NCBI GenBank assembly: GCA_021772915.1
Contig: JAJFLB010000048.1
Location: 1 to 53,286 of the forward strand
Reading direction: 5' to 3'
Origin: Gammaproteobacteria bacterium
Lineage (GTDB): Bacteria; Pseudomonadota; Gammaproteobacteria; Xanthomonadales; SZUA-36
Length of the DNA stretch: 53,286 bases
Shown: in pieces, positions 1 through 53,286 of the stretch
How the letters are laid out: every line of letters starts with the position of its first letter
Numbering within the stretch: the first letter of the stretch is position 1
Notes under the pieces: model-generated
Told to the model about the DNA's origin: nothing
The model's input: only the letters and a program-made list of their open reading frames with translations
The model's database searches: none
Translations under genes and position numbers: made by a program

Positions 1-156
1 CAGGGAGGTACCCAGATGTCCCCACTGCGTCGCCTGAGGGCGCCTACTCTTGGTGCAGCCCTTGAGAAGGACCGGGCCATTCTCTGCTGTCTGCGTCTTG
101 TCCTGAAACATCTGGGTACCTCTGAATCCGTAGTTATCACAGGGACGGAGCACTCG
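1..156 (-). repeat. Structured repeat family, copy A (cut by the window start)
   Basis: This is part of a four-copy repeat family and lies in the opposite orientation to the other three. It contains the GGTACCCAGATG / CATCTGGGTACC arm pair and the module AAGGACCGGGCCATT. Its right end is AGTTATCACAGGGACGGAGCACTCG, matching the terminal inverted repeat of copy B at 6272-6566. It also carries a short module around 29-52 that in copies B and C lies nearer the other end. Only this end of the element is inside the window. Open reading frames here are by-products of the palindromes. Confidence 0.85.
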
Positions 157-504
157 TGTGCTGTCCACACGTGGACAGGATATTGTAAACGTTTGAACAG
201 ATGCTGAAAACGACTGGTTGAGTGGCTTGCAAATAATCCAGCAGGCCTGTGGATAACTCTGTGGAAAAAGTTGTCTCAAGCACATCGGCTTTGGGGCGTG
301 TTAATATTGCCTCAGATTCTTCGGCAACCCGAAAAGCATGAAAAACGTAAAAAAACAATTGTTTAAGAACCACTCTGTATGATTTCATCTCAACAAGTTC
401 ATTAAGCCCATGTTTTTCAGTCGTGCGTTTGCATCTGTGCATAAGAAACAGTTGGCAGAACTTGCTAAAGGATTAATTACAGGACGAGTCAGGTAGGGGC
501 TGCC
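157..504. other. Noncoding stretch with a cluster of DnaA-box-like sites
   Basis: No convincing gene is seen in these 348 bases. TGTGGATAA at 248-256 is the exact reverse complement of the DnaA box TTATCCACA. TGTGGAAAA follows at 260-268, twelve bases on and on the same strand. TGTGCATAA at 436-444 fits TTATNCACA in the same orientation. An 8-bp inverted repeat, CTGTCCAC-AC-GTGGACAG, lies at 161-178. An AT-rich run lies at about 335-370. A 28-codon ORF (410-496) ends eight bases before dctM but has no ribosome binding site and is not called. The cluster could be a replication origin, a DnaA-titration site or a DnaA-regulated promoter. No dnaA, dnaN, gyrB or mnmG gene is nearby. Confidence 0.5.
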
Positions 505-1884
505 ATGGCGGGATTGATGTCTTTGGGGTTGTTTGTCGCTGCTGGTTTGTCGTTACTGGCGGGCTTCCCGGTCGCCTTTACCCTGGCTGGTGTTGCGCTG
601 GTTTTCGCCCTGCTGGGAATGTTGACGGGAACGTTTGATCCGTCCTTTCTGGGGGCCTTCCCCAGTCGTATTTTTGGCATCATGAGTAACGAGACACTCA
701 TTGCTGTACCGGTTTTTGTATTTATGGGTGTCATGTTGGAACGCTCAAAGCTTGCGGATCAGTTGCTGCAGGCATTGGCTCAGCTGATGCGACGGATCCC
801 TGGTGGTTTGGGTCTTGCCGTGATGGTGGTGGGGGCACTAATGGCCGCCAGCACAGGTATCGTAGGGGCCACGGTAGTCACCATGGGATTGCTGTCGTTA
901 CCTACCATGCTCAAGAACAAATATGACCCATCCATTGCCACCGGCAGTATCTGCGCAGCCGGCACGCTGGGCCAGATAATTCCACCATCCATTGTTCTCA
1001 TACTACTTGCAGATGTGTTATCCAACGCCTACCAGCAGGCCCAACTGCAGTTGGGCATATTCAGTCCGGAAACGATATCGGTGGGTGAGTTGTTTGCTGG
1101 TGCCCTGCTACCGGGACTGTCCCTGGTTGGACTTTACATGCTGTACCTGATCGTGATGGCCATTATCAGGCCACGGTCCATGCCGGTGGTGGAGCGTGAA
1201 TCCGGCGATGGCATATCACTCCTGAACCTCATGGGTCTGCTGGCGGGACCGCTACTACTGATTGCAGCCGTGCTGGGGTCTATTTTGTTGGGTCTGGCAA
1301 CACCTACCGAAGCGGCGGCCGTGGGTGCAACAGGTGCCATGTTACTGGCGCTCAAACAGAGGCAGCTTTCAATGGAAACCTTGCGGAGCGTGGTCTATCA
1401 ATCCACCAGGGTCAGCGCCATGGTTTTCATGATTTTGATTGGTGCGTCATTGTTCAGCCTGGTGTTTCGTGGCTTCGGTGGTGATGAATATGTCCAGTCC
1501 CTGCTGGCGAACCTGCCTGGTGGTGAGATCGGCGCCATGCTGGCGGTCATGCTGGTTTTGTTTTTACTGGGCTTTATCCTTGATTTTATTGAGATCACCT
1601 ATGTGGTTATCCCCATCGTTGGTCCGGTTCTGCTGGCCATGGGAATCAACCCCGTGTGGCTCGGTGTGATGATCGCCATCAATTTGCAAACTTCATTTCT
1701 GACGCCACCATTTGGCTTCTCATTATTTTACCTGCGTGGTGTCACACCGGCGGAGATAGAAACCTCAGCGATCTACCGGGGGGTAATTCCTTTTATTGCC
1801 ATTCAGCTATTGATGCTGGGCTTACTCAGCCTGTGGCCGGCTTTGGCCACTTGGCTACCAGCAGTAATATACGCGGGTCCCTAG
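505..1884 (+). CDS. dctM: TRAP transporter large permease subunit (DctM family)
   Basis: This 459-residue protein is the membrane transport subunit of a tripartite ATP-independent periplasmic (TRAP) transporter, which imports organic acids using an ion gradient. The chain is almost wholly hydrophobic, with about a dozen membrane segments, and has DctM-typical features such as the GTLGQIIPPSIVLILLAD stretch near residue 155 and the late QTSFLTPPFGFSLFYLRG stretch. The ATG at 505 follows GGTAGGGG by about six bases. No small permease (DctQ) is visible upstream; copy A and the DnaA-box region lie there instead. The binding protein gene is at 2208-3317 on the opposite strand, so the usual P-Q-M operon is broken up. 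The stop codon lies inside a degenerate REP sequence. The substrate cannot be read from sequence. Confidence 0.93.
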   Translation: MAGLMSLGLFVAAGLSLLAGFPVAFTLAGVALVFALLGMLTGTFDPSFLGAFPSRIFGIMSNETLIAVPVFVFMGVMLERSKLADQLLQALAQLMRRIPGGLGLAVMVVGALMAASTGIVGATVVTMGLLSLPTMLKNKYDPSIATGSICAAGTLGQIIPPSIVLILLADVLSNAYQQAQLQLGIFSPETISVGELFAGALLPGLSLVGLYMLYLIVMAIIRPRSMPVVERESGDGISLLNLMGLLAGPLLLIAAVLGSILLGLATPTEAAAVGATGAMLLALKQRQLSMETLRSVVYQSTRVSAMVFMILIGASLFSLVFRGFGGDEYVQSLLANLPGGEIGAMLAVMLVLFLLGFILDFIEITYVVIPIVGPVLLAMGINPVWLGVMIAINLQTSFLTPPFGFSLFYLRGVTPAEIETSAIYRGVIPFIAIQLLMLGLLSLWPALATWLPAVIYAGP

Positions 1885-1976
1885 GACCGACGAACTAGCA
1901 CTTCGGGAACCACCCGGATCTGCACAAAACCCGACATGGGCCCGTAGGACTGACGAGCTTGCTCGTCGGGAATTCT
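1880..1976. repeat. Pair of REP-like palindromes
   Basis: The better copy (1943-1973) reads GTAGGACTGACGAGC-TT-GCTCGTCGGGAA, a hairpin built on GACGAGC/GCTCGTC. A degenerate copy (1880-1911) begins CTAGGACCGACGA and overlaps the dctM stop codon. The same sequence occurs as an inverted pair at 37835-37912. This is the style of REP elements found many times in gammaproteobacterial intergenic DNA. Confidence 0.75.
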
Positions 1977-2002
1977 CAATGGGAGCGTATCTTGCAAGGG
2001 CA

Positions 2003-2163
2003 CAACGTCCCGGTCTGGGCAGGCCCTCCAGAGACCCGCTCAAGTACGTGGCCCAGGCCAGCCTCTCGACTGGTTCCCGGTCTCACCTTCTCCTTGTAGC
2101 GCTCTGTCGCCGACATCCTGTCGGCTCAAGGTCACCGGAGGGCCTGCCCAGACCGGGACGTTG
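2003..2163. repeat. Long inverted repeat with perfect 27-bp arms
   Basis: Arms at 2003-2029 and 2137-2163 are perfect reverse complements over 27 bases, enclosing 107 bases. The arm begins CAACGTCCCGGTCTGGGC. The interior holds a pyrimidine-rich module, CTCTCGACTGGTTCCCGGTC at about 2060, that recurs next to copy B at 6573. The element lies between the convergent genes dctM and dctP. There is no adjacent T-run, so it is not a standard intrinsic terminator, though it could block read-through in both directions. The rest of the gap 1885-2207 is REP sequence and unremarkable spacer. Confidence 0.75.
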
Positions 2164-2207
2164 TCTTGTGCGAAACCGACGGGTCCATCATGACAGGGTC
2201 GCCGGTT

Positions 2208-3317
2208 CTAACTGTCGGGTCGCAGATTCACAAGTGTGCGTTCAGATATCGTTGTCCACGGATTGACGATATCGTAATAGGCGTTGAAAGAAGCGTAGAT
2301 TCGCCCCATCAATTCACTCTCGCTGGCCATTTCAAGCATCAGCTCATCACTGATCTCTCGCAGGTGATTAAGCACCTCATCAGGTAGACGGCGGAGCTGC
2401 ACACCGTGCTCATTGAGCAATGACCGAAGGGCTACACCGTTGTTGTAAGTAAAGTCTGACAGGGTTTCCATGACCCCAGCCTGGCAGGCGACTTCAACGA
2501 TGGCTTGCAGATCGGCAGGCAGTGTGTCCCAGGCCTCCTTGTTGATCATGCACTCCAGACCAGTTCCCGGCTCGTGCCAACCTGGGTAGTAGTAATACTT
2601 GGCGGCACGAAACAGACCGAAAGCAAGATCGTTATATGGGCCAACCCACTCAGTTGCGTCGATGATGCCAGTTTGCAATGCCGTAAATAACTCTGCTCCG
2701 GGAATGGTTTGTGGGGTTCCGCCGGCCCGCTTCAGAATTTCTCCACCTGGTCCCGGAATGCGCATCTTCAGGCCGTTGAGGTCATCCAGGCTATTTATTT
2801 CGCGGTTGAACCAACCAGCCATCTGGGGGCCTGAATTACCTGCGAGAAAGGGGATGAGCCCGTAGGGTGCGTACACTTCCCGCCACAACTCCAGTCCACC
2901 GCCGTGGTAAATCCAGCCGTGCAGTTCCTGTGCACTCATACCAAAAGGGATACCGGCAAAATACTGAGCGGCTGGCACTTTGCCCTTCCAGTAATAGGTG
3001 GCGCTGTGGCCCATTTCAGCCGTCCCCTGGGTAACAGCGTCAAATACCTCAAACGGAGGCACGAGCTCGTTGCCACCAAAAACCCTTATGTTGAGCCGCC
3101 CGTTACTAAGCTTGCTGATGGATTCTGCCAGGTGGTTGGCGCTGGTTCCCAGCCCGGGAAAATCACGTGGCCAGGAAGTGACCATTTTCCATGTAAAAGT
3201 TTCCATTGAGCCACTTTCCGTGCACGCCGGTCTTGCTGTGGTCTGATCAGCACATGCACCCAACAAACCGGCTGCGCCGGCCAGTCCTGCAACCCCGACA
3301 AATTTTCGTCTATCCAT
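2208..3317 (-). CDS. dctP: TRAP transporter solute-binding protein (DctP family)
   Basis: This 369-residue periplasmic binding protein delivers substrate to a TRAP permease, probably the DctM encoded convergently at 505-1884. The N-terminus carries a twin-arginine signal (MDRRKFVGVAG) followed by a lipobox-like LLGAC, so export by Tat and lipid anchoring are likely. The family signature includes the conserved arginine region GLKMRIPGPGGEILKRAGG near residue 190 and the WVGPYNDLAFG / YYYYPGWHEPG stretch seen in the alpha-keto-acid-binding (TakP-like) branch. Length is normal for the family. The ligand is not certain; a 2-oxo acid is a reasonable guess from the TakP-like features. It lies apart from its permease with repeats between, so co-transcription is impossible. 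Confidence 0.92.
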   Translation of the reverse strand: MDRRKFVGVAGLAGAAGLLGACADQTTARPACTESGSMETFTWKMVTSWPRDFPGLGTSANHLAESISKLSNGRLNIRVFGGNELVPPFEVFDAVTQGTAEMGHSATYYWKGKVPAAQYFAGIPFGMSAQELHGWIYHGGGLELWREVYAPYGLIPFLAGNSGPQMAGWFNREINSLDDLNGLKMRIPGPGGEILKRAGGTPQTIPGAELFTALQTGIIDATEWVGPYNDLAFGLFRAAKYYYYPGWHEPGTGLECMINKEAWDTLPADLQAIVEVACQAGVMETLSDFTYNNGVALRSLLNEHGVQLRRLPDEVLNHLREISDELMLEMASESELMGRIYASFNAYYDIVNPWTTISERTLVNLRPDS

Positions 3318-3486
3318 GGATTACATTCTCCTGTGTTCCAGAACTATTGCGGCATTCCCAGGCGCACGTTTTGTGCATTGGGTCTGAACAACCTGATTCA
3401 CTATCCATTTCACCCGGGAATAAATCAAGGATCACCCAACTCGTGGTGCTATAGTGAGTAGGAGTGTATAGCAGTTCAGGTTTTTG

Positions 3487-3693
3487 ATGAAATCAGACGA
3501 TATCTCAGAAATTACACGATTGTTAGGGGAGCTTCGTGAAGAGCACCGTGACCTCGATCAGGCGATCAACCGCATGGCCATGGATCAGTGGCAGGATCAG
3601 TTGCGGCTGCGACGCATGAAAAAACGCAAGCTGAAGTTGAAAGACTGGATTGCCCGACTGGAGTCGAAATTGATCCCGGATTTGGATGCCTAG
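3487..3693 (+). CDS. YdcH-like small protein (DUF465)
   Basis: This is a 68-residue, highly charged, helical protein. Its first half is acidic (ISEITRLLGELREEHRDLDQAI) and its second half basic (RRMKKRKLKLKDWIARLESKL), the usual pattern of the DUF465/YdcH family: short coiled-coil proteins of unknown function, common in proteobacteria. ATG at 3487 is chosen over TTG at 3484; AGG lies about seven bases upstream. It diverges from dctP and converges on plsB. No signal peptide or membrane segment is seen. Function is not assigned. Confidence 0.85.
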   Translation: MKSDDISEITRLLGELREEHRDLDQAINRMAMDQWQDQLRLRRMKKRKLKLKDWIARLESKLIPDLDA

Positions 3694-3743
3694 CTGTGAA
3701 TTCCAGTATCGTTGTACACACCGCGTGTCCGAGTAACTCGTAA

Positions 3744-6266
3744 TTAGTCTGCTACGCCTTCCTCCGAGGGTTTTTTTGCCACCGGTGTCTGCCGGTCAAT
3801 TTCCTGCCGAATGGCTTCCCCGAGTATGAATTTTGCGTCGTTGCTGACGCGTCTGAGACGTTGGTCAAATACCAGTTTTTCATCCTCGTTGGTCGCAAGG
3901 TAGCCGGTTTTGCGTAACTGAGCGATGAAGCCCCTGAACAGAGCCTTGTCGGAGAATTCAGGCGCATCAAACTCATGCAACATGGATATTCTTTGGGCGG
4001 TGTGGATACACAAGCGTTCCAGGTCCTCTCTGCTCAGCACGCCGGAGCCGTTTCTTGCCAGTACAGAAATCGTAATCAGGTAACGTCTGATAGTCTGCAG
4101 CAGGCTGTGTGCCATGATTTTCAATTGCATTACGGCTTCGGGGTTGTCCCTGGCGTGCGACAAGGTTTGCCCATCCCCCCTCCTGACCAGGAGGCCGTGT
4201 TGAACCAGTTGCTCAATGGATTCATCCAGTGCCCGGGTTATCTCTATCTGACTCCAGGGGATGAACAACTCAGCCTGCAAAAAAGGCTGGGTGGCAATTG
4301 CAAACTTGCGCAAGTGGTCGATCAAAAAACTACGGTGCTCCAGGAAACAACAGGCGATCAACGAGGGTAATGCCATCAGGTGGGCGATATTGTTGCGGAA
4401 GTATGTCAGACCCACCGCGCGGTCAGACTGGATGAAAATGATATCGCCGAGTTCGTGTGGTCTACGCAACAGGATTTTCATTTGGAAACCGTATTCAATC
4501 ACTTCATTGGCGCTTTTGCTGGTTACCGTCACCCGTTCAGGTGTGGGCGCATGGCTCAATAATGATTGGTACAGTGCTATCTGTCGGGCCAATTGTGATT
4601 CTCCAAGCGCATGTCTTGGAGTGCCCAACATGACCAACGCCAGCAAGTTAACCGGGTTGACATCGGCGCTGGCATTGATACGCCTCATGATCGTCTGGCT
4701 AAGATCGTTGACAAGGTGGCTTAGCCAGCTTGGGGTGACATTTTCACCGGCACTGGTCTCTCGCCACTGTGGGTCATGTCGGTCGAGCAAGTTATCGAGG
4801 AAGACGGGCTCACCGAGACTGACATGCGCTACGCCATAGTTATGTTGCATGACACCAAAAATCTTGATCAGGTCAGATAATTTTTCCGAGCGCTTCGTCT
4901 TGCCGGATAACTCTGTAGTATAGCTATTACCCTCAGCCAGCCGCTCGTAGCCAATGTAAACCGGTTGGAACATGATGGGTCTGGATGGTGCGTTCAAAAA
5001 ACCCTTCACTGACATGGCCAGCATGCCGTTTTTAGGTGGCAGCAGACGACCGGTACGGCTACGGGTGCCTTCGATGAAGTACTCAAGAGAAACACCCTGT
5101 GATTGAATGGTGCTCAAATACTCATTAAATACAGCGGCGTACAACTTATGCGACTGAAAAGTCCGGCGCAGATAAAATGCGCCACCACGGCGTAACACGG
5201 AGCCTACAACCGGCAAATTCAGATTTACACCTGCCGCGATGTGCGGTGGTACTGAACCTTGTTCGTGTATCAGGTAGGACAGCAAAACGTAATCAAGGTG
5301 GCTGCGGTGACAGGGCACATAGATTACTTCGTGACCAAGCGCATGGTGGTGAAGATCTTCGAAATGGTTCACCGTAATGCCGTTGTAGATTCGATGCCAG
5401 AACCAGGACAGAAAGGTTACGGCAATGGTAATGAATGAGTAGGAGTAATTGGCAGCAATTTCACGTGCGTATTTTGTTGCCATTCGCCGGGCTTTTTCCG
5501 CTGAAATGCCCTCACTCCTGGCTTTTGCCTCAATTGCTGCAGCAACAGCGGACGACTTGACGACGCTGCCTACGATAGTTCGGCGGTGCGAGAGGTCAGG
5601 TCCTATGGCAGCAGTTCGCACGCGTCTGAAATGTACCCTGAGTATGCGCGAGACTTTTCTAAGTGCTACCGCCTCGTCTAAACCTTCTGCCGCCATATTT
5701 TTCAGGGAAAGTGGGCGGCTGAATTGCACAAAGGTCTTGCGACCGTTAACCAGTGTGCTGAAGAATCGACGCAAACGACCGGCAATTTCCCAGTTCTCGG
5801 CAAACACGGTGCGTGTTAAGCCGCTCTCCTTGCTCGGTCTTTGACCGACAAGCACTGTAACAGGCACCAACTGGATATCCAGCTCAGAATTTTCCCAATT
5901 CCCGTCTATCACTTTTTGCAGCATGGCGGAATGACTGCGTGTAGTCGGGCGCCGGATAAAAAGACCCTTGAGGCGTTTCAATGTAGCGTAAGAGCGGGTG
6001 GGGCTTTCGGAGAAGCACCGTATGGGCAATAGTGGGCGGGCCAATCCTTGCTGTTCGCAACATTTGTCCAGAATCAGTACCGAGGACAGGGCATATGCAT
6101 CCATTACATAACACACAGGCCGTTCATCACCGACGCCGATATTGCCATCGACATCAGCGTGGATACGTGGGTTAACCCACAAACAAAGAACCCAGCGTAG
6201 TAACAGATACCAACGCAGTTTGAGCCTGTTGATCAATGTAGTTTGTTGGTTCAGTTTATTTGACAT
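3744..6266 (-). CDS. plsB: Glycerol-3-phosphate 1-O-acyltransferase PlsB
   Basis: PlsB transfers an acyl group to the sn-1 position of glycerol-3-phosphate, the first step of phospholipid synthesis at the inner membrane. The 840-residue length fits the long proteobacterial PlsB form. The catalytic HX4D motif is visible as HRSHLDY near residue 317, followed by the glycerol-3-phosphate-binding motif FIEGTRSRTGRLLPPKNGM near residue 395. The ATG at 6266 lies six bases from the end of repeat copy B. The only Shine-Dalgarno-like bases (GGAG) lie inside the repeat's terminal arm, about eleven bases upstream. The element therefore forms the 5' leader of this essential gene, and its promoter must lie in or beyond it. 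Confidence 0.96.
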   Translation of the reverse strand: MSNKLNQQTTLINRLKLRWYLLLRWVLCLWVNPRIHADVDGNIGVGDERPVCYVMDAYALSSVLILDKCCEQQGLARPLLPIRCFSESPTRSYATLKRLKGLFIRRPTTRSHSAMLQKVIDGNWENSELDIQLVPVTVLVGQRPSKESGLTRTVFAENWEIAGRLRRFFSTLVNGRKTFVQFSRPLSLKNMAAEGLDEAVALRKVSRILRVHFRRVRTAAIGPDLSHRRTIVGSVVKSSAVAAAIEAKARSEGISAEKARRMATKYAREIAANYSYSFITIAVTFLSWFWHRIYNGITVNHFEDLHHHALGHEVIYVPCHRSHLDYVLLSYLIHEQGSVPPHIAAGVNLNLPVVGSVLRRGGAFYLRRTFQSHKLYAAVFNEYLSTIQSQGVSLEYFIEGTRSRTGRLLPPKNGMLAMSVKGFLNAPSRPIMFQPVYIGYERLAEGNSYTTELSGKTKRSEKLSDLIKIFGVMQHNYGVAHVSLGEPVFLDNLLDRHDPQWRETSAGENVTPSWLSHLVNDLSQTIMRRINASADVNPVNLLALVMLGTPRHALGESQLARQIALYQSLLSHAPTPERVTVTSKSANEVIEYGFQMKILLRRPHELGDIIFIQSDRAVGLTYFRNNIAHLMALPSLIACCFLEHRSFLIDHLRKFAIATQPFLQAELFIPWSQIEITRALDESIEQLVQHGLLVRRGDGQTLSHARDNPEAVMQLKIMAHSLLQTIRRYLITISVLARNGSGVLSREDLERLCIHTAQRISMLHEFDAPEFSDKALFRGFIAQLRKTGYLATNEDEKLVFDQRLRRVSNDAKFILGEAIRQEIDRQTPVAKKPSEEGVAD

Positions 6267-6271
6267 TTTGG

Positions 6272-6566
6272 TTAGTACTCCATCCGTGTGATAACTACGG
6301 ATTCAGAGGTACCCAGATGTTTCAGGACAAGACGCAGACAGCAGAGAATGGCCCGGTCCTTCTCAAGGGCTGCAACGCAGTGCTGGGACATCTGGGTACC
6401 TCCCTTCGGGCGAACTGGGAAGCGGTCGTCCGTGGTGCCGCATCACTTGGCAAGGACCGGGCCATTACCTGTGTGCTGCACCAAGAGTAGGCGCCCTCAA
6501 GCGACCCCACGGTCAACCACTTCCCAACTCGCTGAACTCGCAGTTATCACAGGGATGGAGTACTAG
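6272..6566 (+). repeat. Structured repeat family, copy B (full-length form)
   Basis: This 295-base element is bounded by TTAG and CTAG, with terminal inverted repeats TACTCCATCC...TGTGATAACT of about 24 bases (one or two mismatches). Inside are three arm pairs. Pair 1 is 6306-6320 with 6388-6402 (15 bp, perfect). Pair 2 is 6347-6361 with 6452-6466 (AATGGCCCGGTCCTT, 15 bp, perfect). Pair 3 is about 6409-6425 with 6516-6533 (imperfect). Pair 2 crosses pairs 1 and 3, so not all can form at once as simple hairpins. The element lies six bases upstream of plsB and carries no coding capacity. Confidence 0.9.
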
Positions 6567-6572
6567 GGGCCG

Positions 6573-6612
6573 TTCTCTCGACCGGTTCCCGGCCTCACCG
6601 TCTCTCATCTTC
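6573..6612 (+). repeat. Short module shared with the inverted repeat at 2003-2163
   Basis: CTCTCGACCGGTTCCCGGCC and the bases after it match positions 2060-2095 closely, with scattered substitutions. It directly follows copy B. It may be a fragment of the same element type as 2003-2163. The rest of the 6567-6933 gap holds plain spacer up to about 6700 and then the candidate small RNA unit. Confidence 0.5.
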
Positions 6613-6702
6613 TTCCTGTTTTGGGCTAAATGTTACACCATCACGTGGAAATTGATGTCGTATTTGGCCGGAAGCTACGCATTATCAAAAAAGCGTTCGC
6701 AC

Positions 6703-6737
6703 AAAAAAAACCCGGACGAGGCGCGAGGCCCGTCCGG
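6703..6737 (-). terminator. Intrinsic terminator
   Basis: On the minus strand, CCGGACGGGCCTCGCGCCTCGTCCGG forms a GC-rich hairpin (6712-6737) followed directly by TTTTTTTT (6710-6703). This is a textbook rho-independent terminator for leftward transcripts. It would end the candidate small RNA and any read-through from pyrF. Confidence 0.8.
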
Positions 6738-6791
6738 AAATCCGGCGGAGCCGGAGAGGATCGGTCTAATGGATCAGTCTGCAATTCTATT
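6703..6791 (-). ncRNA. Candidate small RNA of about 90 nt
   Basis: On the minus strand, a promoter-like TTGACA-N18-TACATA pair is followed within 90 bases by a small hairpin (6741-6755, TCCGGC-GGA-GCCGGA) and then a strong intrinsic terminator ending in eight T. The interval has no ATG and no plausible reading frame. The unit starts about 110 bases downstream of the pyrF stop codon, with its own promoter, so it looks independent rather than a pyrF tail. It does not match a small RNA I recognise. An alternative is that only the terminator is real and serves pyrF. Confidence 0.45.
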
Positions 6792-6797
6792 TTTTAT

Positions 6798-6827
6798 TAT
6801 GTAGTTATAGCTATATCGTAATGTCAA
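6798..6827 (-). promoter_or_regulatory. Sigma-70-like promoter for the candidate small RNA
   Basis: Minus-strand TTGACA (6827-6822), an 18-base spacer and TACATA (6803-6798) in AT-rich surroundings. A second TTGACA lies 17 bases further upstream (6844-6839), without a good -10 at the right distance. It points away from pyrF towards the terminator at 6703-6737. Confidence 0.5.
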
Positions 6828-6933
6828 ACATTAACTATTGTCAACACTTTTTTTAAAAAAGACACTGGCTCTTCAGACCGTCAAAACTGGTTTATGTGTG
6901 ATTCGTGAAGTAACCACTGGCAAAATGATGGGG

Positions 6934-7641
6934 TCAGGATGCTCTTAGAGCGTCTGCTATTTCCTCTTGGATGGCTTCAGCAGCAGCCCTGGGATCTGGG
7001 GCGGTTCGTATCGGACGGCCCACAACAAGATAATCCGCACCGTCTTTTATGGCCGCATAAGGTGTCATGACCCGCTGCTGATCGTCGTCGTTGTGCACCG
7101 GTCGGATACCGGGGCACACCGTGATCAGATGAGGGCTGGTATGTTCACGTAGTGCACTAACCTCCAGTCCGGATGAGACGACACCGTCACAGCCCAATGC
7201 CAGCGCTCGTCGAGCGCGTGACAAGACCAGTGCTTTGGGATCGCAACGGAAACCAAGGTCATCAAGATCACCCTGGTCCAGACTGGTTAGTGCGGTTACC
7301 GCGAGTATTCGCATGCTCCCCTTTGCCTCTGCGGCTGCCCTGAGCATGGAATCGTTACCATGAACAGTGCAAAAATCTACCTGATTGCGGCTCAATTGAC
7401 GGACTGCAGCAGCTACGGTGGCGGGAATGTCAAATAACTTCAGGTCGGCAAAAACCTTTTTTCCGCAATCTTTGAGCTGGGTCATCAATTCAAAATAATG
7501 TCCCGACAAGAATATTTCCAAACCCAATTTGTAAAACTCAACCGAGTCTCCGAGGCAGTCTATTAAGCCTTGAGCCTCTTTCAGGTTGGGTACATCAAGC
7601 GCAAAAATCAATCGTTCGCGGCTGGTAATTTTAGTATTCAT
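6934..7641 (-). CDS. pyrF: Orotidine 5'-phosphate decarboxylase
   Basis: PyrF converts OMP to UMP, the last step of pyrimidine synthesis. The 235-residue length is typical. The catalytic signature DxKxxDIP is seen as ADLKLFDIP at residues 65-73 (Lys68, Asp71). The phosphate-binding end ICVCPGIRP / DYLVVGRPI type motifs appear as LITVCPGIRP and YLVVGRPI in the C-terminal third. It follows the alpha/beta hydrolase gene on the same strand with a 22-base gap, so the two may be co-transcribed. The stop codon lies inside a 13-base sequence that recurs at the anmK stop codon. Confidence 0.97.
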   Translation of the reverse strand: MNTKITSRERLIFALDVPNLKEAQGLIDCLGDSVEFYKLGLEIFLSGHYFELMTQLKDCGKKVFADLKLFDIPATVAAAVRQLSRNQVDFCTVHGNDSMLRAAAEAKGSMRILAVTALTSLDQGDLDDLGFRCDPKALVLSRARRALALGCDGVVSSGLEVSALREHTSPHLITVCPGIRPVHNDDDQQRVMTPYAAIKDGADYLVVGRPIRTAPDPRAAAEAIQEEIADALRAS

Positions 7642-7663
7642 GTTCAGTCCGCATACTACACTG

Positions 7664-8512
7664 TTATTGCAGAAACTCAGTAATGAATTTGGCAGTACGC
7701 CGGGGTTGCTCCATGTGGAAGTGATGATGACCGCTAACCCGAACGTGCTTACTATTGGTCAGGGCTGTCAATCGCTGCTCCAATTTATCTGCACCCAGGA
7801 AGTCCAATAGTGCAGGCGATGTCATAGCCAGCGTTGGAGAACAAACTGCCGTGAGTATGTCCAGCACCTGGCCTTCCATCATCAACTGTGGAGAGCGCCA
7901 GTTTAGCCGTGGGTCGGTACACCACCGGAAATACTCACCCTTCTTCTCCAGCGATCGTTCACACAAAAGGCGTGCGATTTCATCCGACAGTTCGGTATTT
8001 CGTTGCCGGGCGAGTACGGCTTCTTCAATTGACGCGTAGTTCCTGAGATTGCTGGAAGTCTTACGCACCGATCGCAACGACAAACGCAATTGCCGGGCGG
8101 CCTGTTCCGCTGGCAGTGATACCACACCAACAGAGTCCAACAGCACCAGACGCTTTACGCGCTTGGAAGAGGCTGCTGCAAAGCAGCTGGCCAAACTCCC
8201 ACCCAATGAGTGACCGATCATGTGACAACTGTCCCAGCCCAGACCATCCAGGGCCTCGCCCAGATCGTAAAGGTACTCACTCAGGTAATAGCGACTGTGT
8301 TCAGGCCGGTGGGAAGACAGACCATGGCCAGCGAGGTCCAGTGCCAGTAGATCGAAGTTCTGCAAATGGTCAGCCAGTGGGATGAAGGATGCTGCATTGT
8401 CCAGCCAGCCGTGCAGACACAGGACTCGTGGTGCGCCGGGATTTGACCAATGCAGTCCGGTCAGACTACCCCATGAGAGCGGGATTTCTATTTTTTCAGG
8501 TTGCTTCAACAC
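7664..8512 (-). CDS. Alpha/beta hydrolase
   Basis: This 282-residue cytoplasmic alpha/beta-hydrolase-fold protein has the oxyanion-hole HGWLDNAASF near residue 34, the strand LLALDLAGHG, and the nucleophile elbow GHSLGG near residue 100. A late histidine in the SGHHHFHMEQP stretch completes the likely triad. There is no signal peptide. It resembles the serine-hydrolase-like/MEST branch of the family; the substrate is unknown. The start used is GTG at 8512; TTG at 8509 is an alternative. It lies between uvrD and pyrF on the same strand, and a 10-bp dyad precedes it (8525-8556). Confidence 0.85.
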   Translation of the reverse strand: MLKQPEKIEIPLSWGSLTGLHWSNPGAPRVLCLHGWLDNAASFIPLADHLQNFDLLALDLAGHGLSSHRPEHSRYYLSEYLYDLGEALDGLGWDSCHMIGHSLGGSLASCFAAASSKRVKRLVLLDSVGVVSLPAEQAARQLRLSLRSVRKTSSNLRNYASIEEAVLARQRNTELSDEIARLLCERSLEKKGEYFRWCTDPRLNWRSPQLMMEGQVLDILTAVCSPTLAMTSPALLDFLGADKLEQRLTALTNSKHVRVSGHHHFHMEQPRRTAKFITEFLQ

Positions 8513-8524
8513 GACCCCAGACTG

Positions 8525-8556
8525 GTGTGGTGTACCATTTATACGTTACACCACAC
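8525..8556. promoter_or_regulatory. Perfect 10-bp dyad upstream of the hydrolase gene
   Basis: GTGTGGTGTA (8525-8534) and TACACCACAC (8547-8556) are exact reverse complements separated by 12 bases that include TATAAA on the minus strand. It lies between the uvrD stop and the hydrolase start. No T-run follows, so an operator over a promoter is more likely than a terminator. No cognate regulator is evident. Confidence 0.4.
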
Positions 8557-8582
8557 TTGTTTCTCCAATATTCAAGCTGGAA

Positions 8583-10769
8583 TTATGCCGACGTCAGGTT
8601 TGCGTATGCCAGTACCAGCCATTTGGCCCCGACCGTATTAAAATTAATCTGCACACGAGCGTGCTCACCGGCACCTTCAAAACTAATAACCGTACCACTG
8701 CCAAATTTTTTGTGGCTGACAGTTGCACCCAGCTGGAATGGCCAGTCCTGTTTAATACCAGAGTATGAGCTGCGGTATTGCGGTGCCCTGGGGCTGACCC
8801 AGGGGCGTTGGTCTTGCATCCGTGGCCGCACTTCGTTGATCAGGTCAGAAGGTATTTCCGACAGAAACCGGGATGGTCGACTGTGGGTTTCCGAACCGTA
8901 CATGCGCCTCACTTCTGCGTGGCTAAGGCACAGTTGCTCACGTGCGCGGGTCATGCCCACATAGCAGAGACGACGTTCTTCTTCGAGCCGTCCTCCCGCT
9001 TCGGTAACGCTGCGTTGGTGTGGGAACAAACCATCTTCCATGCCTGCAATAAATACCCGTGGAAACTCCAGCCCCTTGGCCGAGTGCAGGGTCATCAACT
9101 GCACACAATCATCCCAGGCTTCGCCCTGGGTTTCACCGGCTTCAAGAGCTGCGTGGCTCAAAAAGGAACGCAGATCGGTCAAGCCCGCCTCCTCGTCTTC
9201 CACCGGTAAAATGAAGGCGTCGGCGGCATTAACCAACTCACCAAGATTCTCAAGCCTGGACTCCGTTTTTTCGCGGGGTTCTTTTTCGTAGTGGGAAACT
9301 AAACTACTGCCCTCGATAACGCCTTGCATTTGCTTGCCTAGCGTCCATTCTTCCATACGCTCGCGCATCGCGGTAATCAACTCCATGAAGTTGCGTACCG
9401 CACCAAGTGCTCTTGGTGGCAGTTGGTCTTGCCGGATACATTCCTGTGCGGATTGCCATAACGGAAGGCTACTTGCGCGCGCTTGCAGGCGTAGTGTTGA
9501 AAGTGTTTTTTGCCCGATACCACGCGTGGGTGTATTGATTACCCGCTCCATGGCTGCATCGTCGTTTGGGTTTTGGAGCAAGCGCAGGTAAGCCAGCGCA
9601 TCCTTGACTTCCGCCCGTTCGAAAAATCGCAAGCCACCATAAACACGATAAGCAATTGACGCCTTGAGCAGGTATTCTTCAAACAATCTGGACTGTGCGG
9701 TTGTACGGTAAACGATCGCAACTTCCTCGGCCCGTCTACCCTGGGCCAGCCACTGCCCAATCTCTTCAACGACGTAGCGGGCTTCGTCTTGTTCGTTGAA
9801 GGCAGCGTATAGCGTAATAGGCACACCCTCTTCGCCGTCGGTCCATAACTTCTTGCCCATTCGGTTTTCGTTATTGGCGATCAGTGCGTTGGCGGCTTGC
9901 AGAATGGTACCCGTTGAGCGGTAGTTCTGTTCCAGCTTGACAGTTTGTGTCTGGGGAAAATCGCGGACAAAATGTTGCACATTCTCCACTTGTGCTCCGC
10001 GCCAGCCATAAATGGACTGATCGTCGTCGCCGACCACCAGCAAATTGCCTTCATTGCCGGCCAGCATGCGTATCCAGGCGTACTGGATGGCGTTAGTATC
10101 CTGAAACTCATCGACCAGAAGATGACTCATTCGTTTACGGTAGTGATCCAGCAAGGAGGGGTTGTTAAGCCATAATTCATGTGCATAGAGTAGTAGATCA
10201 GCAAAATCCACCAGCCCGGCGCGGTCACAGTAGGCCTGATAAAGTTCATAAACACGCACCCACTGGGATGTGACAGGATGGTCCATGTGTTCAATTGCAT
10301 GCGGTCTTTGACCCTCGTCCTTGCGGGCGTTGATATACCACTGCAGTTGCCGTGAGGGCCACTGGGCTTCGTCCAGGCCCTCTTCCTTTAGCAGACGGCG
10401 CAGAACACGGTGCTGGTCATCTGAATCGAGAATCTGGAAATTTTCCTGCAGACCCGCTTCCCGCCAGTGCATGCGCAACAAACGGTGGGCAATGCCGTGA
10501 AAAGTTCCAATCCACAATGGTCGTGTGGATACCTGTAACAGGTTCTGCGCCCGTTCGCGCATCTCCCCAGCGGCCTTGTTAGTGAACGTGACTGCCAGGA
10601 TGCTCAATGGTGAAATATGCTCGACCTGTATCAACCAGGCCAATCGGTGGATCAAAACACGGGTCTTTCCGCTACCGGCACCGGCCAGTACCAAGGTATG
10701 TTGAGAAGGGGTGGTGACCGCCTTACGTTGTGCTTCGTTCAGTTCGTCGAGCAGGTGGGATACATCCAT
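8583..10769 (-). CDS. uvrD: DNA helicase II UvrD
   Basis: UvrD is a superfamily 1, 3'-to-5' helicase that removes incised strands in nucleotide excision and mismatch repair. The reading frame is open to 10889, but the added 40 residues are translated from repeat copy D, so the start is set at the ATG at 10769 (MDVSHLLDELNEAQRKAV), giving 728 residues. The Walker A motif AGAGSGKT ends at residue 36. Motif II appears as LLVDEFQDTN and motif III as VGDDDQSIYGWRGA. The UvrD-type C-terminus ends with KWLVLAYANL. Repeat copy D ends one base before the start codon, so transcription and ribosome binding must come from the repeat or beyond it. Confidence 0.96.
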   Translation of the reverse strand: MDVSHLLDELNEAQRKAVTTPSQHTLVLAGAGSGKTRVLIHRLAWLIQVEHISPLSILAVTFTNKAAGEMRERAQNLLQVSTRPLWIGTFHGIAHRLLRMHWREAGLQENFQILDSDDQHRVLRRLLKEEGLDEAQWPSRQLQWYINARKDEGQRPHAIEHMDHPVTSQWVRVYELYQAYCDRAGLVDFADLLLYAHELWLNNPSLLDHYRKRMSHLLVDEFQDTNAIQYAWIRMLAGNEGNLLVVGDDDQSIYGWRGAQVENVQHFVRDFPQTQTVKLEQNYRSTGTILQAANALIANNENRMGKKLWTDGEEGVPITLYAAFNEQDEARYVVEEIGQWLAQGRRAEEVAIVYRTTAQSRLFEEYLLKASIAYRVYGGLRFFERAEVKDALAYLRLLQNPNDDAAMERVINTPTRGIGQKTLSTLRLQARASSLPLWQSAQECIRQDQLPPRALGAVRNFMELITAMRERMEEWTLGKQMQGVIEGSSLVSHYEKEPREKTESRLENLGELVNAADAFILPVEDEEAGLTDLRSFLSHAALEAGETQGEAWDDCVQLMTLHSAKGLEFPRVFIAGMEDGLFPHQRSVTEAGGRLEEERRLCYVGMTRAREQLCLSHAEVRRMYGSETHSRPSRFLSEIPSDLINEVRPRMQDQRPWVSPRAPQYRSSYSGIKQDWPFQLGATVSHKKFGSGTVISFEGAGEHARVQINFNTVGAKWLVLAYANLTSA

Positions 10770-10770
10770 T

Positions 10771-11039
10771 CTAGTGGCCCAACAAGGTAGTATTGATGGG
10801 CTCAGAGCTATCCAGATGCTCCAAGACAAGGCGCAGTCCGCAGGGAATGGCCAGTCCTTTCCAAGGGCTGCAACGCCGTATTGGAGCATCTGGATAGCTC
10901 CCTTCGGGCGAGTCGTGAAGCGGTCGTCCGCGGTGTTGCGCCTCTTGGCAAGGACTGGCCATTACCGGCGAGACGCGCCTAGCGGTCAACTGCTTCACGA
11001 CTCGCTGAACCCACCAAAACTGCCTTGTTGGACCACTAG
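10771..11039 (+). repeat. Structured repeat family, copy D (divergent full-length form)
   Basis: This 269-base element has CTAG at both ends (10771-10774 and 11036-11039) and terminal repeats TGGCCCAACAAGG / CCTTGTTGGACCA. Arm pairs are 10805-10823 with 10882-10900 (19 bp, perfect), 10846-10859 with 10950-10963 (AATGGCCAGTCCTT, 14 bp, perfect) and 10908-10921 with 10992-11005 (GCGAGTCGTGAAGC, 14 bp, perfect). The order of arms is the same as in copy B, but the sequence differs, with changes mirrored in both arms. It exactly fills the space between the purD stop codon, which uses its terminal TAG, and the uvrD start. Confidence 0.9.
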
Positions 11040-12328
11040 TTATTAGCCCGCTCTCTGTCGATTGCGCGGTAACCGATATCCTGACGGAAGAACACATCAT
11101 CCCAATGAATATTTTGACAGCCGGAATAGGCGTACTGAGCCGCCTCACCCACAGTGTCCGCCAACGCACACACGCACAATACACGTCCGCCCGCCGTGAC
11201 GACCTGTCCGTTTTCAAGTCGGGTTCCGGCGTGGAATGCACGCCAGGTTTTCGGCTTGTCGGCATCCAGTCCTGAAATTGCCCGGTCCTTTGCATAGTTA
11301 CCGGGGTATCCGCCGGCGGCCATAACCACACCCAGGCAGGATCGGGGGTCCCATTTCGCACTCACCTGGTCCAGCCTTCCCTCGACTGCAGCGAGGCACA
11401 GTACCGACAGGTCAGATTGCAATCGCATCATGATGGGTTGCGTTTCCGGGTCACCAAAGCGAACATTGAATTCGAGGACCTTTATGTCACCCTGGGGTGA
11501 CAGCATCAAGCCGGCATACAAAAACCCCGTAAATGGCATGCCCTGTTCAGCCATTCCGCGAACTGTTGGCTGGATTACACTGTGCATCACATTCTTGTGC
11601 ACCTCATCATTGATTACAGGGGCTGGTGAATAGGCACCCATGCCGCCGGTGTTGGGGCCGAGGTCACCATCGTTAAGTGCTTTGTGGTCCTGGCTTGTGG
11701 CCAGTGGCAGAATATGTTGACCGTCAGCCATCACAATAAAACTGGCTTCCTCGCCTTCGAGGAGTTCTTCAATAATAATCCGGTGACCGGCCTCTCCAAA
11801 GGCGTTACCGGCCAGCATGTCCGTAACTGCTGTCTCGGCCTCAGCAGAGGTTTGCGCGATGACGACACCCTTGCCCGCGGCCAGACCGTCCGCTTTGATT
11901 ACAATGGGTGCACCGTGCTCACGGATAAATGATCTGGCTGCGTCAACCTCAGTAAAATAGCCATAAGCGGCAGTGGGGATACCATGCCGGGTCATAAAAT
12001 CCTTGGCGAAGGCCTTGGAGCCTTCCAGTTGGGCTGCTGCTGCTGATGGTCCGAAACAGGGCAAACCATTGGCGGTGAAAACATCGACAATTCCCGCTAC
12101 AAGGGGAGCTTCGGGACCCACGATGGTAAGTTCGATTTGGTGTTGACTGGCAAAACTCAGCAAACCCTCGATATCGTCAGCAGACAGTGGAATATTCTCC
12201 ACACCCGTTTCCAGCCCGGTGCCGGCATTACCGGGTGCCACATAGACCTGTTGTACCCGTGGGGATTGTGCGATGTGCCAGGCCAGAGCGTGTTCACGGC
12301 CACCGCTTCCAATAATAAGAATTTGCAT
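11036..12328 (-). CDS. purD: Phosphoribosylamine--glycine ligase
   Basis: PurD (GAR synthetase) joins glycine to 5-phosphoribosylamine with ATP in purine synthesis. The start is placed at the ATG giving MQILIIGSGGREHALAW, the family's invariant N-terminus; an upstream GTG would add 33 residues overlapping purH. Length is 430 residues, as usual. ATP-grasp features are visible, including SKAFAKDFMTRHGIPTA near residue 110, the VIKADGLAAGKGVVIA loop near 145, and FVRFGDPETQ-type residues (EFNVRFGDPETQ). It follows purH with a seven-base gap, so they form one operon. The stop codon TAG is part of the terminal CTAG of repeat copy D. Confidence 0.97.
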   Translation of the reverse strand: MQILIIGSGGREHALAWHIAQSPRVQQVYVAPGNAGTGLETGVENIPLSADDIEGLLSFASQHQIELTIVGPEAPLVAGIVDVFTANGLPCFGPSAAAAQLEGSKAFAKDFMTRHGIPTAAYGYFTEVDAARSFIREHGAPIVIKADGLAAGKGVVIAQTSAEAETAVTDMLAGNAFGEAGHRIIIEELLEGEEASFIVMADGQHILPLATSQDHKALNDGDLGPNTGGMGAYSPAPVINDEVHKNVMHSVIQPTVRGMAEQGMPFTGFLYAGLMLSPQGDIKVLEFNVRFGDPETQPIMMRLQSDLSVLCLAAVEGRLDQVSAKWDPRSCLGVVMAAGGYPGNYAKDRAISGLDADKPKTWRAFHAGTRLENGQVVTAGGRVLCVCALADTVGEAAQYAYSGCQNIHWDDVFFRQDIGYRAIDRERANN

Positions 12329-12335
12329 CGCAGCG

Positions 12336-13913
12336 TCAGTGCCGGAAATGACGTACGCCGGTAAATACCATGGCGAGTCCGTGCTCATTGGCGGCCGCGA
12401 TAACCTCGGCGTCACGCAAGGACCCACCAGGCTGGATCACCGCCTTTATACCGGCTTTGGCCGCGGTGTCGATACCGTCGCGGAAAGGAAAAAAAGCATC
12501 GGAGGCCATGCTCGCGCCCTGCAGGATCAAACCGGCATCCGCAGCCTTCCAGCTTGCGACGCGGGCAGAATCAACACGACTCATTTGACCTGCGCCAACA
12601 CCCAAGGTGCGACCACCGGCGGCGTAGACAATGGCGTTGGATTTGACGACACGTGCAACCTTCCAGGCAAACAGGAGATCCAGCCATTCCTGCTCGGAAG
12701 GCTGGCGATTACTAACACAATCGCAATTGTCCCGCTCTACGCGGTTTTGATCCTTTTGCTGTACCAGCAAACCACCTGAAACCCGGTGGAAATGCAAATT
12801 CTCCGTGGGTGGAGGCGTGACGCCGCAGAGTAACAAACGCAGGTTCTGTTTTTCCGCGAAGCGCTCCTGTGCATCCCTGCTAAAATTTGGCGCAATCACG
12901 ACTTCCACAAACTGCTTATCCGTGATGGTTACTGCAGTTTCAACATCCACTTCCTGGTTGAAGGCAATGACACCACCAAAACTTGAAACCGGATCGGTGG
13001 CAAAAGCATGCAGGTATGCTTCAGTGTTTTTGGCAGCGATGGCTACCCCGCAGGGGTTGGCGTGTTTGACAATGACACATGCCGGCTGTTCACCGAACTG
13101 GGTGACACATTCAAATGCAGCATCTGCGTCGTTGATATTGTTGTAGGAAAGTGCTTTACCCTGAAGTTGTCTTGCTGCCGCGATACCGGTGTGCTCCACC
13201 GCCGAATCAACGTAAAACCCGGCGTCCTGATGGGGGTTCTCCCCGTAGCGTAACTCCTGCCTTTGGCGGAACTGTGGTGTAAAGTAGTCGGGAAATTTCT
13301 GTGGCGGTCCGTCTTCACCCGATCTACGGCTAAGGTATGCCGCTACAAGACCGTCGTAACGGGAGGTATGCGCAAATGCTTCAGTGGCTAAAGTGAATCG
13401 GGTTCGCTCAGATACCTCGCCCGATTCAGCCAGCTCTTCAGCGACACTGTCATAATTGTTCGGATTGACGACCACGGTGACACGTTGGTGATTTTTTGCA
13501 GCTGCCCGCACCATGGCGGGGCCACCAATATCTATGTTTTCGATTGCCTCGGCAAGGCTGCATTTAGCATTTGCAGTGGTGGCCTCGAATGGGTACAGGT
13601 TGACGATGACAAGATCGATTGGCGGAATGTCCAGCTCTTGCATGATGTCCTGATCCTGTTGTCGGCCAAGTATGCCGCCGTGGATACGCGGGTGCAGGGT
13701 TTTGACCCGGCCATCCATAATCTCGACAAATCCCGTATGCTCGCTAACACCGGTAACACTCAGACCGGCTTCAATCAGCAAGCTTTTTGTACCACCCGTA
13801 CTCAAGAGCTTGAAGTTCAGGTCAAGCAATTGTTGAGCGAATTGGGTAATACCTCGTTTGTCAGATACGCTGAGCAGCGCATAACGCGGACCGGTCCCAG
13901 GGTTAGCCTTCAC
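12336..13913 (-). CDS. purH: Bifunctional AICAR formyltransferase / IMP cyclohydrolase
   Basis: PurH carries out the last two steps of IMP synthesis. The 525-residue protein has the N-terminal methylglyoxal-synthase-like cyclohydrolase domain ([11 protein letters not shown], then TGGTKSLL and [13 protein letters not shown]) and the C-terminal formyltransferase domain with LRYGENPHQ and the catalytic-lysine/histidine stretch [12 protein letters not shown]. It is followed seven bases later by purD and preceded by fis at 48 bases, all on the minus strand. The fis-purH-purD order is conserved in Pseudomonas and relatives, which supports the organism placement. Confidence 0.98.
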
Positions 13914-13961
13914 CCTGCACCACTTACCAGGCAGGCCAACAAGGATGTATTGAGGGGCTCA

Positions 13962-14240
13962 TCACCGCACCCGGGTGATCTTGTTAGTACGAGCGTTAAT
14001 TGAATACCGCTGCATCTTGGTGCGCAATGTATTGCGGGTAATGCCCAGCATACCCGCAGCGCGTGACTGGTTGCCTCCAGTACGTTTCAGAATTTCTTCG
14101 ATAAGAGGTGGCTCAATTTCTGCCAGTAACATCTGATAGAGATTTACCGGTGTTGTGTTACCCATGTCCTGCAGATACTTGCTGATGGTTTTTTGTACAT
14201 GTTGCCTGATAGGGATGGATTGTTCAGTGTCATTGTGCAT
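13962..14240 (-). CDS. fis: DNA-binding protein Fis
   Basis: Fis is a small nucleoid-associated protein that bends DNA and activates rRNA and other promoters. The 92-residue protein ends with the characteristic helix-turn-helix GGNQSRAAGMLGITRNTLR followed by basic residues. The N-terminal half contains the dimerisation helices. In most gammaproteobacteria dusB lies directly upstream of fis; here the upstream same-strand gene is a DUF3426 zinc-ribbon protein and dusB is absent from the window. purH follows 48 bases downstream. Confidence 0.95.
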   Translation of the reverse strand: MHNDTEQSIPIRQHVQKTISKYLQDMGNTTPVNLYQMLLAEIEPPLIEEILKRTGGNQSRAAGMLGITRNTLRTKMQRYSINARTNKITRVR

Positions 14241-14328
14241 GGTGTGTTCTTGGGTTTTGTAATTACCAGGGTTTTATCAGAACACTAACATAATTGCCGA
14301 GGGCAGTGCAGGCACATTGAATAAAATT

Positions 14329-15057
14329 TTAAAGAAATTGGATTTCGAACCCTGCTGCCTGCGCACCAGGGTCTGCAAGTTCAAGCAAAACAGGCATCAG
14401 AACTGCAGTCGCCAGCCCGGATTCAAGGTCTGCACCCACACGTAAGTAGTCTGGTGGATGAAACCGTCGCTGTGCGATTGGCTGATTTGCTACATCCAAC
14501 AGGGTTACTTCCAGCGCCGGTAACATCTGCGTGTGTGGTGCGAGATTTACAAAGCTAAGACTCAGTACGAGGATACCGCCGCGTGTCGGGTGCGTGTGCA
14601 TGTCTCGACTAACCAGTTGAAAGTGTTCAGGGGTTTTTACTGTGCCTTTGGGTTGTTGCAAAAAGCCTAACTTCTCCACCAAACTGCTTAATACAGGGCT
14701 GTGCAGCATCGGGTCCTGAAACGTCCAGATCAAATTGGCGAAAGTCAAAAGTGTCAGTACCAGGGCTGAAATCCCCCAGGGGCTTAACAGTTTTTGACCA
14801 AGACCAGATGCCGGTTCGTTGTCATCACTGGCATTAACCGAAAAGGAGGAGGCCTGATTCAGCCCCAGGACTGGTGGAGTGACATTTACCCGTTTGGTTG
14901 ATGAATGTGCCTTTCCGGTCGGCCATTGATCAGACAGGAGGTTCAATGCATCGAAGGTTTGCTTGCAGTGCCCACAGCGTACTGAACCGTGGGCGTGAGA
15001 CAGAAACGCCGCGTCCACCGGGTGAACTGATTTACAGTGCGGGCAGCGTGTGTACAT
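14329..15057 (-). CDS. Zinc-ribbon and DUF3426 domain membrane protein
   Basis: This 242-residue protein starts with a zinc ribbon (CPHCKSVHPVD...VRCGHCKQTF: two CxxC pairs at about residues 5-8 and 28-31, the MJ0042-type finger). After a low-complexity linker, one membrane segment lies near residue 100 (GISALVLTLLTFANLIW). The rest, with SLSFVNLAPHTQMLPALEVTLLD, matches the DUF3426 domain, which is probably periplasmic. In pseudomonads a relative sits between prmA and dusB-fis. Here it keeps the place next to fis although prmA and dusB are missing. Function is unknown. Confidence 0.88.
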   Translation of the reverse strand: MYTRCPHCKSVHPVDAAFLSHAHGSVRCGHCKQTFDALNLLSDQWPTGKAHSSTKRVNVTPPVLGLNQASSFSVNASDDNEPASGLGQKLLSPWGISALVLTLLTFANLIWTFQDPMLHSPVLSSLVEKLGFLQQPKGTVKTPEHFQLVSRDMHTHPTRGGILVLSLSFVNLAPHTQMLPALEVTLLDVANQPIAQRRFHPPDYLRVGADLESGLATAVLMPVLLELADPGAQAAGFEIQFL

Positions 15058-15095
15058 GAATTGGTAGTAGCCGGGCGAACGAATGAAAAGCGGCT

Positions 15096-15743
15096 CTATC
15101 CCTCATCCGGCCGTTCTTCATCGCCCGATGTCAAGTGTTGATAACGTTCAAGATCTGCCCGTAGACGAGCGCGTGTGTGGGCTTTCCGTTCTTCCAGGTT
15201 GGCCAGTCTTTTTTTATCACGGTCGATGTGGCTGTAAAGCGTGTGAATTTCTTTTTGCTGCTCTCGTCTGATGGGCCCGCCTGCCCGCTGCTGGTCGGCC
15301 GCCTTCCTGATGAATTCCCTGATAGCCGCGTTGGTGGTATCAAATGACAAATTGATCAATTTTTCATCATAGCCGAACTGGATGATTTCCTGCTCGAGTG
15401 TCGTGGCTATATCCTCTTCCGATCGGTACTTGACAAGTAACAGCTGGTCCGCTCGGCGTTGAAATTCTTTTTCAACGTCAAGTGACTCTGTTTTCTGGGG
15501 TGCTTGCTCTACCGGCGTTTCAGGGGTTACCGGATTCGCCTGAACCTGTCCGATTACGATACCAGCATCATTGAGAACTTCGTAAGGCTGATCCGCGAAT
15601 TCGGCTGGCACCGTCGCACCATAGTAAACTTTGCCATCCTCGTCCTTCCAGCGATAGGTTTCTGCGCTCGGTGAAGTCGTTGCCAGCAGCAGAACAATAG
15701 CAACAACAAGCAGCATAAGTTTTTGGCGGCAAACTGAATTCAT
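15096..15743 (-). CDS. DUF4124 domain protein
   Basis: This is a periplasmic protein of about 215 residues. ATG at 15743 gives MNSVCRQKLMLLVVAIVLLLATTSPSA, a good Sec signal peptide ending before ETYRW; a TTG at 15764 would add seven residues and abut the pyrE stop. The first mature segment, YRWKDEDGKVYYGATVP, is the hallmark of the DUF4124 domain. The rest is charged and predicted helical, with a coiled-coil-like end (QQKEIHTLYSHIDRDKKRLANLEERK). It directly follows pyrE and is probably translated from the same message. Function is unknown. Confidence 0.85.
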   Translation of the reverse strand: MNSVCRQKLMLLVVAIVLLLATTSPSAETYRWKDEDGKVYYGATVPAEFADQPYEVLNDAGIVIGQVQANPVTPETPVEQAPQKTESLDVEKEFQRRADQLLLVKYRSEEDIATTLEQEIIQFGYDEKLINLSFDTTNAAIREFIRKAADQQRAGGPIRREQQKEIHTLYSHIDRDKKRLANLEERKAHTRARLRADLERYQHLTSGDEERPDEG

Positions 15744-15764
15744 TAACACAGCCGTGTTAGACAA

Positions 15765-16406
15765 CTAAACACCATAACGACCACGATAACGTCGAATGGC
15801 CTCGATGTCGACATTTGCAATAGATCGACTTTCCAGAAATTCAATAAGATCATCCAACCCGGCGATGGCTATTACCGGCAGTCCAAATTCCTCTGTTATT
15901 TCCTGTGCAGCCGATTTTTCACCCATACCGCGTTCCTGCCGGTCCAGTGCTATGGCGACACCGCAGGCTACCGCTCCAGCCTGATGAATCCACCCGAGTG
16001 ACTCACGTGCCGAGGTACCGGCTGAAATGACATCATCGGTGATCAATACGCGGCCCCTGAGTTCCGCACCCACCAGCATACCGCCTTCACCATGGTCTTT
16101 GATTTCCTTCCGGTTATAGGCGAATGGTGTGTTGCGCTGGTGACGTGTGTTGAGCATGATGGCGATACCGGCTGCCAGGGGTACGCCTTTATAGGCTGGT
16201 CCGAACAGCATATCGAAGGTTAATTCTGAGGCGAGGATGGCCTGGGCGTAGCAGTCACAAAGTAACTCCAGGCTGCGCCCATCGTTGAACCCCCCTGCGT
16301 TGAAAAAATAAGGGCTGATCCGCCCGGACTTTAATTTGAATTCACCAAAGCTGAGGTTTGCCTGCTGCATGGCGAGTTCAAAAAACTGTTGCTTGTAGTT
16401 TTGCAC
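15765..16406 (-). CDS. pyrE: Orotate phosphoribosyltransferase
   Basis: PyrE makes OMP from orotate and PRPP. The 213-residue protein has the N-terminal SGRISPYFFNAG substrate region and the PRPP-binding signature VLITDDVISAGTSARE near residue 120. Length is normal. It starts six bases after the cytochrome c gene of the aau cluster and is followed without a gap by the DUF4124 gene. This essential pyrimidine gene is therefore probably transcribed partly as the distal part of the amine-oxidation operon unless an internal promoter exists. Confidence 0.97.
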   Translation of the reverse strand: MQNYKQQFFELAMQQANLSFGEFKLKSGRISPYFFNAGGFNDGRSLELLCDCYAQAILASELTFDMLFGPAYKGVPLAAGIAIMLNTRHQRNTPFAYNRKEIKDHGEGGMLVGAELRGRVLITDDVISAGTSARESLGWIHQAGAVACGVAIALDRQERGMGEKSAAQEITEEFGLPVIAIAGLDDLIEFLESRSIANVDIEAIRRYRGRYGV

Positions 16407-16412
16407 CTGGGA

Positions 16413-16847
16413 TTACCGGGTTGAAGATGTTGCCGGCATTTGTGCCACCAGCTCCGCACGCACCGAACTGACATTCACCAATGGCCGGCGGTGACGGTTA
16501 ATCTCCTCTGTCGTATAAGGAATAAAGTCAGAACCAAGTTGTTCGGGGCTGAAGCTCTCAAGTATCCAGTTGAGAACATCTGCAACCTCTGCATCGGTCA
16601 ATGCAGATTGGGAGGTGCCGGGGACCTGGATCAGAAATTTACGCCCGCCTTCAACTTGCAGGAAACGTCCCACTTCCTGTTTGAGTGCTGGAACTTTATC
16701 TGGTGTGCCGGCCCCATCTGCCAGGTGGCAGCCCTGACAATGCAGGATGTAATTAAGACGCGCTGAAGACATCTTCTGGGCCCCGGCATCCCGGTTACTG
16801 AACAGCAGGACCATGACAGTGGTCAGGAAAAGAAACAGCCGGACCAT
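16413..16847 (-). CDS. Small periplasmic monohaem cytochrome c of the amine dehydrogenase cluster
   Basis: This 144-residue protein has a signal peptide (MVRLFLFLTTVMVLLFSNRDAGA) and one CxxCH haem-binding site, CQGCH, near residue 37. A methionine that could ligate the haem is not obvious, since only a few Met occur after the site. The start codon shares one base with the aauA stop (TGATG). In the Alcaligenes faecalis aau cluster, aauBEDA is likewise followed by an ORF for a small periplasmic monohaem cytochrome c. By analogy it may take electrons from the TTQ enzyme, directly or through a copper protein not found here. That role is inferred. Confidence 0.85.
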   Translation of the reverse strand: MVRLFLFLTTVMVLLFSNRDAGAQKMSSARLNYILHCQGCHLADGAGTPDKVPALKQEVGRFLQVEGGRKFLIQVPGTSQSALTDAEVADVLNWILESFSPEQLGSDFIPYTTEEINRHRRPLVNVSSVRAELVAQMPATSSTR

Positions 16848-17371
16848 CAGGAGTCAGCGACAGCCAGTCCAAGCACCACGGCTGTGGAACAGTTGTAGCT
16901 AATATCCACTGCAGACCCTGCGCACCAGTTGATGTCATTGGAAAGGAAGGGCTGATATACCGGTCGGTCACCTTTGTTGGTGTTGCACAGGCAACGCCCA
17001 CAACTAGATTTTCCACAACAGTCATTGTAGGAAATAATGTAATCCTTACCGTCGACCGGGTTGGTACAGGTACCCATCCAGGTAATCGGTGAAACGGTCG
17101 TCCCCGGCGGACAGGTGCTGTAACTGCCACCGCAGCAGGTACACAAAAAACCATCAACGGCGCAATAACGCCAGTAATCACAGCTTTGGGGGTCACCTGT
17201 TTCGGTGGGGGCAGGTGGCCGTGAATTCTCACTGGCCCGAGCAACCGGCAATAACGGAACCACGGCAGTTCCCACCATCAATGTACCTATCCTGGCAATG
17301 AAACTTCGGCGCGAACTTTGCCGGGCTATGGATCTTGCAGAATTTTCAGAAAATTTATCCAGCCATTTCAT
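16847..17371 (-). CDS. aauA: Aralkylamine dehydrogenase light (TTQ-bearing) subunit
   Basis: This is the small catalytic subunit of a tryptophan tryptophylquinone amine dehydrogenase, which deaminates primary amines in the periplasm. ATG at 17371 is preceded by GGAGA; a TTG seven codons upstream is rejected. A twin-arginine signal (SRRSFIARIG) precedes the mature, cysteine-rich chain beginning near CDYWRYCAVDGFLCTCCGGS. The two cofactor tryptophans are in SPITWMGTC (Trp98) and NDINWCAGS (Trp149). The spacing and surrounding cysteines match the Alcaligenes aromatic amine dehydrogenase more closely than methylamine dehydrogenase. Neighbours aauD, aauE and aauB complete the set. Substrate range (tyramine, tryptamine, phenethylamine or methylamine) is inferred. 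Confidence 0.93.
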   Translation of the reverse strand: MKWLDKFSENSARSIARQSSRRSFIARIGTLMVGTAVVPLLPVARASENSRPPAPTETGDPQSCDYWRYCAVDGFLCTCCGGSYSTCPPGTTVSPITWMGTCTNPVDGKDYIISYNDCCGKSSCGRCLCNTNKGDRPVYQPFLSNDINWCAGSAVDISYNCSTAVVLGLAVADS

Positions 17372-17406
17372 GGTTGTTCTCCGCTTTCGCAAGGGTACTG
17401 TGTCGA

Positions 17407-18018
17407 TTACGCAACATCTTGCTGTTGTTTTGTTTTGAGGTATTCCTGGATCGAGGCGACCCCCTGCTTCCTGGCTTCGAACAGGCTTTCGATATGCTCT
17501 CTGTTGTTAACCAGACCCCGGGCACAGAGGATGCCATTTTCGTCTATCAGTGCCGCGAAGGGCAGTTTTCCAACCTGCATGGTTATACCCAGTTGGGGTG
17601 ACAATACATAGGGCCAGGACTCCATTTGTTGCTTCTTCAGCCAAGTACGGTGCTCTTCCAGGTCTCCATCGCTGGCCAGTATAATTTCAAGCCAGCCCGA
17701 CTCACTCTTACGCATGGCTTCGAGGACCGGAATCAGAACCTTGCAGACGGGGCAGGTTGGAGAAAGAAAAAACAGCAGTGTGCTTTTTTCGTCGCTGCGC
17801 TCCCCACCGATTTTCAGCTTATGACCATCCACGGTCTCCAGATCAAAAACCGGTGCCAACTCACCGGTTTTCAGACCCTTTCCAGACATTAGTGCACCTG
17901 CTGGTGCAACCCTTTCGTACAAAACACCGATTTGTCTGGTCAGGGCAAACACCACCGCAACGAGCGCCAGGACCAGAATCCAGAGCAGGATAGTGGAAAC
18001 TATCAGCGTGTCAATCAT
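17407..18018 (-). CDS. aauD: Amine dehydrogenase accessory thiol-disulfide protein (AauD/MauD)
   Basis: This 203-residue protein has one N-terminal membrane anchor (LIVSTILLWILVLALVAVVFALT) and a periplasmic thioredoxin fold with the active site CPVC near residue 91 (FFLSPTCPVCKVLIPVLEAM). MauD-type proteins are needed to form the many disulfides of the TTQ light subunit. The ATG overlaps the aauE stop (ATGA), indicating translational coupling. aauA follows after 35 bases. Confidence 0.92.
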   Translation of the reverse strand: MIDTLIVSTILLWILVLALVAVVFALTRQIGVLYERVAPAGALMSGKGLKTGELAPVFDLETVDGHKLKIGGERSDEKSTLLFFLSPTCPVCKVLIPVLEAMRKSESGWLEIILASDGDLEEHRTWLKKQQMESWPYVLSPQLGITMQVGKLPFAALIDENGILCARGLVNNREHIESLFEARKQGVASIQEYLKTKQQQDVA

Positions 18019-18551
18019 GCACCATCCCTGAGTGCCGTCAGCCGTGGTGCCTGGGCAAGTAGTTGATTGAAACCCAGGTACAGACCGCCGGCAACCAGAA
18101 CGCCAAAGGCAGCTGTGACCAAATCCAGCCAGTTCAACGCCCGATTTGTCGATGGTTCCAGGGCAACCACAACCAGACCCAGGAATACCAGGTTGCGGGC
18201 GACCAGCCAGAATGAAAGCACTTGCCTGGTGGCAGGACCACTACAACCACAATCGATATCGCGGCGACCACGGTACAGATTGATGCTGATACCAGTAGTA
18301 TAAATAAGCAGCAGTACGGCCATTGCGAGCAAACCCGCTGCCTGTGTCATGGGAATCAACACCAGTACTGATGAAGACAGTTCCAACAGCACCAAAATAG
18401 CACTGAATAGGTTGAGCATAGCGATTGGGACCAGTTGATAGTTTTCCATGGCGGCCCTGAATACGGCAGGGGCTCCTAACTTATGCATTGCGGCTACGCC
18501 AAACAACAATGACATGCAGACGCTGATAATGATCGTGACGAGAGGATCCAT
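18015..18551 (-). CDS. aauE: Amine dehydrogenase accessory membrane protein (AauE/MauE)
   Basis: This 178-residue integral membrane protein has about four to five hydrophobic segments, related to MauE and the DoxX/methylamine-utilisation family. A conserved cysteine pair CGCSG lies near residue 102, typical of MauE proteins. MauE works with MauD in export or disulfide formation of the light subunit. It overlaps aauD by four bases and follows aauB by 19 bases. No mauF or mauG gene is seen, matching the known Alcaligenes aau cluster, which also lacks TTQ-biogenesis genes. Confidence 0.9.
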   Translation of the reverse strand: MDPLVTIIISVCMSLLFGVAAMHKLGAPAVFRAAMENYQLVPIAMLNLFSAILVLLELSSSVLVLIPMTQAAGLLAMAVLLLIYTTGISINLYRGRRDIDCGCSGPATRQVLSFWLVARNLVFLGLVVVALEPSTNRALNWLDLVTAAFGVLVAGGLYLGFNQLLAQAPRLTALRDGA

Positions 18552-18570
18552 GCTCTAAGATTACTTTCCT

Positions 18571-19710
18571 TCAGGGGGTTTGCAATACGGTTGGCGTGAA
18601 ACCGATTTCATCGACACTGCGCAGGTGCTTTCCACTGCCTGCCGAATAGATATCCAGGGTCGGGTTGGCAATAAATATGGAGAACAGCAATGGATTATTG
18701 TCCTTGCTGACCTGAATGGATGTTGCCAAATTTTCGAGCTTTATTTTCTGGACCTGCTTTTTCGCTTTCAAATCATAAACCCAGACATCCTGGCCAGGGT
18801 CCTTATGAGTGTCGTCGCCCCCCTGGTGCATCAACGAGTACAATTTGCCGCTTTGCTCGTGTAGTGCGAGGTGTTGGATGCCCCCTGGACGCCATGAACC
18901 TTTGCGCTCGGCCGCACTTAACAAAGACCAGGGTTTGCCGGGTTTGGGTTGCTTGCCAGATACATCAACGGGGTAGACGTTGGCATTGAAAGAGACAAAA
19001 ATCCAGGTGTCATCCCAACGCACGGCTTTTTCCGTGACCCAGTCGGTCTTGGGATCGAAGAATGGATCATTGCGCTGCTGGTTGGTGACCTCTCCCTTAT
19101 CATTCAAGGTTACGGTCAACAGGCTGCCGTCACCACACAGCATATTGAATCGCCGGTCACCGGAAGGCAGTACCAAAGCACAACCTCCCGTATCGGTTTC
19201 TCCGACAAAGCGACGTTCTTTCAGATCGACAATGCTGATCGATTGTGCCGGAGTAAAGTTATAAACCATCAGAAAACGATCATCATCCGTCAGTGCGGAA
19301 TAGTTAAGCGTTGGCATGGCGGCAAAACGCTTGGGTGGGATGATAACTTCCCCGGTGGGCTTGAGTTCACGAGGATCATAGAAGGTGATGACGTCGGTAC
19401 GTTCGCCCCGCGTACCACGTGAAAAATAGGTCTCTGGAGAATAAATTTGCGCATAGTCAGAGGGCAATGCCAGTGCAATAAACCCCAGACCAGTACTCAG
19501 CATACCGAGAAATTTCCCCGTGTCGCCATCGAGCAGGTATGACTTGCCGTCTGCCATATGGTGAAAAACGATGTCATTTACCCATACCCAGTGCGGATTG
19601 GCCTCGGCAGGAAGGACGATGGACGGGGGCATACTTTCGGATTGGACTTCAGCAAGGCCTAAAACTGGCAAGAAAGAAATCCAGACCAGAAAAATGAGTT
19701 TGCGTAACAT
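18571..19710 (-). CDS. aauB: Aralkylamine dehydrogenase heavy subunit
   Basis: This is the large beta-propeller subunit of the TTQ amine dehydrogenase. ATG at 19710 is chosen because it gives a clean signal peptide (MLRKLIFLVWISFLPVLGLA) and has AAGGTG eight bases upstream; the frame is open a further 19 codons. The mature part shows the family's repeated blade motifs, including NDIVFHHMADGKSYLLDGDTG, GERTDVITFYDP and PWSLLSAAERKGSWRPGG. The last, with THKDPGQDVWVYD, lines up well with the Alcaligenes enzyme. It is the first gene of the aauBEDA-cytochrome-pyrE transcription unit and diverges from the Crc-type exonuclease gene with about 88 bases between. Confidence 0.92.
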   Translation of the reverse strand: MLRKLIFLVWISFLPVLGLAEVQSESMPPSIVLPAEANPHWVWVNDIVFHHMADGKSYLLDGDTGKFLGMLSTGLGFIALALPSDYAQIYSPETYFSRGTRGERTDVITFYDPRELKPTGEVIIPPKRFAAMPTLNYSALTDDDRFLMVYNFTPAQSISIVDLKERRFVGETDTGGCALVLPSGDRRFNMLCGDGSLLTVTLNDKGEVTNQQRNDPFFDPKTDWVTEKAVRWDDTWIFVSFNANVYPVDVSGKQPKPGKPWSLLSAAERKGSWRPGGIQHLALHEQSGKLYSLMHQGGDDTHKDPGQDVWVYDLKAKKQVQKIKLENLATSIQVSKDNNPLLFSIFIANPTLDIYSAGSGKHLRSVDEIGFTPTVLQTP

Positions 19711-19798
19711 AAGCTGCACCTTGGGGTCGTCGCGTAGAGTCAAGATAAACGCTATTTTGCCAGACATCCAGAGTTAATAAATATCGAGGGGGATACTA

Positions 19799-20665
19799 AT
19801 GCAATATGTGGGGCAGGCGGTTATGCTGATCATCGACCCCAAAAAAATAACAGAAACTCACCCTATGCGTATCATCAGTATCAACACCAATGGCATCCGC
19901 GCGGCGGCGCGCAAGGGTTTTTTTGACTGGATGCAAAAGCAAAATGCAGATGTTATCTGTATTCAGGAAACCAAGGCACAGGAGCACCAGTTAAGTGATG
20001 CCGTGTTTTCCCCTTCCGGTTATCGGCGATTTTTTCACGACGCACAGAAAAAGGGCTATAGCGGCGTTGCTATCTATACGCGACACGACCCCGACGTCGT
20101 GAATTTCGGTATTGGCTGGAAAGTCATGGATAACGAAGGGCGTTGGATCCGGGCAGATTTTGGTGACCTAAGTGTTATCTCCCTGTACCTGCAGTCTGGC
20201 TCATCCAAAGAGGAACGCCAGCAGATCAAGTATCAGACGATGGATTATCTGCAACCTTTGCTCAAGGCTATGGTGGCGGAGGGGCGGGAATACATCATTT
20301 GTGGTGACTGGAACATTGCACACCGGAAGATTGATATCAAGAACTGGCGAAGCAACCAGAAGAATTCGGGTTTTCTACCGGAAGAGCGGGCCTGGATGGA
20401 CGAGCTTTTTGGCTCAGTCGGCATGGTGGACGCTTTCCGGAAGGTTGAGCCGGGTGAAGACCACTACACGTGGTGGTCCAACCGCGGCCAGGCTTGGGCC
20501 AATAACACGGGTTGGCGAATAGACTACCAGGTTGCCACACCAGGTGTAGGGGCAAAGGCGCAAACGGCTGTCATCTATAAAGACGATCGTTTTTCGGACC
20601 ATGCGCCACTGATCATTGATTACGATTACAAAATCCACGTGACAGGGCCCGACAAGCACGGATGA
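19799..20665 (+). CDS. xthA: Exonuclease III family protein of the Crc branch
   Basis: This exonuclease III / AP endonuclease family protein repairs abasic sites. From residue 23 it reads MRIISINTNGIRAAARKGFF. The stretches KIDIKNWRSNQ and FLPEERAWMDELFG closely resemble Pseudomonas Crc, the catabolite-repression protein that has lost nuclease activity. Unlike Crc, catalytic motifs look intact here: IQETKAQ (metal-binding Glu), GDWNIAH (Asp-Asn) and FSDHAPLI (Asp-His). ATG at 19799 has a strong GAGGGGG six bases upstream. The conserved family start would be the ATG at 19865, which lacks one. The gene overlaps ampG by four bases. In Pseudomonas, crc lies beside pyrE; here the aau cluster separates them. 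Confidence 0.9.
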   Translation: MQYVGQAVMLIIDPKKITETHPMRIISINTNGIRAAARKGFFDWMQKQNADVICIQETKAQEHQLSDAVFSPSGYRRFFHDAQKKGYSGVAIYTRHDPDVVNFGIGWKVMDNEGRWIRADFGDLSVISLYLQSGSSKEERQQIKYQTMDYLQPLLKAMVAEGREYIICGDWNIAHRKIDIKNWRSNQKNSGFLPEERAWMDELFGSVGMVDAFRKVEPGEDHYTWWSNRGQAWANNTGWRIDYQVATPGVGAKAQTAVIYKDDRFSDHAPLIIDYDYKIHVTGPDKHG

Positions 20666-21906
20666 ATACGCAGCCAAGACGCTGGCAGGAGATTTTGCTC
20701 AACCGCAAGATGGTGACCTGTGTTTTTCTCGGGTTCAGCTCGGGTTTGCCACTCTACGTGTTGATCCAACTGGTGCCGGCATGGCTGCGTAGCCACCAGG
20801 TGGACCTGGCAACCATTGGTTTGTTTGCACTGGTGTCGCTGCCCTACACCTGGAAGTTCGTCTGGTCACCATTGATGGATCGTTATTCCTTGCCATTTTT
20901 GGGCCGACGCAGGGGCTGGGCATTGATTACGCAGCTTGGATTGCTTTTCTCCATCGCAGCGCTTGGTCAGTTCGACCCGACAGTGTCACTGCAGGCGATT
21001 GTGGTGACCGTATTCATCGTCTCTCTTTTCGGCGCCAGTCAGGATATTGTCATCGATGCCTACAGGCGTGAATTATTGGCAGATGATGAGCTCGGCACCG
21101 GAAATTCTTTTTTTGTCAACGCATACCGTGTGTCATCACTGGTGCCCGGTTCACTGGCGCTTATTCTGTCAGATCATCTGCCGTGGCAGGTTGTTTACTG
21201 GGTTACCGCAGGGTTCATGGGCGTTGGTATTGTCACCACCCTGGTGATCAGGGAAGTCAGTGATGATGCGTTGGCCCCGGGGACACTAAGAGCAGCAGTC
21301 GTTGAGCCTTTTGTGGAATTTTTTTCCCGTGGTGGGATCAGGGCTGGACTCGCCATTCTTGCTTTTATGTTCTTGTACAAGCTGGGCGACAACATGGCAA
21401 CCGCGTTGGCCACGCCCTTTTACCTCGATATGGGATTCAGTCGCACCGAGATCGGGTCTATTGCTAAAGTCGCCGCGCTGTGGTCGGTCATCGCCGGAGG
21501 CATCCTGGGTGGTTTGGCAATGTTGAAGTTGAGCATCAACCGGGCCCTGTGGTTATTTGGCTTTGTGCAGATGTTCACCATTCTGGGTTATGTCTGGTTG
21601 AGCACGCTTGGCCATAACCCGGCGGCGTTGTTTGTGGTAGTCAGCGCCGAGTACCTGGGTGTTGGGTTGGGGGCAATTGCCCTGACGGCTTACATGGCGC
21701 GAGAGACCAGCAAGGCCTTCACGGCCACCCAGTTTGCCTTGTTCAGTAGTTTTATTGCAGTGCCACGGACCTTTGCCAATGCTTCAACGGGCTTCATCAT
21801 CGAGTGGCTGGGCTACACGCAATTCTTCATGGTGTGCACGTTGGTCGCGATTCCGGGCATGTTGCTTCTACTGAAGGTCGCTCCGTGGAATGCCAGATCG
21901 ACCTGA
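20662..21906 (+). CDS. ampG: AmpG-like muropeptide permease (MFS)
   Basis: This 414-residue major-facilitator-superfamily transporter with about twelve membrane segments resembles AmpG, which imports GlcNAc-anhydroMurNAc peptides for cell-wall recycling. Supporting motifs are FLGFSSGLPLYVLIQLVPAWLR at the N-terminus, KFVWSPLMDRYSLPFLGRRRGW in the first half (the MFS signature loop) and GASQDIVIDAYRRELL near residue 130. The start overlaps the exonuclease stop codon by four bases, so they are co-transcribed. The recycling enzyme AnmK is encoded at 27721-28833, consistent with a working recycling route. Confidence 0.9.
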   Translation: MNTQPRRWQEILLNRKMVTCVFLGFSSGLPLYVLIQLVPAWLRSHQVDLATIGLFALVSLPYTWKFVWSPLMDRYSLPFLGRRRGWALITQLGLLFSIAALGQFDPTVSLQAIVVTVFIVSLFGASQDIVIDAYRRELLADDELGTGNSFFVNAYRVSSLVPGSLALILSDHLPWQVVYWVTAGFMGVGIVTTLVIREVSDDALAPGTLRAAVVEPFVEFFSRGGIRAGLAILAFMFLYKLGDNMATALATPFYLDMGFSRTEIGSIAKVAALWSVIAGGILGGLAMLKLSINRALWLFGFVQMFTILGYVWLSTLGHNPAALFVVVSAEYLGVGLGAIALTAYMARETSKAFTATQFALFSSFIAVPRTFANASTGFIIEWLGYTQFFMVCTLVAIPGMLLLLKVAPWNARST

Positions 21907-21964
21907 TTTTTCCGTCTCGAAATCTACCACAATAGAACCCTGAACAACCCGCTCATTCCCACAG

Positions 21965-22738
21965 TCAAATGTCGCGTTTGTCGATCAACGGGTTTGGTTT
22001 GGCAAGACGTTTCAGTGCTCTGAGATCTGTCAAATGAATTCTCTTACCGCTAACCTCCACACCATATTCCCCTAGTTTCTTGAATGCGCGGGAAAGATAT
22101 TCCGGGGTCACGCTCAACAGAGCAGCCAAGGTCCGTTTGTTTTCTGTCAACATGATCTGGCCACGTCCGGACGTCTGCTCATTCATGCGTATCAGGTAAT
22201 TTGCCAGGCGCTCCAGACCGGTGCGTAGCTTCCGCTCTTTGAAGGCTCTGATGACACCGCGAAAGTTTTTGGTAAGTTCTGTCACCATCGTGCGTGCAAA
22301 ATCAGGATCTGTTTCCATCACCTTGCGGACATTTCCCGCCGGTATCATTAATATTTTGCTGTCGTCCAGGGTTCTCGCCGACATCAGATAAACGGCATCT
22401 TTCAGGACGGCAGCCAGGATAAATGTGGAACCGGCCCGAAGCACCAGCATGGTGGTGTCCCGGTCGTTGGAGCTGCTGAACATCTCGACAGTACCTTCCA
22501 GAACAATATGAAGAAAATCCGCAGGATCCCCTTCTGTAATAATTTGAACCTGTGGTGGAGATTGCTTTAGATGAGACAGCTTGAGTAGTTGGTCAAAGTG
22601 CTCGTCGCTCATGCTGGAAAAAAGCGAAATTTCCCTAATGATAGCGACATCTTCCTCGTTCATCATGAAACCTCTGTGGTAGTGCTGATCATGATCAACT
22701 GGAAATCGATATTTATCAAGTGTGAATATATTTGTCAT
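21965..22738 (-). CDS. Crp/Fnr-fold transcriptional regulator
   Basis: This protein of up to 257 residues has an N-terminal cyclic-nucleotide-binding-like domain (ISLFSSMSDEHFDQLLKLS, then ITEGDPADFLHIVLEGTVEMF) and a C-terminal winged helix (KRTLAALLSVTPEYLSRAFKKLGEYGVEV). The Fnr-type N-terminal cysteines are absent, so oxygen sensing by an iron-sulfur cluster is unlikely. The effector is unknown. MMNEEDVAIIREI at residue 25 is a possible internal start. It diverges from the amidohydrolase gene at 22916 and converges on ampG. It may regulate its divergent neighbour, but no clear dyad was found between them. Confidence 0.87.
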   Translation of the reverse strand: MTNIFTLDKYRFPVDHDQHYHRGFMMNEEDVAIIREISLFSSMSDEHFDQLLKLSHLKQSPPQVQIITEGDPADFLHIVLEGTVEMFSSSNDRDTTMLVLRAGSTFILAAVLKDAVYLMSARTLDDSKILMIPAGNVRKVMETDPDFARTMVTELTKNFRGVIRAFKERKLRTGLERLANYLIRMNEQTSGRGQIMLTENKRTLAALLSVTPEYLSRAFKKLGEYGVEVSGKRIHLTDLRALKRLAKPNPLIDKRDI

Positions 22739-22915
22739 CTCGTTAAAGCTCCCGATCCTGGAAGCCCACTGATGATCCTGACCGTGTCGGGATCACTACA
22801 TCTTTCAATGCCGGTATTACACACCAGCTATGCGGGGAGAGCCCTTTGGGCAGGGAATTACGAGCCATTTCCTCTATAGTGTCCGCTGGCTAGTTCGCTT
22901 CATCGGGGAGAAACC

Positions 22916-24943
22916 ATGGAAGTCTCGTCACCTACTTGCATGTTCCGTTTGAACATGATGGTCATTGTAATGGTCTTTGTTACCGGGGTACCGGCTCAGG
23001 CTCAGCAATCCGTCAGACACGACTTTTTGACGATCGGGGAGAAATCCGGTGAGCAGATTCTAACCAGAAATACCGATGGCACACGCAGTATTCAATTCAA
23101 CTTTAATGACCGTGGCCGAGGTCCTGAGACAGTAACCCGGTACACACTGGATGAGCACGGACTTCCCCTTGAAATTTCCATCACCGGTCTGAACTACATG
23201 AAGTCCGAAATTTCGGAAACCTTTTCACGTCACGGTGAAACGGGTAATTGGCAATCTGACAATGAGAAGGGAAAAAGTAATCGGGCGGGATCAAATTTCT
23301 TCTGGCCACTGAACGGCCCCCCCGAGTTTCTCGCAATTCTGGCGCGAGCCCTGTTGCAGGAAGAAGATGGAGAGGTCTCACTGTTGCCGAATGGAACCGC
23401 CCGTATTGAAACACTCCAAAGCAGGACCGTTACAGGGGCCGATAGCCAGCAAAAAACCATTACACTTTACTCAATTTCGGGTCTCGACGACGTACCCAGT
23501 TATGTGTGGCTGGACCAGGACCAAGCTCTGTTTGGCGCCGATTTTGGTTGGGTTTCAATTACGCCCGAGGGCTTTAACGAAACCTACACAATCCTGAAGC
23601 AAGATCAGGAGTCGGTTGAGAACCAGCGTCTGTTACAGGCGAGTGCGAAGCTGAGCACCGGGTTGGTTGGCCTGACCGCGTTCACCAATGTGGACCTATT
23701 TGACAGCCTCGGCGGATCCCTGCAAAAAGCTAAGACCGTTTATGTCATGGACGGCCGCATTTCTGCGATCGTGGATGCCGCACTACCCGTTTCAGATGGA
23801 GTACAGGTCATAGAAGGGGACGGTAAAACCATGCTCCCAGGTCTATGGGATATGCATGGACATGTCTCCGCCACTAACTACTTCAACTATCTTGCGCTTG
23901 GTATTACCAATGTGCGTGATATGGCAAACGACCCCGAATTTATTATCAAGACTCGACGGGACATTGCTTCGGGCTCACTGGCGGGTCCGGATATCCATGC
24001 GCTGGGCTTTATTGACCAGAAGTCAGAGTTTGCTGCGCCCACCGGTATGCTGGCCGAGACTCTTGACCAGGCGATTGAATTCGTGGATTACTATGCGCGC
24101 CACGGTTTTGTGGGGATTAAGTTGTACAGCTCTGTTGAGCCCGAGTGGGTTACACCTATTGCTGATTATGCTCACAGCCTGGGCCTTAGCGTACAGGGTC
24201 ATGTACCCGCTTTTATGGTGGCGACCCAGGCCATTGAAAATGGCTATGATGAACTGACCCATATCAATATGGCCATGCTGGATTTGCTGGGTGCCGACGA
24301 CTTGGACACACGTACACCGCTACGCTTTACCGTGCCTGGGTCCCGCGGTGGTACCATCGATGTTAACGGCAAGGCAATGGACAAGCTGGTTGCCCTGATG
24401 AAAAGCCGTGGCACTGCCATCGATCCCACTCTCGGCATTTTTCTGGACATGTTTTTGAATGAGCCGGGAAAAATTCTCCCATCACATCGTCCCTCCGCCG
24501 GTCAGTATCCAACAGGTACGCGACGGGCTTCGTTGGCCTCAAAGGGCCGCAATTTTGGTGATGAGGTAAATTATGCCAAGTCTGCTTCGACAGCACGTGC
24601 GATGGTGAAACGCTTTCATAACGAGGGCATCAGGTTGCTTGCAGGCACCGATAACGCGCCCTGGGGCTTCGCGCTTGTGTATGAATTGAGGGCTTATGTC
24701 GAAGCGGGTATCCCCGCAGCCGAGGTCCTGAAACTGGCCACTATTGGAGCGGCTCGGCATATGAATATGGATCAGACTCTTGGCTCTGTCAGTCCGGGCA
24801 AGCGCGCACATTTCGTATTACTGAGCGGAAATCCCCTGGAAGACATCGGGGCATTACTTCGCACCAGCATTATCGTGAAAGATTCAAGTATGTACTCGGC
24901 GGCAGCGCTCTTGCGGGAGCAGGGTTATACGCCCCTGGAATGA
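22916..24943 (+). CDS. Periplasmic amidohydrolase with extended N-terminal domain
   Basis: This 675-residue protein begins with a signal peptide (MMVIVMVFVTGVPAQA within the first 30 residues). About 220 residues of unassigned beta-rich sequence follow, then an amidohydrolase-superfamily domain. Metal ligands are visible as WDMHGH near residue 315, a likely carboxylated lysine in GIKLYSS near 402, GHVPAF, THINMAM, and the late catalytic Asp in AGTDNAPWG. The C-terminal LGSVSPGKRAHFVLLSGNPLEDI is typical of dipeptidase/imidazolonepropionase-like members. Substrate is unknown; a peptide or cyclic amide is plausible. It is alone between a divergent Crp-fold regulator and a DUF2165 gene. Confidence 0.87.
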   Translation: MEVSSPTCMFRLNMMVIVMVFVTGVPAQAQQSVRHDFLTIGEKSGEQILTRNTDGTRSIQFNFNDRGRGPETVTRYTLDEHGLPLEISITGLNYMKSEISETFSRHGETGNWQSDNEKGKSNRAGSNFFWPLNGPPEFLAILARALLQEEDGEVSLLPNGTARIETLQSRTVTGADSQQKTITLYSISGLDDVPSYVWLDQDQALFGADFGWVSITPEGFNETYTILKQDQESVENQRLLQASAKLSTGLVGLTAFTNVDLFDSLGGSLQKAKTVYVMDGRISAIVDAALPVSDGVQVIEGDGKTMLPGLWDMHGHVSATNYFNYLALGITNVRDMANDPEFIIKTRRDIASGSLAGPDIHALGFIDQKSEFAAPTGMLAETLDQAIEFVDYYARHGFVGIKLYSSVEPEWVTPIADYAHSLGLSVQGHVPAFMVATQAIENGYDELTHINMAMLDLLGADDLDTRTPLRFTVPGSRGGTIDVNGKAMDKLVALMKSRGTAIDPTLGIFLDMFLNEPGKILPSHRPSAGQYPTGTRRASLASKGRNFGDEVNYAKSASTARAMVKRFHNEGIRLLAGTDNAPWGFALVYELRAYVEAGIPAAEVLKLATIGAARHMNMDQTLGSVSPGKRAHFVLLSGNPLEDIGALLRTSIIVKDSSMYSAAALLREQGYTPLE

Positions 24944-25051
24944 CAGTCGGTCGATCCACCGGGACTTAACAAAATAACGTCTGGTAAAGTATCAGTGAAC
25001 TGGTACCCAAAAACGAGAACGTGAACCGGGTCAGCCTGCGGGAGAGGAACC

Positions 25052-25540
25052 ATGCATATCCGATATTTGAAAGTTCTGATGGCGCTCATCGCGTCATTTA
25101 TGTGTATTTTTTATGTCGCACAGAATTTTGCTAACCCAAATCCAGCTTTTGAGGCTTTCGCCTATGTCATGGGTGGTGCTGATCATGCTATCTATGCCGA
25201 TACCTTTGCCTTTCATATCTCCAACCCGACACTCACATGGTTGGCATTACTGCTGATATTTGCACTTGAATTGCTGGCCGGTCTTCTGCTTCTCAAGGGA
25301 AGTTACGATATGTGGCAGGCAAGGAAAGCGGATGTTGAGACTTTTACGGCGTCAAAAAAGTGGGCAGAAATTGGGGCTGGGGCTGGTATTCTGGTCTGGT
25401 TTGGTTTTTTTGGAGTGCTTGGTGCAGCATTTTTTCAGATGTGGCAAACGGCTATCGGGGCTGGTTCCATGGACGATGCGTTTCAGTTTTTTGTCTCCAT
25501 GGCAGTTACCTTGCTGTTTCTCAATCAGGCTGACAGATAA
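25052..25540 (+). CDS. DUF2165 small membrane protein
   Basis: This 162-residue integral membrane protein has four hydrophobic segments (about 6-24, 62-84, 106-130 and 142-158) and matches the DUF2165 family of predicted small membrane proteins. GGGAGAGG precedes the ATG. The central periplasmic-side loop NPNPAFEAFAYVMGG...HISNPTLTW is the most conserved-looking part. No function is known. Repeat copy C begins ten bases after its stop codon. Confidence 0.85.
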   Translation: MHIRYLKVLMALIASFMCIFYVAQNFANPNPAFEAFAYVMGGADHAIYADTFAFHISNPTLTWLALLLIFALELLAGLLLLKGSYDMWQARKADVETFTASKKWAEIGAGAGILVWFGFFGVLGAAFFQMWQTAIGAGSMDDAFQFFVSMAVTLLFLNQADR

Positions 25541-25550
25541 GATCAGCATC

Positions 25551-25739
25551 CTTGTACTCCGCCCATGTGATAACTACGGATTCAGAGATACCCAGATGTT
25601 TCAGGACAAGACGCAGACAGCAGAGAATGGCCCGGTCCTTCTCAAGGGCTGCACCAAGAGTAGGCGCCCTCAAGCGACCCCACGGACGACCACTTCCCAA
25701 CTCGCTGAACTCGCAGTTATCACATGGGCGGAGCACTAG
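25551..25739 (+). repeat. Structured repeat family, copy C (short form)
   Basis: This 189-base element is bounded by CTTG and CTAG with terminal arms GTACTCCGCCCATGTGATAACT / AGTTATCACATGGGCGGAGCAC. The first 85 bases match copy B almost exactly up to GGGCTGCA and then jump to CCAAGAGTAGGCGCCC near B's end. About 106 bases are missing, as expected from recombination between the two GCTGCA repeats of the B form. It lost the second arms of pairs 1 and 2 but kept its terminal pairing. It lies between the DUF2165 gene and the sulfatase-fold gene. Confidence 0.88.
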
Positions 25740-25786
25740 ATCGATGTCTGATGGAGAGGTCGCCCGTGCGTGGGTGGTAAAGACCA

Positions 25787-27703
25787 GTGGACAGGGATGA
25801 TAATTTAAGATCCGGTGGTGCCGAAGGAACCGCACGGTGGTTAACTGCCCTGGTTGTGAGCAGTGTCCTGTACCAGGTGGTTGAACGGCTCGCCCTGGCC
25901 GAAGCCCTCTCACTGGACCGTTCCGGATCCCCCGAAGGACTTGTCGTCTTCGTCGCGGCAGTCGCGATCGCCAAGACCCTGCTGATGTTGATGCCGGTGC
26001 TCGGGTTGTCGGAATTCCTTGAGTGGCGTGGGCGAAGGCGGCTTGCGTGGATTGCATTCTCGCTGGGGACTATCGCGACCTGCTGGTTGATCTCAATCGA
26101 CGTGCAATCTAATCGTGTATTCGGCTTGCACGTGGTTGAGTTGATCAGGCGTCTGGGCGAGGGCGGTGATGCCTGGACGCCCAGTCTCCCGGCCACCATC
26201 AGTGCCGTTGTCTACTGGCTTGGGGTAATGACGTTTACCGTTGTCGCATCGGCTGTGTTGTCCCGCCGCCCTGGCCGGTGGCTCATGCGTCGTGGTGCCT
26301 GGCCGCGAATGGCGACCGTGCCGTTTCTTGTGGCACTGCTGCTCACCGGGGGTGTGATTTTACTCACCGACCGACTGGTCCCGCCATTCGTTTCCGAACG
26401 CTTGTTCGCAACTCTGCCCTTTGATCCGCGTCCGAATCTGGTTGTGGAGTGGGGCAGTGGCTCGACCGGCGAACTTGGCCACCTGGATCACGCCCTGCGA
26501 GAAATCTACCGTGAGCGGCACGCAACCCTCTTCGAGGCACGTCCGGTCGATGAGATGGCTGTTGCTCCCTCGCGTCCGGACGCACCCGACGTGCTACTCG
26601 TTGTTGTTGAAAGCCTGCGTCCCGATGCACTCGAGTTCGGCGACACTCCCCGGTTGTCGGAATGGGCCAAGCTCGGTCTACTGGCGCGCGGGCATCACGC
26701 TGGCTCCTGCTGCTCCGAGACGGGGCTGTTCTCACTCCTGTATGGCCGTTCGTCCATAGCCTACGGTGAAACCCTGGACGCCGGTGTGTTGCCTCAGGCG
26801 GGTGTGAGCTTCGCCGGGTCGGGTTATCGGACGGTGTACTTCAGTGGCCAACCGCCGGGGTGGCAACGTCAGAACGAGTTTCTGAACGCGGTTAGTTTTG
26901 ACCGGTTTAGTTACGCGTCGCACGGGTCGTGGCCCGAATGGGACAGCACGGCACTTGATGGCCTGCTCAACGAGACACGGAAAAGCGACGCCCCCGTCTT
27001 TGGCGTGGCGTATCTCATGTCGTGTCACTTCGAGTACCGGTACCCCTTGGGACACGAGATTCACTTGCCCGTGGATGCCGATGCCGCGTGGATGATAACC
27101 GACCGGGACGGTCTGGGCCCGGAAGCCCGTCACAGGCTAATGAACCGTTACCGAAACTGCCTGAGTTACCTTGACGAGGCGCTCGACAAACTACTGCGTG
27201 CCGTCGATCTCGACCGCACGATTGTAGTGATCACCGGCGATCACGGTGAGTCCATCGGAGAGGGTGGACGGTTTGGACACTTCCAGACATTTTCCGACGT
27301 GGTTGCGCGCACTCCCATGATTATCCTCGGCCCCGGATTTGAGCCCGCTGTCTCCGACGAGCTCACGCTCCACGCCGATGTGCTACCGACTTTGCTGCAC
27401 GCCATTGCCGGCGAGTCAATACCCATCCGGTATTCGCACGGCCGTAGCCTGCTGTCGGACATTCCCCCACGGCACGGGGTGTTGCTCACCTATCCCAGTT
27501 CCCGGACGGATGCCATGTCGGCACTGCTCCTGTCGCCGGCGGGTCGTCTCGCGATGACTCTCAGCAGAGCGGAGCCTGTGCTGCAGATCAATGGCTTCGA
27601 GTCGGACGACGGCCGGTTACATTTTCAGCGTGTGGAAGTTAGCGAAACCGATGCCGCGACGGCGGTCTTTGCCCGCGTCTTCAATCGTCTCACTGCACAG
27701 TGA
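25787..27703 (+). CDS. YejM-like membrane protein with periplasmic sulfatase-fold domain
   Basis: This is a 638-residue protein with a GTG start. Five membrane segments occupy the first 215 residues (about 18-40, 50-72, 86-106, 134-158 and 176-198). A periplasmic sulfatase/phosphatase-fold domain follows. This is the layout of YejM/PbgA and of LtaS-type enzymes. Metal-site motifs include LLVVVESLRPD and TGDHGES near residue 483. The nucleophile region reads GSCCSETGLFSLLYG, without the CxPxR sulfatase signature; GLFSLLYG resembles the YejM branch. Activity is uncertain, and a lipid or envelope role is likely. Repeat copy C precedes it, and base composition seems slightly richer in GC than nearby genes. 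Confidence 0.85.
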   Translation: MDRDDNLRSGGAEGTARWLTALVVSSVLYQVVERLALAEALSLDRSGSPEGLVVFVAAVAIAKTLLMLMPVLGLSEFLEWRGRRRLAWIAFSLGTIATCWLISIDVQSNRVFGLHVVELIRRLGEGGDAWTPSLPATISAVVYWLGVMTFTVVASAVLSRRPGRWLMRRGAWPRMATVPFLVALLLTGGVILLTDRLVPPFVSERLFATLPFDPRPNLVVEWGSGSTGELGHLDHALREIYRERHATLFEARPVDEMAVAPSRPDAPDVLLVVVESLRPDALEFGDTPRLSEWAKLGLLARGHHAGSCCSETGLFSLLYGRSSIAYGETLDAGVLPQAGVSFAGSGYRTVYFSGQPPGWQRQNEFLNAVSFDRFSYASHGSWPEWDSTALDGLLNETRKSDAPVFGVAYLMSCHFEYRYPLGHEIHLPVDADAAWMITDRDGLGPEARHRLMNRYRNCLSYLDEALDKLLRAVDLDRTIVVITGDHGESIGEGGRFGHFQTFSDVVARTPMIILGPGFEPAVSDELTLHADVLPTLLHAIAGESIPIRYSHGRSLLSDIPPRHGVLLTYPSSRTDAMSALLLSPAGRLAMTLSRAEPVLQINGFESDDGRLHFQRVEVSETDAATAVFARVFNRLTAQ

Positions 27704-27720
27704 ACCGAACCAGAATGGGG

Positions 27721-28833
27721 TCAGGATTCAGGGGCCAGGTGAATATCACCCAGCATCACTGGCTGTGCCGCGCCGGTTATTGGTGGTGTATTCTGGAGTT
27801 GACCGGTCAGCCGAGCACGTGCCAGCCAGGCGAACAGAAGTCCTTCAACCCAGTTCGGGTCGATGCCATGGCGGGCAGTCGATTCGATAATTACCCGTGG
27901 TAAAGCAGCCGCCAACCTGCTCATCAGGTATTTATTGTTTGCCCCTCCCCCACAAACCAGCAACCGTTTAGGGATGCCAACATCTCTCAGGCTGGCGGCG
28001 ACACTCATAACGGTCAGGTCCACCAGGGTCGCCTGAACGTCGACAGGCTCCATCGCAGTATCTCCCAACATGTTGTCCAACCAGGGCATGTTGAAGTACT
28101 CAAGACCGGTACTTTTGGGTGATGATTGGCTGAAGTAAGGATCCTTCAGTAATTTCTCCAGCAAGCCGGCAACCGACGTACCCTTGGCAGCCCAGCCGCC
28201 GTTATCGTCGTAGTCCTTATGCAAATGACGGTTGGTCCAGGCGTCCATCAGGCAATTGCCGGGGCCACAATCAAACCCGCTGACACCGCCTTTTGATGGA
28301 AGCAATGACAGATTGGCGATGCCGCCAAGATTAAGCACTGCGCGGTCTTCATCTTCACTGCAAAACAATTGTTGATGTAGTAATGGCGCCAGCGGGGCAC
28401 CCTGGCCGCCGGCCTGTATATCCGCAGCGCGGAAGTTTGCCACCACACAGACCCCGGTATTGCTGGCGATAAGATCGGGCTTTCCCAACTGGATAGAAAC
28501 GGGATTGTCGCCCCCGGGCTGGTGCCAAACGGTTTGGCCATGTGAGCCTATGGCCTGGATGTCGCTCATCTCCATACCCGTGTCAGCCACCAGGTTCTGG
28601 GCGGTGCGGGCAAAAAATCGACCGAGATTTTCGTCCAGCAACTCAGTCAGTTCCGGCGTTGGAGCCTGTCCGGTCTCCAGTAGCTGATCAAGTGATGATT
28701 TGATCGCTGGTGGATAGGGCGTACACACGGCATGCAACACCTCCATTGAGTCGTGACCAAAATTAATCAGCACCGCATCCACACCATCCCGGGACGTCCC
28801 TGACAGCATGCCGACAATCAGTTGTTCGCTCAT
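27721..28833 (-). CDS. anmK: Anhydro-N-acetylmuramic acid kinase
   Basis: AnmK converts anhydroMurNAc from recycled cell wall to MurNAc-6-phosphate. The 370-residue protein has the family N-terminus GMLSGTSRDGVDAVLINF, the central GSHGQTVWHQPG near residue 94, the VLNLGGIANLSLLP phosphate loop and the late LLVCGGGANNKYLMSRL. It lies 18 bases downstream of the M23 peptidase gene on the same strand, a pairing also seen in pseudomonads next to tyrS. It converges with the YejM-like gene. Its stop codon lies in a 13-base sequence shared with the pyrF stop. Confidence 0.97.
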   Translation of the reverse strand: MSEQLIVGMLSGTSRDGVDAVLINFGHDSMEVLHAVCTPYPPAIKSSLDQLLETGQAPTPELTELLDENLGRFFARTAQNLVADTGMEMSDIQAIGSHGQTVWHQPGGDNPVSIQLGKPDLIASNTGVCVVANFRAADIQAGGQGAPLAPLLHQQLFCSEDEDRAVLNLGGIANLSLLPSKGGVSGFDCGPGNCLMDAWTNRHLHKDYDDNGGWAAKGTSVAGLLEKLLKDPYFSQSSPKSTGLEYFNMPWLDNMLGDTAMEPVDVQATLVDLTVMSVAASLRDVGIPKRLLVCGGGANNKYLMSRLAAALPRVIIESTARHGIDPNWVEGLLFAWLARARLTGQLQNTPPITGAAQPVMLGDIHLAPES

Positions 28834-28851
28834 GGGCTAATTTGAGATGAC

Positions 28852-30252
28852 TTAGGGGCTTGCATACATGGAAGCAGCTTCAAGGTGGCTAAGCCGGGTC
28901 AGTACAGGCGCGGCTGCCTGGTGGAAATCTGACAACCGGGTTCCATCGAGTGGCTCAGCGGCTGGCAGGTCAACGGTGCGTGGATTGCGGTGTACGCCGT
29001 TGAGTATAAACTCATAATGCAGATGGGGTGCCTCGGCCAGTCCCGTCGAACCCACATAACCAATGACCTCGCCTTGTTCCACCCGCTGGCCTTGTTTAAC
29101 CTTGCGGTTGGTGAAGTGCAGGTACTTTGTGACAACATTATTGGCGTGCTGGATTATCACATGGTGCCCATTGTTCTTACTGTAGGCTGATCGAATAACC
29201 CTTCCTTCTCCGGCCGCCAATACCGGCGTACCCCTGGGTGCCCGATAGTCAATTCCCTTGTGTGCTTTGACCCGCTTCAATATTGGATGGAAGCGCTTTG
29301 GGTTGAAATTGGAACTGATGTAGGAAAAACTCAATGGCGCGCGCAGGAAGGATTTGTGCATGGTGTGCCCATTCGGGGCGAAATACTGGGTCATGTCGCC
29401 AGTGTGAAATCGTACGGCCTGGAATTTCTCGTCCCGGTTGATGAAGGTTGCACCAATAATCTCACCGTCACGAAGAAAGTTGCCGTCCCGGTAGATTTTT
29501 TCATAGATCAGAAAAAAGCGATCACCGGCACGGATATCAAGCACGAAATCGATATCCCAGCCAAATAAATTCGCCAATTTCATGACCATGTTGTCACTGA
29601 GTCCGGCCTGCTTGCCGGCCAGGAACAGGGATGATGTAATCGTGCCACTGGTCTCCCGCGCCTCGGTGAAGATCTCGCGGGTTTCGATACTGGCATATGC
29701 CTGGCGTCCGTTGTGTTCAATCAGGAGGTAGTGGGTCTCATCCAGGGCATAACGCATACGTCTCAACGAGCCATCTGTGTAGCGCTGGAACGCAAACTGG
29801 TCACCCGGGCGGATTTTTCTTAGCTGGCTGGTTTCCTTATTGAGCGCCATAACCTGTTGTAAGCTTGCTGCACTGAATCCCTGTTGGCGAAAGATGGCAT
29901 CCAGAGACTGGCCAGCAGTTACGGTGACTCTGTCCCACTGATCAAACTCAGCAGAAATCGATGCAACTGAATTGTCACCGGTAGTTTCCAGGCTCCCGTC
30001 GATCCGGGACAGTCCGGAATCATGCCGATTTGGGAGGCTAAGGAGCATTACTTTTCCAGTAATGGTCTCGTCCTCCGTGTGGGAATCCAGTCCACCCAGG
30101 GCTAAGCCAAAAACGATCAGGGTCACGGTAAACAGATACAGTCTGGTACGTGTCAGCTGTCCACGGTAATGTAGAATTCTTCCTGCCAGACTGGAGAAAA
30201 CCCTGGTAATTTTAACGCCGTGTGTTGACACTCTATAGAGCCTCGCGTTCAA
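28852..30252 (-). CDS. M23 family metallopeptidase (cell-wall endopeptidase)
   Basis: This 466-residue protein is anchored by one N-terminal membrane segment near residues 36-54. A region with an OapA/LysM-like fold (VTAGQSLDAIFRQQGFSAASLQQVM) follows, then a C-terminal lysostaphin-like M23 domain. Zinc ligands are visible in AHKGIDYRAPRGTPV (HxxxD) and APHLHYEFILNG (HxH). It resembles MepM and probably cuts peptidoglycan cross-links during growth. It is the first gene before anmK, matching the known anmK / M23 / tyrS neighbourhood, and diverges from tyrS. Confidence 0.94.
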   Translation of the reverse strand: MNARLYRVSTHGVKITRVFSSLAGRILHYRGQLTRTRLYLFTVTLIVFGLALGGLDSHTEDETITGKVMLLSLPNRHDSGLSRIDGSLETTGDNSVASISAEFDQWDRVTVTAGQSLDAIFRQQGFSAASLQQVMALNKETSQLRKIRPGDQFAFQRYTDGSLRRMRYALDETHYLLIEHNGRQAYASIETREIFTEARETSGTITSSLFLAGKQAGLSDNMVMKLANLFGWDIDFVLDIRAGDRFFLIYEKIYRDGNFLRDGEIIGATFINRDEKFQAVRFHTGDMTQYFAPNGHTMHKSFLRAPLSFSYISSNFNPKRFHPILKRVKAHKGIDYRAPRGTPVLAAGEGRVIRSAYSKNNGHHVIIQHANNVVTKYLHFTNRKVKQGQRVEQGEVIGYVGSTGLAEAPHLHYEFILNGVHRNPRTVDLPAAEPLDGTRLSDFHQAAAPVLTRLSHLEAASMYASP

Positions 30253-30384
30253 GCAAAGTGCACCATAACGACCGGCACGTCATTGGTCAAACGGGATGCA
30301 CTGAATTTATCATCAGGGGTGGAGAGGAATCTGGCAAGGTCATACAATGCGCTGTCTATCCTTCACTAGGAAACGGACCGAATC

Positions 30385-31584
30385 ATGATGGATGTCAAAC
30401 AAGCCCTCGAACTGATCACTCGTGGTACTGAAGAAGTCATCAAGTTAGAGGACCTGCAAAGGAAACTCGAGTCGGGTAAGACTTTGCGGATCAAGGTGGG
30501 TTTCGATCCCACCGCGCCTGATTTGCACATTGGCCATACTGTTGTGATTAACAAGATGCGCCAGTTTCAGGATCTGGGCCATGAAGTCACCTTTGTGATT
30601 GGTGACTTTACCGGCATGATCGGTGATCCAACTGGAAAGAACATCACACGCAAACCCCTTACCCCGGATGAGATCAAAATCAACGCGGACACTTATGCCC
30701 GGCAGGTGTTCAAGATATTGGATCAGGAAAAAACCAGGGTGCGTTTTAATTCAGAATGGATAAGTGAACTGGGCGCGGCAGGTATGATTCGCCTGGCCGC
30801 CAAATATACCGTGGCCCGCATGTTGGAACGTGATGATTTCGAAAACCGCTATCGCAGCGGCCAACCCATCGGTATGCACGAACTTCTTTATCCATTGGCG
30901 CAGGGTTACGATTCCGTGGTGTTGAAAACCGATGTGGAAATGGGTGGTACGGATCAGAAGTTTAACCTGCTCGTTGGGCGACACCTGCAACAGCACTATG
31001 GCCAGCAACCCCAGGTCATCATCACCCTGCCACTTTTGGAAGGCCTGGACGGTGTACAGAAAATGTCCAAGTCTCTGGACAATTATGTTGGCATCACCGA
31101 AGCACCCGCAGAAATGTTCGGCAAACTGATGTCCATTTCGGATGAAATGATGTGGCGCTATTTTGACCTGTTGAGCTTCAGGAGCAACACCGAACTGTCG
31201 GCGCTCAGGCAACAGGTGGCAGATGGCGACAACCCCCGCGATATCAAATTCCTGTTGTGTGAGGAAATTATCGAGCGATTTTATGACCGTGATGCTGCGA
31301 ATAGTGCCCGTGAAACTTTCATTGCACGTTTTCGCGAGGGTGCAATGCCAGAAGAGATCCGGGAGAAAACGCTGATGACCGGTGGCGAGGGTATTGGAAT
31401 CGCTGCGGCGCTGACACAATGTGGGTTAACCACCAGTAATTCGGAAGCCTTCCGCATGATCAAGCAAGGCGGCGTACGCATTGATGGAGAGAAAGTCAGC
31501 GACCGCTCACTGGAGCTTGAGGAAGGCTTTGAAGGAATACTGCAAGTGGGTAAACGAAAATTCTGCAAAGCACATGTCAACTGA
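30385..31584 (+). CDS. tyrS: Tyrosyl-tRNA synthetase
   Basis: This class I aminoacyl-tRNA synthetase charges tRNA-Tyr. The 399-residue protein has HIGH at residues 48-51 (DLHIGHTV), the KMSKS loop near residue 226, and a C-terminal S4 RNA-binding domain ([25 protein letters not shown]). It is of the TyrZ-like type common in pseudomonads. Two ATG codons are adjacent at the start. The end overlaps the tyrA start by eleven bases, linking tyrosine use with tyrosine synthesis. Confidence 0.97.
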
Positions 31585-32713
31585 CAAAACACTCAGCGCT
31601 AGCGAACTGCTCGAGCTTCGTCAACGTCTTGATGAGATTGATACCGGTATTGTAGACCTGATCGCTGAACGCCAGGGGGTGGTCACCACCATCGCCGAGC
31701 ACAAATTGAAAACAGGTCTGCCCCTGCGCCATTACGAGCGTGAGCGTGAAGTTATAGAGCGCGGAGTGGCGAGAGCCGAATCCAAGGGCCTGGCTGGAGC
31801 CGTTGCACGCGACATACTCCAGACCCTGATCCACCACTCTCTGAGCAACCAGGAAACCCACAAGCTGGTGCGGTCCGATCACGGCCAGGGCCAGCGTGCA
31901 CTGGTTATCGGAGGACTGGGTCGTATGGGTGTGTGGATGTCCCGCTACCTGGACATGGTTGGTTATAGCGTGGATGTCGCCGATAAGGCCAAGGGCAACA
32001 CACCGTTCGAGGTGGTGGATGACTGGGCTGCAACGGTACATGACTATGATTTAATCGTGGTAGCCGTCCCGCTCCGGCCCAGCAATGCAATTCTCATGCG
32101 GCTTGCAGAACTGCGGCCTGACTGTCTGGTTTTCGATATCGGTTCATTGAAAGGACCCATGCGCAAAGGACTGGATGCTTTGCGTACCAGCGGTTGCCGA
32201 GTTTGCTCGGTGCATCCGATGTTTGGTCCCGATGAAATCGGACTGTCCGGACGCCACATTCTGTTCGTGGACGTGGGGAATCAACCCGCTCTGACCGAGG
32301 CCAGAGCACTGTTTGCGCACACTGCGGCCGATTGCGTCGATGTGAGTCTGGAGGAGCACGATGAGGTGATGGCCTGGGTTTTGGGCCTCTCTCACCTTGT
32401 CAATATCGCTTTTGCCAGTGCACTTGCGAAAAGTGGAGAGGCAGTGCCGTTGCTGAAAAAAATTTCCAGCTCAACTTTTAACGCCCAGCTGCAAGTGGCA
32501 ACCCAGGTTGTACGTGAGAATCCGCATCTGTATTTCGAAATCCAGCAAGGGAACAAGAACACCGCCAGGGTGACCGGTGATTTCCTTAAAGTGCTGGACG
32601 AACTCGTGTGTGCCGTTGTTGAACAGGACGAGCCGGTATTTATGGACAATATGGGAGCCGCCAAACAACGTCTGGCAGAAGTTGATAGCGAGTCCGAGGC
32701 TGGTCGGTCATGA
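31574..32713 (+). CDS. tyrA: Bifunctional chorismate mutase / prephenate dehydrogenase (T-protein)
   Basis: TyrA makes 4-hydroxyphenylpyruvate from chorismate on the way to tyrosine. The frame is open from 31481, but the ATG at 31574 is chosen ([23 protein letters not shown]), overlapping tyrS by eleven bases. Residues 1-90 form an AroQ chorismate mutase ([36 protein letters not shown]). The rest is the NAD-dependent dehydrogenase, with [19 protein letters not shown] near residue 113 and the catalytic-histidine region SVHPMFGP. About 379 residues, the usual length of the enterobacterial-type T-protein. Confidence 0.96.
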
Positions 32714-33210
32714 AACAGCTTGCAGATCTTGATTGGGATACCTGGCAGGCGAGGGACCCGGCAACGCTGGTGTTCGTGATTCGTGCGGGCAAAATCCTGT
32801 TGATCCACAAAAAAACCGGTCTGGGCAAGGGAAAAATCAATGGTCCTGGCGGTAAGGTTGAACCGGGGGAGAACCCGGAAGAGGGTGCTGTCAGGGAGTG
32901 TCAAGAGGAACTGGGCATAACAGTCTCCAACCTGGAGTATTGCGGTCAGCACCGTTTTCAGTTTGTGGATGGGTACTCCATCCACGTGTGGGTTTATCGC
33001 ACTTCAGAATTTACCGGCGTGCCAACGGAGACCGAGGAAGCCAGGCCTTTGTGGGTATCCCTGGATGAGATACCCTACGAGCAGATGTGGGAAGATGATA
33101 AGATTTGGCTCCCCATGCTTTTGCGTGGTGAGCGGTTTACGAGTCGCTGGATTTTTGACGGTGATAAAATGCTAGATTACGAGTTAAAGCCAGACACCAG
33201 TACTGCATGA
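32710..33210 (+). CDS. Nudix hydrolase, MTH1/MutT-like
   Basis: This 166-residue protein has a complete Nudix box at residues 48-70 (G-x5-E-x7-REcqEELGI). The C-terminal stretch RFTSRWIFDGDKMLDYEL resembles the end of MTH1, suggesting hydrolysis of oxidised purine nucleotides such as 8-oxo-dGTP. The ATG overlaps the tyrA stop codon (ATGA), so it is translationally coupled to the tyrS-tyrA unit. Substrate specificity is inferred. Confidence 0.9.
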   Translation: MKQLADLDWDTWQARDPATLVFVIRAGKILLIHKKTGLGKGKINGPGGKVEPGENPEEGAVRECQEELGITVSNLEYCGQHRFQFVDGYSIHVWVYRTSEFTGVPTETEEARPLWVSLDEIPYEQMWEDDKIWLPMLLRGERFTSRWIFDGDKMLDYELKPDTSTA

Positions 33211-33238
33211 GCTTCGCGCTCACTTCCGGTGTACTTCA

Positions 33239-34495
33239 ATGCTTAATAAAACGGTGCCAGGTTGGTCAGGAGAGCAGTCAGTGGTAAGAGGAATCATTTT
33301 CAGTGGACGAGTTTTTGTCATCAGTTGCCTGGCGTTCATGACAGCCTGTGCGCAGGTAGGTAAATTGACGCAGACTGAGCGGGCGCAAAAAATTGCGCAC
33401 CAATATCTGTTGATTGATACGCACATTGACGTTCCCTACCGGTTACAGGATGGTTGGGTGGATGTCTCCGGTGTCGCGCCTGACGGGCAGTTCGATTATC
33501 CCCGGGCAAAACAAGGTGGGTTGGATTTGCCATTCATGTCCATTTACACACCGGCGGAGATGGAAGAAGAGAGTGGGGGTTTTGAGCTGGCCAACCACCT
33601 GATCGACCATGTAGAGGCCCTGGCTGGACGCGCCCCGGATAAATTCATGCTGGTACGTACCGTGGCCGATGCCGAAAAAGCCAGACAAAGTGGCAGGATT
33701 GGTCTGGCCATGGGGTTGGAAAACGGCTCGCCAATTGAGTACAAACTGGAAAATGTCCGTTTTTTTGCTGACCGTGGGATACGTTATATCACGCTTACGC
33801 ACTCGCTAAGCAATCAGATTTCCGACTCTTCCTACGACGAGGAACGGCAGTGGAACGGTCTCAGCCCATTTGGAAAAGAAGTGGTCGCCGAGATGAACCG
33901 GTTGGGAGTCATGGTGGACATCTCGCATGTGTCGGACGAAGCATTTTGGCAGGCGCTGGAGGTTTCCAGGGTGCCGGTGATCGCTTCACACTCATCCGCG
34001 CGTCATTTCACACCAGGTTTTGAACGGAATATGAGTGACGAGATGATCGTTGCACTGGCCGCCAATGGAGGGGTCATTCAAATCAACTGGGGCTCTGCTT
34101 TTCTGACCACAAAGGCAAACGAGTACTCGACGGCCTTTCGTGATCTGCAAAAAGTCTGGCTCGAGGAAAACGGTTTCGAAGAGGGCGGGTCGGAAGCGAA
34201 AAAATTTCAGCAGGAGTACCGTGAAAAGCAAGCCTACCCGTACGCCTCTCTCGCTGAGGTGGTTGACCAGTTTGACCACGTGATCAAGCTTGTGGGCATA
34301 GACTATGTTGGTATCGGTTCTGATTTTGACGGTGTTGGAGACAGTCTGCCAACCGGGCTGAAAGATGTTTCGGGCTACCCCAACCTGGTCGCTGAATTCT
34401 TACATCGCGGCTATGCCGAAGAAGACATCGCCAAGATCCTGGGTGGTAACCTGCTACGTGTATGGCGGCAGGTCGAGGCTTACGCACAAAAATAA
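33239..34495 (+). CDS. M19 membrane dipeptidase
   Basis: This 418-residue zinc dipeptidase is related to renal/membrane dipeptidase. The N-terminal hydrophobic stretch ends in FMTACAQ, a lipobox-like site near residue 37, so it may be a lipoprotein. Binuclear metal ligands are visible: DTHIDVP (HxD) near residue 60, the bridging Glu in GLENGS near 160, HVSD, SHSSAR, and GSDFDGVG near the C-terminus. Likely substrates are dipeptides or D-amino-acid-containing peptides in the envelope. It follows the Nudix gene by 28 bases and may belong to the same transcript. Confidence 0.93.
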   Translation: MLNKTVPGWSGEQSVVRGIIFSGRVFVISCLAFMTACAQVGKLTQTERAQKIAHQYLLIDTHIDVPYRLQDGWVDVSGVAPDGQFDYPRAKQGGLDLPFMSIYTPAEMEEESGGFELANHLIDHVEALAGRAPDKFMLVRTVADAEKARQSGRIGLAMGLENGSPIEYKLENVRFFADRGIRYITLTHSLSNQISDSSYDEERQWNGLSPFGKEVVAEMNRLGVMVDISHVSDEAFWQALEVSRVPVIASHSSARHFTPGFERNMSDEMIVALAANGGVIQINWGSAFLTTKANEYSTAFRDLQKVWLEENGFEEGGSEAKKFQQEYREKQAYPYASLAEVVDQFDHVIKLVGIDYVGIGSDFDGVGDSLPTGLKDVSGYPNLVAEFLHRGYAEEDIAKILGGNLLRVWRQVEAYAQK

Positions 34496-34584
34496 TGGAG
34501 CCGGTCACTTAGTTGTCGTGCACAGTCAGTCGTGGCAACCACACGGTGTTTTGTGCGTGCCTGAAAGGGTTTTTAAGAGCGGGC

Positions 34585-35748
34585 TCAGCGATCCAGTAGC
34601 TTCCGTTCATCGAGCCCGATACTTCGGGCGATAATTTCCTTCATGATCTCGGAGGTGCCCGCGTAAATGCGGGAGACGCGGGCATCGGTAAACATGTGTG
34701 AGATGCGGTACTCGCTCATGTAACCCGCGCCACCGTGTAGTTGCACACAGGCGTCCATTACTTTGGATTCGAGTTCACTGCAATTGAGCTTGGCCTCAGC
34801 AGCCAGTTCCGCACTCAACTCCCCCCGGTTGTGCAACAAGACACACTGGTCGATGAAGGATTGTGTGACGTCCAGTGCGGTGCGCATTTCGGCCATCACG
34901 AAACGACTGTTCTGAAAGGACCCAATCGGTTTGCCAAATGCTTTGCGCTCGAGAATGAAATCCTTGGTCAGATCAAAGGCGACCTCCGCGTGCGCCACTT
35001 CCTGTGCGGCACTGATCAGACGTTCCTCGGCCAGGTGGTGCATCAGGTTATAGAAACCTTTCCGGGGGTCTCCCAGTACATTGGCGGCAGGAACGCGTAC
35101 ATTATCAAAAAATAGTTCGGCGGTATCCTGGGTCTTGAGACCCATTTTCTTCAGATTGCGTCCACGACTGAAGCCTTCCATGTCACCTTCCACCACGAAA
35201 AGACCGATGCCGTGCGGGTTGTCCGGCACGGTGCGGGCGGCCACCACGAAAGCGCCGCCATTGATGCCGTTGGAAATGAAGGTCTTTGAACCGTTCAGAA
35301 GCCAGTCGTCACCATCTTGTACCGCCCGTGATTTGATCCCGGCGAGGTCACTGCCAGCACCGGGCTCGGTCATTGCAATGCCGAGAATGGTTTCGCCTGA
35401 GATGCATTTTGGCAGCAAGCGCGATTTGAGTTCCGCACTTCCCAGATGACCGATGTAGGGCCCGACAAGACGGCTATGCAGCGAGAGAAACAGACCGATG
35501 TCGCCGTGCCGGATGGTCTCTTCAATGACGATCTGCTCAAATCGAAAATCATCAATGCCCAGGCCGCCGTATTTCTCCTCGGCCCACATACACAACAGAC
35601 CCTGTTCACCCGCCTTTGAAAAGGCGGATGGGTCGCAGGCCCCCGCTTCTCGCCATCGCTCAACATGAGGTGCGATTTCCCGTTGCATAAACCGACGGAC
35701 AGAATCGCGGAACATGTCGTGTTCTTCATTGAATATGGTGCGTTTCAT
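34585..35748 (-). CDS. Acyl-CoA dehydrogenase (long-chain/isovaleryl-type active site)
   Basis: This 387-residue FAD-dependent acyl-CoA dehydrogenase has the signatures IAMTEPGAGSDLAGI and QLHGGAGYMSEYRISHMFTDARVSRIYAGTSEIMKEIIAR. The catalytic-glutamate position of medium-chain enzymes (YEGT) is Ala here (YAGTSE), as in long-chain and isovaleryl-CoA dehydrogenases. In those the base is a Glu on another helix, probably within LAEERLISA. It sits downstream of the DUF3501 gene on the same strand and converges with the dipeptidase gene. Chain-length preference is uncertain. Confidence 0.94.
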   Translation of the reverse strand: MKRTIFNEEHDMFRDSVRRFMQREIAPHVERWREAGACDPSAFSKAGEQGLLCMWAEEKYGGLGIDDFRFEQIVIEETIRHGDIGLFLSLHSRLVGPYIGHLGSAELKSRLLPKCISGETILGIAMTEPGAGSDLAGIKSRAVQDGDDWLLNGSKTFISNGINGGAFVVAARTVPDNPHGIGLFVVEGDMEGFSRGRNLKKMGLKTQDTAELFFDNVRVPAANVLGDPRKGFYNLMHHLAEERLISAAQEVAHAEVAFDLTKDFILERKAFGKPIGSFQNSRFVMAEMRTALDVTQSFIDQCVLLHNRGELSAELAAEAKLNCSELESKVMDACVQLHGGAGYMSEYRISHMFTDARVSRIYAGTSEIMKEIIARSIGLDERKLLDR

Positions 35749-35867
35749 CAGGCTTAGTGTGGTCAGTTTGTCGACTTTTTATTGAATGGCATTAGGGTAG
35801 GGGGCTGGTAAGTTTTCTGCAAGGAATCTAGCCCACATATTTCACCAGCGGGCTCGGGGAATCGCGA

Positions 35868-36449
35868 TCAGTCAAAGTCAGCCAGCAGGGCCGCGCGGAC
35901 TGCGGCTTCGACTTCGGCCGTGTAAAGATAGGACTCATGATTGCAGCCGAAGGTCAGGTCCGCGCCTGAACGCAAGGCATTTACCATATCCGCAGCGAAC
36001 TCAAAGCGCATAAAGTGTACAGCGGAAGTCTTTTCCGCATTACTGCGTTGCAGGTCCTCGTTGGCAATGGCGTGGATCCGCTCGAATCCATTCACTTGCG
36101 CCCAGACCAGGTCCTCGATACCCCTGAGCAGAGCAAGTTGTTGTCTGCGTGTATCAACAGACTGGTACTCCAACATTGCAGTTGCTTTGAGGTTGCAACC
36201 ATCGGGTATCAGGGGGTTGTAAGTATCAAGTTCTACCTTGATGGCGCTGGCTTCGAAAATCTTCTCGATACGCAACATTTCCTGGACCTGGTATTGAATG
36301 GTCAGGCGATCCTCAAAGTAAAGATGCAGGTGCGGACCGACTGAAACCCGGCGGTGCCGTTTATGTTTGAGCATGCGGTCACGAAACTCCGCTCTGAGTT
36401 CAGCGTAGCGCTCAAGACTGAGCAGTTCATTCCGGTCAAGTTTATCCAT
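35868..36449 (-). CDS. DUF3501 family protein
   Basis: This 193-residue cytoplasmic protein of the DUF3501 family starts MDKLDRNELLSLERYAELR and contains GPHLHLYFEDRLTIQYQVQEMLRIEKIF. DUF3501 genes commonly occur with a rubrerythrin and a heterodisulfide-reductase-like Fe-S protein, exactly the neighbours seen here: the Fe-S gene ends 17 bases upstream. The set is thought to act in peroxide or redox stress, but the reaction is not known. Confidence 0.9.
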   Translation of the reverse strand: MDKLDRNELLSLERYAELRAEFRDRMLKHKRHRRVSVGPHLHLYFEDRLTIQYQVQEMLRIEKIFEASAIKVELDTYNPLIPDGCNLKATAMLEYQSVDTRRQQLALLRGIEDLVWAQVNGFERIHAIANEDLQRSNAEKTSAVHFMRFEFAADMVNALRSGADLTFGCNHESYLYTAEVEAAVRAALLADFD

Positions 36450-36466
36450 TTCTATGGGTCCGCAGG

Positions 36467-37813
36467 TCAGATCCCGTAGGCTTTTCTTAATAAAGACACG
36501 GGATTGGTTTCCTCATGCTTCAGCTTGAGTCCATCCGCAATTTGGGTGGCAGCCATCGGACAATCTGAAATCAGGTAGTCGGCGTCCATTTTTTCAGCGC
36601 GGCTGATGACGGGGCGGGCAATTTTCTGCGCCTTGGCCCAGCTGTCATTGCGTACGCCGTAGGTACCGTCATGACCAGAACAGCGTTCAATGGTATGGAT
36701 CACGGAGCCCGGTACCAACTCTAGAACCTGCCGGGTTTTGGGGCCGATATTCTGCACCCTTTGATGACAGGGAACGTGCCAGGCTATGGTGCCCAATGGC
36801 TGCTGGAATTGGGTATTCAAAAGGTCGGCCTTTCGCCTGTGCAGCAGGTATTCAAAGGGGTCAAACATATGTTTTTTGACCTTTAATATGTCCGCGTCAT
36901 CCGTGTACATCAGTGGCAGTTCCTGTTTGAACATAAGTACGCAGGATGGCACTGCAGCAACAATATCCCAGCCCTCGTCGATCAATTTGACCAGCTGGGG
37001 AATGTTTTTTCGGCGGTACTTATCTACTGACTCCAGGTCACCCTGTTCGAGTTTTGGCATGCCACAGCAGACTTCCTTCTCGGTTAATTTGACCGCAATG
37101 CCATTGTGTTCAAACACGGCGACCAGGTCCTCAGCGATACCCGGTTCATTGAAATTGCAATAACAGGTGGCAAACAAGGCCACCCGGCCACGTGTTGGGC
37201 CGGCTGCCGTGGCGGACACTTTTCTTGGCCGATGGTATTTGTGACGTTTCTTCAGGGTTTCCCTGTGGTGCTCGGGGAGGTGGGCTGCGGGGTGTATATC
37301 CAGTAGTTTGGACGCAACTTTGCGCATTATTTTATTTTCTTTTGCGGCATTGACCATCGGGTTGATGACCGGCAGGCTTGCCACGGTGCCTGCCAGCACT
37401 GTGCTGCTGATTAGTTTATGGCTGAGTTTGCGCTCACCGTTCTTGAATTGCACGGCCTTGGCTCGCAGCATCAGGTGGGGGAAATCAATTTTCCATTCAT
37501 GCGGCGGAACGTAAGGGCACTTGACCTGGTAGCAAAGATCACAAAGATAACATTCATCAACCACTTTTTGGTAATCGCTCCTGGCGACCCCATCGACTTC
37601 AAATGTGCTTGATTCATCCACCAGGTCAAACAAGGTCGGAAACGCAGCACACAGGGAAACACAACGGCGACAGCCGTGGCAGACGTCGTAAACACGTTCC
37701 AGTTCGCTTTCCAGATCGGCCTGTTCGTAGAACTCTGGATCCTGCCAGTTCAGCGGATAGCGGGTCGGTGCTTCCAGGCTGCCTTCGCGTACTGGTGGAG
37801 ATGGATTGCTCAT
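36467..37813 (-). CDS. Heterodisulfide-reductase-related Fe-S protein (GlpC/HdrD-like)
   Basis: This 448-residue protein has two ferredoxin-type 4Fe-4S motifs: CHGCRRCVSLCAAFP near residue 45, and a second group CYLCDLCYQVKCP near residue 88. Two CCG-type cysteine domains follow, with EVCCGMPKLEQGD near 245 and a late IERCSGHDGTYG. This matches GlpC/HdrD-like electron-transfer proteins. It lies in an operon with rubrerythrin upstream and DUF3501 downstream, so it may pass electrons to rubrerythrin. A REP pair lies between it and the rubrerythrin gene. Confidence 0.92.
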   Translation of the reverse strand: MSNPSPPVREGSLEAPTRYPLNWQDPEFYEQADLESELERVYDVCHGCRRCVSLCAAFPTLFDLVDESSTFEVDGVARSDYQKVVDECYLCDLCYQVKCPYVPPHEWKIDFPHLMLRAKAVQFKNGERKLSHKLISSTVLAGTVASLPVINPMVNAAKENKIMRKVASKLLDIHPAAHLPEHHRETLKKRHKYHRPRKVSATAAGPTRGRVALFATCYCNFNEPGIAEDLVAVFEHNGIAVKLTEKEVCCGMPKLEQGDLESVDKYRRKNIPQLVKLIDEGWDIVAAVPSCVLMFKQELPLMYTDDADILKVKKHMFDPFEYLLHRRKADLLNTQFQQPLGTIAWHVPCHQRVQNIGPKTRQVLELVPGSVIHTIERCSGHDGTYGVRNDSWAKAQKIARPVISRAEKMDADYLISDCPMAATQIADGLKLKHEETNPVSLLRKAYGI

Positions 37814-37834
37814 CTTGCGATTCCTGAAATCCGG

Positions 37835-37912
37835 GTGGGACCGACGAGCTCGCTCGTCGGGAATCTAAAAGTCTGAAAGGTTCCCGACGAGCGAGCTCGT
37901 CGGTCCTACAGT
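37835..37912. repeat. Inverted REP pair (BIME-like)
   Basis: Two copies of the REP sequence face each other: GGGACCGACGAGCTCGCTCG followed by TCGGGAA, then 18 bases later TTCCCGACGAGCGAGCTCGT followed by CGGTCCTAC. The unit forms a long imperfect hairpin and each half also forms its own hairpin. It lies inside the rubrerythrin / Fe-S operon and may lower expression of the downstream genes. The related pair is at 1880-1976. Confidence 0.85.
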
Positions 37913-37915
37913 GGG

Positions 37916-38332
37916 TTAGTCGAGCTCGTTCAGAGCTTTCTGGAAGCGGTTGGCATGGGAACGTTCCGCTTTGGCAAGGGTCTCAAACCAATCAGCAATT
38001 TCTTCAAAGCCTTCTTCACGGGCAGAACTCGCCATACCCGGGTACATGTCTGTGTACTCGTGCGTTTCACCGGCAATGGCGGCCTTAAGATTATCCCCGG
38101 TATTTCCTATTGGTAAACCTGTTGCGGGGTCACCCGTTTCTTCAAGATACTCCAGGTGACCGTGCGCATGGCCGGTCTCTCCTTCAGCAGTAGAACGAAA
38201 TACCGTAGCGACGTCGTTATAGCCCTCGATATCAGCGCGCTGTGCAAAATAGAGATAACGCCGGTTTGCCTGTGACTCACCGGCAAATGCGTCTTTGAGG
38301 TTCTGTTCTGTTTTGCTGCCTTTTAATGACAT
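37916..38332 (-). CDS. Rubrerythrin, short form without rubredoxin domain
   Basis: Rubrerythrin reduces hydrogen peroxide at a di-iron site. ATG at 38332 is preceded by GGAGAG; the frame is open 15 codons further. The 138-residue protein has the four-helix ligands in [27 protein letters not shown] (ExxH), [16 protein letters not shown] and [10 protein letters not shown] (ExxH). The C-terminal rubredoxin domain is absent, so a separate electron donor is needed; the Fe-S protein in the operon is a candidate. The gene diverges from tspO. Confidence 0.94.
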
Positions 38333-38542
38333 GATCTGTACTCTCCGTAGATTGTCTATTGAACTGGATGGAGGCAAAGCATAGCCCTGTTTTAACTATA
38401 GGTGAAATTGATTTTAACAATTGTTTCCATAGTTTTTGTCAATACCAAGAACGTGCATTTCCTCAAAAAGCCAAACAGGTTTGTGTCAATCGATTCACAT
38501 TGAGGTAGCATTACTTATCTTATTGAACAGTACGGGTTTCGT

Positions 38543-39028
38543 ATGCCAAGGATGATTGCTTTAGTGGTATTCATGTTGTTGGTGGTTGCCACAGCAGCAT
38601 TGAGTGGCCAGTTTGTCGGTGGTGACTGGTATCACCAGAGGATGAACCAGCCTGTATGGAACCCTCCCCCAGTGGTGCTGACTTCCGTATGGGCGGTGTT
38701 GTACGTATTGATGGGTGTGTCCGCGTGGATGGTGTGGGAAGCCAGGCGTGGCCTGGCAAGGGTGGCGCTGGGGCTCTGGGGATTACAGCTAATACTCGGG
38801 GTCGGTTGGTCCTGGATGTATTTTGGACTGCATCGAATAGGCTGGGCGCTGCCGGTCTTGGGTTTGTGGTTACTGGTTGTAGTGGCGGTCATTGTGACCT
38901 TCCGGGCCATTAAGCGCGAGGCGTCCAGCCTGATGATGCCACTCTCTGCCTGGTTATTGTTTACTTTAGTGTTGAATTTTGTCCAGTGGCAACTCAATGG
39001 TGGCGGCACCACTTCGATTTTTGGCTAG
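38543..39028 (+). CDS. tspO: TspO/MBR family membrane protein
   Basis: This 161-residue protein with five membrane segments matches the TspO/MBR family (tryptophan-rich sensory protein, relative of the mitochondrial translocator protein). Typical features are WYHQRMNQPVWNPPPVVLTSVWAVLYVLMG in the first half and FVQWQLN near the end. Family members bind porphyrins and affect stress responses; the role here is not known. It diverges from the rubrerythrin gene, sharing a 210-base intergenic region in which no clear operator was found. Confidence 0.93.
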   Translation: MPRMIALVVFMLLVVATAALSGQFVGGDWYHQRMNQPVWNPPPVVLTSVWAVLYVLMGVSAWMVWEARRGLARVALGLWGLQLILGVGWSWMYFGLHRIGWALPVLGLWLLVVVAVIVTFRAIKREASSLMMPLSAWLLFTLVLNFVQWQLNGGGTTSIFG

Positions 39029-39076
39029 GCACACTGAGATTTTATAACATTGAACCGGGTTCACAGACCTGTCGCT

Positions 39077-39096
39077 TTAGTTTAAACTTAAACTAA
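39077..39096. promoter_or_regulatory. Probable MarR-type operator
   Basis: TTAGTTTAA-AC-TTAAACTAA is a perfect inverted repeat with 9-bp arms, located 23 bases before the start codon of the fused monooxygenase/reductase gene. AT-rich dyads of this length are typical MarR-family binding sites, and a MarR regulator is encoded at 41455-41946 in the same cluster. Repression released by an aryl-CoA thioester is a reasonable inference. Confidence 0.65.
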
Positions 39097-39118
39097 TGAT
39101 CATGACTGGGTTGAATAA

Positions 39119-41413
39119 ATGAAAGTTGCTTGTGTCGGAGGTGGGCCCGCTGGCCTCTACTTTGCCATTTCCATGAAGTTGCGTTCGGCTGACCATCAGG
39201 TCACGGTTTTTGAACGCAATCGACCCGATGACACATTTGGCTGGGGTGTGGTGTTCTCGGACGGGGTTCTGGCTGATTTGGCCAGGAATGACGTACCCTC
39301 TGCCGATATGGTGACCGATGGCTTTATCCACTGGGACGATATTGATGTTCATTACAAAGATGAGGTTATTAAATCTGGCGGGCACGGTTTCTGTGGCATC
39401 GGTCGACAGCACCTGCTGAGTATTCTCCACCAACGGGCCACAGAATTGGGTGTGGAGCTGGTATTTGAAACCGAGGTTGAACCGGATCTCGAGCAGTTCG
39501 CAGATTATGACCTGGTGATTGCTTCCGATGGGGTCAACAGTCGTTTCAGGGAGGCCTACAGGGAACACCTCGATGTCGACATCGATGTTCGGCCGAACAA
39601 ATTCATATGGCTTGGGACGCATCGGCTGTTCGACGCATTCACCTTTATTTTCAAACAGACACCACAGGGCTGGATCTGGGTCCACGCCTATCGTTTCGAC
39701 AAGGATACCTCGACCTTTATTGTCGAGTGTGAGGAGTCGACCTGGACGGCGTTGGGTCTTGGTGAGATGAGCCAGAATGAGTGTTCACGTTATCTGGAAG
39801 ACCTGTTCAGTGAATACCTCGAAGGTAATGAGTTGATGAGCAATGCTAAACACCTGCGAGGCTCGGCGTGGGTCAGTTTTCCGAGGGTGTTGTGTGGTCA
39901 GTGGCATTACAAAAACCTGGTCCTGATTGGTGACGCCGCGCACACGGCGCATTTTTCAATTGGTTCAGGAACAAGACTCGGTTTTGAGGATGCCATTGAT
40001 CTTGCCGATGCACTGAATTCAAGTGCAGATATTGACCAGGCCCTGGAAGGTTATCGGGAAAAACGCACAATCGAGGTCTTGCGTCTGCAGAGTGCAGCAC
40101 GCAACTCGATGAAATGGTTCGAGAATCTGCCGCGCTACGCGGAACTGGAGCCGATGCAGTTCAACTATGAGTTGTTGACCCGCAGCCAACGGGTAAGCCA
40201 CGAAAGCCTCCGGCTGCGTGATCCCGACTGGCTGGAGCGAATGGAGCAGTGGTTTTCGAGACAGGCGACAGGTGAGGCCCAGATTGAAGGTGAAACCGTA
40301 CCACCCATGTTTATTCCCTTTCGTCTGCGGGACATGGTGTTAAAGAACCGGGTAGCGGTATCACCGATGGCAATGTACAGCGCCATCGACGGCGCACCTT
40401 CAGATTTTCATCTGGTCCACCTGGGTGCCAGGGCACAGGGTGGTGCCGGGCTGATCATTACCGAAATGGTCGGTGTATCCAGGGAAGCACGTATTACGCC
40501 GGGATGTGTCGGGCTTTACAACGATGAGCATATCGAGCCCTGGAAGAGAATTATTGACTTCGTACATAGCAATGACTCGGCCAGAATCTGTCTGCAACTT
40601 GGACACTCGGGGCCGAAGGGTGCAACCAAATTGCTCTGGGAAGGGGCGCATGAACCGCTGGAAGAAGGAGCCTGGGAGACGATAGCCCCGTCACCGATTC
40701 CGTGGTCACCTGAGAACCCTGTGCCCAGGGAGATGAACCGGGTGGACATGGATCGTGTCCGGGATGATTTTGTAAACGCTGCCGTGCGAGCTGAAAGATG
40801 TGGTTTTGACATGCTTGAAATGCACTATGCGCACGGTTATTTGATGTCCAGTTTTATCTCACCTCTGACCAATCAACGTGAGGACGAATACGGCGGCAGC
40901 CTGGAAAACAGGTTGCGGTATCCTCTCGAAGTTTTTGCAGCGGTGCGTCATGTTTGGCCGCAAAACAAACCCATGTCCGTGCGTGTTTCTGCCACCGACT
41001 GGGTCGAAGGCGGGCTGGATGGCGATGATACTGTGCATATTGCCCGGGCGTTCGCCGCAGAGGGTGTCGATATCATGGATATCTCTGCGGGGGGAACCAG
41101 CACGCTGGCCAGTCCTGTGTACGGGCGCATGTTCCAGACACCACTGAGTGATCAGGTCAGAAGGGAAGCAGGTATTCCAACCATGGCGGTCGGAAATATT
41201 TACGAGACCGATCACGTCAACAGCATTATCGCTTCGGGTCGCGCAGATCTGTGTTGTCTGGCAAGACCCCATCTGGCGGATCCTTACTGGACGCTGCACG
41301 CGGCCGCACAAGTTGGGTACGAGGGGCAAAAGTGGCCCCGGCAATATCTTGCAGGACGGGATCAATACTCAAGAAATCTTGCCCGGGCCGCCGAAATGGT
41401 AATAAACGCTTGA
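39119..41413 (+). CDS. Fused aryl-CoA monooxygenase / flavin reductase (aminobenzoyl- or salicylyl-CoA type)
   Basis: This 764-residue two-domain flavoenzyme has, at residues 1-390, an FAD-dependent monooxygenase with the N-terminal dinucleotide site [11 protein letters not shown] and the later [20 protein letters not shown] near residue 270. From about residue 395 on it is an Old Yellow Enzyme-type domain ([46 protein letters not shown]). The size and fusion match 2-aminobenzoyl-CoA monooxygenase/reductase and proteins annotated as bifunctional salicylyl-CoA 5-hydroxylase/oxidoreductase. It would hydroxylate and reduce an aryl-CoA ring with O2 and NAD(P)H. It heads a cluster with MarR, acyl-CoA dehydrogenase, RidA, OYE and thioesterase genes. 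The exact substrate cannot be settled from sequence. Confidence 0.92.
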
Positions 41414-41454
41414 AAACAGGAAGCTCTGCCAATTAACCAAAGGTAACAGACGTG

Positions 41455-41946
41455 ATGCCAAACAAAGCACAAACAGCACTGGACAAACAGGAACAAATGC
41501 CACGCAGAAAAATGGCATTGCGTAACTGGTTGGGTTTGTTGACTTCATCACAATTGATTGAAAAGCGGGTACGGGAGCGCTTTCGCAAAGAGTTTGATAC
41601 TACCCTGCCCCGGTTCGACGTGATGGCCGCTCTGGAACGTGAGCCGAAGGGGCAATCAATGGGTGAAGTATCCCGCTGGTTGCTGGTTTCGAGTGGCAAT
41701 GTCACTGGCATCATGTCGCGTCTGGTTGCCGATGGCCTGGTCACACGTACACAATCTGAAAGTGATCGACGCTCACATCTCGTCAGACTTAGTCGCAAGG
41801 GGCGGACGGAATTTGAGCGCATGTCTCTTAGTCACGAAAAATGGATTCGTAAAATGCTCACCGGAATGACCAGACAGGAAATGGCGGCACTTGATGGTTT
41901 GCTGAAGAGAGTCAAGGTGTGTCTGGCCAGGGAGGAAGCCTCGTGA
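41455..41946 (+). CDS. MarR family transcriptional regulator
   Basis: This 163-residue winged-helix regulator has the recognition region PRFDVMAALEREPKGQSMGEVSRWLLVSSGNVTGIMSRLVADGLVTR and the wing QSESDRRSHLVRLSRKGR. ATG at 41455 is preferred over the adjacent GTG at 41452. It lies between the monooxygenase and acyl-CoA dehydrogenase genes and probably binds the dyad at 39077-39096. MarR proteins of aromatic-CoA pathways often respond to the CoA thioester. Confidence 0.93.
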   Translation: MPNKAQTALDKQEQMPRRKMALRNWLGLLTSSQLIEKRVRERFRKEFDTTLPRFDVMAALEREPKGQSMGEVSRWLLVSSGNVTGIMSRLVADGLVTRTQSESDRRSHLVRLSRKGRTEFERMSLSHEKWIRKMLTGMTRQEMAALDGLLKRVKVCLAREEAS

Positions 41947-42033
41947 CTGCCATTTTTTATGGTCACATATCAATGGAACCGGAAAGACCACGCCTGGTTG
42001 GCCCTGTAGAGAGGGGGGCGTTGAGGGTGATTG

Positions 42034-43224
42034 ATGTCTGATTCGAGCTACCTGGACTGGCCATTTCTGCAAGCGGATCAGCGTGAACTCAAAGCAGGGC
42101 TTGATCAATGGTGTGAGAAAAATTCTGAACTTCTGAATCCTGATATGGGTGCCGGGCAGAGCGGACTGGATGCAGCCTGCCGCGGGCTGGTAAGCTTATT
42201 GGCCAAGGGAGGCTGGTTGACACACGCGGTTCCTGAATCGGGTGGGGATGTGGACCAACAACTGGATGTGCGCAGTTTGTGTCTGCTCCGTGAAACGCTC
42301 GCATATCATTCGGGGTTGGCTGATTTTTGCTTTGCAATGCAGGGTCTGGGAAGTGGTCCGATCAGCCTGTTCGGCAATCCAGAGTTGCGTGCAGAATTCT
42401 TGCCGTCTGTCGCCACAGGTAACAGCATTGCGGCGTTCGCGCTTTCAGAGAAGCAGGCGGGTTCTGATGTCAGCGCAATAGCAACCCGCGCTGAGAACGA
42501 TGGTGACCACTACGTTCTTAATGGCGAAAAAACATGGATTTCCAATGCCGGGCTGGCAGATTTTTACACCGTGTTTGCGCGCACGGGTGAGGCACCTGGC
42601 GTTAAGGGACTGAGCGCATTTGTGGTGACTGCGGACACCCCAGGATTGACTGTGAGTGAGCGCATCAACGTTATTGCTCCGCACCCACTGGGAACCCTGT
42701 ATTTCGAAAATTGCAGGGTGCCCGCCCGCCATATGCTGGCAGCACCAGGACAGGGGTTTCAGGTCGCGATGGCAACACTGGACGTATTTCGCACCACCGT
42801 GGCTGCGGCGGCGCTCGGCTTTGCACGTCGGGCATATGATGAGACTCTCACACATGTGCTCAACCGGGAATTGTTTGGTGCACCACTGGCGGAACTGCAA
42901 ATGACGCAGGCGGCAATTGCTGACATGCTGGTCGATATCGACACCAGCGCACTGCTGGTTTACCGCTCTGCGTGGGCCAAGGATAGTGGTCAGTCGCGGG
43001 TAACGCGGGAGGCCGCGATGGCCAAACTACACGCCACCGAGCAGGCACAACAAGTGATCGATCACGCGGTCCAGCTTTTTGGTGGTCTGGGTGTCACATC
43101 CGGTCAGGTGGTGGAACGTCTGTATCGTGAAATCCGTTCTTTGCGAATTTATGAAGGTGCCAGCGAAGTGCAAAAAGTTATCATCGCCCGTCACGAATAT
43201 AATCGATTAACAGGCCCTGGATAA
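42034..43224 (+). CDS. Acyl-CoA dehydrogenase of the aryl-CoA cluster
   Basis: This 396-residue acyl-CoA dehydrogenase has [14 protein letters not shown] near residue 145, [10 protein letters not shown], and the C-terminal [11 protein letters not shown]...[17 protein letters not shown]. The catalytic Glu is in YEGAS, the medium-chain-type position, unlike the other family member at 34585-35748. GAGGGTG precedes the ATG at 42034; a TTG one codon earlier is rejected. It may oxidise an alicyclic CoA intermediate after ring reduction. It follows marR by about 87 bases and precedes the RidA gene by four. Confidence 0.93.
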
Positions 43225-43228
43225 ACCC

Positions 43229-43630
43229 ATGACTCAGAAAATTCTCCTTCCACCTGGTTGGTCGCGACCACATGGCTACTCCAATGGGATCGCCGCAGAG
43301 GGCCGCATGGTTTTTGTTGCCGGCCAAATTGGTTGGGATGAAAACCACGTCATCCAAACCGACAGCATGGCCGGGCAAATTGAACAGACGCTGAAAAATA
43401 CCATCGCTGTTCTTGCCGAGGCCGATGCGGAGTCACGACATATTGTCAGAATGACCTGGTTCATCACTTCCCGCGTCGAGTACCTTGAGCAGGTAAAGGA
43501 AGTCGGTCGGGTGTGGCGCGAAATCATCGGCAAGCATTATCCGGCCATGGCCGTGATTGAAATTTCCGCGCTGATGGAAAGCAGGGCGAAGGTTGAAATA
43601 GAGACCACAGCAGTGGTCCCCTCCGCCTGA
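43229..43630 (+). CDS. RidA/YjgF-family protein
   Basis: This 133-residue trimer-type RidA-fold protein has GRMVFVAGQIGWDENHVI near residue 26 and the C-terminal HYPAMAVIEISALMESRAKVEIETTAV. RidA enzymes hydrolyse reactive enamines and imines. The catalytic arginine of true RidA (in a P-A-R-S motif) is replaced, since the equivalent reads PAMA, so deaminase activity is doubtful. Other Rid subfamilies lacking this Arg occur in catabolic operons. In a 2-aminobenzoyl-CoA pathway an enamine intermediate must lose ammonia, which makes the location suggestive. It begins four bases after the acyl-CoA dehydrogenase. Confidence 0.9.
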   Translation: MTQKILLPPGWSRPHGYSNGIAAEGRMVFVAGQIGWDENHVIQTDSMAGQIEQTLKNTIAVLAEADAESRHIVRMTWFITSRVEYLEQVKEVGRVWREIIGKHYPAMAVIEISALMESRAKVEIETTAVVPSA

Positions 43631-43658
43631 CAGGGCTTCCGGCCACCCTTACAGCTGG

Positions 43659-45113
43659 ATGTACAGACCCCCACAGCGTATAAAGTACAAGCCTGATGCA
43701 GGCAGATCACCCAGTGCCAGCGAAGCGCGAGCCGCTTTGCTCTTCAGCCCCATCAGCTATGGCAATATGCATCTGGAGCAACGTACCTGGGTGCCGGCGA
43801 TGGTACCCTGGCGGGCCAGTGAAGACGGCTCGGTGACCGATGACATTCTGGACTGGTACGAGCGCATGGCACGTGGCAAACCAGGTGCATTGGTGGTTGA
43901 GGCGACCGGGATACGCGACATTCCCAGTGGACCGCTGTTACGTGTGGGTGACGACCGTTATATCCCTGGTCTGAAGGACCTTGCTGACGTCGTACATAAG
44001 GCCAGCGAAGGGCAGACGAAGCTGTTCATCCAGATCATCGATTTCCTTGCTATCCGGCGTCGTGTTGAACGTGGCACCTTCATTAATCGCTTTCTTGATA
44101 TCACCGAGCAACACCGGCAGCGACTGGGTGGCGTTGGTCCAGGTGTGGATGATGTCCGTGAAAAACTGATGGCACTGACAGATGATGAATTACGTGCGGT
44201 GCTGACCCAGCGGGAGTACGAAAGTCTGAGTATGGGTTTTCGTGAGCGGGTTACCGATGTTCACCTCTCGCACATACGTGAGTTGCCCAACGTGTTACCG
44301 GATCTGTTTGCGATGGCGGCGGGTCGTGCACAAAAAGCGGGTCTTGACGGTATAGAACTGCATTATGCCCATGCCTATACCATGGCCTCATTCCTGTCAG
44401 CCCGGAACAGCCGGACCGATGGGTATGGCGGCAGCCAGATGGATCGGTTACGTCTGCCGCTGGAAGTTTTCCGGCGGGTACGTGGGGTTGTGGGTGATGA
44501 CTATGTCCTAGGCTGTCGTTACCTTGGCGATGAGTGTATCGATGCGGGTAGCGGGGTCGAGGACGCCAAGTTTTTCGGAGTGGAATTTGCCCGCGCCGGT
44601 ATGGATTTTCTATCCGTTTCCCGGGGCGGAAAATTTGAGGACGCGGCCCAACCAAAAACAGGTTCGGCTGCCTACCCCTATACCGGGCCGAGTGGTTACG
44701 AGTGCATGCCGTCCTACATTTCTGATGAGCAAGGACCCTTTGGTCGTAATTTCAACACGGTGGCCGCAATCCGTGAGGCCGTGCGTGCGGCGGGTTTTGA
44801 GACGCCCATCGTTGTGGCCGGTGGCATCCATGGCTTCGAGCAGGCGGAGGCAGCACTCGGGAGCGGGGTGGCGGATATCATTGGTGCAGCCCGGCAAAGT
44901 CTCGCCGATCCGGATTGGTTTTTAAAGCTACGTCTGGGCCGCGGCAACGAGGTGCGTGTGTGTGAGTACACCAATTCCTGCGAAGGGCTGGATCAAAAGC
45001 ACAAACAGGTGACCTGCAGGTTGTGGGACCGCGGGGGTCTCGATGAGCCCGGTGTCAAGTTGAGTAAGGATGGCAGACGACGGTTGGTTGCACCCAGCTG
45101 GAAACGACAGTGA
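43659..45113 (+). CDS. Old Yellow Enzyme-family NADH:flavin oxidoreductase
   Basis: This 484-residue TIM-barrel flavoprotein of the OYE family has GIELHYAHAYTMASFLSARNSRTDGYGGS near residue 228 (substrate histidine pair H-Y-A-H), LSVSRGGKFED, and the FMN phosphate site VVAGGIHGFEQAEAAL...DIIGAARQSLADPDW. The 2,4-dienoyl-CoA-reductase type of OYE carries a four-cysteine Fe-S motif. Here the C-terminus has only three spaced cysteines (CEYTNSCEGLDQKHKQVTC), so a 4Fe-4S cluster is uncertain. It may reduce an unsaturated alicyclic CoA intermediate in the cluster's pathway. It lies 28 bases after the RidA gene. Confidence 0.9.
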   Translation: MYRPPQRIKYKPDAGRSPSASEARAALLFSPISYGNMHLEQRTWVPAMVPWRASEDGSVTDDILDWYERMARGKPGALVVEATGIRDIPSGPLLRVGDDRYIPGLKDLADVVHKASEGQTKLFIQIIDFLAIRRRVERGTFINRFLDITEQHRQRLGGVGPGVDDVREKLMALTDDELRAVLTQREYESLSMGFRERVTDVHLSHIRELPNVLPDLFAMAAGRAQKAGLDGIELHYAHAYTMASFLSARNSRTDGYGGSQMDRLRLPLEVFRRVRGVVGDDYVLGCRYLGDECIDAGSGVEDAKFFGVEFARAGMDFLSVSRGGKFEDAAQPKTGSAAYPYTGPSGYECMPSYISDEQGPFGRNFNTVAAIREAVRAAGFETPIVVAGGIHGFEQAEAALGSGVADIIGAARQSLADPDWFLKLRLGRGNEVRVCEYTNSCEGLDQKHKQVTCRLWDRGGLDEPGVKLSKDGRRRLVAPSWKRQ

Positions 45114-45208
45114 GCATTTCCTTTCTGAAGGGGGCCAGGACATCATCTGAATTTAGGGCATAATGAGCGCCATTCAGGTGGCGGCATGCACTGTAACAGG
45201 AGAACAAA

Positions 45209-45640
45209 ATGCTGGTAGTGGGTAAGGCGGTTGCGCATCCCTGGAAGTGTGATGTTATTGGTCACTTGACGACCCGTTTCTATGTGGGCATGTTTGATGA
45301 CGCAAGTTATCACCTGCTGTTTACCGTTTTTGGATTTACAGGTGCGACCGACGAGAGCGGCGCCACCGGCTGGGTAGACGTGCGTAACGTGATTGAATAC
45401 AAAGCGGAAGTGGGGGCTGGTGATGTGCTTGAAATTCAGGCTTCATTGGTGAAAATTGGCAGCAAGTCAATTACGGTTCGATACCGAATGACCAATCTTG
45501 GTAAAGACGAGCTGGCAGCAACAATGGAGTGTATTTACGTGCTCTTTGACATGCAGGAGCGCAAAGGATTGTTGCTCACTGATCGATTACGGGAGCAGGC
45601 TGCAAAGTACCTGGAACCCGAGCAAGATCCGGTTCCGTAG
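45209..45640 (+). CDS. Hotdog-fold acyl-CoA thioesterase
   Basis: This 143-residue single hotdog-domain protein of the 4-hydroxybenzoyl-CoA thioesterase type has HPWKCDVIGHLTTRFYVGMFDDASYHLL, in which the Asp-x-x-x-H region corresponds to the family's active site, followed by VRNVIEYKAEVGAGDVLEI. AACAGGAGAA precedes the ATG. It is the last gene of the aryl-CoA cluster and probably releases free CoA from a pathway intermediate or dead-end thioester. A 95-base gap separates it from the OYE gene, so it may have its own promoter. Confidence 0.88.
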   Translation: MLVVGKAVAHPWKCDVIGHLTTRFYVGMFDDASYHLLFTVFGFTGATDESGATGWVDVRNVIEYKAEVGAGDVLEIQASLVKIGSKSITVRYRMTNLGKDELAATMECIYVLFDMQERKGLLLTDRLREQAAKYLEPEQDPVP

Positions 45641-45655
45641 CCAGAGCATTGTCTC

Positions 45656-46726
45656 GTGCCATTGGTTGCACATTCAAAATTACCCACCTTCTCACGTCTG
45701 CGCCAGCAGGGTCAGAAGGTGCTTACACTTGAGTGTGCTGAAGGCCAGGATATCCGCGAATTGCACATCGGCCTGCTCAACATGATGCCCGATGCTGCGT
45801 TGTCGGCAACGGAACAGCAGTTCATTCGCCTTGTAGGTAATTGCAATCAGATTGCCCAATTCTATGTCTACCCATTTACCCTGGCAGAATTGCCTCGAAG
45901 TGGACAGGCCAGGGAGCACATAGCGCAACACTACACCAGTTTTGAGGCACTACGGGAGCTGGGTCTGGACGCCCTGATGATCACGGGTGCAAATGTTGCA
46001 GGGCCTTCCCTGGAGCAGGAGCCTTTTTGGGGACCGCTGGGAGAGGTTATCAGCTGGGCCCTGGAAAATGTTGCGTCTACCCTGTGTTCCTGCCTGGCAA
46101 CCCATGCGCTGGTAAAGCATTTTCATGACATCCAGCGATTACCCATGACGCAAAAGAAATGGGGGGTGTATAGTCACCGGATTACGCATCATCGACACCC
46201 ACTGACAAGATGGATCAACACGCGTTTTGATGCACCGCACTCACGCTGGAACACCATCACGAGAGCACATTGCGAGCAGGCCGGGTTGCACGTCCTTGCC
46301 GAAAGTCCCGAGGCGGGTGTCCACCTGGCAGTCAGTCGTGATCAATTCAGTGTGGTTTATTTTCAGGGTCACCCCGAATACGATGCCAACAGTTTGCTCA
46401 AGGAGTACAAGCGAGAAGTCACTCGATTCCTCGACGGTGAACTGGACGCTCCTCCACCTTATCCTGAGAATTACTTTTCCGAGCACGCCACAAAATTCGC
46501 GGAGAATTTTGTTCAGCAGGCGCTGGACGCGAAAAAACACGATCAGTCTTTACCCGTCTTCCCCGAGGCCAAAATGAGGCAGTTGGTGGATGATACCTGG
46601 GGTGATACCAGCAAGGCGATTGTCAATAACTGGTTGGGACTGGTTTACCAGACGACCAACCTTGATCGAAATCTTAGGTTCATGGATGGGGTCGATCCAG
46701 ATGACCCTCTGGGGCTCAAATCGTAA
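45656..46726 (+). CDS. metA: Homoserine O-acyltransferase (MetA type)
   Basis: This enzyme acylates homoserine with succinyl- or acetyl-CoA at the start of methionine synthesis. The 356-residue protein belongs to the MetA (glutamine-amidotransferase-like) family. It has HIGLLNMMPDAALSATEQQFIRLVGN near residue 36, GLDALMITGANV, a catalytic Cys in SCLATHALVKHF near residue 146, and His/Glu in QGHPEYD near residue 238. The start is GTG at 45656, with a weak ribosome site. Acyl donor preference (succinyl or acetyl) cannot be settled by eye. It precedes the metB-like gene by 108 bases containing a hairpin. Confidence 0.93.
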   Translation: MPLVAHSKLPTFSRLRQQGQKVLTLECAEGQDIRELHIGLLNMMPDAALSATEQQFIRLVGNCNQIAQFYVYPFTLAELPRSGQAREHIAQHYTSFEALRELGLDALMITGANVAGPSLEQEPFWGPLGEVISWALENVASTLCSCLATHALVKHFHDIQRLPMTQKKWGVYSHRITHHRHPLTRWINTRFDAPHSRWNTITRAHCEQAGLHVLAESPEAGVHLAVSRDQFSVVYFQGHPEYDANSLLKEYKREVTRFLDGELDAPPPYPENYFSEHATKFAENFVQQALDAKKHDQSLPVFPEAKMRQLVDDTWGDTSKAIVNNWLGLVYQTTNLDRNLRFMDGVDPDDPLGLKS

Positions 46727-46762
46727 GCCCGCTTTCCGTGTATCATTGGCTTCCTTCAAAAC

Positions 46763-46803
46763 CCAGCTACCACCGGCCAAGGGCCTGTTACCAGGTGGTC
46801 TGG
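46763..46803 (+). other. Nested hairpin between metA and the metB-like gene
   Basis: ACCACC (46769-46774) pairs with GGTGGT (46794-46799), enclosing a small GGCC-AAG-GGCC hairpin (46775-46785); outer CCA/TGG may extend it. There is no T-run, so it is not a clear terminator. It may be an mRNA processing or attenuation structure between two methionine genes. It does not look like a known SAM riboswitch. Confidence 0.3.
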
Positions 46804-46834
46804 AAAGTACTCAAAGACCTCACAGGAAAATGCA

Positions 46835-47986
46835 ATGGGATTCAGGACCAAACAGATACACGCCGGCGTTACACCCGACCCACTCACGGGGGCGATCCTT
46901 ACACCGATTTACCAAACCACGACCTACGTACAACCGTCTGTCGATGAATACCTGGCCAAGGGATATTCGTATTCACGCTCTGCCAATCCGACCGTGCGGG
47001 CTCTGGAGCTCAAATTGGCAGACCTGGAGGCCGGTGCAGACTGTTGTTGTTTCGGCACCGGAATGGCGGCGATACAAGGGGTCATGCTGGCGTTCCTGAA
47101 TGCCGGTGACCATGCGATTATTTCCGATGTGGCTTACGGTGGTACTTACCGTTTGTGTACCAAGGTGTTGAGCCGGTTTGGAGTGGAATTCACCTTTGCC
47201 GACACCTCCCGGCCGGAGGATGTGGCAACCGCCGTTCGGGACAATACCCGATTGGTACTGACCGAAACACCAGCCAACCCAACCATGAAGAGCTCGGACA
47301 TTGCGGCCATATCCGAAATCGCAACCCGTGCGGGTGTGGTGCATGCTGTAGACAATACTTTTCTTACACCGTATTTCCAGCGCCCACTGGAACTCGGTGC
47401 CGACGTTTCGATTCACAGTACCACCAAGTACATGGACGGCCACAACGCGACGGTTGGTGGTGCGGTTATCTGCAAGACCGCCGAGCAAGATGAGGCAGTA
47501 CGGTTCATCCAGAACAGCACGGGTAGCATCATGTCGCCACAAGTGGCCTGGCTGACCATGCAGGGGTGCAAGACGCTCTCGATCAGAATGGATCAACAGT
47601 CAACAAATGCAATGGCAATCGCTCGGTTTCTAGAAGCCCACCCAAAAGTGGAGCAGGTCAGCTACCCGGGTCTGGAGTCATTCCCACAGTATGAGCTTGC
47701 CCGCCGTCAGGCGAGTGGCTTTGGTGCAATGCTGTGGTTCGAAGTCGGGGGCGGTTTGGCGGCCGGTAAGCGGTTGATGGACAGTGTGGAGTTGTGGAGT
47801 CTGGCGGAGAACCTTGGCTCGGTGGAGTCGCTGATCACGCATCCGGTGACGATGACGCATGCCGATGTTGAAGAAGCGGAGCGCCAACGGGTGGGTATTA
47901 TCGACGGACTGGTACGATTATCTGTGGGTCTGGAGGATGCTGAGGATCTTATTGCTGCACTGGGCCAGGCGCTGGAGCAGGTGTAA
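46835..47986 (+). CDS. metB: Trans-sulfuration enzyme (cystathionine gamma-synthase / beta-lyase family)
   Basis: This 383-residue PLP enzyme of the Cys/Met metabolism family has YSYSRSANPTVRALELKLADLE near residue 44, FGTGMAAIQGVM, ETPANPTM, and the PLP-lysine motif HSTTKYMDGHNATVGGAV near residue 199. The gene lies directly after metA, which favours a role as cystathionine gamma-synthase acting on acyl-homoserine. Cystathionine beta- or gamma-lyase activity cannot be excluded within this family. AGGA lies about nine bases before the ATG. Confidence 0.92.
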   Translation: MGFRTKQIHAGVTPDPLTGAILTPIYQTTTYVQPSVDEYLAKGYSYSRSANPTVRALELKLADLEAGADCCCFGTGMAAIQGVMLAFLNAGDHAIISDVAYGGTYRLCTKVLSRFGVEFTFADTSRPEDVATAVRDNTRLVLTETPANPTMKSSDIAAISEIATRAGVVHAVDNTFLTPYFQRPLELGADVSIHSTTKYMDGHNATVGGAVICKTAEQDEAVRFIQNSTGSIMSPQVAWLTMQGCKTLSIRMDQQSTNAMAIARFLEAHPKVEQVSYPGLESFPQYELARRQASGFGAMLWFEVGGGLAAGKRLMDSVELWSLAENLGSVESLITHPVTMTHADVEEAERQRVGIIDGLVRLSVGLEDAEDLIAALGQALEQV

Positions 47987-48033
47987 CCCGGAGTCCACGC
48001 TAATCACACCAGCCAGACTGAGCAGGGTCTGAG

Positions 48034-48861
48034 ATGTTTTTTGATGTAAACGGAAAACCTGTGTTTGCGTGTACTGGCGGTAAGGAATTTGATAACGGCA
48101 AGCCGGTGATCATATTCCTGCACGGCAGCGGACTCGATCATGCGTTTTGGAGTTTGTATACAAGTCATTTTGCACTCAAAAACTACACTGTACTGGCACT
48201 CGATTTACCTGGGCATACCCATTCCACGGGCCCGCAACTCACCCGTATTGAGGCCATGTCAGACTGGCTGAATGACGTCGTAACGGCGCTGGATACTAAC
48301 AGCGTGTCCCTGGTGGGGCATTCCCAGGGTTGCCTGATTGCGCTCGAATATGGCCACCGCTTCCCACAGACGTTGCGCAGTGTTTCACTCATCGCCAGTG
48401 GTCTCGCTACACCGGTCAACCCCGCATTGATAGAAGCTGCTCAAAATGACCCGGAGGCGGCGTACGCCATGATGATGTCGTGGAGTTTTGCTCAGGCACC
48501 ACACCTTCAGCAGGGCTCCAAAACGCGTACTCCAATGCGCGCCGGTGGCAAAGAGGTGATGCGAGGGGATATCTCCAAGCAATTGGCCGCTGATTTAATC
48601 GCCTGCAATTCTTACCAAAACGGGGCCGTGGCGGCGGCTGGAATAACCTGTCCATGCCAGGTTATCCTTGGTGGGCAGGACCGCATGGCACCAAACGAAG
48701 CGGGTATGGGTCTGGTCAAAGGATTGAGCGATGGTCATGGTGCACCACAATTGGATATCATTGAACGTAGTGGTCACATGATACCGCTGGAAGCACCCGA
48801 TGAATGCCGTGATCTTTTAGAAAAATTCATAGTTTCCAATAACCCAGGGGTTAACCACTAA
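48034..48861 (+). CDS. Alpha/beta hydrolase
   Basis: This 275-residue alpha/beta-hydrolase-fold protein has HGSGLDHAFW (oxyanion region) near residue 29, LALDLPGHTHS, and the nucleophile elbow GHSQGC near residue 98. A late catalytic Asp is in GGQDRMAPNEAG and the His in RSGHMIPLEAPDEC. No signal peptide is present. It follows the metB-like gene by 47 bases but has no obvious link to methionine metabolism. The substrate is unknown. Confidence 0.88.
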   Translation: MFFDVNGKPVFACTGGKEFDNGKPVIIFLHGSGLDHAFWSLYTSHFALKNYTVLALDLPGHTHSTGPQLTRIEAMSDWLNDVVTALDTNSVSLVGHSQGCLIALEYGHRFPQTLRSVSLIASGLATPVNPALIEAAQNDPEAAYAMMMSWSFAQAPHLQQGSKTRTPMRAGGKEVMRGDISKQLAADLIACNSYQNGAVAAAGITCPCQVILGGQDRMAPNEAGMGLVKGLSDGHGAPQLDIIERSGHMIPLEAPDECRDLLEKFIVSNNPGVNH

Positions 48862-49137
48862 GCAAAGCAACCCAACTCCCTCGATGCTGCGTTGGGGCTG
48901 TGGCCCTACAGCCATTTAGGTCACATGTTCCGGTACAGGGGCTCATTGTGTGATTAATGAGGTTTTTCAGCAGTACTTTTGACACACGTTGTTGCCAATG
49001 TTTGTTGATAGTATCCGGGATTCCGGGGCAAGGATCAGATTGCCCCGACAAGAAGTTTCACAACAAGCTATGGGTGTTAACGGTAATACTTGCAACAAGA
49101 GGGTTTTTTATTGGTCCCATACACGAAGGAGACCCTT

Positions 49138-50316
49138 ATGAATAAATTGTTTGCTACTCTGCTTTTCACATCGTTGTTTTGTACCAACGTAACTGCTGAT
49201 TTTTCCCAATCACAGGCAGGTTTACACCCGCTTTTTCCCGTGACCGGCCCTTTCATAATAGAAATCAGTGGTACCTGGCCAACCGACTGTCACCCCGGGG
49301 AGCAGAAACCCGTGGTCACCTCGTTTGACGGGCAAAAAGCGGAAATCGACTTTGAAATCATTATCCTGCACATCACGTGCAATATCGTCGATACACCCTA
49401 CCGGGTGCTGGTGGACATGAGCGGGGTGGTGCGTGCGACTAAACCCCGTGGTGATGCGCTGAATATTCAGGTCAATTTTGGAGGGAGCAAACTGGAGCAA
49501 ACCCTCAAGCTGGTTTGCCCTGACGAAAATGGCTGTGCAAGACCACCCACAGATACGCAACGGTCAGAACCTGGTTTTTATTCCGCCCCCGGCCTTGCAA
49601 ATCAGGGGCTGCTGCTGGTAAGACAAAATGCCGTGACGGGGATTTTCCCATTGGTTTACGACCAATCCGGTAACAATGAATGGTTGTTTGGTGGCAGTCG
49701 ACTGGTTGAAGATAGTTTTTTCGCCGAGATTTTTCGCCTCAGCGGTGGTGATTGTTTTGGTTGCGAGCCAACCAGTAAAAAGCCGGATATGGCCTCCATA
49801 GGTCACATTAGTGTGCTGGTTGATCGAGCTGACAGCTTGCAGGTCAAGGTTAATGATGGTCTGTTTTCGGAATATCGGCGCATCGTATTTGGTTACCAGG
49901 TTTTCAAGGTGGGACCGGCCGGTGAGCACACGCTTATCGATCTGTCGGGGCGCTGGGGTGTTAGCGAAAACCACGGCACCAACCCACCGTTGGGCGATCT
50001 CACGGTGTTCTTCCCGGGCGCCTTCGACCTCGTATTGGAGGATATTGTCACTGCAGGTGAAGGGCTACTACCCGACGGCCAGGTGAGTTACCGGGTTGAC
50101 ACCCCCATCGGTGAAACACTGGGTCAACTGGTGTGTAAGGGACAGACCCGGTTGGATGACAGAGCCAATGTCTGTGAGTTTATTGACCCCACGGATGCGG
50201 AAGAGCCCCTGTTCTTGTTTTATCAGGATGGACCAGCATCACTATCCATTACATTTGCGCGTGCGCTGATTGCAATTGGTACAGCACCCGGTGGCAAGGC
50301 GGTCCGGTTGGACTGA
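49138..50316 (+). CDS. Secreted protein of unknown function
   Basis: This 392-residue protein is not recognised. ATG at 49138 has an excellent AAGGAGA seven bases upstream and starts a signal peptide (MNKLFATLLFTSLFCTNVTA); an upstream in-frame ATG is rejected. The mature chain is beta-rich, with eight or so cysteines and two similar beginnings, IIEISGTWPTDCHPG and LIDLSGRWGVSENHG. This suggests two related domains of about 190 residues. No membrane anchor or catalytic motif is seen. The 276-base gap before it holds no gene. Its own promoter is likely. Confidence 0.8.
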   Translation: MNKLFATLLFTSLFCTNVTADFSQSQAGLHPLFPVTGPFIIEISGTWPTDCHPGEQKPVVTSFDGQKAEIDFEIIILHITCNIVDTPYRVLVDMSGVVRATKPRGDALNIQVNFGGSKLEQTLKLVCPDENGCARPPTDTQRSEPGFYSAPGLANQGLLLVRQNAVTGIFPLVYDQSGNNEWLFGGSRLVEDSFFAEIFRLSGGDCFGCEPTSKKPDMASIGHISVLVDRADSLQVKVNDGLFSEYRRIVFGYQVFKVGPAGEHTLIDLSGRWGVSENHGTNPPLGDLTVFFPGAFDLVLEDIVTAGEGLLPDGQVSYRVDTPIGETLGQLVCKGQTRLDDRANVCEFIDPTDAEEPLFLFYQDGPASLSITFARALIAIGTAPGGKAVRLD

Positions 50317-50547
50317 CTGGTTATGATTTAGAATCGGAAGTCGAGTGTGGGGTTGAAGATCCACAAGCTGTCAATACCTGCTTAACACCGCTCTGTTTAG
50401 ACACGTTAACCCTTAAACCTTCCAAGAGGCCTATTGTCAGGCTCTAGCTTTGCACGATTCGTTTATACTATTCTCTAGTCGACGTTTAGGGCATGGAGGC
50501 CGCCAAAAAAATCTTGAACAGGTGAATTCGCAACGTCTTTGGGTTAT

Positions 50548-53286
50548 ATGAAATTGATTAAGCACGCACACCCAGTACGAGTTGTAATTTCTTTATTGCT
50601 GTCGATATTCGTTACAGAACTGGTCGTAATGGTCTTCCTCAGTTTTGTACAGCTCTCATCTTCGTTGGTTGAAACCTTACTGGACTCCACCCTCCTGGCT
50701 CTATTGCTTTCACCCATACTTTACTTCTTGGTATTACGACCAATGGTTGTTAGCGTCACTGGGCGCGAGCAGAGCGAGGATCGTTTCCACGCCCTTGTAG
50801 ACACAGCAAATGATGCCATTGTCACGGGTAACAGCCGGGGGGACATTGTTGGTTGGAACAAACACGCAGAACTCATGTTTGGCTATGCGCCTGACGAAAT
50901 CATCGGACAGCCGTTGACCTTAATCATGCCTGAGAGATACCGGCAAGACCACCAGGCAGGTATGCAACGGGTGGCTTCGGGAGGGGCAACGAAAGTTGTC
51001 GGTAAAACAGTAGAATTGATTGCGCTCAGGAACGACGGCAGCGAGTTCCCCATGGAACTTTCAATCTCCACCTGGGATGCGGACGGGAAGTCTTTGTTTA
51101 CGGCGATCATTCGTGACATCACCGAACGTTTGCGATCGGAGGAGGATCTCAAGTACAGCAAAGGTGCGCTGGAAATCGCCCAGCGGACTGCGCACCTGGG
51201 AAGCTGGCAATGGAATACAACCGATAATACGCAATGGTGGTCTAATGAACTGTATCGTATGTTCGGCTACCAACCGGGAAAAACTGAACCGACGTTTCAG
51301 CGCTTTCGCGATGCCGTGCACCCTGATGATCTGGATCGTGTTCTCGAAGCCGTCATGGCCACCCTTGATGAGGGCGCTGTCTATGACACGGAATTTAGAG
51401 TTGTCCTGCCAGACAAAACCACACGGAACGTACATGCCCGAGGAGAAATGATCAAAGGGCCAGAAGGATCTGATTTGTTAATGGTTGGCACGGTGCTGGA
51501 CATCACCGCGTCGAAACAGGCGGCCAGGGAGTTGAGTGAGAGTCAGGAAAAATTCCTCAAGGCTTTCCATGCCCATCCCATCGCTATGCAGATTCTGAAT
51601 CTCGAGACGGGTGAAAGACTGGATATTAATCAACGCTGTCTTGACCTGTATGAGGTAGAAACCCTGGCAGAGCTCAATAAGAGTATTTATGACAATAACA
51701 CATGGGTTGACTCTGGTGCACGGGCCGAATCGACACAGCTCTTACTTAAGGAGGGATCTCTACAAAACTATCCGATCGAGGTTTTTTCCAAATCCGGGGA
51801 AGTCAGATATCTGCGTCTGTTTGCATCGGTGCTGGCAACTGGTGATGGTAAGGAGGCAATTGTTTCTTACATCGATGTCACCCAGCGCAAACAAGCGGAG
51901 GAGGAACTCAGGTTTAATGCGGAGCGCTTCGAACGATGGATGTCTTCCAACTTTATCGGAATTATCCAATCATCAGCAGACGGTAGTGTCAGCGATGCCA
52001 ACGATACGATGTTGGAAATGATCGGTTATTCAAGAAAAGATTTGACTGATGGCTTGTTGGATTGGACAAAACTGACCCCGCCGGAGTTTCTTCATCTGGA
52101 TGAAAAAGCATTGGAAGAAGCTGGGGTCAAGGGCTTCTGGACACCCTTTGAAAAAGATTATTTGCATAAGGATGGGCGCCGGGTACCCGTAATTATTGGC
52201 GGATCGATGTTCAAGGAAACCCCCGGAGAGTACATTGTATTTGTCATTGACAATACGCAGCAAAAACAAGCAGAGAACGAGCTACGAAAGTTGGCCCTGG
52301 CTGTGGAACAGAGCCCGGTGAGTGTCGTCATCACTGACCTTGAGGCCAGGATTGAATATGTCAACGACTCATTTGTTAACACCAGCGGTTACAGCCGGGA
52401 AGAAGTGATTGGCAAGAACCCGCGCCTGAAGCAATCCGGCAAGACGCCGCCCGAGACTTTTGTGGGTTTGTGGGACAAGCTGACGCAGGGCCACACCTGG
52501 AGCGGTGAATTCCTCAACAAACGTAAGGACGGCCGAGAATATGTTGAGTTTTCCCGCATTGCGCCGCTGCATCAGCCTGATGGCGAGATTACCAACTATA
52601 TCGCGGTTCAACGCGACATCACCGAGAGAAAACGGCTGAGAGCAGAGCTGGACAGGCACCAGCAACATCTCGAAAAACTGGTGGAAGATCGCACTTTGGA
52701 GTTAAGCGAAGCCCATGAGAGCCAGAAAGCCCTAAATCAGGCATTGATTGACAGCGAAGTACACTTCAAGGATGCGGCCCGTGCTGCCCGCCTTGGTCAT
52801 TGGTATTTGGACACGAGCACAGATGAATTCACCACGATCTCGGAGGAATATGCGCATATTTATGGTTATACGGTGGATGAGTACATGCAGCGCTTCCGTA
52901 AAATGGAAGATGATACGGATACGGTACACCCGGATGATCGTGATCGTATTGACGCGGCATATGAACAAATGGATTGGGAATGGCTTGAGTACCGGATAAT
53001 CTGCAGAGATGGCGGTGTCAAGCACATACGTGAATATTTCGAAGAGGTATTTGACGACGATGGCAAGAAACTGGGGGAAAAGGGCACCATACAGGATATA
53101 ACTGAAACTAAGCTGGCAGAATTTGAACTACGCAAGGCCAAGGAGGCGGCCGAGGCAGCCAGCAAGGCGAAAAGTACCTTTTTGGCCAATATGAGCCACG
53201 AGATACGTACGCCCATGAACGCCATCATCGGGCTCACCCACCTGTTGCAACGGGCCGATCCGACCGAGACCCAGATCGGGCAGTTA
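50548..53286 (+). CDS. Multi-PAS sensor histidine kinase (cut by window end)
   Basis: The frame is open from ATG 50548 through the last base (913 codons) and continues outside the window. One or two membrane segments occupy residues 10-70 ([20 protein letters not shown] and [17 protein letters not shown]). At least six PAS/PAC units follow, beginning near residues 79, 208, 336, 460, 582 and 738, several ending in RDITER-like PAC motifs. A coiled-coil linker ([20 protein letters not shown]) lies near 700. The HisKA box [20 protein letters not shown] puts the phospho-accepting His at residue 884. The catalytic ATPase domain, and perhaps receiver domains, lie beyond the edge. Ligands of the PAS units are unknown. 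Confidence 0.92.

Follow-up and report, generated by a model that had tools for sequence, protein, structure and literature searches.

Small non-coding non-autonomous transposons (MITEs) ordinarily have conserved ends, while their middle is filler. In bacteria, MITEs including NEMIS/Correia, ERIC, and RUP are small and non-coding, bear terminal inverted repeats (TIRs) with TA at the ends, occur in many intergenic copies, and are predicted to give folding transcripts; the IS630-Spn1 transposase has been proposed as the mover of RUP, and cutting by RNase III has been reported for Correia-bearing mRNA (passages of PMC2229807 and PMC10969869). The element described here shares with these families its small size, the lack of coding sequence, the TIRs, the TA ends, the many intergenic copies, and the predicted folding of transcripts, but differs from them by an inverted pair of hairpins with a strand-specific wobble signature. 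Moreover, each MITE family in the table of PMC2229807 belongs to one genus or group, whereas here the core hairpin is found class-wide and beyond, and the ends vary. MITEPsy1 from Pseudomonas syringae is likewise a small MITE that inserts at CTAG or YTAA; it has a length of 100 nt, an 18-nt TIR, and a 4-nt duplication, probably comes from ISPsy2 (IS5 family), and no unit resembling the core hairpin figures in the available part of its description (PMC3189936). REPINs resemble the element in that they are inverted doublets of a palindromic unit and that their mobilisation in trans is predicted, but they are built from short sequence-conserved REP units, with RAYT tyrosine transposases as the predicted movers (available part of PMC3116915), whereas the element has 98-nt units in which the stems covary, and its 32-bp TIRs are flanked by TA. 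No description of the element was found in open-access full text, where a search by sequence is impossible.

The window analysed, 53,286 nt long, is an entire contig (JAJFLB010000048.1) of a Gammaproteobacteria bacterium. An initial annotation of this DNA had placed four repeats in it (A to D), which it could assign to no class that it could name, and had ascribed to all of them one order of paired arms. The repeats are found where it had put them, far above chance in a blastn search of their own genome with B as the query (52 matches, the best besides B itself with an E value of 5.5e-109). The further genomic copies that it had suggested looking for are present, as a family model (R1) gives 95 matches in the same genome, corresponding to 53 distinct places, 28 of which span at least 230 nt. 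Regarding the arm order, it holds with the quoted arms for B (6272-6566) and D (10771-11039), the only complete copies among the four, and does not hold in full for A and C.

The core of the element contains one 98-nt hairpin unit, hereafter U, twice and in opposite orientations, with both copies reading inward; 51 of 53 neighbouring units are inverted in this same way, with gaps of 9-11 nt in 47 of the 53. In D, the left TIR (10774-10805, plus strand, TA at 10772-10773) is followed by a left U at 10805-10899 on the plus strand (unit model R2, 100.7 bits, E 1.2e-21), where the fold of 10804-10900 reaches -61 kcal/mol (z -9.11), then by an inverted right U at 10910-11004 on the minus strand (R2, 93.2 bits), and by the right TIR (11005-11036, minus strand, TA at 11037-11038). 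The right unit of D (minus strand of 10909-11005, -54.1 kcal/mol, z -6.65) folds slightly better on the antisense strand, which is counter-evidence to folding in the sense direction. B is bounded by TA at 6273-6274 and 6564-6565, and its left TIR (6275-6306, plus strand) pairs with the right one (6532-6563, minus strand). Its left U (6306-6401, plus strand; R2, 91.3 bits) comprises arms 1/1' with arm 2 within the loop, the RNA fold of 6305-6402 having -52.2 kcal/mol (z -6.55). The right, inverted U of B (arms 3/3' and 2'; minus strand, approximately 6411-6531 from alignments A1 and A2) is disturbed by a 23-nt module at 6481-6504 on the plus strand, running against the sense of its unit. The same module is found in C (25654-25677, plus strand). 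This copy (25551-25739; element proper 25554-25736, plus strand) is a 183-nt internal-deletion derivative consisting of left TIR, arm 1, arm 2, module, arm 3', and right TIR, with arm 1', arm 3, and arm 2' absent, flanked by TT on the left and TA on the right. A (1-156) is the left part of a minus-strand copy (element sequence 1-154, module present) cut by the contig start, so that it ends after arm 1'. A REP-like pair can also be found in the window, at 37835-37909.

MITE is a class that fits these repeats, contrary to the initial annotation. The typical element measures about 264 nt, and no conserved ORF was seen by eye in alignment A2 (76 copies). In a set of 80 copies, picked from 120 candidates for having paired ends, the length is 263, 264, or 266 nt in 38 (whole range 183 to 336 nt), the TIRs are 31-33 bp long with a mean ungapped arm identity of 0.90 within a copy and 0.52 between copies, and TA flanks both sides in 42 copies and at least one side in 77. 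CTAG or a near variant does stand at the element ends, as had been noted. A 4-bp duplication of CTAG was considered and rejected: its outer bases often differ between the two sides, which indicates that the duplication is TA. Empty sites were recognised for 4 of 15 joined-flank junctions (D, L003, L010, and L078), spanned in relatives by 12 alignments in total that are too diverged for the exact reading of a single TA. The four repeats are small non-coding non-autonomous transposons, not dead repeats.

The mirrored changes between paired arms, from which the initial annotation had argued for selection on pairing, are real. Of the 22 most strongly covarying column pairs in A2, an alignment of 76 copies made without structure, 21 belong to the helices of the terminal arms, arm 1, or arm 3, and sliding the partners by one column lowers the paired cells from 84% to 36-41%. 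Mean complementarity scores are 15.1 within a copy against 4.5 between clusters for arm 1, and 13.7 against 5.1 for arm 3. Selection on pairing is upheld, by covariation and wobble bias, for the two hairpin stems (arms 1 and 3) and is not upheld for the terminal arms, where wobble events counted per cluster amount to 42 G-U and 37 A-C (pairs at least 60% Watson-Crick). The joint changes of the terminal arms reflect their nature as transposon ends, as suggested by this lack of wobble bias and by the match of several end types to IS630. Mirrored TIR changes without wobble bias would also be expected from arm correction or from shared recognition of the ends, and the whole element could accordingly be an ordinary MITE, in which the mirrored arms are inverted repeats that stay identical by correcting each other (template switching in cruciforms), no folded strand being under selection. 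Mosaic and truncated copies, judged by eye, suggest template switching; B itself, inspected in the same manner, seems to be a mosaic involving a C-type copy.

What speaks against arm correction is the behaviour of the hairpin arms, which are biased oppositely in the two halves of the element. At pairs at least 60% Watson-Crick, per-cluster wobble events are 44 G-U versus 8 A-C in arm 1/1' and 13 G-U versus 42 A-C in arm 3/3', the latter bias being weak, in favour of the ordinary MITE, once the 60% filter is dropped and two end pairs are included (49 versus 71, p 0.055). Read in the sense of each unit, wobbles number 118 G-U and 25 A-C in 63 units, and the pattern is repeated in 112 further units from genomes outside the family (174 and 25), which were found and aligned by a structure model itself favouring G-U over A-C. 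On the inward strand of U, G-U is thus tolerated and A-C avoided, and of the two strands it is the sense one that gives the better fold in 57 of 63 units and in 88 of 104. A mutation bias behind this asymmetry was rejected, since changes in the loops run against the needed direction (C>T 17/81 and G>A 23/91 in left loops; C>T 19/118 and G>A 12/103 in right loops). Nor does arm correction agree with a loop sequence common to left and right units and to units class-wide. Taken together, an ordinary MITE without folded-strand selection seems quite improbable. U has 33 pairs, 31 of which are changed on both sides, and it combines covariation with wobble asymmetry, as expected of a structured RNA. 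Rfam gives no match at gathering score in the window, and at E values up to 1 in seven element loci only overlaps below the cut-off, namely mir-876, mir-8338, and mir-4477 hairpins at L080, where two copies abut (best 38.9 bits, cut-off 88), and PAGEV at L048 (19 bits, cut-off 61).

It is likely, in our judgement, that the family is a superfamily of MITEs and that the cargo conserved in it is a module acting as a folded strand, probably RNA, which rides on several kinds of transposon ends. U would form a long irregular hairpin in which the stem may change provided that it stays paired, while the internal loops keep their sequence, and selection would act on the folded single strand that is read from either end towards the middle. 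This strand is most likely RNA inside host transcripts that enter the element, and whichever way the element had landed, an incoming transcript would meet a sense U first. U may act in cis on the transcript, e.g., on RNase processing or read-through. As a tentative extension, for which the odds seem somewhat under even, U could be an undescribed selfish RNA domain of Gammaproteobacteria and other Proteobacteria that moves between the transposon ends of unrelated transposase families and works in cis on host transcripts in both orientations, for which reason it would be kept as an inverted pair.

The same wobble bias would be produced by folding of single-stranded DNA, and in DNA hairpins too G-T is tolerated better than A-C. 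U might hence be a hairpin substrate in a transposition or replication intermediate, comparable to REPIN or attC folds, instead of an RNA. The inverted doublets do have a likeness to REPINs, for which hairpin formation in ssDNA or mRNA has been predicted (PMC3116915, in part). Against a DNA hairpin, the TIRs, as the part that a transposase is expected to bind, are without folding bias, and the TA duplication and IS630-like ends argue for a double-strand-acting DDE enzyme, of which we take these two features to be the sign, as opposed to an HUH enzyme. A DNA hairpin is therefore considered rather unlikely. The REPIN/BIME class, with short REP palindromes as ends and no TA-flanked TIR, was rejected for an element with 32-bp TIRs and TA flanks.

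The annotated crossing of pair 2 with pairs 1 and 3, i.e., a pseudoknot, is for the most part explained by the inverted duplication, in which the right half repeats the left one in opposite orientation. In a register-free test, the complementarity of arms 2/2' is higher within a copy than between clusters in just 39 of 76 copies (mean score 9.7 versus 8.4), and a pseudoknot or kissing loop was rejected as a family-wide feature. A clear within-copy excess is seen in the L154/L120 subfamily (7 copies). In one chosen register, 57% of cells pair, a figure depressed by gaps within the stretch, with double changes in 7 of 17 pairs.

Regarding mobilisation, no transposase gene was recognised beside the copies, in line with the initial annotation. 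Several TIR types resemble the ends of IS630-family elements located in other genomes. Among these IS630 partners, the ends of L249 match a monomer TIR at 24/30 positions, those of L281 match at 22/28 and 23/28, and those of L288 at 13/18 and 15/18 (shuffle p from 0.0005 to 0.0035 across the matches); the match of L254 is weak (17/27, p 0.0025), and the ends of L242, L243, and L245 have no match to the TIRs. Among the window copies, the left TIR of B agrees with the L281 end at 20 of 28 positions and C at 19 of 28, whereas the best scores of the left end of D against the IS630 ends tried, 15/28 and 16/30, are not clearly over chance. No IS could be linked to the TIR types GAGCCTGTCTCAT, CTAGGGA, and CTAAGACAAACG. 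The own genome, about 98% complete, has no match to the IS630 DDE_3 domain (PF13358) and no relative of the L249 transposase with an E value of 1e-30 or lower; the domain is absent in 7 of 12 element-rich genomes, indicating that in such genomes the mobiliser either is lacking or belongs to a different type. The 31-33 bp ends may be recognised in trans by an IS630-type transposase (Tc1/mariner superfamily), a link that for the window's own genome is presumed, while other end types would probably depend on other transposases; insertion takes place at TA, mostly inside CTAG/YTAR. With IS630-family MITEs the element has in common the several TIR types matching IS630 ends and the TA/CTAG target. 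It differs from them in that U was found in none of 17 IS630 loci, which suggests that the MITE did not arise from such an IS by simple deletion, and in that the core also occurs with other TIR types.

With regards to gene context, a start codon lies within 8 nt of the end of both B and D, and the ATG of an ORF of at least 100 codons lies within 30 nt of 37 of 153 element ends, compared with 98 of 1103 control YTAR sites, which take in coding DNA. From such figures it could be proposed that the element is kept for the Shine-Dalgarno site (AAGGAG) that its end gives to the next gene. However, an ATG within 14 nt is equally common at ends with a Shine-Dalgarno-like motif (12/76) and without it (11/77; p 0.82), and on this comparison the function was rejected, leaving it a very remote prospect. 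Enrichment between co-directional genes was not found either: with a crude ORF caller (cut-offs of 100 and 120 codons), 49 of 67 copies lie between co-directional ORFs, against 34 of 42 ORF pairs in the window. Transcribed positions are hence not favoured, which counts against the RNA-cargo reading preferred above.

TIR and core reassort between copies. Among 2850 copy pairs compared, 46 have TIRs at least 80% identical with cores at most 66% identical, and 82 have cores of at least 80% with TIRs of at most 55%. Given this exchange of ends and core, U behaves as a passenger module carried by one kind of transposon end or another. This is the reversal of an ordinary MITE, with the middle conserved and the ends changing, and would make U a good starting point for asking why an RNA fold should be carried by a transposon. 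The asymmetry between G-U and A-C offers a simple test separating folded-strand selection from the matching of transposon ends. The U model has matches in 122 of 369 genomes of a class sample and, at a stricter cut-off, in 101 of 398 genomes of a phylum sample. Present in about one third of the sampled class genomes, U would be a structured element that is very common though undescribed, and a recurrent source of mRNA structure beside genes. Phages, E. coli genomes, and viral contigs gave no match, with one query on each, and a UvrD-like ORF of the window has no relative among the viral contigs. As to plasmids, two queries gave no match and a third matched one Comamonas plasmid.

Copies A to D are read as MITEs, i.e., non-autonomous transposons with terminal inverted repeats (TIRs), an identity that is well supported. 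In 80 copies with clear paired ends, out of 120 candidates, the element begins with GTR and ends with YAC; its length is 263, 264 or 266 nt in 38 and 285-289 nt in 18, the latter mostly with one 23-nt module. TA is found on both sides in 42/80 and on at least one side in 77/80, and the base outside it is mostly C or T on the left and G or A on the right, so that targets look like CTAG/YTAR with TA as the duplicated part. Among 15 insertions tried, four, including D, have no counterpart at the orthologous position in relatives, where the joined flanks align across the junction at 12 loci examined, these sites being too diverged for exact reading of a single TA; joined flanks of the other 11 gave no match across the junction in relatives. 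The class, order and phylum loci examined number 78 (49 of the 59 class/order loci and all 29 of a further set), and a TIR, of several types, can be detected in 73. At 37 of 153 element ends, including those of B and D, a start codon lies a few bases away, whether or not the end is Shine-Dalgarno-like.

The initial annotation described a four-copy modular family, of which B and D are complete. The contig start interrupts A, and C, at 183 nt, is a deletion derivative. The family extends well beyond these copies. In its own genome (4.68 Mb, 71 contigs, the window being contig C43), blastn gave 52 matches to B, and the sequence-only family model R1 gave 95, many of them both strands of one copy, corresponding to 53 distinct places, of which 28 span at least 230 nt. 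In the sample of the taxonomic family, 18/39 genomes have matches, own genome counted. Among the relatives retrieved for its acyltransferase gene, the nearest (70% identical) comes from a metagenome genome with the label Lysobacterales and others bear the label Gammaproteobacteria; the class is taken from these. Several contigs of this genome (C43, C44, C48, C51, C70, and C10) start or stop within or at the edge of copies; near-identical copies probably break the assembly.

The core consists of two hairpins, each formed by a 98-nt unit U. When the right one is reverse-complemented it aligns well with the left one, and the two have a common loop sequence around AAGGCGC..CGCAG..AATGG..TCCTT..CAAG..GCAACGC. 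Monomers with a single U between TIRs (163-164 nt) are found in L214, L236/L277, and L275. Neighbouring units in class and order loci are inverted the same way in 51/53 pairs, with a gap of 9-11 nt in 47/53; the two exceptions are neighbouring elements joined by position. Arm 2 and arm 2', whose crossing of the other pairs had been taken for a possible pseudoknot, have complementary loops because the right half is an inverted duplicate of the left, and this duplication accounts for most of pair 2. One seven-copy subfamily apart, arm 2 matching within a copy is no better than between clusters in 37/76 copies. That subfamily (L120, L121, L109, L122, L098, L154, and L123) is the only one whose arms 2 and 2' match each other better inside a copy than across subfamilies, and a loop-loop contact may be real there.

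Mirrored changes in the paired arms had been attributed to selection on pairing, which holds for the two hairpins and not for the TIR. Six of the 69 deduplicated units were left out for insertions or damage; the remaining 63 yield an RNAalifold consensus with 33 pairs, 31 of them changed on both sides. In a 76-copy alignment made without structure, 21 of the 22 top covarying column pairs map to helices of the TIR, arm 1, and arm 3. Since G-U keeps the folded strand paired but is an A-C mismatch on the other strand, counts of G-U vs A-C separate folding from end identity. With a single count per column pair in each of 21 clusters, and with pairs required to be at least 60% Watson-Crick, G-U vs A-C is 42 vs 37 in the TIR, i.e., without strand bias, 44 vs 8 in arm 1, and 13 vs 42 in arm 3. 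Unfiltered and with end pairs included, the counts are 50/42, 54/8, and 49/71, respectively (arm 3 p 0.055, wobble p-values being indicative and clusters not independent lineages). The A-C excess in arm 3 denotes a minus-strand bias, hence one favoured hairpin per strand, in its own 5' half. Read in the unit's sense, the 63 units give 118 G-U vs 25 A-C; 112 units from 59 class/order loci outside the family give 174 vs 25, and the structure model used to find and align the latter has its own preference for G-U. No mutation bias matching this asymmetry was seen in the loops. The sense strand is the better fold in 57/63 units and in 88/104 distinct units; the two strands differ little in the window's own units, and the order is reversed for the right unit of D. 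That the two hairpins are selected as a folded strand is well supported. We infer that this strand is RNA acting in cis on transcripts, single-stranded DNA being a real rival as the molecule that folds. RNase III is reported to cleave Correia-bearing mRNA (PMC10969869; PMC2229807), which shows a cis role on transcripts to be possible.

The 23-nt module CCAAGAGTAGGCGCCCTCAGGCGA is present in B (6481-6504), C (25654-25677), and A (about 30-53), as well as in L141, L153, L048, L215, and L231. It has several insertion points within the unit and a compensated mini-stem of its own (CGCC/GGCG, CACC/GGTG). Its orientation follows the unit's sense in 29/30 occurrences, when the three 183-nt copies, placed as right halves by automatic scoring, are counted as left halves; B alone departs from this, and it has the look of a mosaic. 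Half-elements are recurrent (L019, L026, L106, L113, L117, L118, L119, L128, and L157) and, as judged by eye, occur in several subfamilies. Each joins the left part, which usually stops near base 95 and is longer in L019, to a few terminal nt of the right end.

As regards mobilization, IS630 prefers TA within CTAG. The IS630 DDE_3 domain is absent from the own genome and present in 5/12 element-rich genomes. Three IS630 elements found elsewhere have ends matching MITE ends: L249 (1248 bp, ends CTAGTACATCGACC..., 24/30 positions equal to a monomer end), L281 (22/28 and 23/28), and L288 (13/18 and 15/18), each score being the highest over 169 MITE ends, with a shuffle p of 0.0005 except at the weaker L288 end (0.0035). 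For L254 the match is weak (17/27, p 0.0025), and for L242, L243, and L245 there is none. The genome bearing L281 (G659) also harbors U elements (locus L231). Against the L281 end, B scores 20/28, C 19/28, and D 15/28, the last not clearly above chance. U is absent from all 17 IS630 loci examined. Reassortment of ends with core is seen in L107, whose ends are of the 080 type (0.88-0.95 identical) and whose core is a different one (0.55-0.61); among 2850 copy pairs, 46 have ends but not core in common and 82 core but not ends.

Other repeats are present in the window. A palindromic repeat, GTGGGACCGACGAGC..GCTCGTCGGG, forms an inverted pair at 37835-37909, with two more copies near 1.9 kb (1881-1973); it looks like a REP/REPIN family, a kind of repeat with a GTAG-type start. 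Adjoining these REP-like copies, an inverted repeat at 2002-2164 (35-nt arms, 94% complementary, 93 nt apart) does not look like a member of the A-D family.

The U model matches in 119/398 genomes (42/98 genera) of the order sample and 122/369 genomes (96/272 genera) of the class sample, both at E<=1e-3, and in 101/398 genomes of the phylum sample at E<=1e-4, including other classes; these samples overlap, E-values are rough, and incomplete genomes without a match are scored as misses. One named record, a plasmid of Comamonas odontotermitis, carries one unannotated unit (54.8 bits with R2, the structure model of U).
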